Part shown: positions 1 to 39,333 of the stretch, piece by piece
Position numbering within the stretch: position 1 is the stretch's first letter
Layout: every line of letters starts with the position of its first letter
Assembly (NCBI RefSeq): GCF_003934165.1
Contig: NZ_RKST01000034.1
Location: 1 to 39,333, forward strand
DNA from: Borborobacter arsenicus
GTDB taxonomy: Bacteria; Pseudomonadota; Alphaproteobacteria; Rhizobiales; Rhizobiaceae
Length of the DNA: 39,333 nt
Reading direction: 5' to 3'
The notes under the pieces: model-generated
What the model saw: the letters and a program-made list of their open reading frames with translations, nothing else
Databases searched by the model: none
Told to the model about the DNA's origin: nothing
Translations under genes and position numbers: made by a program

Positions 1-1
1 A

Positions 2-94
2 CACGCCTGGCTCGCCCAGACCCTCGAGCGCATTGCCCAGGGCTGGCCGATCTCCCGGATCGACGATCTCATGCCCTGGAACTTCAAAGCCTGA
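2..94 (+). pseudogene. IS66 family transposase, C-terminal fragment
   Basis: The open frame enters from the left edge of the window and ends at TGA 92-94. It reads AWLAQTLERIAQGWPISRID and then DDLMPWNFKA. This matches the usual IS66 TnpC ending (a run like YLADVLARL, then LLPWNW). Only about 30 residues are inside the window, so whether the gene is intact cannot be judged. The stop is followed at 104-116 by gctacccgcttac, which resembles the inward-reading right terminal repeat of IS66 elements (typically ending CGCTTAC). Family assignment is from the motif alone. Confidence 0.65.
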
Positions 95-103
95 ACGGCC
101 GCG

Positions 104-116
104 GCTACCCGCTTAC
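104..116. repeat. Probable right terminal repeat of IS66-like element
   Basis: The 13 bases gctacccgcttac lie 9 bases after the transposase stop. They resemble the reverse complement of the GTAAGCGG-type left end of IS66 elements. If correct, the element ends near 116 and 117-240 is flanking DNA in which I see no gene. The other terminus is outside the window, so the pair cannot be checked here. Confidence 0.35.
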
Positions 117-240
117 GCTCGACCGAACGCATCGACGGCATTGTCGCTATCTGCAACGCGCTGGGCCGAGCTATCGCCCGTGACGTCAATGCTGGCCGCT
201 CGGTCTATGAGACCCGCGGCATTTTAATGTTGTGACAGTG

Positions 241-690
241 CTACTTGACGACGAGCACCGGGATCGTCGCTGTCGACAGTACCTCGGAGGTTTGACTGCC
301 CAGCAGCAGCCTTTTGATACCACGGCGCCCATGGGATGCCATGACGATTAGATTGCAGCCATATTTTTGGGCGCTGTCAACGATCGCGGAGGCGGGTAAG
401 GCATCCGGAACATGAACCGTGTTCACATCAATACCCATTTTCTCAGCCGAGGCCTTTGCTGTCGAAAGTATGTTACTCGCGAACTCTTTTTGACTGGCGT
501 CGTAGTTCTCGAAATCCACAGGCGTTGCAACCCAACCTGCCGCTGTTGCGACTGACGAGATTGGCATCACCTCGGTCACCGTGACGATAGTGACCTTGCT
601 CCCGAGAGCTTTCGCCAGGGATAGCCCATGATCAACGCCATTTTGTGCCAGCTCGGAACCGTCGGTGGAAACAAGAATGTGAGTGTACAC
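241..690 (-). CDS. Universal stress protein (UspA family)
   Basis: 149 residues, the normal size of a single-domain universal stress protein. These are cytoplasmic nucleotide-binding proteins that dimerise and accumulate under stress. The N-terminus (THILVSTDGS) is the first beta strand with the usual DGS turn. Near the C-terminus MASHGRRGIKRLLLGSQTSE carries the ATP-binding pattern G-x2-G-x(n)-G(S/T), and the protein ends in the typical hydrophobic strand IPVLVVK. The start is GTG at 690, with AAGGTG about 5 bases upstream as ribosome site. It lies next to the 2-5.6 kb stress genes but on its own transcript. The exact physiological role is unknown. Confidence 0.93.
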   Translation of the reverse strand: MYTHILVSTDGSELAQNGVDHGLSLAKALGSKVTIVTVTEVMPISSVATAAGWVATPVDFENYDASQKEFASNILSTAKASAEKMGIDVNTVHVPDALPASAIVDSAQKYGCNLIVMASHGRRGIKRLLLGSQTSEVLSTATIPVLVVK

Positions 691-753
691 GGCGCACCTT
701 CAAGATCGATTGCAAGTCAAAGACGCTAATCAAAATGGTACTCCACGACAAGG

Positions 754-1020
754 TCCGGCCTGCGGTTACTCCGCATAGCTTCACGGGTCGCCGCCGTCTA
801 TGCTTGTGTGCGGATCATCTCCGGCGGTGTGGCGACACTGCCCTTGCATATCAAGCGCCGCGTCGACGATCGCACCCGCGAGGATGCTTCGGACACACCG
901 ATCTGGACGGTGCTCCCGCGCAGGCCCAACCGCTGGCAGACACCGTCGCAGTTTCGTCGCTTGCTGCAGGCGCATCTGCTCCTGCGCGGCAATGCCTATG
1001 CGATGATCGTGCGTTCGCGC
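754..1020 (+). pseudogene. Phage portal protein (HK97 type), internal fragment
   Basis: The frame reads VAAVYACVRIISGGVATLPL, then VLPRRPNRWQTPSQF and LLQAHLLLRGNAYAMIVRSR. These are the hallmark segments of HK97-family portal proteins: VyacVRiIS, the PN-x-mT motif and hLLlrGNAY. Only about 90 residues remain; no N-terminus or clip/stem region follows, and the frame leaves the family after about 1020. The piece is joined to the endolysin fragment downstream. Portal proteins form the dodecameric DNA entry channel of phage capsids, so this marks a degraded prophage. Confidence 0.75.
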
Positions 1021-1082
1021 GTGATGGCCAGGATCACCGCCAACGATCTGCGCGACCGCGGGCACCGGCAAGCTGCCATCAA

Positions 1083-1883
1083 CGAACCGGCACTCGACAC
1101 AAGCTGCAGGTCCTGCGGGATCGGCTGGACAAGCCGCTGATCGTCCGCTTCGCCTATTGCAGCCCCGAGCACAACCGCGCCGTGGATGGTGCGACCCGCT
1201 CCAACCATCTCGACGGCGCCGCCTTCAACATCGCCATGGCTAACTACGATCCGGTGGCGTTCGAGGCGGCGGCGCGCGAGGTCGGGCTCCTCGGCTTTGG
1301 CTCCTATACCCGCTCGGGCTTCATCCATGTCGACCTCGGGCCCGCGCGGCAATGGGGCGAGCGCTTCCCCGTGCGGGCGACGGTGTTCGCTGCGGAAATG
1401 CTGCCCGCACGGGAGGTGCTGGCCGAAAGCCGCACGATGAAGGCCAGCGGTGCGGCGGATGTGGCGACGCTTGGCGCCGCAGGTGTCGAGGTCGCGCAGA
1501 ACGTCCTGGCGGAGACCCAATCCGCCATCCTGCCGCTCGTGCCGTATCTGGACACCCTGCGCTGGGTCTTCATCGCCGTGGCGCTCGCCGGCGTCGCCGT
1601 CACGATCTACGCCCGCATCGACGACTGGAAGCGGGGGGCAGCGATGATTGGAAGTCTACTTGCCGGAATCGCCACCAACCCATTTGCGCAGACCGTCCTA
1701 CGCTACGGCGCAATCGCACTCACCGTGTTCCTGTTCCTGCTTGCACTCCGGCGCTTCGGAGAGCGTGCCGGTCGCCTCCACATAAAAAAGCCCGTCCACG
1801 GAGGGTGGGCAATGGCTGGCCCAACCATCACGGCTACCTATAGGCGAGAACGCTCCTGCTGCTCCGGCCATTTCGAAAGTTGA
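1083..1883 (+). pseudogene. Peptidase M15 phage endolysin with C-terminal membrane segments, 5'-truncated
   Basis: In this frame RFAYCSPEHNRAVDGA, HLDGAAFNIAM and SGFIHVDLGPARQWGERFP form the D-Ala-D-Ala carboxypeptidase (M15) fold, with the zinc-binding HLDGAAFNI and HVD motifs visible. The region before LQVLRDRLDKPLIV is missing, where the portal relic joins. After the peptidase domain come two hydrophobic segments (WVFIAVALAGVAVTIYA and YGAIALTVFLFLLAL), as in rhizobial prophage endolysins. The frame runs to TGA 1881-1883, but the family-like part ends about 1783, just before a terminator read from the other strand. No convincing start codon exists, so it is probably not expressed. Confidence 0.7.
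1784..1810 (-). terminator. Rho-independent terminator (minus strand)
   Basis: Read on the minus strand, GCCCACC and GGACGGGC can pair across a CTCCGT loop and are followed by six T. It sits about 30 bases beyond the end of the broken NUDIX gene and would end minus-strand transcripts from it. Confidence 0.55.
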
Positions 1884-2200
1884 CGCGCATCGCAAACATC
1901 GTCCCGGCAACAGGGACGGATGCAGTTCCGAAGCGTTTTCGATAGCGATAGCGACCGATCGACTTCTTGTGTAGATTTCCGACCACGGCGGCCTCGTTTA
2001 CTGTCTCCTGTGCCGTAGCAGCTTTCTTGTTTTTCCGTTTCATCTTCCAGCCTTTGGGAAAGATGAAACGCTTCTTTTTGCGCGTGGTTACGAGCAGGAT
2101 TTCGGGTCGTCCGTCTTTTCCCTTCCGGTAAGGAAGCGCGCCAACCTAAAGACAGCGGCTTGCCTTGCAACGCCAATGTTTTTGCCTTTTGCCGGTTCAT
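1838..2200 (-). pseudogene. NUDIX hydrolase, frameshifted and 3'-truncated
   Basis: The intended protein starts at ATG 2200 (MNRQKAKTLALQGKPLSL). It then needs a frame change near 2150 to continue as VGALPYRKGKDGRPEILLVT, and then KRFIFPKGWKMKRKNKKAAT with AQETVNEAAVVG. The last stretch is the NUDIX-box region (G...E...EAAVVG), though the REUXEE core is already degraded. In the second frame a TAG stands just before VGALPY, so the gene cannot be read through. The C-terminus leaves the family near 1855 at the prophage junction. NUDIX proteins hydrolyse nucleoside diphosphates linked to other groups. An EcfG-like promoter lies upstream at 2243-2268. Confidence 0.7.
2038..2069. repeat. Small inverted repeat inside NUDIX pseudogene
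   Basis: GTTTCATCTT and AAAGATGAAAC face each other across about 12 bases. It coincides with the coding segment for the NUDIX box (FIFPKGWKMK), so it may be coincidental to coding. Confidence 0.3.
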
Positions 2201-2242
2201 GGCGAACGATTCTGCCCTATTCAAATTTACAGTCTTGCGAAC

Positions 2243-2268
2243 AACCTCGAACGGCGAACATTGGTTCC
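2243..2268 (-). promoter_or_regulatory. EcfG-like promoter for NUDIX gene
   Basis: On the minus strand GGAAC (2268-2264) is followed after 17 bases by GGTT. The EcfG consensus is GGAAC-N16/17-CGTT, so one -10 base differs. The predicted transcript would begin near 2235, about 35 bases before ATG 2200. Confidence 0.45.
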
Positions 2269-2333
2269 GCAGACGACGACAGTCCCAGGCGAATATGATT
2301 CGCTTAGTGGCCGGAATGCGCGCAAGATAGCCC

Positions 2334-2642
2334 ATGGCCAAGGGCTATCTTGACGGGAAGCTGGAGTGCGCCACATGCGGCACGATCCGGATGCTGATAC
2401 CCAAAAAGGCCGATGAACTTACCGAAATCCACTGCAGCAGTTGCGGCCGGTTACTTGGCACCTGGGGAGAATTGCAAGACGAATTCGCCCGTGAGGCCGG
2501 AGACGGAACCCTCGAATTCAATGGCGGCCGCATCAGACGTGTCGAACCCAAGCGTACTGATCGGCAGCGCAACGCCCGCCGGCTAGTGAAAGACGGCGGG
2601 CAGTTGGAAGGCGGCGCGATGTTTCCTGCCGAGAAACAATAA
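2334..2642 (+). CDS. Zinc-ribbon protein (paralogue of 4694-4927)
   Basis: 102 residues beginning MAKGYLDGKLECATCGTI. Two CxxC pairs (LECATCG and IHCSSCGR, about 18 residues apart) form a zinc ribbon, followed by a conserved LGTWGELQDEFAR helix and GGRIRR. The 4694-4927 product has the same order (GYLNGKLECKTCGT, CSKCGEPLGMWGDLQDEFAR, GGRIRK), so the two are duplicates. This copy has an extra basic tail of about 25 residues. The ATG is fixed by alignment of the two N-termini; no strong Shine-Dalgarno is seen. DNA upstream of both copies is also similar (gattcgctt near -55). Function unknown; a nucleic-acid-binding or regulatory role is only a guess. Confidence 0.75.
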   Translation: MAKGYLDGKLECATCGTIRMLIPKKADELTEIHCSSCGRLLGTWGELQDEFAREAGDGTLEFNGGRIRRVEPKRTDRQRNARRLVKDGGQLEGGAMFPAEKQ

Positions 2643-2656
2643 AGGCCGGGGCGCGG

Positions 2657-3160
2657 TTAGGCAGCTTTGCCCAAGGCCTTTTCATTCACCACACTGTCCG
2701 CAATTCCCGTCAGCGCCTCGTCCGTTTTCGATTCTTCGGCCAGCGTAGCGTCAAGCAGCCGGACGGCATCTTTCATTCCAAGCAGTTCGGCCCATCTCTT
2801 GAGCGTCCCGTATCGCGTAATTTCATAATGCTCGACCGCTTGGGCAGCGGCCAGCAGACCAGCATCGAGAGCCGGAGTACCTTTGTATTCGTCCAGGACC
2901 TCTTCGCCTTCCTCGATAATCCCGTCTATCGCCGGGCAGGTCTTGCCCTGGGCTCGCTTGCCGAAGATCTCGAAGACCTCCTGCAGCCGCTCAACATGTC
3001 CTTCGGTCTCGTCACGATGCTTCTCGAACGCGGCCTGCAGATCGGGCGCCTGCGCGCCTTTTGCCATTTTCGGTAGCGCTTTCAGAATCTTGCGCTCCGC
3101 GTAGTAGATGTCCTTCAGGGTGTCGTGGAACATATCCTCCAATGTCTTTTCCTTGGCCAT
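2657..3160 (-). CDS. Ferritin-like DUF892 protein (YciE/YciF family)
   Basis: 167 residues, the family's normal length. It opens with KTLEDMFHDTLKDIYYAERKILKALPKMAK, in which the first helix carries the conserved D-IYYAE motif, and continues with HRDETEGHVERL and AVEHYEITRYGTL. These E, ExxxH and EHYE residues are the expected di-iron ligands of the four-helix bundle. YciE/YciF proteins are stress-induced and belong to the ferritin-like superfamily. The start is ATG 3160 with AAGGACAG upstream. An EcfG-like box at 3203-3227 (GGAAC-N16-CATT) is well placed. The divergent neighbour is an iron permease-like gene, which suggests an iron or oxidative-stress theme. Confidence 0.93.
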   Translation of the reverse strand: MAKEKTLEDMFHDTLKDIYYAERKILKALPKMAKGAQAPDLQAAFEKHRDETEGHVERLQEVFEIFGKRAQGKTCPAIDGIIEEGEEVLDEYKGTPALDAGLLAAAQAVEHYEITRYGTLKRWAELLGMKDAVRLLDATLAEESKTDEALTGIADSVVNEKALGKAA

Positions 3161-3202
3161 GTCGCTGTCCTTGTGTGCGTGTGGAGCCCCCAGCCGTCAT
3201 GG

Positions 3203-3227
3203 AATGGTTTTCGTTTAGTCTGGTTCC
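3203..3227 (-). promoter_or_regulatory. EcfG-like promoter for DUF892 gene
   Basis: On the minus strand GGAAC (3227-3223), 16 bases, then CATT (3206-3203), one mismatch from the EcfG -10 CGTT. The expected start of transcription near 3196 gives a leader of about 35 bases. The same DNA read on the plus strand gives GGAAT-N17-GTT toward the iron permease gene, a weaker match. Confidence 0.5.
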
Positions 3228-3333
3228 GCCGTTTCGGATTTTTTGGCAAAGCAGGTGAAGGGCAATGCCTCCTCATCCTGCAACCAGATCGCATTCCACG
3301 CATTTAGGGCCATATCGATTACGGAGCGACGAT

Positions 3334-3678
3334 ATGGAGAGGGCTCTTTTCTACCTCGCTGATTTTCTGTCGCGGCCGCCGGGCTTCTATCTTGTTCTGG
3401 TGGCGATGGCATTGTGCACGCTCCTGGTCCCATTCGGCCTTACCGACGTGGTAACCTACGTACTCTCCGTCGCGGCGATCGTGATTACGGGCATTGTCCT
3501 GATCCAAGGCTACCGCGACACGGCCGCGATTCACGCCAAGCTCGATGAGATCGTCCTTGCGTTGGAGAAGACACGCAATGACGTGGTGGGATTGGAACAC
3601 GCGGACCAGGAAGAAATCGAGGAAGAACTCAAGCGTATAGAGCAGAAGGCCGCGGAACAATCGAGGAGCAGACGATGA
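3334..3678 (+). CDS. Low-affinity iron permease family protein
   Basis: 114 residues. Residues 1-20 resemble the family's cytoplasmic entry (FYLADFLSRPPGF). Two membrane spans follow (FYLVLVAMALCTLLVPFGL and VVTYVLSVAAIVITGIVLIQ). A charged coiled-coil tail follows (HAKLDEIVLALEKTRNDVVGLEH and then EEIEEELKRIEQK). Length and order fit the short bacterial members of the low-affinity iron permease family; transport by these has not been generally shown. ATG 3334 is chosen because ACGGAG lies 7 bases upstream; an upstream in-frame ATG at 3265 lacks a ribosome site. It is divergent from the DUF892 gene. Confidence 0.8.
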   Translation: MERALFYLADFLSRPPGFYLVLVAMALCTLLVPFGLTDVVTYVLSVAAIVITGIVLIQGYRDTAAIHAKLDEIVLALEKTRNDVVGLEHADQEEIEEELKRIEQKAAEQSRSRR

Positions 3679-3918
3679 TAGAAGGGCCCGCCGCCTCCGA
3701 GTCTTGCCGCAGTCTAAGGTGGTCATCCTTTTGGAGGATGCCATTCCTCCGATGTGTCGTATCAGGCACTGGATATGTGTGCCAAATTGGGAATGCGGCA
3801 AAACCCTCCAACGGAAAAACCGCACTGGTCGGCGCGAAACCCCGAGCCCCCCGCCCACGCGCCGGCCAGGTTGGAGCCTCATAAGACCATTGTATCGTGC
3901 TCGAACTGCCGGCCATCT
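3679..3918. other. Intergenic region without recognised gene
   Basis: 240 bases between the iron permease-like gene and the next promoter. It holds a small hairpin GGAGG-N8-CCTCC near 3735-3755; otherwise I see nothing coding. Confidence 0.5.
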
Positions 3919-3943
3919 GGAACAAGCTCGCAACCTGACCGTT
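3919..3943 (+). promoter_or_regulatory. EcfG-type promoter, perfect match
   Basis: GGAAC (3919-3923), 16 bases, CGTT (3940-3943): an exact match to the alphaproteobacterial EcfG consensus. The ATG of the next gene is only 8 bases after the -10, so transcription should start at or within a base or two of the start codon. Confidence 0.65.
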
Positions 3944-3950
3944 TCCAGCC

Positions 3951-4184
3951 ATGGCCCGGAACATCGCATTACTGACAGACGTCGCGATCGAACAGGAGGC
4001 GGCAGAAGCAGCAGCCAGATACGGCGAAGACTGCTTCGACCTGATCTGTATCATGAGCAGCCGCGGCGACACGCTGAGCGATGCCGAAACGCTGGAACTG
4101 CTCCGCCATTTGAACCGCTTCGGGTCGATCTTCACCAAGGTCATTGGTGAGATCGATAAGCTGCGGAACGAAAAGAACCTCTGA
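3951..4184 (+). CDS. Small hypothetical protein, probably leaderless, stress-induced
   Basis: 77 residues, MARNIALLTDVAIEQEAAEA and then ARYGEDCFDLICIMSSRGDT, ending in a helical ELLRHLNRFGSIFTKVIGEI. Mostly alpha-helical; I do not recognise the family. The start is the first ATG after the EcfG-type promoter, and the next internal Met is at residue 35, so translation from a leaderless message is likely. It is followed after about 40 bases by the DUF3606 gene, whose promoter begins inside this gene's 3' end. Codon use is like its neighbours. Confidence 0.65.
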   Translation: MARNIALLTDVAIEQEAAEAAARYGEDCFDLICIMSSRGDTLSDAETLELLRHLNRFGSIFTKVIGEIDKLRNEKNL

Positions 4185-4189
4185 TTGTT
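4165..4189 (+). promoter_or_regulatory. EcfG-like promoter for DUF3606 gene
   Basis: GGAAC (4165-4169), 16 bases, TGTT (4186-4189): one mismatch from the EcfG -10. It overlaps the 3' end of the preceding gene and is about 35 bases before ATG 4224. Confidence 0.45.
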
Positions 4190-4223
4190 GTTCGCCCCGG
4201 AGATTATTCGACAGGAGCGATCC

Positions 4224-4406
4224 ATGGCCGGCGACAAGAGCAAACGCGACAAACGCGATCGCAACAGAGTGGTGGGCGACGAGGGCTACGAGATCCAGTA
4301 TTTAGTCCAAAAGACCGGGATATCGACTGAACAAGCGCGTGCCCTGGTTCATCGCTTCGGAAATGATCGCGAGAAGCTCATGGAGGAAGCTCGCAAGCTG
4401 ACCTGA
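4224..4406 (+). CDS. DUF3606-type small protein
   Basis: 60 residues, MAGDKSKRDKRDRNRVVGDE and then GYEIQYLVQKTGISTEQARALVHRFG. The pattern DKSKR-x-D-R-x-V, then a YE(I/V)xYxxxKxGIS helix and a second short helix, is that of DUF3606, a common rhizobial mini-protein family of unknown role, often stress-associated. ATG 4224 has AGGAGCG 6 bases upstream; an in-frame ATG at 4185 has no ribosome site. It is convergent with the gene ending at 4410, separated by 3 bases. Confidence 0.75.
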   Translation: MAGDKSKRDKRDRNRVVGDEGYEIQYLVQKTGISTEQARALVHRFGNDREKLMEEARKLT

Positions 4407-4409
4407 TCG

Positions 4410-4574
4410 TTAGCGGGATTTCTTGAGCAGGCGCGCTTCTCGCACGATCGATGATCGGTCTATGCCGACCAGTTCAACAATCATCTGAATGTCTTGCTCG
4501 GAAACACCCGTTTCGATGGCAAGTGCCCGAACCTGCTCTTCAGTGAGCGCAGGCCGCTTTCGTTCATCTGACAT
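4410..4574 (-). CDS. DUF3606-like mini-protein (54 aa)
   Basis: 54 residues, MSDERKRPALTEEQVRALAI and then ETGVSEQDIQMIVELVGIDR, ending REARLLKKSR. Start ATG at 4574 with GGAGTT 6 bases upstream, stop TAA at 4410-4412. The helix-turn-helix-like organisation (EEQVRALAIETGVS, DIQMIVELVG) and basic end resemble the product of 4224-4406 (TGISTEQARALVHRFGNDRE, EARKLT), so it may be a diverged relative. It is convergent with that gene. A GGAAC box lies upstream at 4620-4624. Confidence 0.65.
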   Translation of the reverse strand: MSDERKRPALTEEQVRALAIETGVSEQDIQMIVELVGIDRSSIVREARLLKKSR

Positions 4575-4598
4575 GAAGTAACTCCCAACCCGGCTACT

Positions 4599-4624
4599 AA
4601 AGTCAGACGCGCCTCAATTGTTCC
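4599..4624 (-). promoter_or_regulatory. Weak EcfG-like promoter
   Basis: GGAAC (4624-4620) on the minus strand, then 17 bases and CTTT. The -35 is perfect and the -10 differs at one base. It is correctly placed for the 54-residue gene starting at 4574. The box lies in DNA shared with the upstream region of the other zinc-ribbon copy. Confidence 0.35.
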
Positions 4625-4693
4625 GGTGCAGCGCAATTTTCCCCGGCGCACATAGGATTCGCTTTGTTGCTGGAAACGGGGCATTCTCCGGGA

Positions 4694-4927
4694 ATGAAGG
4701 GCGGCTATCTGAACGGCAAACTGGAATGCAAAACTTGTGGGACCATCACTCTGATGATTCCGACGGACGCTGACGAATTCACTATGATCACATGCAGCAA
4801 ATGTGGTGAACCACTCGGCATGTGGGGCGACCTGCAGGACGAGTTTGCAAGACAAGCTCGCGAGGCAACAGTGCTGGAGCTAAGCGGCGGCAGGATCCGG
4901 AAAACCCGAACCCCACGGCATAAATAA
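4694..4927 (+). CDS. Zinc-ribbon protein (paralogue of 2334-2642)
   Basis: 77 residues, MKGGYLNGKLECKTCGTITL then CSKCGEPLGMWGDLQDEFAR and LSGGRIRKTRT. Two CxxC pairs give a zinc ribbon. The start at 4694 is chosen because the product then aligns from residue 1 with the 2334-2642 protein (MAKGYLDGKLEC); ATG sits 5 bases after TCCGGG, without a clear ribosome site. Both copies sit opposite a minus-strand gene driven by a GGAAC box, so the whole divergent unit appears duplicated. Role unknown. Confidence 0.75.
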   Translation: MKGGYLNGKLECKTCGTITLMIPTDADEFTMITCSKCGEPLGMWGDLQDEFARQAREATVLELSGGRIRKTRTPRHK

Positions 4928-4944
4928 TATGCGGTACTAGAAGA

Positions 4945-5003
4945 AACAAAAAGCCCGCCACCTCGGTTAGAAGCGAAGCCTTGGAATGGGAACGAGGAGG
5001 AGC
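4945..5003 (-). ncRNA. Candidate EcfG-controlled small RNA 3 with anti-Shine-Dalgarno motif
   Basis: A perfect EcfG-type promoter (5010-5034, minus) should start a transcript near 5003. The RNA would begin ccggcuccuccucg, whose CUCCUCCUC stretch is complementary to ribosome-binding sites. It ends at a run of five U near 4950 after a GC-rich stretch (GGUGGCGGGC) that can pair imperfectly with the 5' CUCCUCCUCG. Length is about 55-60 nt. No coding potential. This is inference from promoter plus terminator. Confidence 0.4.
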
Positions 5004-5009
5004 CGGTCA

Positions 5010-5034
5010 AACGGCGAACCTAGAGCGTTGTTCC
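5010..5034 (-). promoter_or_regulatory. EcfG-type promoter, perfect match (sRNA 3)
   Basis: On the minus strand GGAAC (5034-5030), 16 bases, CGTT (5013-5010). It overlaps the 3' end of the frameshifted small gene at 5020-5249 and is followed by the candidate sRNA. Confidence 0.6.
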
Positions 5035-5249
5035 AACGTAAGTTCCTGGCCAACGAAGCGCTTGCCGCAAATCGCTTTCGTCGAACACACCGGCGTAGAA
5101 CAGCGTGAGTGCCCGCTGGACGACCGCGTCGCCAGCATCACTCTCAACGTCAATCCCGTTCTCCGCAGGTGCATTCGATCCGATCGTTGCAACAAATCCA
5201 AATTCTCAGCCGAAAGCGGTTGGTTCAGCAACTGGGTCAAGCGCGCCAC
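5020..5249 (-). pseudogene. Small hypothetical protein with -1 frameshift
   Basis: A GTG at 5249 opens MARLTQLLNQPLSAE. The high-GC coding signal then continues one frame over as EFGFVATIGSNAPAENGIDV and then AVVQRALTLFYAGVFDESDL, RQALRWPGTYVGTTL, ending at TAG 5020-5022. The join lies near 5205, where a stop closes the second frame on its 5' side. Joined, the product is about 76 residues. The sequence is protein-like in the split reading but I do not recognise the family. A real gene broken by one indel is the simplest reading; programmed frameshifting has no slippery run to support it. Confidence 0.4.
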
Positions 5250-5284
5250 AGTGTCTCCTAATCCCCCGGTTGCAGAAGATTGCG

Positions 5285-5360
5285 AAAAAACCCGCCGCCT
5301 CGCGTGACGGTAAGACGGCGGGCCCTGGCAGGTCCACGTGGAGGGATTGAACGTGGATTC
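5285..5360 (-). ncRNA. Candidate small RNA 2
   Basis: Downstream of an EcfG-like promoter (5367-5390) the minus strand reads about 75 nt and ends in a strong terminator: CCCGCCG and CGGCGGG pair across a 17-base loop, followed by six T (plus-strand aaaaaa at 5285-5290). The 5' part contains the CCCUCCACGUGGA segment, again a pyrimidine-rich CCUCC that could bind ribosome sites and partly pairs with itself (UCCACGUGGA). No open frame of note inside. Confidence 0.45.
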
Positions 5361-5366
5361 ACATAA

Positions 5367-5390
5367 ACTGCCAGCGCAAGTATTCGTTCC
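5367..5390 (-). promoter_or_regulatory. EcfG-like promoter (sRNA 2)
   Basis: On the minus strand GGAAC (5390-5386), 17 bases (16 plus an A), then GTT. It is directly downstream of the terminator of sRNA 1 and upstream of the sRNA 2 hairpin. Confidence 0.45.
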
Positions 5391-5403
5391 AGCAAAAACG
5401 CAA

Positions 5404-5475
5404 AAAGCCCCGCCGCCTGATGGGGATCAGGAGACAGCGGGGCTTCTGACACAGGTGGTCTGGCAAGTGTCAGCG
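5404..5475 (-). ncRNA. Candidate small RNA 1
   Basis: After an EcfG-like promoter at 5482-5506 the minus strand gives about 70 nt with two hairpins. The first pairs CTGACAC with GTGTCAG around a 14-base loop containing CCACC. The second is a terminator pairing AGCCCCGC with GCGGGGCT and holding an inner CCTGAT/ATCAGG stem, followed by five T. Two stems with an exposed pyrimidine loop and a U-tail is a usual layout for trans-acting sRNAs. Confidence 0.45.
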
Positions 5476-5481
5476 CGGGTC

Positions 5482-5506
5482 AATGGCTGAGATCGGGTTT
5501 CGTTCC
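5482..5506 (-). promoter_or_regulatory. EcfG-like promoter (sRNA 1)
   Basis: On the minus strand GGAAC (5506-5502), 16 bases, CATT (5485-5482). The same one-base variant of the -10 is seen at the DUF892 promoter. Confidence 0.45.
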
Positions 5507-5612
5507 GGTTGCGGCCCTACTACCGTACTTCGGCTGTCAATACTGGTATTTTGGGATGGAACGCCCTTTGAGTCTTGCCTAGGCCCTTTTGAGGGAGCAA
5601 CAGGGGCTGGCC

Positions 5613-5819
5613 ATGGTTGATTCCGACGCATCTTTCATATCCGAACTTGCACGCGCCGCGAATGGGACGCGGAAGCTGACCAAGGCGGAGCAGTCCGAAT
5701 TGCTGCAGCGGGCAGCCGACACACTTCGTGGCTACCGCCACAAGCTCAACGATTACGGGACGCCCGCCCATGATGGCGAGCTTGAGGATACCCGTCCCGA
5801 CGGCAGGGCCGCAACCTAG
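5613..5819 (+). CDS. Hypothetical small protein
   Basis: 68 residues, MVDSDASFISELARAANGTR and then KLTKAEQSELLQRAADTLRG, ending in a charged tail (GELEDTRPDGRAAT). Likely two amphipathic helices followed by disorder. Start ATG 5613 is favoured over one at 5589, though its ribosome site (CAGGGG) is weak. High third-position GC supports coding. Family not recognised. It is divergent from the sRNA cluster. Confidence 0.5.
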   Translation: MVDSDASFISELARAANGTRKLTKAEQSELLQRAADTLRGYRHKLNDYGTPAHDGELEDTRPDGRAAT

Positions 5820-6074
5820 GCATTTGACCAGAACCCAGAGGCACGGGTCGCAGTACCACAACATCCACCGAGGCCGAACTCCGGCTCGACACGCCGCAGA
5901 CGAACAGCAAAGAAAGCGCAAGGCTTGCTCGGCAGGCTGGGCTCCCCGAAGATTCATGGAAAGCTACCTCTCACCATCGATATGGGGGCAGTCCGTGGCA
6001 GCTGGTCAGGCTCCCACCCAACCGCGGACCCGCGTCCGAAGCTGGCGTCCGTTCAGGCGGTTTTCGTGGCAGGC
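5820..6074. other. Intergenic region without recognised gene
   Basis: 255 bases between the small hypothetical gene and the relE stop codon. No conserved motif, RNA or repeat was recognised. Confidence 0.5.
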
Positions 6075-6368
6075 CTAATCGGGTCCGAACTCATCAGGCC
6101 ACATCTGCGCTCCATGGAGTACGCGCAGAACCCGAATACGATCCGGAGCGAGGACATAGGCGGCGATATATGGCGTTCGGTGGATGACCAATTCGCGTGT
6201 TCCGGGCACGCGTCCTGGGCGTCCACTCTCGGGGAACTCGACCAGGCGGAGCACTGCCTGCTCAATATGCTCGTCAACGGCAACCGCTGCGCGAGGATTC
6301 TCCGCTTCGATGTGCGTGAAAATGTCATCGCGATCAGCGAGGGCAAACGCCGACCAGGTAAGCCTCAT
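6075..6368 (-). CDS. relE: RelE/ParE family toxin
   Basis: 97 residues. It begins MRLTWSAFALADRDDIFTHI (first strand and helix of the RelE/ParE fold), has PESGRPGRVPGTRELVI in the middle and ends with the signature YVLAPDRIRVLRVLHGAQMWP. RelE proteins cleave ribosome-bound mRNA, whereas ParE proteins poison gyrase. The sequence alone does not settle which, but the DinJ-type antitoxin partner favours RelE. The start overlaps the antitoxin stop in ATGA (6365-6368), indicating translational coupling. The length is complete and no damage is seen. Confidence 0.88.
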   Translation of the reverse strand: MRLTWSAFALADRDDIFTHIEAENPRAAVAVDEHIEQAVLRLVEFPESGRPGRVPGTRELVIHRTPYIAAYVLAPDRIRVLRVLHGAQMWPDEFGPD

Positions 6369-6673
6369 GATTTTGTCGCGCCGGCCTTACGCCGCGCAGT
6401 TTCCCGTCTTGAGACGAAATGTGCCTCGACATCCTCGGAACTGGTGTCGGGCCGGGTGTCTTCGAGCGCTTCCATCACCTTGGCCCGAAACCAGGTATCA
6501 TGCGCCTCGCTATTGCTGAGGAGTTCCAGCGGCAATGCGCCTTCGTTGGCGGTACGCGTCAGCAGTATGCGCACGGCATCGGAAACCGTCAGGCCCATGC
6601 CTTCAAGGACTGTCGTGGCGCGGTCCTTGATGTTGGAATCGATGCGGGTTTGCACCAATGCGTTCGAAGCCAT
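6365..6673 (-). CDS. relB: RelB/DinJ family antitoxin
   Basis: 102 residues. MASNALVQTRIDSNIKDRAT and then GMGLTVSDAVRILLTRTANE is the ribbon-helix-helix DNA-binding domain of RelB/DinJ antitoxins (strand VQTRID, then the LTVSDAVR helix). The C-terminal half is charged and would wrap the toxin. ATG 6673 has GGAG about 6 bases upstream and gives the family N-terminus; an ATG at 6685 adds four residues. It is the first gene of the relBE operon and presumably autoregulates it through its N-terminal domain. Confidence 0.88.
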   Translation of the reverse strand: MASNALVQTRIDSNIKDRATTVLEGMGLTVSDAVRILLTRTANEGALPLELLSNSEAHDTWFRAKVMEALEDTRPDTSSEDVEAHFVSRRETARRKAGATKS

Positions 6674-6746
6674 GGCAATCTCCAATCTCTACTCGTGAAT
6701 GTAATGCAATTGAATGACGAATTCCAGTGCTGTTTGTGCGTTGGAA

Positions 6747-7142
6747 TTACCATTGTCCTGGCCGTCCGACGGCGCGCACGGGCCTACTTCGAATCCGAAA
6801 GGGTCCGTATCTGGAAAGGAGCAGTCGTTTCGCTATCGCCTCGGTCGACCGTAGCGGGAAGACGGTCCACACGGCGATGCCGCATATCTGGAAGATCGAT
6901 TGCTGGGTTTGCCTGATCTCGGCATCGTCGCACCAGCCCCATATTATCTTGTTCCTCCCGCGCCGACGGGAGCGGGAATCGGTTCCGCTACGCGATTGGC
7001 CGATCTTGACCCAACCATCGAAGCGATAGAGGCCGCCGGAATGAAGGGCTGTGTCCTGGTAACTGACGGCCAGCAGCAGCGACGTGCGGAGCAGATGGCC
7101 GGGAAAACAAACGATCGCCAAAGGCGCAGAGCAACGCGGCAC
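6747..7142 (-). pseudogene. Relic, possibly of an acetyltransferase-like/Mom-like protein
   Basis: The frame holds AVSYQDTALHSGGLYRFDGW and then RRRGRNKIIWGWC, a segment of the type found near the active site of Mom-like GNAT proteins (a y-t-x2-H-x-G-x-Y-x2-x-x-W pattern). The N-terminus before about 7090 is missing or out of frame, and the tail after DDAEIRQTQ does not look conserved. It is joined to the truncated ArdC gene at about 7190. I recall similar rhizobial proteins but am unsure of the family. Confidence 0.3.
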
Positions 7143-7145
7143 AAA

Positions 7146-7495
7146 TCAGGCCTGGCTGCGCAAAGACGCGAAAGCTCTATCGCCTCGTACCGCGTAGACG
7201 ACCATCGAGCCGGTCTCGCCCTTGCGGACATGGCCGCCCAGTTCGACGCTCTGCTTGAACGTCATCCAGGTGGGAGAGACGAACCCTCTCGCCACTGCCT
7301 CCGTCCAGAGAAGCAGCGTGTTGATGCCCTGATATGGCAGCCCGTTGTGGCGCAGCGGCCGGGTGATGCGACCCGTCGTATTCCCGGCGCTCCAGGGCTT
7401 CACCCATGGGCGCACGCCTTTCTCCAGATCGGCGACGATGCGGTCGGTAATCTTCGCGTAATATCGACGCGGGGTTTGCTCTCTTTCCTGCTCAT
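7146..7495 (-). pseudogene. ArdC antirestriction protein, N-terminal fragment with frameshift
   Basis: YAKITDRIVADLEKGVRPWV then RPLRHNGLPYQGINTLLLW and SPTWMTFKQSVELGGHVRKG are the ssDNA-binding N-terminal domain of ArdC. The proper start appears to be ATG 7495 (MSRKESKPRVDI), one base out of frame with the rest: a T seems lost near 7460. After KGETGSMVVYA the family sequence stops (about 7190), so the C-terminal zinc metalloprotease domain is gone. ArdC protects incoming plasmids from restriction; this copy is dead. It marks a former conjugative backbone. Confidence 0.75.
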
Positions 7496-7511
7496 TTTTC
7501 AAAACCTCCAT

Positions 7512-7816
7512 TCGAGGCCGCGGCCGTCACTAGGTCCGCGAGCGCAGGACCGCAGGTTCGCGAACCCGCTCAATAGCAATCGGAAAGAGACGAGATGTCG
7601 GTTGCGGGCCGCAACGTCAGTGCAGGACGGCTCAGCCGTTTCGCGGGGCGAGGACCGGAGCAGGACCAACATTCGTGACGGCCGCGACTGGCACGGCCCC
7701 GCGATCGTTTTCATTTGTCGGATTGCGTGGCGGCGCACATGCGAAGAGGCCGGCGCCCGTGACACTAGCCTATATGTAGAAAAATGGGGCGGAGCCGAAG
7801 CCCCGCCCGTGGGCGA
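7512..7816. other. Intergenic region, terminator only
   Basis: About 300 bases upstream of the ArdC relic. The only clear structure is the hairpin at 7784-7806. No coding signal was accepted. Confidence 0.5.
7784..7806 (-). terminator. Rho-independent-like hairpin
   Basis: GGGGCGG and CCGCCC face each other closely (ggggcggagccgaagccccgccc), with a short T-run (plus-strand aaaaa just before) on the minus side. It lies 11 bases past the stop of the relic ending at 7817, so it would end that gene's transcript. Confidence 0.55.
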
Positions 7817-7912
7817 CTAGCCGAGTGCCGCCATCTGAAGATCGGCCGCTTGGTGGCTGACGGTCTGGCCGGGATTCTCGACCTGACGCTCATCCGCGCG
7901 CTCAACATCAAT
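7817..7912 (-). pseudogene. C-terminal fragment of unidentified gene
   Basis: The minus strand reads IDVERADERQVENPGQTVSH and then QAADLQMAALG followed by TAG (7817-7819) and, shortly after, the 7784-7806 terminator. An in-frame TGA precedes it at about 7913. The stop-plus-terminator arrangement suggests the true 3' end of a lost gene. Family not recognised. Confidence 0.35.
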
Positions 7913-8504
7913 TCACGCCATTCGCATGCCTGGTCGCTCCCATACCGCAAAGGTCAGGCTGTTCGTCGCCCATTTACGCAAGACATTCGGCACCCCGCCT
8001 TACTGGGACCGTGCAATCGGGTTGAGTTAGGCCGCCCATATGTGCCCGTCGTCTTAGCGGCCTGAAGAAGCCCAACTATCCTGCGCCAACAACTCGGGTT
8101 GCGCCTGCGCGGCGAAGTGACCACCTCTGGCATGTGCCGGGCTGCGTATCGTGGTGATGGTCAGGTCGGAAGCGTCTGGGCCAGAGCCAGGCCGGCGAGG
8201 CGCGCGCTGGCCAGGAGCCGGAGTGGCACCAATATGTCGATGATGCAGCCCGGTTCATTGTCGCCGCGGTTCGAAAAAATTCTCGAAAGGCGCTGAGAAC
8301 GTCAGAAACCTATTGAGGTCACTTGGTTTGAATGATGGGGAATTCGAACTCGGCACTAGAGCGGTCAGAGCTTGACGGATCGTTTTGAGGATTAACGAAG
8401 CCGCTGACGCGGCATTTGGCGGGTCGGTTTGCGGGTGACGCTCCTGTTTTGGAGGATTGCTGCTGTTGAAGCGCAAATCTTGAGAACGCGAGCAATGAGA
8501 CGCC
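7913..8504. other. Long region without accepted gene
   Basis: About 590 bases up to the FMN reductase promoter. Several open frames exist but none has a ribosome site or a recognisable family. A short perfect hairpin (GCCGC-TGAC-GCGGC near 8400) is present. It is probably decayed DNA. Confidence 0.45.
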
Positions 8505-8529
8505 GGAACGAAAACCACAATCGTTCGTT
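8505..8529 (+). promoter_or_regulatory. EcfG-type promoter, perfect match
   Basis: GGAAC (8505-8509), 16 bases, CGTT (8526-8529). The start codon at 8551 and its ribosome site at 8541-8546 follow at the expected distance. Confidence 0.6.
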
Positions 8530-8550
8530 CATCAGCATTGGGAGGATGTG

Positions 8551-9123
8551 ATGCCAAACTATACAGTCGGGTATTTTGTCGGCAGCCTTGCCAAAGGCTC
8601 TATCAACCGCAAGCTTGCGAAAGCTTTGGTGCGACTGGCGCCTACCGAATTACAGATGCGCGAGATCGGGTTCGGAGACCTGCCTCTCTACAGCTACGAC
8701 TACGATGACGACTATCCAGAGGTCGCAAGAGAATTTAAAGACGCCATTGCCGCGGTTGACGCAGTGCTTTTTGTGACGCCGGAATACAATCGCTCGATTC
8801 CCGGCGGGCTGAAGAACGCCATCGACTGGGCAAGCCGGCCCTGGGGACAAAACTCCTTCACCAAAAAGCCGTCGGGGATTATCGGCACCTCACCGGGTGC
8901 GATAGGCACAGCGGTCGGTCAGCAGCATCTAAAGAGCATTCTCAGCTTCTGCAATTCTCCGATGATGAATGCGATCGAGGCCTATATCCAGTTCGCGCCT
9001 GACTTGATTACCGACGACGGCGCCGTTAGATTCAAATCGACGGAAGAATTCCTGCGCACCTACATGAGCGAATTCAGCGCCTTCATCGAACGTGTGCTCA
9101 GCGTTTATCCCCGCCTTTCCTGA
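8551..9123 (+). CDS. NADPH-dependent FMN reductase family protein
   Basis: 190 residues, a flavodoxin-like fold. VGYFVGSLAKGSINRKLAKA is the FMN phosphate-binding first loop (GS-x-x-K-x-S-x-N-R-K). AVLFVTPEYNRSIPGGLKNA then IDWASRP is the signature of NAD(P)H:FMN/quinone reductases (PEYN-S-PG-LKNAIDW), and GIIGTSPGAIGT is the second flavin loop. These enzymes reduce FMN, quinones or metal ions. ATG 8551 has GGAGGA 4 bases upstream; a GTG at 8548 is less likely. The perfect EcfG-type promoter suggests induction in the general stress response. It is complete and flanked by relics. Confidence 0.92.
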   Translation: MPNYTVGYFVGSLAKGSINRKLAKALVRLAPTELQMREIGFGDLPLYSYDYDDDYPEVAREFKDAIAAVDAVLFVTPEYNRSIPGGLKNAIDWASRPWGQNSFTKKPSGIIGTSPGAIGTAVGQQHLKSILSFCNSPMMNAIEAYIQFAPDLITDDGAVRFKSTEEFLRTYMSEFSAFIERVLSVYPRLS

Positions 9124-9539
9124 CTTTCTCGCAAGGAGCGATATCATCCGCGGGTGATCCTCGCCGGCCGCGCCCGCCAGCGGTTCGTGTCAAGATTCCA
9201 TGGGGCTTAGATGACGGCCGGCGTTTTTGCAGAATGAGTGGCCGTTCCACCAACCACTTATTCCGAGGTCCCAATGTTCAAGATCGAAAGTCCTGCGACC
9301 GCCATCCATACTAATCTTGCAGCAATCTTCATTTCGATTGAACTCAGCCAATCCACTTGGCTGATCACATCGCTGTCGCCAGGAAATGGCGAGACGATGT
9401 CGAAGCATTCAGTGGCCGCTGGAAACATGGCAGGCTTATTCGATCTGCTTTCGAAGTTGCGGGAAAGAAGCCGCACCAGGACCGGACATAGTTGGCAGAT
9501 CATCTCTATACAGGAGGCGGGCCTAGCGCAGCGGCACAG
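9124..9539. other. Region without recognised gene
   Basis: About 415 bases between the FMN reductase stop and the part of the GH1 relic that still looks like its family. Minus-strand reading frames continue from the relic but carry no family signal. Confidence 0.45.
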
Positions 9540-9900
9540 TAGAGAATTGCGGCCGAAATCCTCGGTCTGTACCAGCCGGATTGCGGCCATGGCCTTGGCA
9601 ACAGCGCGACACTGGGAGACGAGCAGCCGGAAGCAGGGCGCTTCATCGCTATCGTGAGGATACCACAATCCGTAAAGTCCACTGTAGCGGGCAGCGGTCA
9701 GCGGCTCGTTGATCGGCGAGAAGGATTCGATCCAAGGATATCGCCGCGCCACGGCCAAGGCGAATTCAGCGAACGCGTGCGGAAATGCCGGGTCAAGGAC
9801 GTTATCCGCGCGCGGACCGAAACCATGATGCAGAAGCCCGGCGATGGGATTGATCCCGAGTTCCCGCAAACGCTTCAGCCTTGTGTCGGACCAACTCCAG
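9540..9900 (-). pseudogene. GH1-like glycosidase domain, internal fragment
   Basis: The minus frame reads WSWSDTRLKRLRELGINPIA then GLLHHGFGP, AVARRYPWIESFSPINEPLT and AARYSGLYGLWYPH. HHG and especially the catalytic acid/base region NEPLT are those of glycoside hydrolase family 1 proteins, here of the type seen in rhizobia where the domain precedes an RmlD-like domain. Both ends are missing: upstream it is fused at about 9900 to a tyrosine integrase fragment, and downstream it loses identity near QTEDFGRNSLL. Confidence 0.7.
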
Positions 9901-9902
9901 TG

Positions 9903-10035
9903 CCGACGATGAACAGCATCGTGTCGGCGCTGCGCTTCTTTTTCACGCATACGGTCGATCGTCCCGATCTGGCGCGCAGGCTCGTTCGTCTGGCGCATCC
10001 GCGCAAGCTGCCCGTGGTGCTAAGCCGCGACGAGG
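9903..10035 (+). pseudogene. Tyrosine integrase fragment (IS91-associated type)
   Basis: The plus frame reads TMNSIVSALRFFFTHTVDRP and then DLARRLVRLAHPRKLPVVLS followed by RDEV. This is the end of the SAM-like core-binding domain and the linker to the catalytic domain (KLPxVLSRDEV) of XerC/D-like integrases often associated with IS91 elements. Only about 44 residues survive, with the catalytic domain missing. It lies between the GH1 relic and a minus-strand gene start. Confidence 0.6.
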
Positions 10036-10037
10036 TT

Positions 10038-10097
10038 GACGGTGAACCCGCCGCCAAGCGCAGCGACGAAAAGTTGTCCCCACGATACGTCCGGCAT
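10038..10097 (-). pseudogene. Start of an unidentified membrane-anchored protein, truncated
   Basis: ATG 10097, with GGGGAAG 4-5 bases upstream, opens MPDVSWGQLFVAALGGGFTV, a hydrophobic N-terminus. It runs into TAG within 25 residues at the integrase junction. The good ribosome site suggests a once real gene; the family is not identified. Confidence 0.3.
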
Positions 10098-10132
10098 CTA
10101 CTTCCCCTGCCCTTTCTTTTGCTGCTAACCTT

Positions 10133-10418
10133 TTACCGGAAATCCCGCGTCTTCACCTTGATCTCGTCGATGTGGCCGTGATTGTCTTGGAAGTTCCGGG
10201 CTCGCAAGCCGCGCGGCGGGAGTTCGCGCGGATCGGGACCAGAGCCGCCGTGGCGAACCTGATCGCCGCGGCCATGCGGCACGGGGAATGCCGAAATCCG
10301 CCGCCTCGGTCTGTCGCCGCCAGCACCGGACCGAGAGGCCGAGCGTGCCGGAGGCCTCGGCCGCGAGCTGAAGCCGGCGCGAGGCGGTCATGGAGAGACG
10401 GGATACTTCGGCGACGAC
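10133..10418 (-). pseudogene. imuA: imuA fragment, possibly fused to a dnaE2-like 3' end
   Basis: VVAEVSRLSMTASRRLQLAA and then EASGTLGLSVRCWRRQ, TEAADFGIPRAA (10418-10275) match the ImuA region following its RecA-like core, notably ASRRLQLAAE-SG and RRWRRQTEA-DFG. From about 10247 another frame reads GPDPRELPPRGLRARNFQ and DEIKVKTRDFR to TAA at 10133. This basic, SRDF-like ending could be the end of an error-prone polymerase gene. imuA-imuB-dnaE2 is a common alphaproteobacterial SOS mutagenesis operon, so a deletion removing imuB would explain the join. The ImuA part is fairly sure, the DnaE2 part is a guess. Confidence 0.45.
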
Positions 10419-10439
10419 GGCGCCGAGCCTGCGACGCCT

Positions 10440-11113
10440 CCACCGCGCAGCATTGCAGCGATCACCTTCACCGAACTGGCTGCCAGTGAGTTGTCGCTGC
10501 GCATTTCCCATGGAACCGGCGAAGGCGAAGACCCCGTCGCCGCTCTTTCCAAATTCGAGCCGCTCAAGGTCGTCAAGGACAGCTTTGACCTTGCCAAGCT
10601 CAACCTTGCGCACCTCGGCGCCAGCACCGTCCCGGTCGACCTCTCGCTGCGCAAGGACGTCGACTTTGTCGAGAGCGTCCGCGCCTTTCGACGTTGGCAC
10701 GCGAACTACTCCAAGGAGCGTAGCACCGGGACCCTGATTGACGAGTTCGAAACGCTCGCCGACTTCTAAGAGAACTGTTTCGAGACGCAGCCCACCTTCG
10801 CCCGGCTATGGGAACTTGCCGATCCGCCGCGCACCGCCTCGATGAAATGGAACGAGTTTACCTTCACCGAACCGCGCAATATTGGTCGCTGGAAGTCGGC
10901 TTACGAAAAAGACGACGGACCGGGACTCTCTCAGCAGGCGGACGATTATTTTCGCGCATGTGTGACCCTGTTTGCCGAGCTGCTCAGCCAGATCGGCGAT
11001 GCCATGGTCGGCCAGATGTCACGTGCCGCCGACCCCGTCACGGATCTCTACAGGCAACGCAAGGAAAACGCGGCTGTCCTCGATTTCGATGATCTGTTGC
11101 AGCGCGCGCATGA
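10440..11113 (+). pseudogene. UvrD/RecB-like helicase, truncated with internal stop
   Basis: SIAAITFTELAASELSLRIS at about 10446-10505 is helicase motif Ia (ITFTexAAxE) of superfamily 1 UvrD/RecB proteins, and ENAAVLDFDDLLQRAHE at about 11070-11113 is the conserved VLDFDDLL segment before motif II. Between them the same frame is open except for TAA at 10767-10769. The Walker A part and everything after the DFDDLL motif are missing, so no helicase activity can remain. Confidence 0.6.
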
Positions 11114-11190
11114 GCGCAAGCGTCAGCGGTCCATCCGGTCTGCGAGCGGCACTTTCCCTTTCATATTTCCTCTCTCTTACCTCCATTTAC

Positions 11191-11225
11191 TTGATTGCCG
11201 CTCTTACTGACGCTATATTGCGTCA
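11191..11225 (+). promoter_or_regulatory. Promoter and operator of the RES-Xre operon
   Basis: TTGATT (11191-11196), 17 bases, TATATT (11214-11219) is a near-consensus housekeeping promoter. The -10 sits exactly inside a perfect inverted repeat TGACGC-N6-GCGTCA (11208-11225), a likely binding site for the Xre antitoxin and hence for autorepression. Confidence 0.6.
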
Positions 11226-11260
11226 CAATGATCGGCATATGGGAGATGGAGACGTCCGCC

Positions 11261-11611
11261 ATGGGACTTGCCCAATATTCGGACAATGGTCTGTTTGCCC
11301 CGCGCAAGATCGCGGATGTCCTGCGCACCACCAGTGAGGAAGTCGCCCGCACCGCAGGTCTCGGCAAGGACGCCGTCCAACGCAAGGATCGGATGCGCTC
11401 GGATAAAACACAGCGCCGCTTGCGCGAAATGGTCGAGATCCTCAACAAGGTGGAACCTCGCTTCGGTTCGAACCTTATGGCCTATGCCTGGTATCGCTCC
11501 GAGCCGCTTTCCGGCTTCTCCGGGCAGACGGCGATGCAACTGGTGCTCAATGGCCGGGCCGATGAAGTTCTCGATTATATCGATGCGGTTGACGCCGGCG
11601 TTTACGCCTAG
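11261..11611 (+). CDS. Xre/MbcA/ParS-type antitoxin (DUF2384)
   Basis: 116 residues. The N-terminal part (PRKIADVLRTTSEEVARTAG followed by LGKDAVQRK) is an Xre-like helix-turn-helix, and the C-terminal RLREMVEILNKVEPRFGSNL then AYAWYRSEPLSGFSGQTAMQ and GRADEVLDYI is the DUF2384 toxin-binding domain, including the conserved W-P-x-F-G-like segment. ATG 11261 has GGAGA 8 bases upstream; ATG 11228 is possible but would be nearly leaderless. It precedes the RES toxin by 2 bases and presumably neutralises it and represses the operon through the inverted repeat at 11208-11225. Confidence 0.88.
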   Translation: MGLAQYSDNGLFAPRKIADVLRTTSEEVARTAGLGKDAVQRKDRMRSDKTQRRLREMVEILNKVEPRFGSNLMAYAWYRSEPLSGFSGQTAMQLVLNGRADEVLDYIDAVDAGVYA

Positions 11612-11613
11612 TC

Positions 11614-12105
11614 GTGCAATATCGGGGCAAGCTCTATCGGGCCTTGAACCCCGTCTACGCAGGCGAGCCTTTGTCGGGTCGCGGCGCGGAACTCTATGGC
11701 GGACGATTCAATCCGAAAGGGGTTCCCGCACTCTATTTGTCCCTGTCGGTGATGACGGCGCTGCGGGAAACCAATCAGGTCGGCAATCGCCAGCCGACGA
11801 CGCTCGTCTCGTACGATGCCGAGATCGATGGCATTTTCGACTGCCGGGATGACCGCGCGCTCGATGCCGAGGGCATAGACGCCGCCGAGCTCGGCGCCAG
11901 CACTGGGCGCGACCAGGCGAGCGGCGGGGCGAAGAGGCAAGCCTTCGCGCGCCGGCTCATTGCTGCGGGCAACAATGGCCTGCTGGTGAAGAGTTTCGCC
12001 CCCGGTGCAACCAGGGAAGATCTGAACATCGTGCTGTGGAGATGGAGCAACCTCCCCCCTTCCCGCATCGTATTGATCGACGACGAACATCGTCTGTCGA
12101 AATAG
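11614..12105 (+). CDS. RES-domain toxin
   Basis: 163 residues starting at GTG 11614, 2 bases after the antitoxin stop. QYRGKLYRALNPVYAGEPLS then GGRFNPKGVPALYLSLSVMT followed by ALRE hold the Arg, Ser and Glu positions that give the RES domain its name; FAPGATREDLNIVLWRW is the conserved late segment. Characterised RES toxins degrade NAD+ and thereby stop growth. The length is normal and the gene looks intact, so this is probably a working addiction module. Confidence 0.88.
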   Translation: MQYRGKLYRALNPVYAGEPLSGRGAELYGGRFNPKGVPALYLSLSVMTALRETNQVGNRQPTTLVSYDAEIDGIFDCRDDRALDAEGIDAAELGASTGRDQASGGAKRQAFARRLIAAGNNGLLVKSFAPGATREDLNIVLWRWSNLPPSRIVLIDDEHRLSK

Positions 12106-12218
12106 GCCGTGCAAAGCAATCGTAGATTGCGGACTTTCCGACGTCGCAAAAAATCTGATGCAAAACCGAAGCAAACTCGGGGAGTTGGGTCATCCGAACG
12201 GCGATGATGGGGTGGTTG

Positions 12219-12300
12219 ATCGGGATAGGGGAACGCCTCGCGACGCCGCCCCTCCTACACCACCGGGCATACGGGTCCGTACCACGGCGGTTCGATCGGA
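12219..12300 (-). ncRNA. 3' end of group II intron (domains V-VI)
   Basis: Downstream of the maturase stop, the minus strand reads gaaccgccgtggtacggac, then cccgtatgcccggtggt, and closes with cccctatcccgat. A domain V-like hairpin around the GTACGGACCCGTATGCC segment, followed by a domain VI-like stem and an end resembling the ...CCCGAT boundary of many bacterial group II introns, is the expected layout. The 5' part of the ribozyme is absent, so no splicing is possible. Confidence 0.55.
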
Positions 12301-12868
12301 TTAAGCTTGGGCAGAGACATGGAGTCGAGGGAGACCAAGAGACTCGAAGTAATGGTTGCGCAAGGCCTGTTGGACCGCCGGGTGTCCTGACATGCGCCAG
12401 AATCCCGTTGGCGAACCGGCGGCAGCCGCAGCACTGAACTTTGGGACGCCACGACGGCGCAGTTCCTTGAAGCGGTTGTGCCCGTTCCCCCATTGCCGCC
12501 AAAGATACGAGCGTAGTCTTCGGCGGGTCCACGCTTTCAAGTTGGTAAGCACCCGTGGGGTCTGGCAGAAGCCAAAGTAGCCGCGCCATCCGATGAGGTA
12601 TGGCTTCAGCTCTTTGATCAACTGCGGCAGACTGACCCCCCGTGTCCGGCGTGTCATGTCCCGGATCAACGTCTTGAATTTGTCGAGGGCTTTCGGCGCG
12701 ATGCGCCGCTCTCTCCCGTCATTCGAGATGCTGAATCCAAGGAATTTCCGCTCCTCCGGCCGCGCCACAGAGCTCTTTTCCTCGTTGACCTTCAGCCGCA
12801 GCTTCTTGGTCAGGAACCGGCTGACCGAGGCCATGATCCGTTCGCCGGCGCGGCGGCTGCGAACATAG
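12301..12868 (-). pseudogene. ltrA: Group II intron reverse transcriptase/maturase, C-terminal part
   Basis: The frame starts within the RT thumb ([20 protein letters not shown] then LTKKLRLKVNEEKSSVARPE, ERKFLGFSI) and continues into domain X (LIKELKPYLIGWRGYFGFCQ, LKAWTRRRLRSYLWRQWGN). The YADD-containing catalytic core and everything upstream are missing: at about 12868 the sequence joins a Tn3 transposase fragment on the opposite strand. About 190 of an expected 420-450 residues remain, so it cannot act as a reverse transcriptase. Confidence 0.88.
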
Positions 12869-12869
12869 A

Positions 12870-13357
12870 TGCTGGCCGGCGTGCTGGCGGATGCAACCAA
12901 CCTCGGTCCGAAGCGCATGGCGAGTGCGTCCAAGGGGATCAGTGCTCACCAAATTGGCTGGATGCGCACCTTCCATGCAAGATCGGAGACCTATCGCGCC
13001 GCGCAGGCATGCATTACCGATGCGCATGCCCGGCATTCGCATTCTCGGCTGTGGGGCAACGGAACGACCGCGTCGTCGGACGGGCAGTTCTTTCGCGCCA
13101 GTGATCGCGCCGCTAAGCGCGGCGACGTCAATCTACACTACGGCAGCCAGTCAGGTTCGAAGTTCTATAGCCATCTGTCGGATCAGTACGGCTACTTCAG
13201 CATCCTGCCCATCAGCCCGACCGAAAGCGAGGCTGCCTATGTGCTTGATGGGCTGTTCGACCAGGACACGATCCTCGACATCCAGGAACACTTTACCGAT
13301 ACCGGCGGCGCCAGCGATCATGTCTTCGGATTGTTCGCGCTGATCGGCAAGCGGTTC
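12870..13357 (+). pseudogene. tnpA: Tn3 family transposase, catalytic-domain fragment
   Basis: [20 protein letters not shown] then [35 protein letters not shown] and [60 protein letters not shown] is the core DDE region of Tn3 transposases (GxGTtsSSDGQ-F, SDQY, [14 protein letters not shown]). Both ends are lost: the group II intron relic joins at about 12868 and the IS5 relic at 13357/13358. The intact element would be about 3 kb. Confidence 0.88.
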
Positions 13358-13412
13358 ATCGCGGCCTCGGTTCGCTGGTTGGCGAGAGTTCTGGCTTTCA
13401 GCTTCGGACCGA
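13358..13412 (-). repeat. 55-bp inverted repeat copy A (IS5 transposase 3' end)
   Basis: This 55-bp block is repeated in opposite orientation at 14335-14389 and encodes the same [17 protein letters not shown] segment. It marks two pieces of IS5 transposase in opposite orientation about 0.9 kb apart. Confidence 0.8.
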
Positions 13413-14270
13413 TGACAGTCTTCCAGCGAGACATCTGGGCCTCAATCCGAGCGCGCTGATTGTAACCGCTGGATTTCTGCCAGCCCATCCTGCCTTGGGT
13501 CGCGATCGCGTCGATATGGCGGTCCCGGGGCGTCGGATCGTGCGCCGCGTCGGCCCTCCGGACAGCGTTCTTCGGCGGCGGGATGATGATTTCGACATCG
13601 GCCCCAAGCCGCGTTGTGATCGTATCACAAACCTGCTGACCATCGAAGGCGCCATCGGCAATGAACCGGGCGACGGGCGCGTCGACCTGGGTCAGAAGTT
13701 CCGGAAGCGCCGTGGTATCACCGATGCTTTCCAGCGTCAGATCGGCACAGAGGATCTCGCCGCTGAGAAGATCGAGCCCAAGGTGCAATTTGCGCCAGGT
13801 GCGGCGTTTCCTTCCGGCCTTGTGCTTTTCCTCGAGCCATTCGCCGGCGCCGAATATCTTGAGCCCGGTGCTGTCGACCACCCGATGTACAGGCTCATCG
13901 GCTGACGGGCGCTTCCTGGCGCCCGTCTTCAAGCCCACACCCCGGCGTGACAAGGTCGAAAAACACGGTGCCGCGGTGGAGGCGCCGGTCAGCCGCGCGA
14001 TGGAGCGCACGAAGCCTTGCGTCTGCCGTAACGGCAGGCCGAATACAAGCCGCAGGTCCAGGCAAATCTCGATCGCCAGTCCGAATAGCGTGCCTGCCCG
14101 CCGCGTGTCCTGCGCTGCGGGGCCGACCACAGATCGGTCACGCCCTCCTCAAACCAGATCGTCAGATCGCCACGTCGGCGGAGCGCTTCATTGTATTCCG
14201 CCCAGTTCGTCACCCGGTAGCGCCGCTTGGCAAACATATGGCGGCGGGCGTCATTGAACTTGTGCGGCAT
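13358..14270 (-). pseudogene. IS5 family transposase with frameshift, 3'-truncated
   Basis: ATG 14270 opens MPHKFNDARRHMFAKRRYRV and then TNWAEYNEALRRRGDLTIWF, the IS5-type N-terminus. Near 14079 (GQARYSD) one base is missing and the protein continues in the next frame as LAIEICLDLRLVFGLPLRQT and VDSTGLKIFGAGEWLEEKH, then FIADGAFDG and [20 protein letters not shown], with the DDE region visible (VDSTGLK, ADGAYD-like). At 13358 it is cut and joined to the Tn3 fragment. No slippery run is seen at the shift, so mutation is more likely than programmed frameshifting. Confidence 0.85.
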
Positions 14271-14317
14271 TCAGGTAACTCTGTCCGGTGGGGATGATCT
14301 CCCTACCCGCCAAGCGA

Positions 14318-14336
14318 CGATCCATGCAACACGGTC
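14318..14336 (+). repeat. 19-bp direct repeat, copy 1
   Basis: cgatccatgcaacacggtc occurs here and at 14489-14507, flanking the displaced IS5 3' fragment. It may be the trace of a recombination or insertion event. Confidence 0.75.
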
Positions 14337-14453
14337 GGTCCGAAGCTGAAAGCCAGAACTCTCGCCAACCAGCGAACCGAGGCCGCGATCGGCGTCAACA
14401 TCCTGAACCGAATGAGCAAGCTCGGCCGCGCCGAGTTCGAACGCATAGCTTGA
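14333..14453 (+). pseudogene. IS5 transposase, C-terminal fragment (inverted relative to copy A)
   Basis: The plus strand reads [20 protein letters not shown] and then NILNRMSKLGRAEFERIA followed by TGA at 14451. This is the native end of the same IS5 transposase whose first part lies on the minus strand at 13358-14270. It includes the 55-bp inverted repeat copy B (14335-14389). The arrangement points to an inversion or to two IS copies that collapsed. Confidence 0.8.
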
Positions 14454-14488
14454 GAGAGTGCATCCGTAGGGCCGTTCCCCGTGGAAAT

Positions 14489-14507
14489 CGATCCATGCAA
14501 CACGGTC
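14489..14507 (+). repeat. 19-bp direct repeat, copy 2
   Basis: Second copy of cgatccatgcaacacggtc, ending just before the DUF1403 relic. Confidence 0.75.
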
Positions 14508-14511
14508 CTTC

Positions 14512-14559
14512 CAGGAAGCGGGCCGGGTGGCGGGAACGAGATTTGGGCCGCAGAATCAT
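14512..14559 (-). pseudogene. DUF1403 gene, 5' fragment
   Basis: ATG 14559 opens MILRPKSRSRHPARFL on the minus strand, nearly the same as the start of the intact DUF1403 gene at 34731 (MILRPKSLSRHPGPLP). Similarity at the DNA level extends upstream over the start region and intergenic palindrome (to about 14720) and stops at about 14512, next to the 19-bp repeat. Only about 16 codons remain. Confidence 0.6.
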
Positions 14560-14643
14560 CCTTGACAAGATGAATCAACACGGCGCTTTTAGCAACCGAT
14601 TTGCGTCATAACCGCCGCGCCTGTCGTCGTATGAAAATGAACG

Positions 14644-14670
14644 ATAATGTTGCCTTATCGATCGTTGTGG
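14644..14670. promoter_or_regulatory. Palindrome between divergent DUF1403 and integrase relics
   Basis: AACGATAA-N7-TTATCGatcGTT lies between the DUF1403 5' fragment (minus) and the integrase relic (plus). It corresponds in position and sequence to the perfect palindrome at 34624-34656 of the second module. Imperfect here. Confidence 0.4.
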
Positions 14671-14989
14671 TTCCTGGGGTGGAAATGGCCGCTGGCGCGC
14701 GTTTTTCATCGCCGGACAGCCGCGTTTAGGCGTCAGATCGACGCTAATTCGCGGTCATCGAGCCGACCGGGTTTGCCGCCAATTCCCGGACGCCTTGGCG
14801 AGAACATGGCCTCTCGCGTCGCGCAGAGCCACGAAAATCGTGTCAATCGTCCGCGCCATCGAATCTCGCGCACTATCGTGAGTGTCAGCTGACCGGAAAT
14901 CGTGAGACTCGCCGCCGTTTGTTCACTGACTCAGCCTTTCACGTCGGCTTGTTAGCGTAGTCTCACATGCGGCACGCTTCGCCGCCTCG
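14671..14989. other. Region upstream of integrase relic, no gene
   Basis: About 320 bases with no supported gene. The first 50 bases still resemble the intergenic part of the 34.6 kb module. Confidence 0.45.
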
Positions 14990-15369
14990 TGCCCGAGCAT
15001 ACTGTTTTTGGCTCTGCCGAGGCGTTGCGCCGCACCGAAATCACCGGCCTCGACTGCGGCGACCAGGCGCAGGACGGAGCGGGTGGATCGAGATCCTCAA
15101 CAAGGGGCATTGTGGCGTCTCTGCGGGGGTAAGACCGGCTAGTGCTGAGGTTGGGACCGGCTACGGCGGGGCCGATGCCACTGTCCGCTGGGGCTCGATA
15201 CCTGGCTAAAATTCCTCAAGATCCCACGGCCCGCTGTTTCTATGTGCAAAACAGTTCGTCCATGCCTCGGCCGAAAATGACCCGCAAATGCCAGCGCGGC
15301 CGCAACCACTTCCGCTTCAACCTCACCAAGGCGCCGAAACTTAGAGCCCCCTGCCCTGCCTGTTTAGAC
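14990..15369 (+). pseudogene. Tyrosine integrase, degraded
   Basis: Broken stretches match the intact integrase at 17123-18424: ALRRTEITGLDCGDQ (intact ALRRSEIVGLDYGRDQ), GWIEILNKG, TWLKF, and near the end MTRKCQRGRNHFRFNLTKAP (intact MTRKYQRRRDRFRVNLTKAS). The catalytic Tyr has become Cys, the His-x-x-Arg part is deleted and several frames are needed. It is the integrase half of the divergent DUF1403 relic module. Confidence 0.7.
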
Positions 15370-15390
15370 GGCCAGCGCATTGTAAAAACG

Positions 15391-15804
15391 TCAGAAATTC
15401 CACGGAGATGTGAGCTCGAGGTCTGTCGTCTTGAAGTCAGTCAGATTGCGGGTCGCCAAACGGCCGCCGTTCACCTGAGCGATCGCTGCAATCATGCCAT
15501 CGGGCGCTGACATTCCGCGTCCCTGGCGAGCGGCAGCACCCATGATTTCGCCATAGGCAAGCGCGGCGTCCTCGGTCAGGCCGAATATCCGGTCAGCAAA
15601 ACGACGCCGCCAGTCTGCCAATCCCTGCTCCAGCCGATTGGCGCGCTGGTCCGGCTTGATCTTCTGGATGCCGAAGGCGATCTCGGCGATGGTTACAGTT
15701 GGTAGCGCGAGTTCCGCATCGTACCGAACCAGCCATGCGAGCACTGCCTCGTTGGGCGCCTTCTTCAAGGTCTCGGACACGACATTGGTGTCGAGGAAAA
15801 TCAA
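15391..15804 (-). CDS. vapC: VapC family toxin (PIN domain)
   Basis: 137 residues. MIFLDTNVVSETLKKAPNEA carries the first acidic residue (LDTN) of the PIN nuclease. ALPTVTIAEIAFGIQ holds the second (E), and SAPDGMIAAIA and LATRNLTDF the remaining acidic positions. VapC toxins are Mg-dependent ribonucleases cutting tRNA or rRNA. The start overlaps the antitoxin stop by four bases (15801-15804). No damage, so likely functional. Confidence 0.92.
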   Translation of the reverse strand: MIFLDTNVVSETLKKAPNEAVLAWLVRYDAELALPTVTIAEIAFGIQKIKPDQRANRLEQGLADWRRRFADRIFGLTEDAALAYGEIMGAAARQGRGMSAPDGMIAAIAQVNGGRLATRNLTDFKTTDLELTSPWNF

Positions 15805-16049
15805 AGCTCGATGCCTTGATGGGAAGTGCGGCTTTCGCGGAGGATTGTTTCGAGATCGATATCGGTGCCGGATTGTGCTGCAAGACGCGCATAGAAAGCT
15901 GAAGCGGGTTCGCGCCCAGCCTCCCGGATTTCGTACGATTCGAGCGCGCGTTCAACCACATCGGCGATCGATCGATTTTCGCGGCGGGCAAGCCGGTGGG
16001 CCAAATCGCGCGCCTTGGAGCTACGGACAGAGAGTTGTGGTTCAGCCAT
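15801..16049 (-). CDS. vapB: VapB-type antitoxin
   Basis: 82 residues from ATG 16049 (GGAGG 5-6 bases upstream). MAEPQLSVRSSKARDLAHRL and then ARRENRSIADVVERALESYE is the ribbon-helix-helix-like domain of the PSK/VapB antitoxin group, and the C-terminal half (LETILRESRTSHQGIEL) would bind the PIN toxin. It is first in the vapBC operon. A clear housekeeping promoter lies at 16071-16099. Confidence 0.85.
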   Translation of the reverse strand: MAEPQLSVRSSKARDLAHRLARRENRSIADVVERALESYEIREAGREPASAFYARLAAQSGTDIDLETILRESRTSHQGIEL

Positions 16050-16070
16050 ATCGACCTCCATTTGAATGCC

Positions 16071-16099
16071 AATATAAACCTGCCTTGCTTCGCTATCAA
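16071..16099 (-). promoter_or_regulatory. vapBC promoter
   Basis: On the minus strand TTGATA (16099-16094), 17 bases, TATATT (16076-16071): a near-consensus housekeeping promoter 22 bases before ATG 16049. Confidence 0.6.
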
Positions 16100-16179
16100 G
16101 ATGGCAGATGATGGCATGCCGTTCCCGGTGGGTTCTTGAATTTGTTGAGATGCAGTTGGACAGTCACGCTTTCCATCAA

Positions 16180-16560
16180 GCGACCAGGCGGCCCAAGCGG
16201 TCGCGTCGGGCGCATGAAGCCGATATGCGGGCATATCCTCGATCATCTCCTGGACCGCTTGCAGCACCGCCTTCGTTGTCTTGTGGGCAGGATCGAGGCG
16301 GCCGAAGACACGGCTGAGTTCGGCAAGGCAAACGGCGGAGTGATGGCAGAGCCGATAGGTCAGGAGGTTATCGACCGTTTGGGGCCTGCGCCCGCAACAC
16401 ATCGAGATAAATGCTCGTGTCGAGAAGCAACGCACCGCCGATCGGCGCTTCGTCTCACGCCCACGACAGATCAGAATCGGCGCGCCGTTCCAACCCGGCC
16501 GTCAGCTTTTGCGGTTTCAGCGAGCGCAGCGCTCCCTCGAGATCAAATCCCAAAATCGAA
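16180..16560 (-). pseudogene. PIN-domain toxin (second VapC), stop codon, frameshift and truncation
   Basis: The reading goes FDLEGALRSLKPQKLTAGLE, RRADSDLSWA, then an in-frame TGA (16454-16456), DEAPIGGALLLDTSIYLDVL, then a one-base shift near 16391 into QTVDNLLTYRLCHHSAVCLA followed by ELSRVFGRLDPAHKTT and MIEDMPAYRLHAPDATAW. LLDTSIYLD and AVCLAELSRVFG are the PIN-domain acidic motifs. It ends abruptly at about 16180, before the last catalytic region. It follows the intact-looking antitoxin gene 16543-16833. Confidence 0.7.
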
Positions 16561-16833
16561 ATCCGCAGGGATGCTGCCCTTGCGACGCACAAGCCGGGCG
16601 CCGAAATCATCCTCAAGGGCCAGACGCCACAAAGCAAGCTCCAGGAACTCGGTGTCGGAGCTCACATGCGCACGCCTTTTGGCGGCCTCGATCAATTCCG
16701 AAGACACCCGGCCCGACGTGTTCTTCGCCGCCCCCAAAAGGCCAATGGCCTTGTCCTGTTCAAGCACCAGACGGTTACGCGTGAGGGCGATCCGCGCATC
16801 AATTTCAGCTGTTGTTGCGGTACGGACGGTCAT
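16543..16833 (-). CDS. Orphan antitoxin-like protein
   Basis: 96 residues from ATG 16833 (AAGGAG 8-9 bases upstream). MTVRTATTAEIDARIALTRN then RLVLEQDKAIGLLGAAKNTS, GRVSSELIEAAKRRAHVSSD, LELALWRLALEDDFGARLVR, ending RRKGSIPADFDFGI. It is helical and charged, and its position directly before a PIN toxin remnant argues for an antitoxin. The partner is broken, so it is an orphan. An inverted repeat over a TATATA box at 16849-16876 probably is its operator. Confidence 0.6.
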   Translation of the reverse strand: MTVRTATTAEIDARIALTRNRLVLEQDKAIGLLGAAKNTSGRVSSELIEAAKRRAHVSSDTEFLELALWRLALEDDFGARLVRRKGSIPADFDFGI

Positions 16834-16848
16834 CACGGCTCTCCTTGC

Positions 16849-16876
16849 GTTCAACGAGATATATAGATTGTTGAAC
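16849..16876 (-). promoter_or_regulatory. Operator/promoter of orphan antitoxin
   Basis: GTTCAAC and GTTGAAC are inverted arms separated by 14 bases that include TATATAT. The arms flank the presumed -10, as expected for an autorepressed toxin-antitoxin operon. Confidence 0.5.
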
Positions 16877-17122
16877 AGAAAGGAAGGACAGACGCCGTGC
16901 CATTGCCACATCATGTGCGGCTACCCGGCATTGGTCATGGCGCAAAAGCTGCGCAGCCGGTGCTTTGGCAGGATGAAACAGATCTCCGGGCTTCTTGATG
17001 CCCTTGCCGTGGGGTGGACAATTTCCTGCTGCGGCGGCACGTTGGATAGCATGGATTCGTGCCGCCGCCGGTCACAACTGAAATCCAATCGCTATCTCCG
17101 GGATTCAATGAGGCACTCCGAT
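16877..17122. other. Integrase upstream region, no gene
   Basis: About 245 bases between the orphan antitoxin control region and the integrase start. The frame of the integrase stays open upstream but without a family signal. No counterpart of the 34624-34656 palindrome was seen here. Confidence 0.4.
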
Positions 17123-18424
17123 ATGACCGATGATGACGACCTTCCCGACATCGTCGACGTCGTCATGCATATGGGCCAACAGACGGAAACGGCAGAAAAA
17201 GCCGACGAGGCCCTCCGTTATGGCTCCGGGCCCTTCGGGCGTTCGCAGTCCTTCGAAAGGTCCACCGGACCTTCCGATACGTTTGAAGGCGTATCGGACG
17301 CTCACCGTTCGTCGCTCGGAAAGCCAAATCATTGGCTTTCCGCCGGTGATGCCGACCACTCCTCCCCTGCCCTACCGGTGACCGCCGGCCAAGCGCAGGC
17401 ATACATGCCAGCGCATCTGGAAGGCCTCGCCGGCCGGGCGCGTGACTATGTCGAGGCGGCGAGCGCGGCCAACACCCGCCGCGCCTATGCCGCCGACTGG
17501 AAGCATTTTGCCGGCTGGTGCCGGCGGCAAGGCCTGGCAGTGACCCCCCCCGATCCGCAGGTCGTCGGCCTCTACATCACCGCGCTCGCCACCGGCGGTA
17601 CCGCAGCCACGGCGGCCGGCCACGCTGGGGATTCGGGCACGGGGGCGAAAAAATCCGTCGCCACCATCGAGCGGCGGCTGTCGGCGCTTGCCTGGAACTA
17701 TGCCCAGCGCGGCCAGCCCCTCGACCGCAAGGACCGGCACATCGCCACCGTCATGGCCGGCATCCGCAACACCCACGCCGCCCCGCCGCGGCAGAAGGAG
17801 GCGATCCTGCCGCAGGATCTGCTCGCCATGCTGGAAACGCTTGATCGGGCCAGCTTACGCGGCCTGCGCGACCGGGCCATGCTTTTGCTCGGCTTTGCCG
17901 GCGCCCTGCGCCGTTCCGAGATCGTCGGGCTGGATTACGGCCGCGACCAGACCGCGGACGGCAGCGGCTGGATCGAAATCCTCGACCTGGGCCTCCTGGT
18001 CACCCTGCGCGGCAAGACCGGCTGGCGCGAGGTCGAGATCGGCCGCGGCTCGGCCGACACCACCTGCCCGGTGGTGGCGCTCGAAACCTGGCTGAAATTC
18101 GCTAGGATCGGCGATGGCCCGCTGTTTCGCCGGGTCACCGGCCAGGGCAGACAAGTCGGACCTGACCGCTTGAACGCCCAGGAGGTCGCCCGGCTGGTCA
18201 AGCGCGCCGCGCTCGCCGCCGGGGTGCGCGGCGACCTCGCCGAAGGCGAGCGGGCGCAAAAATTTGCCGGCCACTCGCTGCGCGCCGGCCTCGCCTCCGC
18301 GGCCGAGGTCGACGAGCGCTACGTGCAAAAGCAGCTCGGCCACGCCTCGGCCGAAATGACCCGCAAATACCAGCGCCGCCGCGACCGCTTCCGCGTCAAC
18401 CTCACCAAGGCCTCCGGGCTGTAG
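17123..18424 (+). CDS. Tyrosine-type site-specific integrase
   Basis: 433 residues from ATG 17123 (GAGG about 9 bases upstream; ATG 17108 is the alternative). About 95 variable residues are followed by the SAM-like core-binding domain (ARDYVEAASAANTRRAYAAD, WKHFAGWCRRQ) and the catalytic domain. Visible catalytic residues: Arg in GALRRSEIVGL, His-x-x-Arg in GHSLRAGLAS, His in QLGHASAEM and the nucleophile Tyr in MTRKYQRR. So it looks active. The C-terminus (RRRDRFRVNLTKASGL) recurs in the relics at 14990-15369 and 34419-34528, which lie opposite DUF1403 genes; this copy has no DUF1403 neighbour. It probably recombines plasmid DNA at an unknown site. Confidence 0.9.
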   Translation: MTDDDDLPDIVDVVMHMGQQTETAEKADEALRYGSGPFGRSQSFERSTGPSDTFEGVSDAHRSSLGKPNHWLSAGDADHSSPALPVTAGQAQAYMPAHLEGLAGRARDYVEAASAANTRRAYAADWKHFAGWCRRQGLAVTPPDPQVVGLYITALATGGTAATAAGHAGDSGTGAKKSVATIERRLSALAWNYAQRGQPLDRKDRHIATVMAGIRNTHAAPPRQKEAILPQDLLAMLETLDRASLRGLRDRAMLLLGFAGALRRSEIVGLDYGRDQTADGSGWIEILDLGLLVTLRGKTGWREVEIGRGSADTTCPVVALETWLKFARIGDGPLFRRVTGQGRQVGPDRLNAQEVARLVKRAALAAGVRGDLAEGERAQKFAGHSLRAGLASAAEVDERYVQKQLGHASAEMTRKYQRRRDRFRVNLTKASGL

Positions 18425-18510
18425 CCGCCGGCCCCGCAATCAGCGGCAAAAAGCCCCCTTTCCTGCTCGTTTTGACCGCAGAATTGGCTTTGTCGAACTA
18501 ACCGAACACC

Positions 18511-18913
18511 TCAAATGTCCGGCGCAATCAGCCGCAAGGAGAGAAAATAACTGCGGTAGCGCCCGATATCGCGGGTCAGCAGGCGCAATTGTCCAACTGC
18601 CGCATGGGCGCCGATGAAGAAATCCGGCAATACGCCGGTGCGCGATCCGCCCGGCCGGCGATATTTCGTGAACACCTGCCGGCCGGAAACAGCGCTTCCC
18701 GCGGCATCGGCGTCATTTCGAGCCCCACCTGATGTAGAAACACATCAAGATCCTCGATCGGTCGTAGCGGACGGCAAGCCGGGCATAGACCACACCGTTG
18801 ACCACCAACTGCCCCGTAAGGCTGGCGGCCTAGAGCTGCGCAATGGACCACTCGGCCCAATGCGGATCATCGGTGACGAGATCGAGCAGAACGTTGGTGT
18901 CAATCAGCGTCAC
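18511..18913 (-). pseudogene. Third PIN-domain toxin (VapC), inactivated
   Basis: GTG 18913 overlaps the antitoxin stop and opens VTLIDTNVLLDLVTDDPHWA and then EWSIAQL, then TAG. The same frame goes on AASLTGQLVVNGVVYARLAV. Near 18760 the reading shifts to EDLDVFLHQVGLEMTPMPRE followed by ALFPAG, and shifts again before LRLLTRDIGRYRSYF and LRLIAPDI, ending at TGA 18511. LIDTNVLLD and LTRDIGRY are PIN-domain motifs. At least one stop and two indels make it inactive. Confidence 0.75.
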
Positions 18914-19142
18914 ACTTCGCCACGCGTCAGCACCATGATCGCATCCGTGCTGAGACCTTTACCGGCATGGCCGCGCAGCCTGGTAAATCGGCTCGCAAGC
19001 GGCTTCTTGCCGGCGCGCGCAAGCACCACGCTGCCGTCGGCAGCGAGGCGAAAATCGCCCTTGCTGCTTGGAACAATCCCCAACAGGTTGCGGACCGGCT
19101 TGGGATGGTGACCTGGCCCTTGGCTGTGACGTTGATGGTCAT
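18910..19142 (-). pseudogene. AbrB/MazE-type antitoxin, frameshifted
   Basis: ATG 19142 opens MTINVTAKGQVTIP, the swapped-hairpin AbrB motif (VTaKGQVTIPk). One base is missing near 19100. In the next frame it continues PVRNLLGIVPSSKGDFRLAA and then DGSVVLARAGKKPLASRFTR, LRGHAGKGLSTDAIMVLTRG, EV, ending at TGA 18910-18912, 4 bases into the toxin start. The complete protein would be about 77 residues. It is the partner of the dead PIN toxin at 18511-18913. Confidence 0.75.
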
Positions 19143-19378
19143 CTTCGCACCTTGGTATTGCGGGCTTTCTACAAGGTTACCTTGCGAGCAGGCTTTCAAT
19201 CCCGGCCCCTTCGACAGTCCCCGGGCGTCGCCCTGACATGACAATCTCATCCGAATTATGCCTGCCGTCTCTCCATATTCCCTACTTCCAATACCCAGCC
19301 AATGATTGGAAATTGTCCGAGCCGAATTTGCGCCCCACTTGCACCTTGTCGGAGGCGGCGGGTTGCCAGGAGGAGAAT

Positions 19379-19591
19379 GTGCAGAACCGTCTTGCTTCAC
19401 TTATCGGAATTGCAGGCGTAGCGGTTTTGGTGGTGTCGAGCCCGGCACTGTCGAAGACCTACACAGGCAGAGAATGCAGGCAGGATTACAAGCGGCTCTG
19501 CCCCATGACACCCATCGGCAAATGCGATCTTGAATCCATGATGGATAAGCTCTCTCCCCGATGCAAGGCGTTCATCGAAAAGAACAGATGA
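19379..19591 (+). CDS. Small exported cysteine-rich protein
   Basis: 70 residues from GTG 19379, with a strong AGGAGG 5 bases upstream deciding the start. The first 25 residues (VQNRLASLIGIAGVAVLVVS followed by SPALSK) are a signal peptide with probable cleavage after the Ala-Leu-Ser region. The mature part has four Cys (GRECRQDYKRLCPMTPIGKC and LSPRCKAF), in the spacing C-x6-C-x7-C-x12-C seen in PF00839-like cysteine-rich repeats. It is probably periplasmic. Function unknown. Confidence 0.7.
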   Translation: MQNRLASLIGIAGVAVLVVSSPALSKTYTGRECRQDYKRLCPMTPIGKCDLESMMDKLSPRCKAFIEKNR

Positions 19592-19599
19592 AGCCCTGG

Positions 19600-19830
19600 C
19601 GCCTCGAGCCCGCCGCCCGCTAGACGGCGTGCATTCAGACATATCCCGCGGTCGCCGATGGCTGCCTGCCAGAGGCGGTCAATGGTTCGGATGGCATGCA
19701 TCCTGAGGTGAGCCTTCAGCTTTGAGAAGGTCATCTCGATGAGGTTGAGATCGGGGCTTGTAGGGCGGCAGGAACAGCATCCATGCGCCACGCGCCTTGA
19801 TGGCGGCCTACAACGGTCTTCATGAGGCTT
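19600..19830 (-). pseudogene. IS630 family transposase, C-terminal relic
   Basis: Across two frames the minus strand gives RHQGAWRM then SPDLNLIEMTFSKLKAHLRM followed by HAIRTIDRLWQAAIGD. SPDLNPIEMTFSKLKAHLR is the conserved end of the IS630 DDE domain. Upstream and downstream parts are missing, and a frameshift separates the LPPYSPDLN part. It sits where repC of the minus-strand rep locus would be expected. Confidence 0.7.
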
Positions 19831-19932
19831 CTGCTCACTTTCTGAGCTTTTTTCAAATAGGGATCTGTATTTGAATTCCGATTTTGCCGCTCGAAATCAG
19901 CGTCATTGGGTCTACCTCCTCTCTGAGGCATA

Positions 19933-19997
19933 GAATTCTTTCAGATTGCTACATTGAAGGAGGCTTCCGGGATGGCGACGCTCTGGAGGCCTTTTTC
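19933..19997 (+). pseudogene. Relic of repABC counter-transcript RNA
   Basis: On the plus strand GAATTCT (possible -10), then a stretch ending in gaggcttccgggatggcgac, gctctggaggccttttt, aligns with the ctRNA of the intact repABC (GATTCT ... agggcttccacgacg ... gggggcctttttc). The terminator-like end is kept. No -35 is visible upstream, where the sequence departs at about 19920, so the RNA has probably lost its promoter. Confidence 0.5.
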
Positions 19998-20070
19998 TTG
20001 CCTGCTGCTCCGTTCCTGGTTTCGGTTCTACGCACGCTTGCTCGACGGGCAGCCGTCTGCCGGCAATCTC

Positions 20071-21138
20071 TCAATTCTCCTTTGCAGACCCTCCCTGCCC
20101 CGTCCGCCTGAATTCGGCATGAAGCTGCGGCAAGCGCTCGACGAGATAATCGGCAAAGCCCTGCCCCGCACTTGCCGGTATGGTCAGGCGCATGGCCTGG
20201 CCGGCCTTAGACAATTCGCCGATCTGCCGGCCGCTGCCGTCTTCGATCCGCTTGCCGCCGGACCGGGCGCCGCCGCCCCTGCACCGTTCGGCCGCCTTCA
20301 GCCGCTCGAACACGAGCTGGAAACGGGCATCGCTGTCGGCTTCACGGAAGCTCTGGCGCGAGATCTCGTCACGCGCGAAGCCCGGGACGTCCTTGGCCAG
20401 CAATTCGCCCAATTTCAGCCAGCGCGGCCGCCCCGCCTTCGGCGCAGGGCCGATCGCCTGGACGATCGACAGCGGGATGTTTTCGGTGACCTGCAGCAGC
20501 CGCGACATTTCCGACTTGTGCACGGCAAGCGCGGCCTGTGCCGTGGCGCGATCGAAGCCATGGTCGAGCAGCGTCTTGGTGAAGAAGGCCCGCTCGATGA
20601 AGCTGAGCGCGCGGCGCTCGGCATTCTCCTTGCCCTGGGCGAGCGCGAGATCGACATCGGCAAGCTCGCGCACCACGGCGCGCACCGGGCGGCCGATGGC
20701 GCGCGCAGCCTGCACGCGGCGATGGCCATAGGCGATCTGGTAGAAGCCGCGCGCGGCTTTGTCCTTGTCGGGATGCGGCCGCACCAGGATCGGCACCTGC
20801 TGGCCATGTTCGGCCAGGCTGCGGGTCAGTTCCTGGAAGGCCTCGTCATTGTGGCCCCCTTCGCTGAGGCGGTCCAGGAAGGGCGAGCGCTCCAGCAAAG
20901 CGGGATCGAGCTCCACCACCTGCTCGCCTGCAGCGAGCGCCTCGCGCAGGCGCCGTGCTTCCTCCACTTCCTGCGACAGCGAGCCGAGCGACAGGCCCAT
21001 AGCCTTGACCGCACCGGATGCGGAGCGCCGGGCAGGCGCCTCGCCCAGATTTGCAGGCGCGGGCGTGGCAGCTTCGCCGCCGCCCTCTGCCGTTTCTCCC
21101 GCGAAGAGAGAACGAAGCCTGTCCTTGCGTGCATTCAT
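20071..21138 (-). CDS. repB: RepB partition protein (ParB-like), second locus
   Basis: 355 residues, full length for RepB. MNARKDRLRSLFAGE is followed by QVVELDPALLERSPFLDRLS, then the ParB nuclease-like motif QVPILVRPHPDKDKAARGFY and AYGHRRVQAARAIGRPVRAV. ALSFIERAFFTKTLLDHGFD then RATAQAALAVHKSEMSRLLQ is the helix-turn-helix region that binds parS. The C-terminal part (dimerisation) is intact to AKEN. It is encoded downstream of repA with a parS between them. No repC follows: an IS630 relic lies where repC should be. It is presumably a partition-only system. Confidence 0.93.
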   Translation of the reverse strand: MNARKDRLRSLFAGETAEGGGEAATPAPANLGEAPARRSASGAVKAMGLSLGSLSQEVEEARRLREALAAGEQVVELDPALLERSPFLDRLSEGGHNDEAFQELTRSLAEHGQQVPILVRPHPDKDKAARGFYQIAYGHRRVQAARAIGRPVRAVVRELADVDLALAQGKENAERRALSFIERAFFTKTLLDHGFDRATAQAALAVHKSEMSRLLQVTENIPLSIVQAIGPAPKAGRPRWLKLGELLAKDVPGFARDEISRQSFREADSDARFQLVFERLKAAERCRGGGARSGGKRIEDGSGRQIGELSKAGQAMRLTIPASAGQGFADYLVERLPQLHAEFRRTGQGGSAKEN

Positions 21139-21257
21139 GCTTCACCTCCATGCCGCAGATGATGATGCGGCAGGCCGTGACCAGGTGGATAAGAGCCGCA
21201 TGAAAAATTATGCGCGTCAGACGGCGAAGCCTTGCCGTGCAAGGGTTCCGGCGAAAA

Positions 21258-21273
21258 GTTGACAGCTGTCAAC
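21258..21273. promoter_or_regulatory. parS: parS site, repA-repB intergenic
   Basis: GTTGACAGCTGTCAAC is a perfect palindrome that fits the repABC parS consensus GTTNNCNGCNGNNAAC. It lies between repA and repB of the minus-strand locus. Confidence 0.9.
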
Positions 21274-21283
21274 CGCAGCCCGG

Positions 21284-22498
21284 TCATGGATTTCGCCCCC
21301 ATGATTGCAACATCAGCGCCTCGATCTCCGCATTCACCGCCGTCAGCGCCTCATAGGCACGGTCATAGGTCGCGCGATTGAAATTCTCCCGTCCCACCTC
21401 GTAGAGCGTCTGCTTGGTAAGGCCGGCATCCGACACGGCCGTCGATTTGAGCATCGGCGCGGTCAACACCCTCTCGCCGAACTGCGTGCGCAGGAAGCCG
21501 GCGATTTGTGTCTGCGGCCCATCATTGGGCTCGTAGCGCGTGATGAGGTAGCGCAGGAAATCGAAATTCAGCGCTCCGCCCGCCTCGCGCACCACCGACA
21601 ACAGATCCGATGTCATGAACAGGAACTGGCTCATCGAGGCCACGTCGAGCATCTGGGGATGCACGGTCACGATCACCGACGTCGCTGCGCAAAGTGCGCT
21701 CAAGGTCAAATAGCCGAGCTGCGGCGGGCAATCGATCACGACAACGTCGTAGTCGGCTGCCACTGTCGCAATCGCCTGCTGGACGCGAGCAAAGAAAAGA
21801 TCGCCCGCCTGACCTTCCGGCCGCCGCGCCAGATGCTGGGGGGTCGTATGCTCGAATTCCTGCAATTCGAGATTACCGGGCACGACGTCGAGCCCGTCGA
21901 AATAGGTCGCGCGGATCACCTGTCGGAGCGGCACCCGCTCCTCATCGTAGCGGATCGCGCCATAGAGCGTATCGTTGCCGGTCAGGTCGAGTTCCGGCTG
22001 ATAGCCGAAAAGTGCTGACAGCGACGCCTGCGGATCGAGGTCGATCGCAAGCGTACGGTAACCCTGCAAGGCGAGATATTGCGCCAGATGCGCCGTCGTC
22101 GTGGTCTTGCCGGACCCGCCCTTGAAATTGGTGACGGCGACGACCTGCAAATGCTCGCCAGCCTGGCGCCATTTTACATAGTGGCGGGCTTTGGCGCCGC
22201 CCTGATGCGACAGATATTGGCGCAGCGCATTGACGTCTGCGAGGGAATAGAGCCTGCGCCCCCCGGCAGTGATCTCCGGAGAGGGGCCGTCACCCGAAAG
22301 CGACAATTGCCGCAGATAACCGTCGCTCACTCCGATCAGCCGCGCGGCCTCACCGCTGGTGAAGGGTCGCAACGTCTTCAGCGCGGTCGGGGGAAACAAG
22401 CGGCCCCGCAAGGCGGCAAGCTGCGCCGATAGCAGTTCCGCGTCTGCCGCGATCTGCTGATCCGCCGCGATACTCATGTCTGCCGTAGTGTGTTGCAC
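21284..22498 (-). CDS. repA: RepA partition ATPase (ParA-like), second locus
   Basis: 404 residues. The N-terminal helix-turn-helix region (LRPFTSGEAARLIGVSDGYL followed by RQLSLSGDGPSPEI) is for operator binding. The deviant Walker A is NFKGGSGKTTTTAHLAQYLA, and DLDPQASLSALFGYQPELDL and DYDVVVIDCPPQLGYLTLSA are the Walker A' and B parts. The protein moves plasmid copies by ATP-dependent patterning with RepB/parS and represses its operon. GTG 22498 or ATG 22477 could be the start; neither has a strong ribosome site. It differs clearly from the other RepA at 27223-28434, as expected for compatible systems. Confidence 0.95.
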   Translation of the reverse strand: MQHTTADMSIAADQQIAADAELLSAQLAALRGRLFPPTALKTLRPFTSGEAARLIGVSDGYLRQLSLSGDGPSPEITAGGRRLYSLADVNALRQYLSHQGGAKARHYVKWRQAGEHLQVVAVTNFKGGSGKTTTTAHLAQYLALQGYRTLAIDLDPQASLSALFGYQPELDLTGNDTLYGAIRYDEERVPLRQVIRATYFDGLDVVPGNLELQEFEHTTPQHLARRPEGQAGDLFFARVQQAIATVAADYDVVVIDCPPQLGYLTLSALCAATSVIVTVHPQMLDVASMSQFLFMTSDLLSVVREAGGALNFDFLRYLITRYEPNDGPQTQIAGFLRTQFGERVLTAPMLKSTAVSDAGLTKQTLYEVGRENFNRATYDRAYEALTAVNAEIEALMLQSWGRNP

Positions 22499-22738
22499 CG
22501 ATCGTCTCGTCTGAAATACCCACGCGCCGCAAGGGGCAGGGCAATGCCACCCGACTCACCTCTCCATGGTAAGTTTACGCAATAAACCTGAAACTAACAG
22601 TAGGCGGCGCCAGTTACGGAAAAACCGATGATTTATTCGTAAATTCCGTATTCAGGCTGCGGGCGATTCCTGTCCAGGAAAATAGAGTTAACAGGAATTA
22701 ACCTTTCTCCAACCGAATCAATGACTTAACTCAACCGA
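22499..22738 (-). promoter_or_regulatory. repA upstream control region
   Basis: AT-rich DNA of about 240 bases between the repA start and the upstream parS. It should contain the repAB promoter and RepA operator, but I could not fix them by eye. Confidence 0.4.
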
Positions 22739-22754
22739 GTTGACAGCTGTCAAC
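22739..22754. promoter_or_regulatory. parS: parS site upstream of repA
   Basis: Second perfect copy of GTTGACAGCTGTCAAC, extended to a 20-bp palindrome by flanking GA/TC (22737-22756). It is 240 bases upstream of the repA start. Confidence 0.9.
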
Positions 22755-22756
22755 TC

Positions 22757-23164
22757 AATCCGTTCAGCCCCCCATCCGGCTCGGCGGCGGCAGGGGAGAC
22801 GTATGACTCGGGTGACACCAACTCGCATCCGAAAATTTGCAGGAGCACAGAAGCGCGCACTTCCGCGGACGAAGGAGAGCCGCACACATGATCCGGCGGG
22901 CAGGTTCAAGAACGCTCCCTTGTCAGCATAGGTCGGCTTTCTGGCCCCCGGTATGATCGCCACTTCGGTTGCTTCCCGTGCTGGAACGCGGCCACCATAG
23001 TTCCTGAAAAACAACCACGACCGCCAAGGCCGAAGCCCAGCACAAATGCCACACAACACGCATTTCGCTATCCGCCGGCATCGGAAATCTATCGATCCGA
23101 CCCTGCGAGAGGTGGTATTGTCGAATTGCCGAGCGGAGTCGGCCTTTCAGGAGAGGGGACTGCA
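22757..23164. other. Region without a supported gene
   Basis: About 400 bases. A minus-strand frame from ATG 23057 (MRVVWHLCWASALAVVVVFQ) looks like a signal peptide but has no clear ribosome site, and the coding signal moves to another frame after 35 residues, so it may be a broken small secreted protein. Nothing else was recognised. Confidence 0.35.
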
Positions 23165-23956
23165 ATGCGATTCGCAAGACGACTTTTGCCGCTTATCACC
23201 CTGGGCCTTCTGGCCTCCACTTCTGCCTATGCGGCCGACGCCGTATCGCCGGTGACGCCCGAAATGGTGGAAGCCGAAGCCGGCGGCTGGACCTTTGCCG
23301 TCAGCCCCTATTTCTGGGCCGCGGGCCTTTCGGGCGACGTCGCGCAATTCGGGCTGCCGACGACGATCCATGTCAGTGCCGATTTCAGCGACATACTGGA
23401 TAATCTGGAATTCGGCGCCATGGCGATCGGCGAAGCACGCTATGACCGCTACAGCATCTTTGGCGATATCATTTACGCCAAGCTATCCTCGGATTCCGCG
23501 ACATCCAGAGGCGTGTTTGCCGAGCGGGTCGATGTCACTTCCGAAACCTTTGCCGGGCTATTCGGCGCCGGTTACTCGGTGCTCACGGACGAGCGCAGCT
23601 ATCTCGATGTCGTCGCGGGCGCAAGGGTCTGGGATGTCAACACCGAGATTTCGCTGACCGGCGGTATTCTCGACGGCCGCAGCGTCTCGGATGGCCAGAC
23701 CTGGGTGGATGGCATGGTCGGCATGCGCGGCCGCTACGATATCAACGAGAATTTCTACCTGACCGGCTGGGGCCTCGTGGGCGCCGGCGACGCGGATGTC
23801 GACTGGGATGTCGCCGCCGCCATCGGCTACCGGTTCAACGACACGTTCTCCGCGCTGCTCGGCTACCGGGCGCTCGGCGTCGACTACGACAAGGACGGCT
23901 TCATCTTCGACGTTGTCCAGCAAGGCCCCATCATGGGTCTTGTCGTGCATTTCTGA
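23165..23956 (+). CDS. Outer-membrane beta-barrel protein
   Basis: 263 residues from ATG 23165 (AGGAGAGG 7 bases upstream). Residues 1-23 (MRFARRLLPLITLGLLASTS, AYA) are a signal peptide with an AYA-A cleavage site. The mature protein alternates polar and hydrophobic residues in amphipathic strands (WTFAVSPYFWAAGLSG, YDRYSIFGDIIYAKLS, FAGLFGAGYSVLT, FYLTGWGLVGAGD, FSALLGYRALGVDY) and ends ...IMGLVVHF with a terminal Phe, the usual outer-membrane assembly signal. It is probably an eight- to ten-stranded barrel. Substrate unknown; a monocistronic gene. Confidence 0.85.
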   Translation: MRFARRLLPLITLGLLASTSAYAADAVSPVTPEMVEAEAGGWTFAVSPYFWAAGLSGDVAQFGLPTTIHVSADFSDILDNLEFGAMAIGEARYDRYSIFGDIIYAKLSSDSATSRGVFAERVDVTSETFAGLFGAGYSVLTDERSYLDVVAGARVWDVNTEISLTGGILDGRSVSDGQTWVDGMVGMRGRYDINENFYLTGWGLVGAGDADVDWDVAAAIGYRFNDTFSALLGYRALGVDYDKDGFIFDVVQQGPIMGLVVHF

Positions 23957-23979
23957 ACGGCAATATTGCCAAGCATCGG

Positions 23980-24225
23980 TCAAACACGCGGGCGATAGCC
24001 GCGTTTGTGCTTCGTGCGGGCTATGTCCTCAAGGGCGGCGAGGGCTGCATGGCCATGCGGATGAATGTCGATCCGCTGTCTGCCCCATGTGCCGATCCGC
24101 CCCCAGCGACGCACAAGGGCCACCTCGCCGAAAAGCGTCGGCTTGACCGACAGTTCATAGAAGCGCGCCATGTTGCGTTCGCGCGCGATACGATCGAGAA
24201 GGCAGGAATGCGTCGGGGTAGCCAT
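23980..24225 (-). CDS. WGR domain protein
   Basis: 81 residues. ARFYELSVKPTLFGEVALVR followed by RWGRIGTWGRQRIDIHPHGH, AALAALEDIARTKHKRGYRP holds the whole WGR domain (RRWGRIGT-G plus K-KRGY). In eukaryotic PARPs this domain binds DNA ends; small bacterial WGR proteins are of unknown function, probably DNA-binding. ATG 24225 is chosen because it gives the shortest N-terminal extension (MATPTHSCLLDRIARERN), although ATG 24132 (MARFYEL) is also possible. It is convergent with the barrel gene. Confidence 0.85.
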   Translation of the reverse strand: MATPTHSCLLDRIARERNMARFYELSVKPTLFGEVALVRRWGRIGTWGRQRIDIHPHGHAALAALEDIARTKHKRGYRPRV

Positions 24226-24351
24226 GGCCGCATTGTCGGGCAGGCCAGTTGATCGGGTCCAACGCATTTTCTGAATCGATTGCCGGCAACCGATTCATCA
24301 GGCTAATGGATAGGCCCGACAAAGGAGAGGAGAGGGGGCTCGTGTTCGTGC

Positions 24352-25215
24352 TTAGCCGGCGAACTTTCGCGCGCCGGCCACGCACAGAATGACGGCCGCT
24401 GTCACCCCGAGCATTGCCGAGGTCACGGGCTCGCGCAGAAGTGTGGCGGCGAGCGCCAGGCCGAAGAATGGTTGCAGCAGCTGCAACTGGCCGACGGCGG
24501 CGATGCCACCATACGCGAGGCCGCGATACCAGAAGACGAAGCCGATCAGCATGCTGAACAACGACACATAGCCCAGGCCAATCCAGGCTGGGGCCTCGAT
24601 GCCGGAGAATGTCAGGGGCATGTAGAGGAACACCAGCACGATCATGATCGGCAGCGACAATACCAGCGCCCAGGAAATCACCTGCCAGCCGCCGAATGTC
24701 CGGGACAATTTCGCTCCCTCGGCATAACCCAGCCCGCAGACGACGATTGCAGCCAGCATGAGCCCATCGCCAAGAAGCGAGGCGGTGAGATTCTGCGACA
24801 GGGCAAAGCCCGCCACCAGCGCGCTGCCGATAATGGAAAAGACCCAGAATGCAGGCTTCGGCCGCTCTCCGCCACGGATGACGCCAAAGATCGCGGTTGC
24901 CAGTGGCAAAAGCCCGATGAAGACGATCGAATGAGCCGATGTCACATGCTGGAGCGCCAACGCCGTCAGCAGCGGAAAGCCGACCACGACGCCGAGCGAA
25001 ACCGCCACCAGGGAAAGGATGTTGCTGCGTGCAGGGCGCTTTTCCTTGAAGGCCAGCAGCAGGCATAGCGCCAGCACGCCGGCGATTGCCGCCCTGGCCA
25101 CGGTCAGGAAAACGGGATCGAACTGCATCACCGCCACACGCGTGGCTGGCAGGGACCCGCTAAAGATCACCACGCCAACCAAGCCATTGATCCATCCGGC
25201 CGCCGCCCGTTCCAT
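24352..25215 (-). CDS. EamA/DMT family transporter
   Basis: 287 residues, about ten hydrophobic segments in two EamA repeats (for example GLVGVVIFSGSLPATRVAVM, FIGLLPLATAIFGV, ISWALVLSLPIMIVLVFLYM, VGQLQLLQPFFGLALAATLL). These inner-membrane proteins export amino acids or other metabolites. Family features such as the conserved Pro in LQPFFGLALA near the end are present. ATG 25215 has AAGGAG 5-6 bases upstream. It is divergent from a MocR-type regulator and is probably its target. Confidence 0.92.
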   Translation of the reverse strand: MERAAAGWINGLVGVVIFSGSLPATRVAVMQFDPVFLTVARAAIAGVLALCLLLAFKEKRPARSNILSLVAVSLGVVVGFPLLTALALQHVTSAHSIVFIGLLPLATAIFGVIRGGERPKPAFWVFSIIGSALVAGFALSQNLTASLLGDGLMLAAIVVCGLGYAEGAKLSRTFGGWQVISWALVLSLPIMIVLVFLYMPLTFSGIEAPAWIGLGYVSLFSMLIGFVFWYRGLAYGGIAAVGQLQLLQPFFGLALAATLLREPVTSAMLGVTAAVILCVAGARKFAG

Positions 25216-25282
25216 GCCAAGCTCCTTCGATTGCGGTCTTCTTATCCGTGTCGGCGGCTGGTGCAGCCAGTGACAATTCGGT

Positions 25283-25300
25283 ACAGTTCAGTCAAACTGT
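25283..25300. promoter_or_regulatory. Candidate MocR operator
   Basis: Perfect inverted repeat ACAGTT-N6-AACTGT in the EamA/MocR divergent intergenic region, just ahead of the regulator's likely start. Confidence 0.5.
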
Positions 25301-25301
25301 T

Positions 25302-26732
25302 ATGGTCAAAAATGCAGTATGGATGAAAGAAGAACAGGTAACCGGCAGCACCCGGGTTGGGATGGTTATGGCCACGATCCGCCAGCGCATAGCCGGGCGC
25401 AGCCTGTTGCCAGGTGCGAGACTTCCTTCGATCCGCAGGCTTGCCGCCACACTGGGGGTTTCGCCGTCGACCGTAGTGGAGGGCTATGAGCGGCTGGTCG
25501 CGGAAGGCACAATCCACTCGCGACCGGGCTCGGGGTTCTATGTCGCCAGCCAAGCTGTCCCGCTGTCGCTCTCGCAGATCGGTCCCAGGGTCGACCGCGC
25601 CGTCGATCCCTTCTGGGTTTCGCGCCTGTCGCTGGAGGCAGGGGAGGGCGATTTGAAGCCCGGCTGCGGTTGGCTGCCGCCATCGTGGCTGCCGCAGGAC
25701 AATATCCGCAAAGCGCTCCGCTCGGTGTCGCGCGCAAGCGGCCCGGCGCTTGCCGATTACGGCTCGCCGTTTGGCCTTGCGCCCTTGCGCCAACTTATTG
25801 CGCGGCGCATTGCCGAGCGGGGCATAGAGGCATCACCCGACCAGATCATGCTGACCGACTGCGGAACCCAGGCAATCGACCTTTTGTGCCGTTTTCTGCT
25901 CGAGCCGGGCGATACGGTTCTGGTCGACGATCCGTGCTACTTCAATTTCCAGGCGCTGCTACGCGCTCACCGCGCCAAGACCGTCAGCGTGCCCTATACG
26001 CCCTCCGGCCCGGACATCGAGTTGTTCGGCAAGGTGCTCGCCGAGCATCAACCGCGGCTCTATGTCACCAACTCCGCGGTTCATAATCCGACCGGCGCGA
26101 CGCTGTCGCCGCTGGTGGCTCACCGGGTGCTCAAGCTTGCCGATCAGTTCGGGCTGACCATTGTCGAGGACGATATTTTCGGCGACTTCGAGCACACACC
26201 GGCGCCCCGTCTCGCCGCCTTCGACGGGCTCGATCGCGTCGTCTCGATCGGCAGCTTCTCCAAGACGCTTTCCGCATCGGCACGCTGCGGGTTCATCGCC
26301 GCCCGCCCGGCCTGGGTGGAAGGACTGATCGACCTAAAGATCGCCACCTCGTTCGGAGGAGGGCGGCTGGATGCGGAACTGGTACTGGCCGTTCTCAGCG
26401 ATGGGGGCTATCGCAGACATATGGAACGTCTGCAAAGCCGCCTCTCGCGCGCCATGTTCGAGGCGGCATCCCGGTTGAAAGCCTGCGGGATTGAACCATG
26501 GTTGATGCCGCAGGCTGGCATGTTCCTGTGGTGCCGCTTGCCAGATGGCATCGATGCTGCCGACATCGCCCGGGCTGCATTGGCTGAAAACGTAGTTCTA
26601 GCCCCGGGAAACGTCTTCAGCGTGTCGCAGACTGCGACCAATTTCATGCGCTTCAACGTCTCCCAGACACTGGATGAGCGCATATTGGATGTGCTTCGCC
26701 GCTCGTTCATAAAAGCGTCCAGAACCGGTTGA
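25302..26732 (+). CDS. MocR/GntR family PLP-dependent regulator
   Basis: 476 residues from ATG 25302 (ATG 25323 is an alternative). The N-terminal winged helix of GntR type (MATIRQRIAGRSLLPGARLP followed by SIRRLAATLGVSPSTVVEGY, RPGSGFYVA) is followed by an aminotransferase-like fold: GTQAIDLLCRFLLEPGDTVL, VTNSAVHNPTGATLSP, and SIGSFSKTLSASARCGFIAA with the PLP-binding Lys in SFSKT. MocR proteins sense a PLP adduct or amino acid. An upstream GTG would be inside the operator region and is not preferred. It likely controls the divergent EamA exporter and itself through the palindrome at 25283-25300. Confidence 0.92.
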   Translation: MVKNAVWMKEEQVTGSTRVGMVMATIRQRIAGRSLLPGARLPSIRRLAATLGVSPSTVVEGYERLVAEGTIHSRPGSGFYVASQAVPLSLSQIGPRVDRAVDPFWVSRLSLEAGEGDLKPGCGWLPPSWLPQDNIRKALRSVSRASGPALADYGSPFGLAPLRQLIARRIAERGIEASPDQIMLTDCGTQAIDLLCRFLLEPGDTVLVDDPCYFNFQALLRAHRAKTVSVPYTPSGPDIELFGKVLAEHQPRLYVTNSAVHNPTGATLSPLVAHRVLKLADQFGLTIVEDDIFGDFEHTPAPRLAAFDGLDRVVSIGSFSKTLSASARCGFIAARPAWVEGLIDLKIATSFGGGRLDAELVLAVLSDGGYRRHMERLQSRLSRAMFEAASRLKACGIEPWLMPQAGMFLWCRLPDGIDAADIARAALAENVVLAPGNVFSVSQTATNFMRFNVSQTLDERILDVLRRSFIKASRTG

Positions 26733-26756
26733 CGGGCAGCATGGCAGTGGACCATT

Positions 26757-26783
26757 GGGCCGAAAAGTGGACCCGGTTTTCGG
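26757..26783. repeat. Rhizobial intergenic palindrome
   Basis: CCGAAAA-gtggacc-cGGTTTTCGG is a short inverted repeat after the MocR stop, of a type common between rhizobial genes. It may act as a bidirectional terminator or be a remnant of a dispersed repeat. Confidence 0.5.
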
Positions 26784-27222
26784 AACATTCCGATGTTCCA
26801 TCAAAGTTTTAGAGCGCCCTTTATGCGGCCAGGCAGACCCCCGGCGCTCTCGCTGCGTGATCCGGGCATTTAGTGGAGCAGTCTTTTCTGAGGGATGGAA
26901 GGCTGCGCCATGGGACAGATTGTGCACGGATCAGCCGATCATGCTCCGCATCGTCGTCTCCCTCTTCCTTCGTAAGTGCTACGGCTCCGAATTTCAGGTC
27001 AGTCGATTTTACCTAAGTTGGCCGCGGCCAACTTTTTGGTTTACGCCTGTGGCGATCTCCTTGACGATGTGCCCGGCTGTTTGAGTCGGCTGCACGCGCG
27101 ACTAGGGCAGCGCGTGATCCCATTGATTTTCAAGGGTTCTTGGCATGGTTACCGAATCATGTCATTTCTGGTACGGATTTTTAGTATTTGACGCGTAAAA
27201 AGCGCATCGAAAGGGGAAATCG
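26784..27222 (+). promoter_or_regulatory. repABC upstream control region
   Basis: About 440 bases between the palindrome after MocR and repA. It contains the parS at 27017-27032. The last 150 bases are AT-rich and should hold the repA promoter and RepA operator. No gene was recognised. Confidence 0.5.
27017..27032. promoter_or_regulatory. parS: parS site upstream of repABC
   Basis: GTTGGCCGCGGCCAAC, a perfect palindrome fitting GTTNNCNGCNGNNAAC. The variable positions differ from the parS of the other locus (GTTGACAGCTGTCAAC), which would separate the two specificities. Confidence 0.9.
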
Positions 27223-28434
27223 ATGTTGCAGACTCAAAACGTATCGACGGCTGCCTCCTCTGATGCGCGGATATCTCTACATGCGCGCCAGCTCTCCATG
27301 CAACTTCAGTTGTTGCGGGAGCGCCTGTTTTCGCCGTCATCCCGGAAGATGCTAAAAACATTTACATCAGGCGAAGCCGCCAGTCTGGTCGGAGTATCGG
27401 ATGGCTATCTCCGCCAACTCTCGATTGATGGCAAAGGCCCCTCCCCCGAAATATCTTCGACGGGCAGGCGGTCCTACACGCTCGAGCAAATCCACGAACT
27501 TAGACACCACGTTGCATCGGTGAAGCCTAAGGACGCCCTGACATATCTGCCATGGCGGCGGCATGGCGAGAAGCTCCAGACAATTGCCGTTGCCAATTTC
27601 AAAGGTGGCAGCGCGAAAACGACCACGACCATCTACCTTGCCCAATATCTTGCTCTGCAAGGATACCGCGTCCTTGCGGTTGATCTCGATCCGCAGGCCT
27701 CGCTTTCGTCGATGTTAGGGGTGCAGCCGGAGTTCGATCTGCAAGAGGGCGACACGCTCTACGGCGCAATCCGCTATGATGACAAAAGGCGACAACTCAA
27801 GGAAATTGTGCGTAAGACGTACTTTGCGGGCCTTGATCTCGTTCCAGGAAACCTGGAGCTCATGGAATTTGAGCATGAGACCCCGACCGCGCTTATCGAA
27901 AAGAAGACACCCAACAGCGAAATCTTCTTCAGGCGTGTCGGCCTGGCGTTGTCCGAAGTCGAAGACAATTACGATATCGTCGTCATCGATTGCCCTCCTC
28001 AGCTTGGTTATCTGACGCTTGGGGCTGTTTGTGCTGCCACCAGTTTGCTGATCACCATCCATCCGCAGATGGTCGATGTCGCCTCGATGTCGCAGTTTCT
28101 GCTGATGACATCCGACTTGATGTCTGTTGTCCGCAAAGCCGGCGGCGATCTCAATCACGATTTCATCCGATACGTGATTACGCGGCATGAGCCGCATGAT
28201 GGTCCGCAGGCTCAAATTGTTGCGTTGTTACGCAATTTGTTCGGAAATGAAGTTCTCGCGGCGACCGTCCTGAAGTCGACGGCCATTGCTGATGCAGGTC
28301 TAACAAAGCAGACGCTATACGAAATCGAAAGGGGGCAGGTCCGTCGCTCAACATACGATAGGGCCATCGAATCTCTGGGGGCCGTCAATGGCGAAATCCT
28401 CGATGGTATCCGCAAGGTATGGGGGCGGGCGTGA
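27223..28434 (+). CDS. repA: RepA partition ATPase of the complete repABC operon
   Basis: 403 residues, ATG 27223 with AAGGGGAAA 4-6 bases upstream. N-terminal helix-turn-helix region FTSGEAASLVGVSDGYLRQL. Deviant Walker A NFKGGSAKTTTTIYLAQYLA, then VDLDPQASLSSMLGVQPEFD and DYDIVVIDCPPQLGYLTLGA. It partitions the plasmid with RepB/parS and represses the operon together with RepB. Similar in order to RepA at 21284-22498 but clearly diverged. It overlaps or touches repB. Confidence 0.96.
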   Translation: MLQTQNVSTAASSDARISLHARQLSMQLQLLRERLFSPSSRKMLKTFTSGEAASLVGVSDGYLRQLSIDGKGPSPEISSTGRRSYTLEQIHELRHHVASVKPKDALTYLPWRRHGEKLQTIAVANFKGGSAKTTTTIYLAQYLALQGYRVLAVDLDPQASLSSMLGVQPEFDLQEGDTLYGAIRYDDKRRQLKEIVRKTYFAGLDLVPGNLELMEFEHETPTALIEKKTPNSEIFFRRVGLALSEVEDNYDIVVIDCPPQLGYLTLGAVCAATSLLITIHPQMVDVASMSQFLLMTSDLMSVVRKAGGDLNHDFIRYVITRHEPHDGPQAQIVALLRNLFGNEVLAATVLKSTAIADAGLTKQTLYEIERGQVRRSTYDRAIESLGAVNGEILDGIRKVWGRA

Positions 28435-29417
28435 GCAGAAGGGATAAGCTGACAGGCATCTTTGCCGATACCTCACGAGAGTTGGCCGCGGCCAACTTTG
28501 CAGAAAATGACGCCGGAAGGATCTTGGCCGGCCCCGTACGGACGATGGGTCTAGCCCTCGATCGCATGGATCAGGAAGCCCGCGAATTACAGGCGGCCCT
28601 GGAGGCCGGAGAGAAGGTTGTCGAACTCGATCCTGCTTCTATCGACGGATCATTCATACGAGACCGTCTGGACGGCGATCCAGGTGAGGACAGTGAACTC
28701 CTGCGGTCGATCGAGGAAAATGGACAGGAAGTTCCCATCCTGGTCAGGCATCATCCTGATCTACAAGGACGCTATCAGGTTGCCTATGGCCATCGCAGAC
28801 TTCGTGCCGCCAGGATCCTCAAGCGGAAGGTGAGGGCGGTGGTTAGGCCATTGTCGGACGACCAGCTGGTTGTCGCGCAAGGCATCGAGAATACGGCAAG
28901 AAAAGATCTCTCGTATATCGAGCGAGCGATCTTTGCCTTGGGATTGGAATCCCATGGGTTCACACGTGATGTCATCATGCAGGCTTTGTCGACCGACAAG
29001 ACCGAGCTGTCGAAATTGCTCTCGGTAGCCAAAGCTATCCCGTCGCTTCTCGTTAAGGCGATCGGATCGGCACCAAGCGCCGGCCGCCGCCGATGGATGG
29101 CGCTCGCCGATAAGATTGCCGACCCGAAAGTGATGGAAGGCGTCCGTCTTGCGATTGGCAAGCCCGGTTTCGAAACCCTGGAATCAGACGAACGGTTCAT
29201 GATTGTTCTGGCCGAAGCGACCAGGAAACCGAAAGCGGAACCCACATTCAACGAATGGAAGCCAGACGGCACAAACGTCGCGGCAAAGATCAAAAACAAC
29301 GGGAAAGCCACCACGCTCTCCCTCATGGCTACCGGGACCGATCATGGTTTCGGAACGTATCTTATGGATCGGCTGGAAGACCTCTATGCCGATTGGAAAT
29401 CGAAGCAGGAGAACTGA
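28431..29417 (+). CDS. repB: RepB partition protein of the complete repABC operon
   Basis: 328 residues from GTG 28431, whose GTGA overlaps the repA stop; ATG 28419 is an alternative that would overlap repA by 16 bases. MSRRDKLTGIFADTSRELAA is followed by KVVELDPASIDGSFIRDRLD, GQEVPILVRHHPDLQGRYQV, AYGHRRLRAARILKRKVRAV (ParB nuclease-like domain) and LSYIERAIFALGLESHGFTR with the helix-turn-helix DVIMQALSTDKTELSKLLSV. It binds parS. Its own 5' part contains a second parS, so the LAAAN segment is encoded by the site itself. Confidence 0.95.
   Translation: MSRRDKLTGIFADTSRELAAANFAENDAGRILAGPVRTMGLALDRMDQEARELQAALEAGEKVVELDPASIDGSFIRDRLDGDPGEDSELLRSIEENGQEVPILVRHHPDLQGRYQVAYGHRRLRAARILKRKVRAVVRPLSDDQLVVAQGIENTARKDLSYIERAIFALGLESHGFTRDVIMQALSTDKTELSKLLSVAKAIPSLLVKAIGSAPSAGRRRWMALADKIADPKVMEGVRLAIGKPGFETLESDERFMIVLAEATRKPKAEPTFNEWKPDGTNVAAKIKNNGKATTLSLMATGTDHGFGTYLMDRLEDLYADWKSKQEN
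28481..28496. promoter_or_regulatory. parS: parS site inside repB coding sequence
   Basis: Second perfect copy of GTTGGCCGCGGCCAAC, 50 bases into repB, encoding part of Glu-Leu-Ala-Ala-Ala-Asn-Phe. Confidence 0.9.
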
Positions 29418-29425
29418 ACCGCAAA

Positions 29426-29478
29426 AGAAAAAGGCCCCCAAGCGACTTATCGTCGTGGAAGCCCTTCTCCGTAGTAGC
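29426..29478 (-). ncRNA. Counter-transcribed RNA (incA-type ctRNA)
   Basis: The promoter at 29485-29513 predicts a start near 29478. The RNA reads about 50 nt, then a G/C hairpin (AAGGGCTTCC ... GGGGGCCTT), then a T-run ending near 29426. Position, orientation antisense to the repC leader, and size match the ctRNAs of repABC plasmids, which repress repC and define incompatibility. Confidence 0.75.
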
Positions 29479-29484
29479 TGACTG

Positions 29485-29513
29485 AGAATCGCATTTCCAC
29501 GAATCAGTGTCAA
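29485..29513 (-). promoter_or_regulatory. ctRNA promoter
   Basis: On the minus strand TTGACA (29513-29508), 17 bases, GATTCT (29490-29485): perfect -35 and acceptable -10 at optimal spacing. Confidence 0.7.
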
Positions 29514-29574
29514 GAGTCGGTAGCCGTCGTTTTGGCGGGAAGATTTCTTTTGCCTGAAAGAAGGTGAAGGAAAA

Positions 29575-30843
29575 ATGGAGACGTATGTTGCAACGACGCC
29601 TTTCGGGCGGCGGCCGATGTCGCTTGCCTATTTGCAGGCACAACGGGTTTCTCGCGAGATCGCCGAAGGGAAAGTCATTGACAAGTGGAAGGCCTACCGG
29701 GACCTCTGCGAGGGAAAATCGATCATCGGAGTTAGCGACCGCGCCTTGGCAGTGTTGGCAGCCCTGTTGTCGTTCTACCCGGATACTGATCTGTCGGAAG
29801 AGACCGGTCTGATCGTGTTTCCGTCCAACAAGCAACTGTCGCTGCGGGCACACGGGATGGCCGATGCCACGCTACGCAGGCATCTGGCTGCCTTGCTTGA
29901 TTGCGGCCTGATTACCCGCCGTGACAGCCCAAATGGCAAACGCTTTGCCCGCAAGGGCAGGGGAGGGGAACTGGAGGATGCCTTCGGTTTCTCTCTCGCG
30001 CCGCTGCTTGCCCGTGCAGACGAGTTCGCCCAGGCCGCGGCGTGCGTTCGTGCCCACAACCGCGCGCTCAAGCTGATGCGAGAGCGGATCACCCTTCACA
30101 GGCGTGACATCGGCAAGTTGATCGAGGCGGCCGTCCAGGAGGGAGTGCCTGGCGATTGGAGGGGGCTGTGGCAGCGGTTCCGGGTCGTTGTGGACGGTAT
30201 TCCACGGCGGGCAACGGTTGATGCCCTGGAGCCGTTCCTGGTCGATCTGGCCCTGATCCGGGAAGAAATCGACATCCTGTTGGAATCTCACATAAATACC
30301 GTGAATCAGAGCGCCAATGAGTCTCAAAATGAGCGGCAGCAATCAGATTCAAACACCAACGACTCTACTACATTTGAACCAGCTTACGAAAAATGCGGGA
30401 GCAACATCGAACCTATCACACGATCAACCGAGAAACCGAGGAGCTATCCGCTCGGGCTCGTGTTGAAGGCCTGCCCGGAAATCATCGACTACGCCGTAGA
30501 TGGAATCGACAACTGGCGCGATTTCTGTGCTACCGCAGCGCAAGTGCGCGGCTACCTTGGGGTTTTGCCATCGGCATACGAGGAGACTTGCCACGTCATG
30601 GGCCACCAGGCCGCGGGAATAGTCATCGCCTGTATCTTGCAACGAGCGCAGCACATCCATTCGGCAGGCGGTTATTTGCGGGTCTTGACCAAAAAGGCGC
30701 GGGCAGGTGCATTTTCGGTCGGTCCGATGCTGATGGCCGCGCTGAAAGCCAATACACTTCCCCCAACAGGAGGGCAGGGGGGCCGATCGGCCGGTGCTGT
30801 GGTCGGCAGAAAGCGAGATTTTGCCTGTGTCAATCGCCTATGA
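29575..30843 (+). CDS. repC: RepC replication initiator
   Basis: 422 residues, ATG 29575 with GAAGGA 4-5 bases upstream. TTPFGRRPMSLAYLQAQRVS is the typical RepC start; GKSIIGVSDRALAVLAALLS, FPSNKQLSLRAHGMADATLR and RHLAALLDCGLITRRDSPNG then KRFARKG is the winged helix-turn-helix that binds the origin, and the C-terminal half (PLGLVLKACPEIIDYAVDGI, LPSAYEETCHVMGHQAAGIV) is also family-like. RepC is the essential initiator. In this family the origin lies inside repC; an AT-rich stretch at about 30285-30380 is the best candidate. Confidence 0.96.
   Translation: METYVATTPFGRRPMSLAYLQAQRVSREIAEGKVIDKWKAYRDLCEGKSIIGVSDRALAVLAALLSFYPDTDLSEETGLIVFPSNKQLSLRAHGMADATLRRHLAALLDCGLITRRDSPNGKRFARKGRGGELEDAFGFSLAPLLARADEFAQAAACVRAHNRALKLMRERITLHRRDIGKLIEAAVQEGVPGDWRGLWQRFRVVVDGIPRRATVDALEPFLVDLALIREEIDILLESHINTVNQSANESQNERQQSDSNTNDSTTFEPAYEKCGSNIEPITRSTEKPRSYPLGLVLKACPEIIDYAVDGIDNWRDFCATAAQVRGYLGVLPSAYEETCHVMGHQAAGIVIACILQRAQHIHSAGGYLRVLTKKARAGAFSVGPMLMAALKANTLPPTGGQGGRSAGAVVGRKRDFACVNRL
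30285..30380. other. Candidate origin of replication (oriV) inside repC
   Basis: A locally AT-rich segment within the otherwise GC-rich repC. Origins of repABC plasmids are known to lie in the AT-rich middle of repC. This is inferred from composition and family knowledge only. Confidence 0.5.
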
Positions 30844-30915
30844 AGCCTCCGACGCGCGTTTTGCGTACGGCACGATCCTTGCTTGGCTTTATGCAGGTCG
30901 TCGCGGTGCTTGGTA

Positions 30916-31793
30916 TCAACGCCAATCCATGGCAGGGGCAATGTGGGTAAGGAGTGCCTCGATGACATGGATGTTGTAGGCGACGCCGAGCTGGTTGGGG
31001 ACGGGTGAGCAACAGCGTGTCGGCATCGGCGATGGCTTCGTCCTTTTTTAATTCTTCGATCAGGATGTCCGGTTCGGCGATATAGCTGCGGCCGAATACG
31101 GCGCGTGTGTCCGTCTCGATGTAGCCGAAATGATCCTTGCTCTCCTCGCCGCCGAAATAGGCCCGGTCGAGGTCATTCACCCAGCGCGAAGATCGAACGG
31201 CTGACCGACACTCGCGGCTCTCGTGCATGGCCCGCAGCCTTCCACGCTTGGCGAAAGGCCCGGATCTGCTCTGCCTGCTGGACGTGAAAAGGCTTTCCGG
31301 TCTCATCGTACTTGAGCGTTGAACTTTGCAGGTTCATCCCCAACTTTGCCGCCCATTGCGCGGTGGCGTTAGTGGCAGCGCCCCAGCAGATGCGTTCGCG
31401 CAGGCCCTCCGAGTGCGGTTCGACGCGTAGCAGGCCGGGAGGATTGGGTTGGGCAAAACCTTCGCCTCGCAACACATCGAAAAACACTTCCGCGTGGCGG
31501 CGGGCCATGTTGGCGTCGCTCTCGTCCTTACCTGGCTGGTAGCCGAAATAGCGCCAACCATCGATCACTTGCTCGGGTGAACCGCGGCTGATACCCAACT
31601 GCAAACGCCCGCCGGCGATCAGGTCGGCAGCACTCGCGTCCTCGACCATGTAGAGCGGATTTTCGTAACGCATATCGATTACCGCGGTGCCAATTTCGAT
31701 ACGGTTCGTCTTCGCGCCGATCGCTGCCAGCAGATGCTGGAGGCAACCTGGCTGGGATAGCGATCCCAGCCAGACCAGCCGGTAGTGATTTCA
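30916..31793 (-). pseudogene. LLM-class flavin-dependent oxidoreductase, 5'-truncated with two frameshifts
   Basis: AAIGAKTNRIEIGTAVIDMR then YENPLYMVEDASAADLIAGG, RLQLGISRGSPEQVIDGWRY are the luciferase-like (LLM) features (IG-T-V-D-RYENP, GRL-LGISRGSPE). An extra base near 31180 shifts FAL to VNDLDRAYFGGEESKDHFGY and then RAVFGRSYIAEPDILIEEL. Another extra base near 31003 leads to NQLGVAYNIHVIEALLTHIA, PAMDWR and TGA (30916-30918). The first about 60 residues are missing, and the gene begins straight after the TerC stop. It cannot be functional. Confidence 0.8.
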
Positions 31794-32438
31794 GGGGTTG
31801 AGATATACCAGAACCTCTTGAGCGCCACGGTAAATCATCTCCAGCGCGACATAAAGGATGATCGCGAGGCCGACATAGGCGATCCAGCGATAGCGCTGTA
31901 GCAGGCGGGCTATATATGTCGCAGCCAGGCCCATCAACGCGATGGACAGAACCAGGCCAAATATCATGATGGCCAGGTGATCGCGTGCCGCACCCGCGAC
32001 CGCAAGCACGTTGTCGAGGGACATCGATACATCGGCGACGATGATCAGCCATGCTGCTTGGGCGAATGTCTTGCGCGGGGCGCAGGCGGCGATCTCTCCA
32101 TCATTGTTGATGTCGCGGTCTTGGAGGGCTTCGGCCATGTCTTGGCTGTGGCCGGTCCGCAATTCGCGCCACATTTTCCAGCAAACCCACAGTAGAAGGA
32201 TACCGCCGGCAAGGAGTAGACCGACAATCTGCAGGAGCTGGGTGGTTAAGACGGCAAAACCAATGCGCAGTATGGTCGCTGCGATGATTCCGATGAGAAT
32301 GGCTTTGTTGCGCTGGTCCTTCGGCAGGCCCGCTGCGGCAAGACCGATGACGATTGCGTTGTCGCCTGCCAGAACCAGGTCGATAAAGATGACCTGAAGG
32401 AGGGCGGAAATGGCTTCGGGGGTTAGAAGTTCGCTCAT
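31791..32438 (-). CDS. TerC family membrane protein (YjbE type)
   Basis: 215 residues with six to seven hydrophobic segments. ISALLQVIFIDLVLAGDNAI followed by VIGLAAAGLP holds the conserved D-x-x-LAGDNA motif, and LIIVADVSMSLDNVLAVAGA the second acidic motif (D-S-LDN-LAVAG), both characteristic of TerC proteins. Related proteins export manganese or other divalent metals. A charged cytoplasmic loop (ALQDRDINNDGEI) lies between. Start ATG 32438 (GGGTGCC upstream is a weak site). A manganese riboswitch was looked for upstream and not recognised. The LLM pseudogene follows directly. Confidence 0.9.
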   Translation of the reverse strand: MSELLTPEAISALLQVIFIDLVLAGDNAIVIGLAAAGLPKDQRNKAILIGIIAATILRIGFAVLTTQLLQIVGLLLAGGILLLWVCWKMWRELRTGHSQDMAEALQDRDINNDGEIAACAPRKTFAQAAWLIIVADVSMSLDNVLAVAGAARDHLAIMIFGLVLSIALMGLAATYIARLLQRYRWIAYVGLAIILYVALEMIYRGAQEVLVYLNP

Positions 32439-32923
32439 GCGGCACCCTTTTTGTTGGGGTACCCGAATGCCAGGGATAGACCGAACGCATAACCCGCCCG
32501 AGCCGGCACTTTAATGCCCGATGCGGTGTCGCTGCGAGAAGTTACGGTCGATGAAATTCCACGAACACCGGGCCACCTGTTTGGATATCCAGTCCGACAT
32601 CACGGTTCTTGCGAACCGCCAGAGGGGCCCGGTCTGGTGCGGCTTGCTTATCTGAACAGGTCTGCAAACTCAAGGGCGCTCGTTCGCACAACAGACCCCA
32701 GCCCGGAACGGCATTGCCGAGGCCATCGGCTGACGAATTAAAAAAACGACGGCCATGACCGTTATCGAAAGGAGCCGCTCTTGAAAAACGGCTGCGCTGC
32801 GCCCAAGTCGAGGATGCGGGCCGGGCCCCTCTGACTGTCACCTTCAGGTGATCGTGATGTCGGACCGCGCAAAAGGGCCCGTTCGATGGTATTGAAGAGC
32901 ATCAATCCGGTTCGAGTGGGCTT
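32439..32923. other. Intergenic region, no gene recognised
   Basis: About 485 bases between TerC and the zinc-ribbon gene. Contains the promoters of both, which I could not place with confidence. Several overlapping short frames have no family signal. Confidence 0.45.
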
Positions 32924-32950
32924 ATGTCCAATGTCGGTTCGGAGATTCGC

Positions 32951-33244
32951 ATGACGTCTTCCCTTCTTGGTTTGGTTTGTCCTTCCTGCCGCATCGCGCT
33001 GGTCATGAGCGAGCGTCAGGGCATCGAGATCGACTATTGCCCGCAATGCCGTGGCGTCTGGCTCGATCGGGGTGAACTCGACAAGATCATTGAGCGTGCC
33101 AACAAGGAAGCGGCGCCCCAGCCCCAGGCGCAGCCTCATGCGCGGCCTCCGCTGGAGCGTGGGCATGACGACGACGATCGCCGCTCACACGGTCATCGAT
33201 ACCCCAAGCGCAGGAAGTCGTTCTTCGAAGAATTATTCGACTGA
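32951..33244 (+). CDS. TFIIB-type zinc-ribbon protein
   Basis: 97 residues from ATG 32951 (CGGAG about 7 bases upstream; ATG 32924 is possible). LVCPSCRIALVMSERQGIEI followed by DYCPQCRGVWLDRGELDKII is the zf-TFIIB motif (CPxC ... CPxCxGxWLDxGEL). A His/Asp/Arg-rich linker (GHDDDDRRSHGHRYPKRRKS) and FFEELFD end the protein, again typical of this small bacterial family, whose role is unknown. It is followed after about 100 bases by the Tim44-like gene on the same strand. Confidence 0.88.
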   Translation: MTSSLLGLVCPSCRIALVMSERQGIEIDYCPQCRGVWLDRGELDKIIERANKEAAPQPQAQPHARPPLERGHDDDDRRSHGHRYPKRRKSFFEELFD

Positions 33245-33346
33245 CCGCGCAAATCTGCACGAGATGGGCTATGCGCCTCCAATGCGCCACGACCGCTCGC
33301 CCGAGAGCACACAGCAGCCAAGACAGCATTCATTGAGGAATCGCCG

Positions 33347-34345
33347 ATGACGACTTCGCCTACCGTTCGATTTGCAACCCTGTTTGCGAGCCTGTTCCTG
33401 ATATTTTCCATGATGGCGATAGATCATGCGGAGGCGCGGCGCGGCGGCAGCTTCGGTAGCCGGGGCGTGCGCACCTTCCAGGCAGCGCCGCCCACACGGA
33501 CGGCGCCAACGCAAACCGCTCCGGTCGAACGGTCTATGACGCCCAATACCGGCACCAACGCAGCAAGCCGCCAACAGCCGGCCGGCGCGCAGCGCCCGGG
33601 CTTCATGAGCGGGTTTGGCGGGTCGATGATGCGGGGCCTGCTGTTGGGCGGCCTGATTGGTGTACTTCTGGGGCAGGGTTTTGGCGGGCTGGCCGGGATG
33701 TTTGGCTTTCTCCTCCAGGCGCTGCTGATCGGCGGCGCGATCATGCTGGCGGTACGGTTTTTCCGCTCGCAATCGGCGCGCACGCCGGCGATGGCCGGAG
33801 CTGGCCTCTCCAACGGCGCTCCGGGTTTCGGGCGCGGCAATACCCATCAGCGCGAAGCGACCAATGCTTCGGTATTCAGCATTCCGGGCATCGGCACGGG
33901 CTCTGGATTTGGCAGCAAGGTCGAGGCGGTCGCGTCGGAGGATATTACGCTGACCCAGGACGACCTCGATACATTCCAGCAGATGTTGACGGAGGTTCAG
34001 GAAGCGTTCGGGTGTGAAGACCATGGCGCGCTGCGCCGTCTGGTGACGCCCGAAATGGTTTCCTACCTGTCGGAAGAACTGGCCGACAACGCCCACAACG
34101 GCGTCCGCAATGATGTGTCGGATGTCAGTCTGCTGCAGGCCGATATTGCCGAAAGCTGGCGCGAGGGCGATCGGGACTATGCGACGGCGGCGTTGCACTA
34201 TTTGTCGCGCGACGTGATCCGCGAGCGTGCCACCGGCAAAATCGTCGATGGCGATGCCGACCAGCCAACGGAAACCACCGAACTGTGGACGTTCACGCGT
34301 CAGCAGGGCGCGGAGTGGAAGCTTTCGGCCATACAGCAGGCTTAA
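33347..34345 (+). CDS. Tim44-like domain membrane protein
   Basis: 332 residues. A membrane or signal segment (VRFATLFASLFLIFSMMAID followed by HAEARRGG) is followed by a Gly/Ser/Pro-rich linker, two short membrane segments (MMRGLLLGGLIGVLLGQGFG, LLQALLIGGAIMLAVRFF) and a C-terminal Tim44-like domain (DLDTFQQMLTEVQEAFGCED, GALRRLVTPEMVSYLSEELA, ETTELWTFTRQQGAEWKLSA). In mitochondria Tim44 links the import channel to Hsp70; bacterial versions are inner-membrane proteins of unknown role. The length is normal. Confidence 0.88.
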   Translation: MTTSPTVRFATLFASLFLIFSMMAIDHAEARRGGSFGSRGVRTFQAAPPTRTAPTQTAPVERSMTPNTGTNAASRQQPAGAQRPGFMSGFGGSMMRGLLLGGLIGVLLGQGFGGLAGMFGFLLQALLIGGAIMLAVRFFRSQSARTPAMAGAGLSNGAPGFGRGNTHQREATNASVFSIPGIGTGSGFGSKVEAVASEDITLTQDDLDTFQQMLTEVQEAFGCEDHGALRRLVTPEMVSYLSEELADNAHNGVRNDVSDVSLLQADIAESWREGDRDYATAALHYLSRDVIRERATGKIVDGDADQPTETTELWTFTRQQGAEWKLSAIQQA

Positions 34346-34418
34346 GGCGGGTCGCCAGAAAGTCGGCCCAGACGGTCTGGTGCGATCACGCCAGCGGGCT
34401 CGGGCAGGGGAGGGGCTA

Positions 34419-34528
34419 CAGCCCGGAGGCCTTGGTGAGGTTGACGCGGAAACGGTCGTGGCGGCGGTGGTATTTGCGGGTCATTTCGGCCAAGGTGTGG
34501 CTGAGTTGCTTTGCACATAGCGCCCGTC
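34419..34528 (-). pseudogene. Tyrosine integrase, C-terminal relic
   Basis: The minus strand reads AEMTRKYHRRHDRFRVNLTK and then ASGL with a stop, nearly identical to the end of the intact integrase (AEMTRKYQRRRDRFRVNLTK). One A is lost near the YVQKQLGH part at 34515-34528. The catalytic Tyr remains but the rest of the gene is gone. It is divergent from DUF1403 across a palindrome, mirroring the 14.5-15.4 kb relics. Confidence 0.7.
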
Positions 34529-34623
34529 GACCGCCGCACACGATTTCTCGTCGAGCTGAGCGTCGCTGGGCATTGGTTGCGGGTGTTTGATCGACGAGAG
34601 CGGCCATTTCGCGGCGAAAGCCA

Positions 34624-34656
34624 AACACGAGCGATAAAGATATTATCGCTCGTGTT
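34624..34656. promoter_or_regulatory. Perfect 14-bp-arm palindrome between integrase relic and DUF1403
   Basis: AACACGAGCGATAA, spacer AGATA, TTATCGCTCGTGTT: perfect inverted repeat. Its central AT-rich spacer and 14-base arms resemble an operator or a recombinase core site. A related imperfect palindrome lies in the equivalent place of the other module (14644-14670). Confidence 0.75.
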
Positions 34657-34693
34657 ATCAGAACGACAGGCGCGGCGGTTATATCCGGCAATA

Positions 34694-34790
34694 CTTGTCA
34701 AAAGCGCCGTGTTGATTCATCTTGTCGAGGATGATTCTGCGGCCCAAATCTCTTTCCCGCCACCCCGGCCCGCTTCCCGGAGCGACAACT
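34694..34790 (+). repeat. Inverted duplicate of 14512-14600 (DUF1403 5' region)
   Basis: The DNA around the DUF1403 start here is nearly the same as the reverse complement of about 14512-14600, including the upstream tcatcttgtc-aggatgattctg part. Similarity extends more weakly over the adjoining palindrome. Confidence 0.65.
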
Positions 34791-35750
34791 GCCACTCCGG
34801 CGGTCCTCGTCCCGACATGGCTGCGCCGCGCCGTGCCCGATGCACAAAGCTTCGCGAGAAATGACGTTGAGGATGTGGCGCTCGTTGCCGGCGCTGCCAT
34901 CGGCGCGCTCGATCAAGTGGTCCGCCGGCATGAGCGATGGGCCGGCGCCTGGCGCCAGCGGCTGGCGCTTTCGGCGGCTGTGATGACGGCAAAGCGGGTG
35001 GGGCGCATCGAGGAGGAGGCGGCCCTGCGCGATGCCGTGCTGTTGACAAAGCCCGGCGACGACGTCGGCCCCGCCGGCCGTATGCTCATGGCTTGGCGCC
35101 GGCTGGCTGGAATGCCTGCGGAGAAACTGCTGACCGAGGCGAGCATCAGCGCGGCAATGGATGACCTCGGCCTTGCACGTGACGCCGTGAGCGTGAGTGA
35201 TCTGACGGACGATCTTCGCCAGCTTTCCGCCGGCGCCGGGACGGTGGGAATGATGACCGGCGCCATCGCCATCGCTGAGCGCCGCGGCTATGGGCGCGCC
35301 CTTGGAGCCTGGTTCGCCGACGCCCTGCTGGCACAGCGGCTGGGCTGGGCGCATGCGGTGCCGCTGCTGGGTGCGGAGGTGACTGCGGGTATCGGTATCA
35401 GGCGTTTGCGCCGATCAGGAACCGGCATTGCGGCGGCGAGCATAGAGGATGAAGGCGACCGGGCGAAGAGTCAGCTTGCCGCTCAGACCCGGGCCGCATT
35501 CCGCGCGATTGATCTGTCGGCCGAGCTCGGGCGCCGATCGGAGCGGTTGCTCGCGGTTGCACCGAAGTTGCGTGCCCGGGCATCCGATCTTGTTGTCGAA
35601 AGGCTCCTGGCCGACGACGCGATCGTGGCCTCGGAAAAAATCGTCGGCATGAGCGACCGCGGCTTGCGCCGCCTGTTCGATCGGCTGGTGAGCTTAAACG
35701 CCGTGCGCGAACTCACCGGCCGCCATACTTTCCGCATCTACGGGCTGTGA
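34731..35750 (+). CDS. DUF1403 family protein
   Basis: 339 residues. LVPTWLRRAVPDAQSFARND then AIGALDQVVRRHERWAGAWR, QRLALSAAVMTAKRVGRIEE, EAALRDAVLLTKPGDDVGPA, GRMLMAWRRL are the conserved DUF1403 blocks (LD-VR, WRQRLAL, E-EAALRDA, PGDD-GPAGR). Mostly helical. The family is largely confined to rhizobial plasmids beside scpB and an integrase; no biochemical function is known. ATG 34731 is conserved between this and the 14559 relic; a TTG at 34722 is an alternative. The stop overlaps the scpB start (GTGA), so the two are translationally coupled. Confidence 0.85.
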   Translation: MILRPKSLSRHPGPLPGATTATPAVLVPTWLRRAVPDAQSFARNDVEDVALVAGAAIGALDQVVRRHERWAGAWRQRLALSAAVMTAKRVGRIEEEAALRDAVLLTKPGDDVGPAGRMLMAWRRLAGMPAEKLLTEASISAAMDDLGLARDAVSVSDLTDDLRQLSAGAGTVGMMTGAIAIAERRGYGRALGAWFADALLAQRLGWAHAVPLLGAEVTAGIGIRRLRRSGTGIAAASIEDEGDRAKSQLAAQTRAAFRAIDLSAELGRRSERLLAVAPKLRARASDLVVERLLADDAIVASEKIVGMSDRGLRRLFDRLVSLNAVRELTGRHTFRIYGL

Positions 35751-36475
35751 CGATCATGGCTGAGGCGACGCGCAGACGAGGGAAGGGTCGGCCAGATGAC
35801 CGTCGATCAGGCGATCGCCTGGTTGACCGAGAGTTGGATCATCTGCCGCCGGAAGCGCGCTGGCGCGAATGGATGCAGCGCGTCGAGGCAGCGATCTTCG
35901 CGGCCAGCGAGCCGGTCGGCCGTGAGACGCTGGCGCGCATCGTCGGCAAAAGCTGCAGCATTGACCTTCTGATCGACGACATCCGCGAGGAACTGCGCGG
36001 CCGACCCTACGACCTGGTCGCCGTTGCCGGTGGCTGGAAGCACCTGACCCGGCCAGCCTATGCCGACGCCATTCGTGCCGCTGTTGGAGGAGGCGAGAAG
36101 GCGGCCGAGCTGACGCCGTCTGAGGTGCTGGTGCTTATGTGCATCGCCTACTTTCAGCCGATCACACGCGGAGAACTGTCGTCGTTTTTTGGAAAGGAAG
36201 TGTCGCGCGACCTGATCGGCCAGCTGCGCGGCGCCAGCTTGATCGTTTCCGGTCCGCGCAGCCCAACGCCGGGCGCACCCTACACCTATGTCACAACCAA
36301 AGAGTTTTTGCTCGAGTTCGGCCTCGATACGTTGCGCGATCTGCCCGATGTCGAGGCGCTCGAGGATGCAGGACTGCTGTCGAAGGACAAGCTGCTGGCC
36401 GGGGACATTCCGGCGGCGCTAGGCCAAGGGGAGGGCGAAGAAGAGGAAGAGGTGGTTGAAGACCAAGTCTCTTGA
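35747..36475 (+). CDS. scpB: ScpB-like segregation/condensation protein
   Basis: 242 residues from GTG 35747 overlapping the DUF1403 stop; ATG 35756 is an alternative. ARWREWMQRVEAAIFAASEP and then VGRETLARIVGKSCSIDLLI, DDIREELRGRPYDLVAVAGG, WKHLTRPAYADAIRAA is the first winged helix of ScpB, and LTPSEVLVLMCIAYFQPITR, GELSSFFGKEVSRDLIGQLR, YVTTKEFLLEFGLDTLRDLP the second. The acidic tail (GEGEEEEEVVEDQ) is unusual. Chromosomal ScpB works in the SMC-ScpAB condensin; this plasmid version has no ScpA or SMC nearby and may act with host proteins or with DUF1403. Confidence 0.88.
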   Translation: MTIMAEATRRRGKGRPDDRRSGDRLVDRELDHLPPEARWREWMQRVEAAIFAASEPVGRETLARIVGKSCSIDLLIDDIREELRGRPYDLVAVAGGWKHLTRPAYADAIRAAVGGGEKAAELTPSEVLVLMCIAYFQPITRGELSSFFGKEVSRDLIGQLRGASLIVSGPRSPTPGAPYTYVTTKEFLLEFGLDTLRDLPDVEALEDAGLLSKDKLLAGDIPAALGQGEGEEEEEVVEDQVS

Positions 36476-36786
36476 GTGGGTGCTGGCGCGTAGGCCCCTC
36501 AACCACAGTCGCCAAGTCATGGCCACGGCGACTGGTCGTGTGGCAGCCGGTGCGAGATCGCGAACCGCGACGTGGTCGCCGTCGAGTTTGGCCGGGAAGT
36601 CACCAGATTGGTGAAGTGAACAGACGCTTAGCGCTTTCAAGGCGTATTGCGCTCTCATTCTCTTGCTCGGAGCTGTTACTGCGGCAGCAATGCGCCCTCT
36701 TCTCGGTCATTAGAACGGGCATGACGGTTTCCTACGAGCGGACATTCAGTTTGTGCATCGAGGCCTCCCTCAGGGCCAATCGGCGT
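36476..36786. other. Intergenic region, no gene recognised
   Basis: About 310 bases between scpB and the end of the M42 peptidase gene. No conserved motif or RNA was recognised. Confidence 0.45.
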
Positions 36787-37853
36787 CTATTCTTCGGTCG
36801 GTTGTGTCGTGAAGCCATTCAGGCCTGGGGCGACTTCCTCCACGTCGCGCTCGATCTCCAGCGGGCTCGTCACATATTTCGTGACCAGACGCGCGACCGA
36901 CGTGAGCGCATCGACATGGATGCGCTCGTAGCCGTGCGATGCGTCGATGCCGAAGGCCACGAGCGCCGTGCGGACATCGTGGCCTGCCTCGATCGCAGAA
37001 GCGGAATCGGAGCGGTAATATCGGAAGATGACGGAATCTCGTGTTCACGGCACACTCCGATGAGCTTCTTGGTCAGGTGATAGTCGAACGGGCCGGACTG
37101 GTCGGCCATGGCTATCGTGACGCCGAATTCGGAGGAGTTCTGGTCAGAGGCAGTGGTGCCGTTGTCGATCGTCACCATGGATGCGATCTCGGGCGTGACG
37201 ATAGCGGCTGCACCGACGCCCACTTCCTCTGCATTGGTGAAAAGCCAGTGGATGTCGACGGGCGTCGCCACCTGCTCCCGCTCCAGGGCCTCGATCGCCG
37301 CCAGCGCGATGGCGACACCGGCCTTGTCGTCGAGGTGGCGGGAATTGATGAAGCCGTTGTCAAGAAACTCGGGCTGCGGATCGATGGCGACGTAGTCGCC
37401 CACGTCGATCCCGAGCGCCAGGGTCTCTGCTTTCGAAGCGGTAACGGCGTCGACGCGCAACTCGACGTGGTCCCACCCCACGGGCTGCCTATCGACCTCC
37501 TCGTTGAAGGTATGGCCCGAGGCCTTCAACGGCAGGATAGTGCCGCGGAAGCTGCCCTGATCCGCGAAGATCGTCACCCGCGCGCCTTCCGCGAAACGGG
37601 CCGACCAATGCCCGACCGGGACCAGCTCGAGACGGCCACTCTCCTTCACGAGCTTGACCTGTGCACCGAGCGTATCGAGATGCGTCACGATTGCCCTGGC
37701 AGCGCGGCGGCGTCCACCCCGCCGGACGGCACGTATGGCGCCGCGCCGGGTCAGCTCTGGCACAAGGCCGAGCCGCTCCAGCTCTTCTGCGCAGTACCGC
37801 ACGATCTGGTCCGTGTAGCCGGTCGGGCTTGGGATCAGCAGGAGCTGCTTCAT
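36787..37853 (-). pseudogene. M42 family peptidase of the NAGGN osmoprotectant system, frameshifted
   Basis: ATG 37853 opens MKQLLLIPSPTGYTDQIVRY. AIVTHLDTLGAQVKLVKESG holds the first metal ligand (THLDT), INSRHLDDKAGVAIALAAIE the second (HLDDKAG) and LFTNAEEVGVGAA the catalytic Glu pair. Near 37020 one base is out of place: after CREHEIP the reading moves to VIFRYYRSDSASAIEAGHDV and then RTALVAFGIDASHGYERIHV, ending at TAG 36787 (PTEE). The last His ligand (SHGYERIH) is thus in the other frame. The peptidase normally accompanies N-acetylglutaminylglutamine amide synthesis genes; none is in the window. A sequencing error could also explain the single shift. Confidence 0.82.
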
Positions 37854-38823
37854 GCATTCGCTGAAGGTCGTCGGCGTGCAGGTCAACGCCGGCGCAGTGC
37901 TTTCGCATATCATCGGGCTGCAAAGAGCCAGCGGCATGCTCGCCACGATGAAACGGCATGCGCGGGAAGTGAACGCAGCGGTCAACGAGGCTGCGGGACA
38001 GGACATCGGCCTTCTCGCCAGCGTGCTCGCCGACTTTCCTCCGGTCCATGTCGACAATCAGGAATTTCCCGACATCTACAGGCAAACTGTAAAATATGCC
38101 CACTTCGCACGGGTATTCACGGATCGAGAACAACTTGCAGAGTTCGCCGGCCCAAACGATGCAAAGGCGATCCTTGCGTTTACGGAGCCCCTCAAGGAAC
38201 GCCACACAACTGAGCGGGAAGCGGCGAAACAAGCTATCGATGACTGGGGTAAGGTGCGCCAACGTATTATCGATGAGAGCGACACCGCCTTCAACACGTA
38301 CAGGAACGGTCTTGAGGCGCTAAAACCCGCGAAAGCGCTCTGGTATGATATAGCAGAAGCCAATGGCGGGCTTGAATGCTATTTCGTCCATCCTGTCACC
38401 AGGAAGCGTGCCTTTACCGAAGAGAAGTTCAGTCGATGCCTTCTCGCGTCGATTGAGCATGGTTGGTGGATTGCCAAGCGTTTCACTCGTGGTGGTTATG
38501 GTGACGCGATGATCGGCGGGCCTTTGAGTCCGAATAGTGAATTGTTGAACGCCGGTATTTTCCCAAGTGGATACGCGTGGGCCAGCGATTTCAATGAAAC
38601 GTGTGTCATATTCACGCCGGACGGTAGAATCGCAAATCTTCCAGGCTTGGACAAATTTGATAGATTTCTGTCGTGTGGAGATTTATCAAATAAAGGAAAG
38701 AAGATAATTAGTCTGAGGACTTATGAAAACGAATGTTTATATTTCAGGAATAATTTTGATGTTGTCGAAAGGTACTCTTTGGGAAAGAATAATAGAGAAG
38801 CATGCAGAGAATTCAACGAATAG
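37852..38823 (+). CDS. Hypothetical protein with AT-rich 3' half
   Basis: 323 residues if started at ATG 37852, which overlaps the peptidase start on the other strand; no ribosome site is seen, so the true start may be further in (for example ATG 37936 or 37948). The sequence (VLADFPPVHVDNQEFPDIYR, DREQLAEFAGPNDAKAILAF, CYFVHPVTRKRAFTEEKFSR, GGYGDAMIGGPLSPNSELLN) is protein-like throughout, but I do not recognise the family. From about 38540 on the DNA is AT-rich, unlike the rest of the window, hinting at transfer. The C-terminal part is Asn/Lys-rich. No membrane segments. Confidence 0.45.
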   Translation: MHSLKVVGVQVNAGAVLSHIIGLQRASGMLATMKRHAREVNAAVNEAAGQDIGLLASVLADFPPVHVDNQEFPDIYRQTVKYAHFARVFTDREQLAEFAGPNDAKAILAFTEPLKERHTTEREAAKQAIDDWGKVRQRIIDESDTAFNTYRNGLEALKPAKALWYDIAEANGGLECYFVHPVTRKRAFTEEKFSRCLLASIEHGWWIAKRFTRGGYGDAMIGGPLSPNSELLNAGIFPSGYAWASDFNETCVIFTPDGRIANLPGLDKFDRFLSCGDLSNKGKKIISLRTYENECLYFRNNFDVVERYSLGKNNREACREFNE

Positions 38824-38936
38824 GGGCGATGCTGGAGTAAACACGCATTGTATCGATGTGAACGGTCGCGCCGTGACTGACATAAAAGAATGTGCGAGCT
38901 GGTAGTAATATGTGCGACGCCCCTACGAGTGCAGCC
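38820..38936. repeat. Inverted repeat (TAGGGGCG-type ends)
   Basis: TAGGGGCGATGC at 38821-38832 and its inverted counterpart gcgacgcccctac at 38923-38935 bracket about 90 bases after the stop of the hypothetical gene. It could be the ends of a small non-autonomous element or a hairpin. Confidence 0.3.
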
Positions 38937-39023
38937 GAATCCCGAATGCAAAGGGACCATTGATGCCCGGAACCAGAACGATTGGCCTGACGGCGGTGGC
39001 CGATTGTTGGCCACACCTCATAC

Positions 39024-39279
39024 CGGTTCGGATAGCGGCACCACCCAAGTGACGCAGGGCGTCCTCATTGCGGCCGCCGGCTACGATTGCCTCGCTCAGA
39101 TCGTCAGCGACCCTCCCGACATTGCGTCCATCGATGTCGATTCCCAATATATGATCACCGAGACGCGCCAGCTCCAGCGCGACCGTGGCACCCAATGTGC
39201 CAAGTCCGATTACCACGAAGCTGGACGCCCGCATTAACCTCGCGCGGTTGGTGATTTCGTGATTCAATCTGGCCGTCAT
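39024..39279 (-). pseudogene. TrkA-type potassium channel regulator, N-terminal fragment
   Basis: SSFVVIGLGTLGATVALELA followed by RLGDHILGIDIDGRNVGRVA, DDLSEAIVAGGRNEDALRHL is the Rossmann-fold start of a TrkA/RCK NAD-binding domain (VIGLGtfG-tvA-eLa, GIDiD). After about residue 85 the family sequence ends and the frame runs on without it to 38923. ATG 39279 or 39234 could be the start. About 85 of 220 residues remain, so the protein is truncated. Confidence 0.65.
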
Positions 39280-39296
39280 GATTTGGAGGCGGGACG

Positions 39297-39333
39297 ATGG
39301 AACAGAGGTCGCTATTCGGGCTTTCGGAGCATC
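39297..39333 (+). CDS. Start of a gene cut by the window edge, possibly IS5-type transposase
   Basis: ATG 39297 is preceded by a strong GGAGGCGGG and opens MEQRSLFGLSEH. The beginning is like that of some IS5-group transposases, which start with a short basic stretch and LF-L-E, but 12 residues are too few to be sure. The position next to the truncated trkA would fit an inserted element. Confidence 0.3.
   Translation, partial: MEQRSLFGLSEH

Follow-up and report, generated by a model that had tools for sequence, protein, structure and literature searches.

The window, that is, the whole stretch of 39,333 nt analysed here (contig NZ_RKST01000034.1 of Borborobacter arsenicus, assembly GCF_003934165.1), contains two copies of a module in which a tyrosine recombinase gene and a divergent gene pair, encoding a DUF1403 protein and an ScpB-like protein, flank a palindromic site. 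The copy at 34.6 kb consists of the following features:

34419..34517, minus strand: 3' tail of the recombinase (integrase) gene, a relic covering HMM positions 346–377 of 377
34624..34656, plus strand: decayed core site with class-A arms ACGAGCGATAA and TTATCGCTCGT (34627–34653), extended to 14 bp
34672..34710, plus strand: second dyad, read from sequence and consensus, with arms 34672–34681 (GCGGCGGTTA) and 34701–34710 (AAAGCGCCGT) and 19 nt between them
34731..35750, plus strand: DUF1403 protein (PF07183, 226 bits), with its ATG at a conserved MILRPK start
35747..36475, plus strand: ScpB-like protein (PF04079, 111 bits), overlapping the DUF1403 gene by 4 bp

This order, integrase tail on the minus strand, palindrome with 14-bp arms, then DUF1403 and scpB on the plus strand, had been proposed in the original prediction and is confirmed by tblastn, PF07183 and PF04079; the tblastn match of the integrase tail (34511–34422) is 83% against residues 325–354 of a 355-residue relative. 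The palindrome is a perfect inverted repeat (34624–34637 and 34643–34656) with a 5-nt loop, and its pattern, with up to three mismatches allowed, has no second match in the window and none at all in 100 dinucleotide shuffles. It is atypical in that its spacer, AGATA, is 5 bp long compared to the usual 7. A model of the 29-bp site gives no match to this core at 12 bits. Judged by its sequence the copy is broken, with the recombinase gone and the spacer at 5 bp. The dyad at 34672..34710 is likely a DUF1403/ScpB site, an operator, or both; a promoter scan of 34500–36600 found none. The DUF1403 open reading frame opens with a TTG at 34722, ahead of the ATG at 34731.

The second copy, at 14.6 kb, lies in the opposite orientation:

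13318..14130, minus strand: DDE transposase (PF01609) adjoining the truncated DUF1403 start
14512..14559, minus strand: start of a second DUF1403 gene, with start codons from 14559 downwards, ending after about 15 codons
14580..14618, minus strand: second dyad of this copy, with arms 14609–14618 and 14580–14589, spaced as in relatives
14637..14665, minus strand: intact core site ACGATCGATAA.GGCAACA.TTATCGTTCAT (48 bits with the site model, no mismatches)
14685..14958, plus strand: first codons of a recombinase gene (ATGGCC at 14685), then insertion-end-like sequence, from side-by-side sequences
14959..15342, plus strand: recombinase relic, from tblastn
15391..16061, minus strand: toxin–antitoxin pair, with a PIN toxin at 15391–15804 (PF01850) and an Rv0623-like antitoxin at 15801–16061 (PF07704)
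17123..18424, plus strand: intact tyrosine recombinase of 433 aa (PF00589)

The predicted mirror image of DUF1403 start, related palindrome and integrase relic is thus present. At the truncated gene tblastn gave no further DUF1403 match, and a perfect 55-bp inverted repeat (13358–13412 and 14335–14389) lies near the transposase. Insertion ends at the same recombinase codon are seen in two other loci, L019 and L023, and 14685..14958 resembles them. The recombinase at 17.1 kb had been described as intact and standing alone; the former holds, the latter need not, as the order integrase, toxin–antitoxin genes, site is common among modules. It has the residues R262, K297, H383, R386, H406 and Y415 (numbered without the start Met), conserved in no fewer than 57 of the 58 recombinases aligned, and is the probable partner of the site at 14637. 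The 14.6-kb copy therefore also reads as broken: site and displaced recombinase are retained, DUF1403 is cut and ScpB is lost.

Each of the two broken copies is near repABC genes of its own:

20071..22498, minus strand: first repABC unit, repB at 20071–21138 and repA at 21284–22498 (TIGR03454, TIGR03453)
27223..30843, plus strand: second repABC unit, repA at 27223–28434, repB at 28419–29417 and repC at 29575–30843

No repC was found for the first unit, and tblastn matches to repC in the window occur only at 29575–30801. Of 88 loci, the window among them, 55 have a RepA, RepB or RepC protein encoded in their flanks.

In relatives the core site lies ahead of DUF1403 and is 29 bp long, consisting of an 11-bp arm, a 7-bp asymmetric spacer and a second 11-bp arm. 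It is accompanied by a second inverted repeat at a fixed distance and, on the opposite side, by the divergent tyrosine recombinase gene, often beside repABC. The module is found in Hyphomicrobiales and Rhodobacterales; the GTDB loci are the best 80 of 234 by score and are mostly from Mesorhizobium. In 69 modules the best palindrome is edged by TAA/TTA; the spacer is 7 bp in 67 of them, 5 bp in the window and 6 bp in L037, the last probably a chance match because the site model puts a 7-bp site there too. By that test 12 of 81 scanned modules lack a palindrome with a 7-bp spacer; the model still places sites in L022 and L048. Core orientation is fixed, and 3.9 Mb of shuffled sequence contained no match. 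Every one of the 58 distinct first-set sites has AA at spacer positions 4–5; L102, L122 and L124 have CA. The core is present in 17 of 18 out-of-sample modules, whose DUF1403 proteins are 36–78% identical to the earlier ones. In 14 of 16 complete plasmids there is exactly one core match (none with a reversed-pattern control), and above 12 bits the first-set loci never yield a second one.

Site and recombinase occur together. When only modules with 2.5 kb or more upstream are counted, 61 of 85 contain both a site and a full recombinase, and none of the 11 modules lacking a site, with up to three pattern mismatches allowed, has a full recombinase. Under the stricter TAA/TTA edge test L016 becomes the one module with a recombinase and without a site; at up to three mismatches it was scored here as site-bearing. 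The window was omitted from the counts together with L001 and L002, which duplicate L003 and the window, and L090–L096 (short or other) from the co-occurrence and co-variation counts. The proposal of a real, conserved unit is borne out: the palindrome recurs at the same place across modules and recombinase and DUF1403 co-occur, whereas an unconserved palindrome or a rare pairing of integrase with DUF1403, named in advance as grounds for abandoning it, were both looked for and not seen. In the remaining 24 of the 85 modules a full recombinase is missing within 6.5 kb; 17 of these still carry an apparently unbroken DUF1403–ScpB pair, which may therefore serve some independent purpose.

The two DNA elements co-vary with different proteins. 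In 61 modules with a full recombinase, with class labels assigned by the nearer of two reference proteins, similarity of the core arms follows the recombinase once DUF1403 is accounted for (partial r 0.56, a value reached in 0 of 1000 permutations) and does not follow DUF1403 once the recombinase is accounted for (partial r 0.05; 229 of 1000). The dyad shows the reverse, following DUF1403 given the recombinase (partial r 0.64; 0 of 1000) and not the recombinase given DUF1403 (partial r 0.08; 183 of 1000). Within class A the arm–recombinase correlation is weak (0.18) and there is none for the spacer, so a large part of the signal stems from the difference between the two site classes; a class-B core accompanies a class-A-like recombinase in 4 of the 61 modules. 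The link between dyad and DUF1403 could reflect adjacency or autoregulation only.

The palindrome had been expected to be an operator or a recombination site. A recombination core is the more likely of the two, since the arms co-vary with the recombinase rather than with DUF1403; the dyad that co-varies with DUF1403 is a separate element. That the palindrome serves the recombinase gene as an operator or RNA hairpin and is no recombination core we consider improbable: in short-gap modules, L006 (Aminobacter pMET3) among them, it precedes the start of that gene by about 20 bp, and it is a perfect dyad in the window, but the conserved asymmetric 7-bp spacer and TAA/TTA edges suit a tyrosine recombinase core, and a hairpin loop has no need of asymmetry or fixed length. 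Conserved anatomy, usually one site per plasmid, a repABC neighbourhood and the co-variation of protein with DNA element are the features that emerge from these comparisons of sequences.

Toxin–antitoxin-like or Tni genes fill 28 of the 29 long gaps between recombinase and site. Such genes are described beside resolvase sites in PMC7157771 and PMC7765201. Genes or fragments of tni occur in 12 loci of one set and in L119, L121 and L128, and serine and tyrosine resolvases are reported as common in Tni-type transposons in PMC8649781, both of which would fit the module being a resolution cassette of Tni (Tn5053/Tn7-like) transposons. This is nevertheless very improbable, as tni matches are absent from the available flank of most modules and, in L007, candidate transposon ends bracket tniABQ but neither the core nor the greater part of the recombinase gene. 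Of eight loci given an inverted-repeat search, L007 was the one with plausible ends and a 4-of-5 target duplication, the other seven being ambiguous or without ends. Flipping of DNA between inverted module pairs was considered and rejected: in L055/L079 and L072/L073, where both sites are present, arms and spacers differ, and in each of six further inverted pairs one site only was found.

The module recombinase belongs to the Pfam Phage_integrase family and is annotated on plasmids as a site-specific integrase. Its nearest relative among the proteins compared is TnpS of Tn4651 (62 bits; E 1.5e-16 by hhalign), ahead of Cre (about 30 bits) and XerD (about 29 bits), with no match to ResD of F; scores with the XerD and XerC models (43 and 40 bits) are far under the cut-offs of 330 and 335. 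Family and annotation would agree with a phage- or island-type integrase using the palindrome as an attachment site, a reading we regard as most improbable given the frequent adjoining repABC genes, the single site in 14 of 16 plasmids and the lack of a second match above 12 bits in first-set loci.

Like the module, the TnpS/TnpT–rst system of Tn4651 (pWW0) consists of a divergent tyrosine recombinase and helper with the site between them; the recombinases are homologous, with a full catalytic set, and rst, as depicted in PMC7157771, comprises two inverted-repeat pairs between the divergent genes. By our own reading the pWW0 intergenic region contains GATAAAATAA-TGGAGTG-TTATTC, likewise with a 7-bp gap. 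The systems differ in that TnpT is a KfrA_N and coiled-coil protein, in place of which the module has DUF1403 and ScpB, neither homologous to TnpT by hhalign (E 0.6 and 0.3), and in that the module lies near repABC on plasmids, outside a Tn3-family transposon; no Tn3 transposase is annotated in 19 plasmid stretches, for which the PLSDB gene tables are incomplete. Cre/loxP of P1, XerCD/dif and cer, and ResD/rfsF of F also combine a tyrosine recombinase, an inverted-repeat core and a short spacer to resolve plasmid or chromosome dimers, with spacers of 6 or 8 bp compared to 7 bp in the module. Their recombinases are less similar in sequence to that of the module, although F shares with it a toxin–antitoxin pair directly adjoining the recombinase gene, and plasmid multimer resolution systems share a single cis site and a plasmid-coded backbone recombinase. 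A Cre-like tyrosine recombinase and a toxin–antitoxin pair downstream of repABC have been suggested to resolve multimers of Sinorhizobium plasmids (PMC10194956); the likeness of the recombinases is one of description, and the main text of that paper does not mention ScpB, nor do its passages on these genes give a site.

The predicted fold of DUF1403, a family with 710 plasmid records, is Fic-like. For the better model, that of L085, the 14 best PDB matches are all Fic proteins, with E values as low as 1.9e-4 and TM scores reaching 0.63; for the window's protein Fic proteins also come first, weakly (E 0.045). Class II Fic proteins such as SoFic share this predicted fold, but HPFxxGNGR (Fic motif HPFx[DE]GNGR) is absent from all 48 DUF1403 proteins, and no profile similarity to neighbouring Fic proteins was found, so that the likeness is by fold only. 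The ScpB-like protein has relatives in PDB 1t6s, 3w6j, 2z99 and 4i98 and scores 66 bits with TIGR00281, under the cut-off of 89; a third ScpB of the same genome, on contig C3, scores 169 bits. Elsewhere ScpB is a condensin subunit. The condensin-like role predicted for it here finds no support, as the annotation of the 19 plasmid stretches, incomplete as their tables are, includes neither SMC nor ScpA.

The intact module is probably a resolution system of repABC plasmids, in agreement with the multimer resolution suggested in the original prediction. We infer recombinase binding, recombination, resolution and a helper role of DUF1403 and ScpB as follows. The tyrosine recombinase would bind the two 11-bp arms of a single core and exchange strands across the 7-bp asymmetric spacer, such that recombination between two directly repeated sites would release monomers from a plasmid dimer or cointegrate. 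DUF1403 and ScpB, expressed from the divergent operon, may be DNA-binding helpers and would act at the second dyad as a helper complex, lending the reaction direction or selectivity, as TnpT does for TnpS at rst; the promoter of the pair would perhaps be repressed at the same dyad.

It is rather unlikely that DUF1403 and ScpB are instead a separate plasmid segregation or copy-control pair, neighbouring the resolvase by chance and using the dyad just as their operator. Unbroken pairs without a full recombinase (17 of 85 modules), the position of the dyad directly ahead of the DUF1403 start codon and the condensin role of ScpB elsewhere would accord with such a pair; a core-to-dyad distance of 11 nt, constant in all 67 scored modules (a consensus set selected for the 7-bp spacer) and likewise by eye out of sample, would be needless for an operator alone, and core and DUF1403 classes occur in all four pairings.

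For the helpers within the resolution system we offer a more tentative proposal, with the odds somewhat against it: DUF1403 would be a Fic-fold protein that has lost the enzyme motif and turned DNA-binding helper, forming with a stand-alone ScpB an accessory complex that restricts the TnpS-like recombinase to directly repeated sites on one plasmid. If true, a condensin subunit and a pseudo-Fic protein are used in site-specific recombination, and it would be accounted for that same-spacer replicons of one strain are not simply fused. The idea that equal spacers are avoided among the replicons of one strain was rejected, since in strain G677 two contigs share the spacer TGCAACA and two further contigs share TGCAAGA.

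In the literature searched, outside which most subscription journals lie, DUF1403 is not mentioned, nothing links repABC or Rhizobium plasmids with ScpB and an integrase, and little is said of how large low-copy repABC replicons are kept as monomers. A match for repABC, tyrosine recombinase and multimer concerned chromosome fusion.

Plasmids of the repABC type bear many alphaproteobacterial accessory genes. With a 29-bp core, a dyad and three named genes, the question of their monomer upkeep becomes testable; DUF1403 gains a functional proposal, and the module offers a recombinase–site pair with natural specificity classes. The rule that toxin–antitoxin genes and Tni transposons gather at resolution sites is now extended to a plasmid tyrosine recombinase site. 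In the large plasmids of rhizobia and their relatives, the module, which is often present near the replication genes, most likely splits joined copies so that they can be shared at division.

The 14-bp-arm palindrome named in the original prediction is present and perfect at 34624-34656, and its pattern, with ≤3 mismatches allowed, had 0 occurrences in 100 shuffles. The coupled DUF1403 and ScpB genes lie 3' of it and overlap by 4 bp. The mirror copy placed at 14.5-15.4 kb was also borne out: DUF1403 is represented there by its first codons, accompanied by a palindrome at 14637-14665 and a broken recombinase gene. The intact recombinase lies at 17123-18424. Two divergent rep gene sets occupy 20071-30843 of this one 39-kb contig, the first without detectable repC.

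Rep gene sets of the window
20071-22498, first rep gene set: repA-repB, repC not detected
27223-30843, second rep gene set: full repABC

This region is probably a fusion of two plasmid backbones; the window would represent a head-to-head union of two repABC backbones, both carrying a module of their own. Several plasmids or contigs (for example the locus pairs L055/L079, L072/L073 and L027/L085) have repABC flanked by two oppositely oriented modules; the window has a similar layout but is decayed and contains two rep gene sets. Across its own genome, the core site was matched without mismatch only at C12:50088 and C27:14637 (two contigs of that genome), while three further matches appeared at 2-3 mismatches, where a control pattern gave one.

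Conservation of the palindrome across modules, proposed as a check on the original prediction, was assessed in relatives drawn from six PLSDB plasmids, the best 80 of 234 GTDB loci and one further own-genome copy. The best palindrome has TAA/TTA edges in 69 of 81 scanned modules (window counted); the remaining 12 have none by that test. The spacer of these 69 is 7 bp in 67, 5 bp in the window and 6 bp in locus L037, the last probably a fortuitous match. The core consensus from the 67 modules is ACGAnCGATAA-TGCAACA-TTATCGtTCgT. There are 15 spacer forms among 58 distinct sites, with AA at spacer positions 4-5 kept, and the spacer GCGCACA occurs in three later loci (L102, L122 and L124). The core usually lies ~77 bp upstream of the DUF1403 start, and its orientation never changes. 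No locus of the first set contains a second core match >12 bits, and no match was obtained from 3.9 Mb of shuffled sequence.

The core is also present in 11 of the 14 modules of 13 further plasmids (11 hand-picked among 50 rows distributed across 710 records, and 2 taken from a top-60 listing), which added Rhizobiaceae, Aurantimonadaceae, Xanthobacteraceae, Methylocystaceae, Nitrobacteraceae and more Rhodobacterales. The three site-less modules (two in L103, one in L107) had no recombinase match in their stretch. In L103 (Pseudosulfitobacter) two same-strand DUF1403-ScpB pairs span 8962-17070, with neither site nor recombinase match; the 858-kb plasmid of L107 (NZ_CP029209.1) carries a core at 28903, ~600 kb from its site-less DUF1403 copy. 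An out-of-sample set comprised all 18 above-cut-off DUF1403 modules outside the own genome among 297 genomes of the order, their DUF1403 proteins having 36-78% identity to the nearest earlier one. With the first-set model, a core >10 bits was found in 17 of the 18 (21-51 bits) and in none of 2.2 Mb of shuffled sequence; that of L113 is visibly decayed. The sole module without a site, L127, comes from a 3.9-Mb contig, and its stretch shows no recombinase match; a full recombinase is present in 9 of the 18 stretches (each ≤7 kb). Of 16 complete plasmids, 14 have exactly one match to the core pattern and 2 have a pair (the second copy bearing 2 mismatches in each case), and a reversed control pattern occurs nowhere. 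One multi-replicon genome, G677, has four core sites on four contigs.

Recombinase and DUF1403, taken in the original prediction for parts of one unit, do co-occur: 61 of 85 modules with ≥2.5 kb of upstream sequence have a core (at ≤3 mismatches) and a full divergent recombinase. L016 counts as having a core at this threshold, yet fails the TAA/TTA edge test. A further 13 have a core but lack a full recombinase, and 11 lack a core, none of these with a full recombinase. An unbroken DUF1403-ScpB pair without a full recombinase occurs in 17 of the 85, and mainly for this reason a separate role for DUF1403-ScpB is still kept in view. Of 88 loci (window counted), many of them truncated at a contig end, 55 encode a RepA, RepB or RepC protein in their flanks. 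Across genomes at large DUF1403 is uncommon, scoring above cut-off in 3 among 385 genomes from the class and in 18 among 297 from the order (own genome in both counts). A serine recombinase is often found near the tyrosine module (L006, L008, L010, L028, L035, L050, L059, L070 and others), so a second resolution system may be present in many of these plasmids. Fic genes also lie near the module (L004 2418-3521, L008 2949-4052, L009 4946-5557, L024 4423-5523, L105 10666-11784), as does a second, shorter ScpB-like gene in Methylocystis parvus (L102 9110-9469).

A second inverted repeat, here called the dyad, GCGGCG(G/C)TTT...AAAGCGCCGC, or TGTGCGGTTT...AAACCGCACA, starts with a GACA leader 11 nt past the core in 67/67 modules, its arms 19 nt apart in 62/67. 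Arms of the same module agree clearly better than arms exchanged at random between modules for the core (9.5 versus 9.0 of 11; 0 of 2000) and slightly better for the dyad (8.30 versus 8.16 of 10; p 0.008). Across 61 modules, with DUF1403 distance kept constant, the core arms correlate with recombinase distance (partial r 0.56; 0/1000 permutations as high); with recombinase distance kept constant, they do not correlate with DUF1403 distance (0.05; 229/1000). Conversely, the dyad correlates with DUF1403 (0.64; 0/1000 permutations) and not with the recombinase (0.08; 183/1000). Core and recombinase classes pair as 46 A/A, 11 B/B, 4 B/A and 0 A/B (61 modules), and dyad and DUF1403 classes as 68 I/I, 8 II/II, one crossed each way and one without class (79 modules). 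Core classes and DUF1403 classes are found in every one of the four possible pairings. Physical closeness is a poor account of the core-recombinase correlation, because the core adjoins DUF1403 and the recombinase is 0.7-4.9 kb off in 29 of 54 modules; it could contribute to that between dyad and DUF1403. Weighing against the association, the arm-recombinase correlation is 0.18 within class A alone, where the spacer shows no recombinase correlation.

The residues R, K, H, R, H and Y of the tyrosine recombinase active site are kept in at least 57 of 58 recombinases. A profile of 23 recombinases matched TnpS of Tn4651 at 62 bits, Cre at 30 and XerD at 29, with no match to ResD of F; XerC and XerD models scored far under cut-off on the module recombinase. 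TnpT of the Tn4651 system has no similarity to DUF1403 or ScpB of the module. The module ScpB is a clear ScpB-domain protein. For DUF1403 a Fic fold lacking the Fic motif is predicted: Fic proteins were the best match for the predicted structures from both the window (mean pLDDT 66; best E 0.045) and L085 (mean pLDDT 74; first 14 PDB matches all Fic proteins, best E 1.9e-4, TM up to 0.63), and the Fic motif is absent in 48/48 DUF1403 proteins. The DUF1403 C-terminus is weakly HTH_13-like in L009 (E 2.8e-4) and the window (0.012), under the curated cut-off, and this likeness was not found in L003, L008 or L085. In L008 the Tni genes are followed by a reading frame (11200-12253) that is presumably DUF1612-like with an HTH_13 end.

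The recombinase-core distance falls in one of two ranges, 46-337 bp (25) or 722-4933 bp (29), in 54 first-set modules with full recombinase. All long gaps except that of L009 (28/29) contain genes like one of seven toxin-antitoxin representatives or tniABQ. Of these representatives, RelE, HTH, TacA and one PIN toxin are above Pfam cut-offs, a second PIN-like protein and the GNAT partner are just under, and a further one, presumed to be an antitoxin, matches no family. Toxin-antitoxin pairs are described as abutting res sites in Tn3 transposons in PMC7157771. Nine loci (L005, L007, L023, L049, L101, L108, L119, L121 and L128) carry both tniA and tniQ to the recombinase side of the core, always with tniQ closest to it; in L037 a tniA fragment is found on that side, in the opposite strand, and in five more loci tni genes occur past ScpB. 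In L007 the candidate transposon ends fall within the opening codons of the recombinase gene, at 27 bp from the core, and show a 4-of-5 target duplication, and the window's 14.69-kb remnant resembles a same-codon insertion in L019 and L023. In L120, from the out-of-sample set, extra DNA separates the core from DUF1403, and both locations have a dyad. Tn5053-family transposons hunt res sites and insert with their IRo end nearest the resolvase gene, according to PMC7765201. In the module loci, by contrast, the tniA end is nearest the recombinase. The likeness to such insertions is thus inexact, given where IRo lies with respect to tniA.

PMC10194956 describes Sinorhizobium plasmids in which a Cre-like recombinase and toxin-antitoxin genes lie downstream of repABC, suggests multimer resolution and cites RinQ, a serine recombinase near repABC; the idea of a tyrosine resolvase on repABC plasmids is therefore already published. 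In the literature searched, no paper names DUF1403 or brings together repABC, ScpB and integrase, and site, dyad, DUF1403 and ScpB were not found as one system. Judged from sequence, the module has the anatomy of a resolution system, a reading that follows from the recombinase, the single oriented core, the accessory dyad in fixed phase, the helper operon and the nearby replication genes. Recombination would take place at the core and lead to resolution, with the DUF1403/ScpB operon as putative helper. We infer that the module would, most simply, serve to resolve multimers or cointegrates of repABC plasmids.
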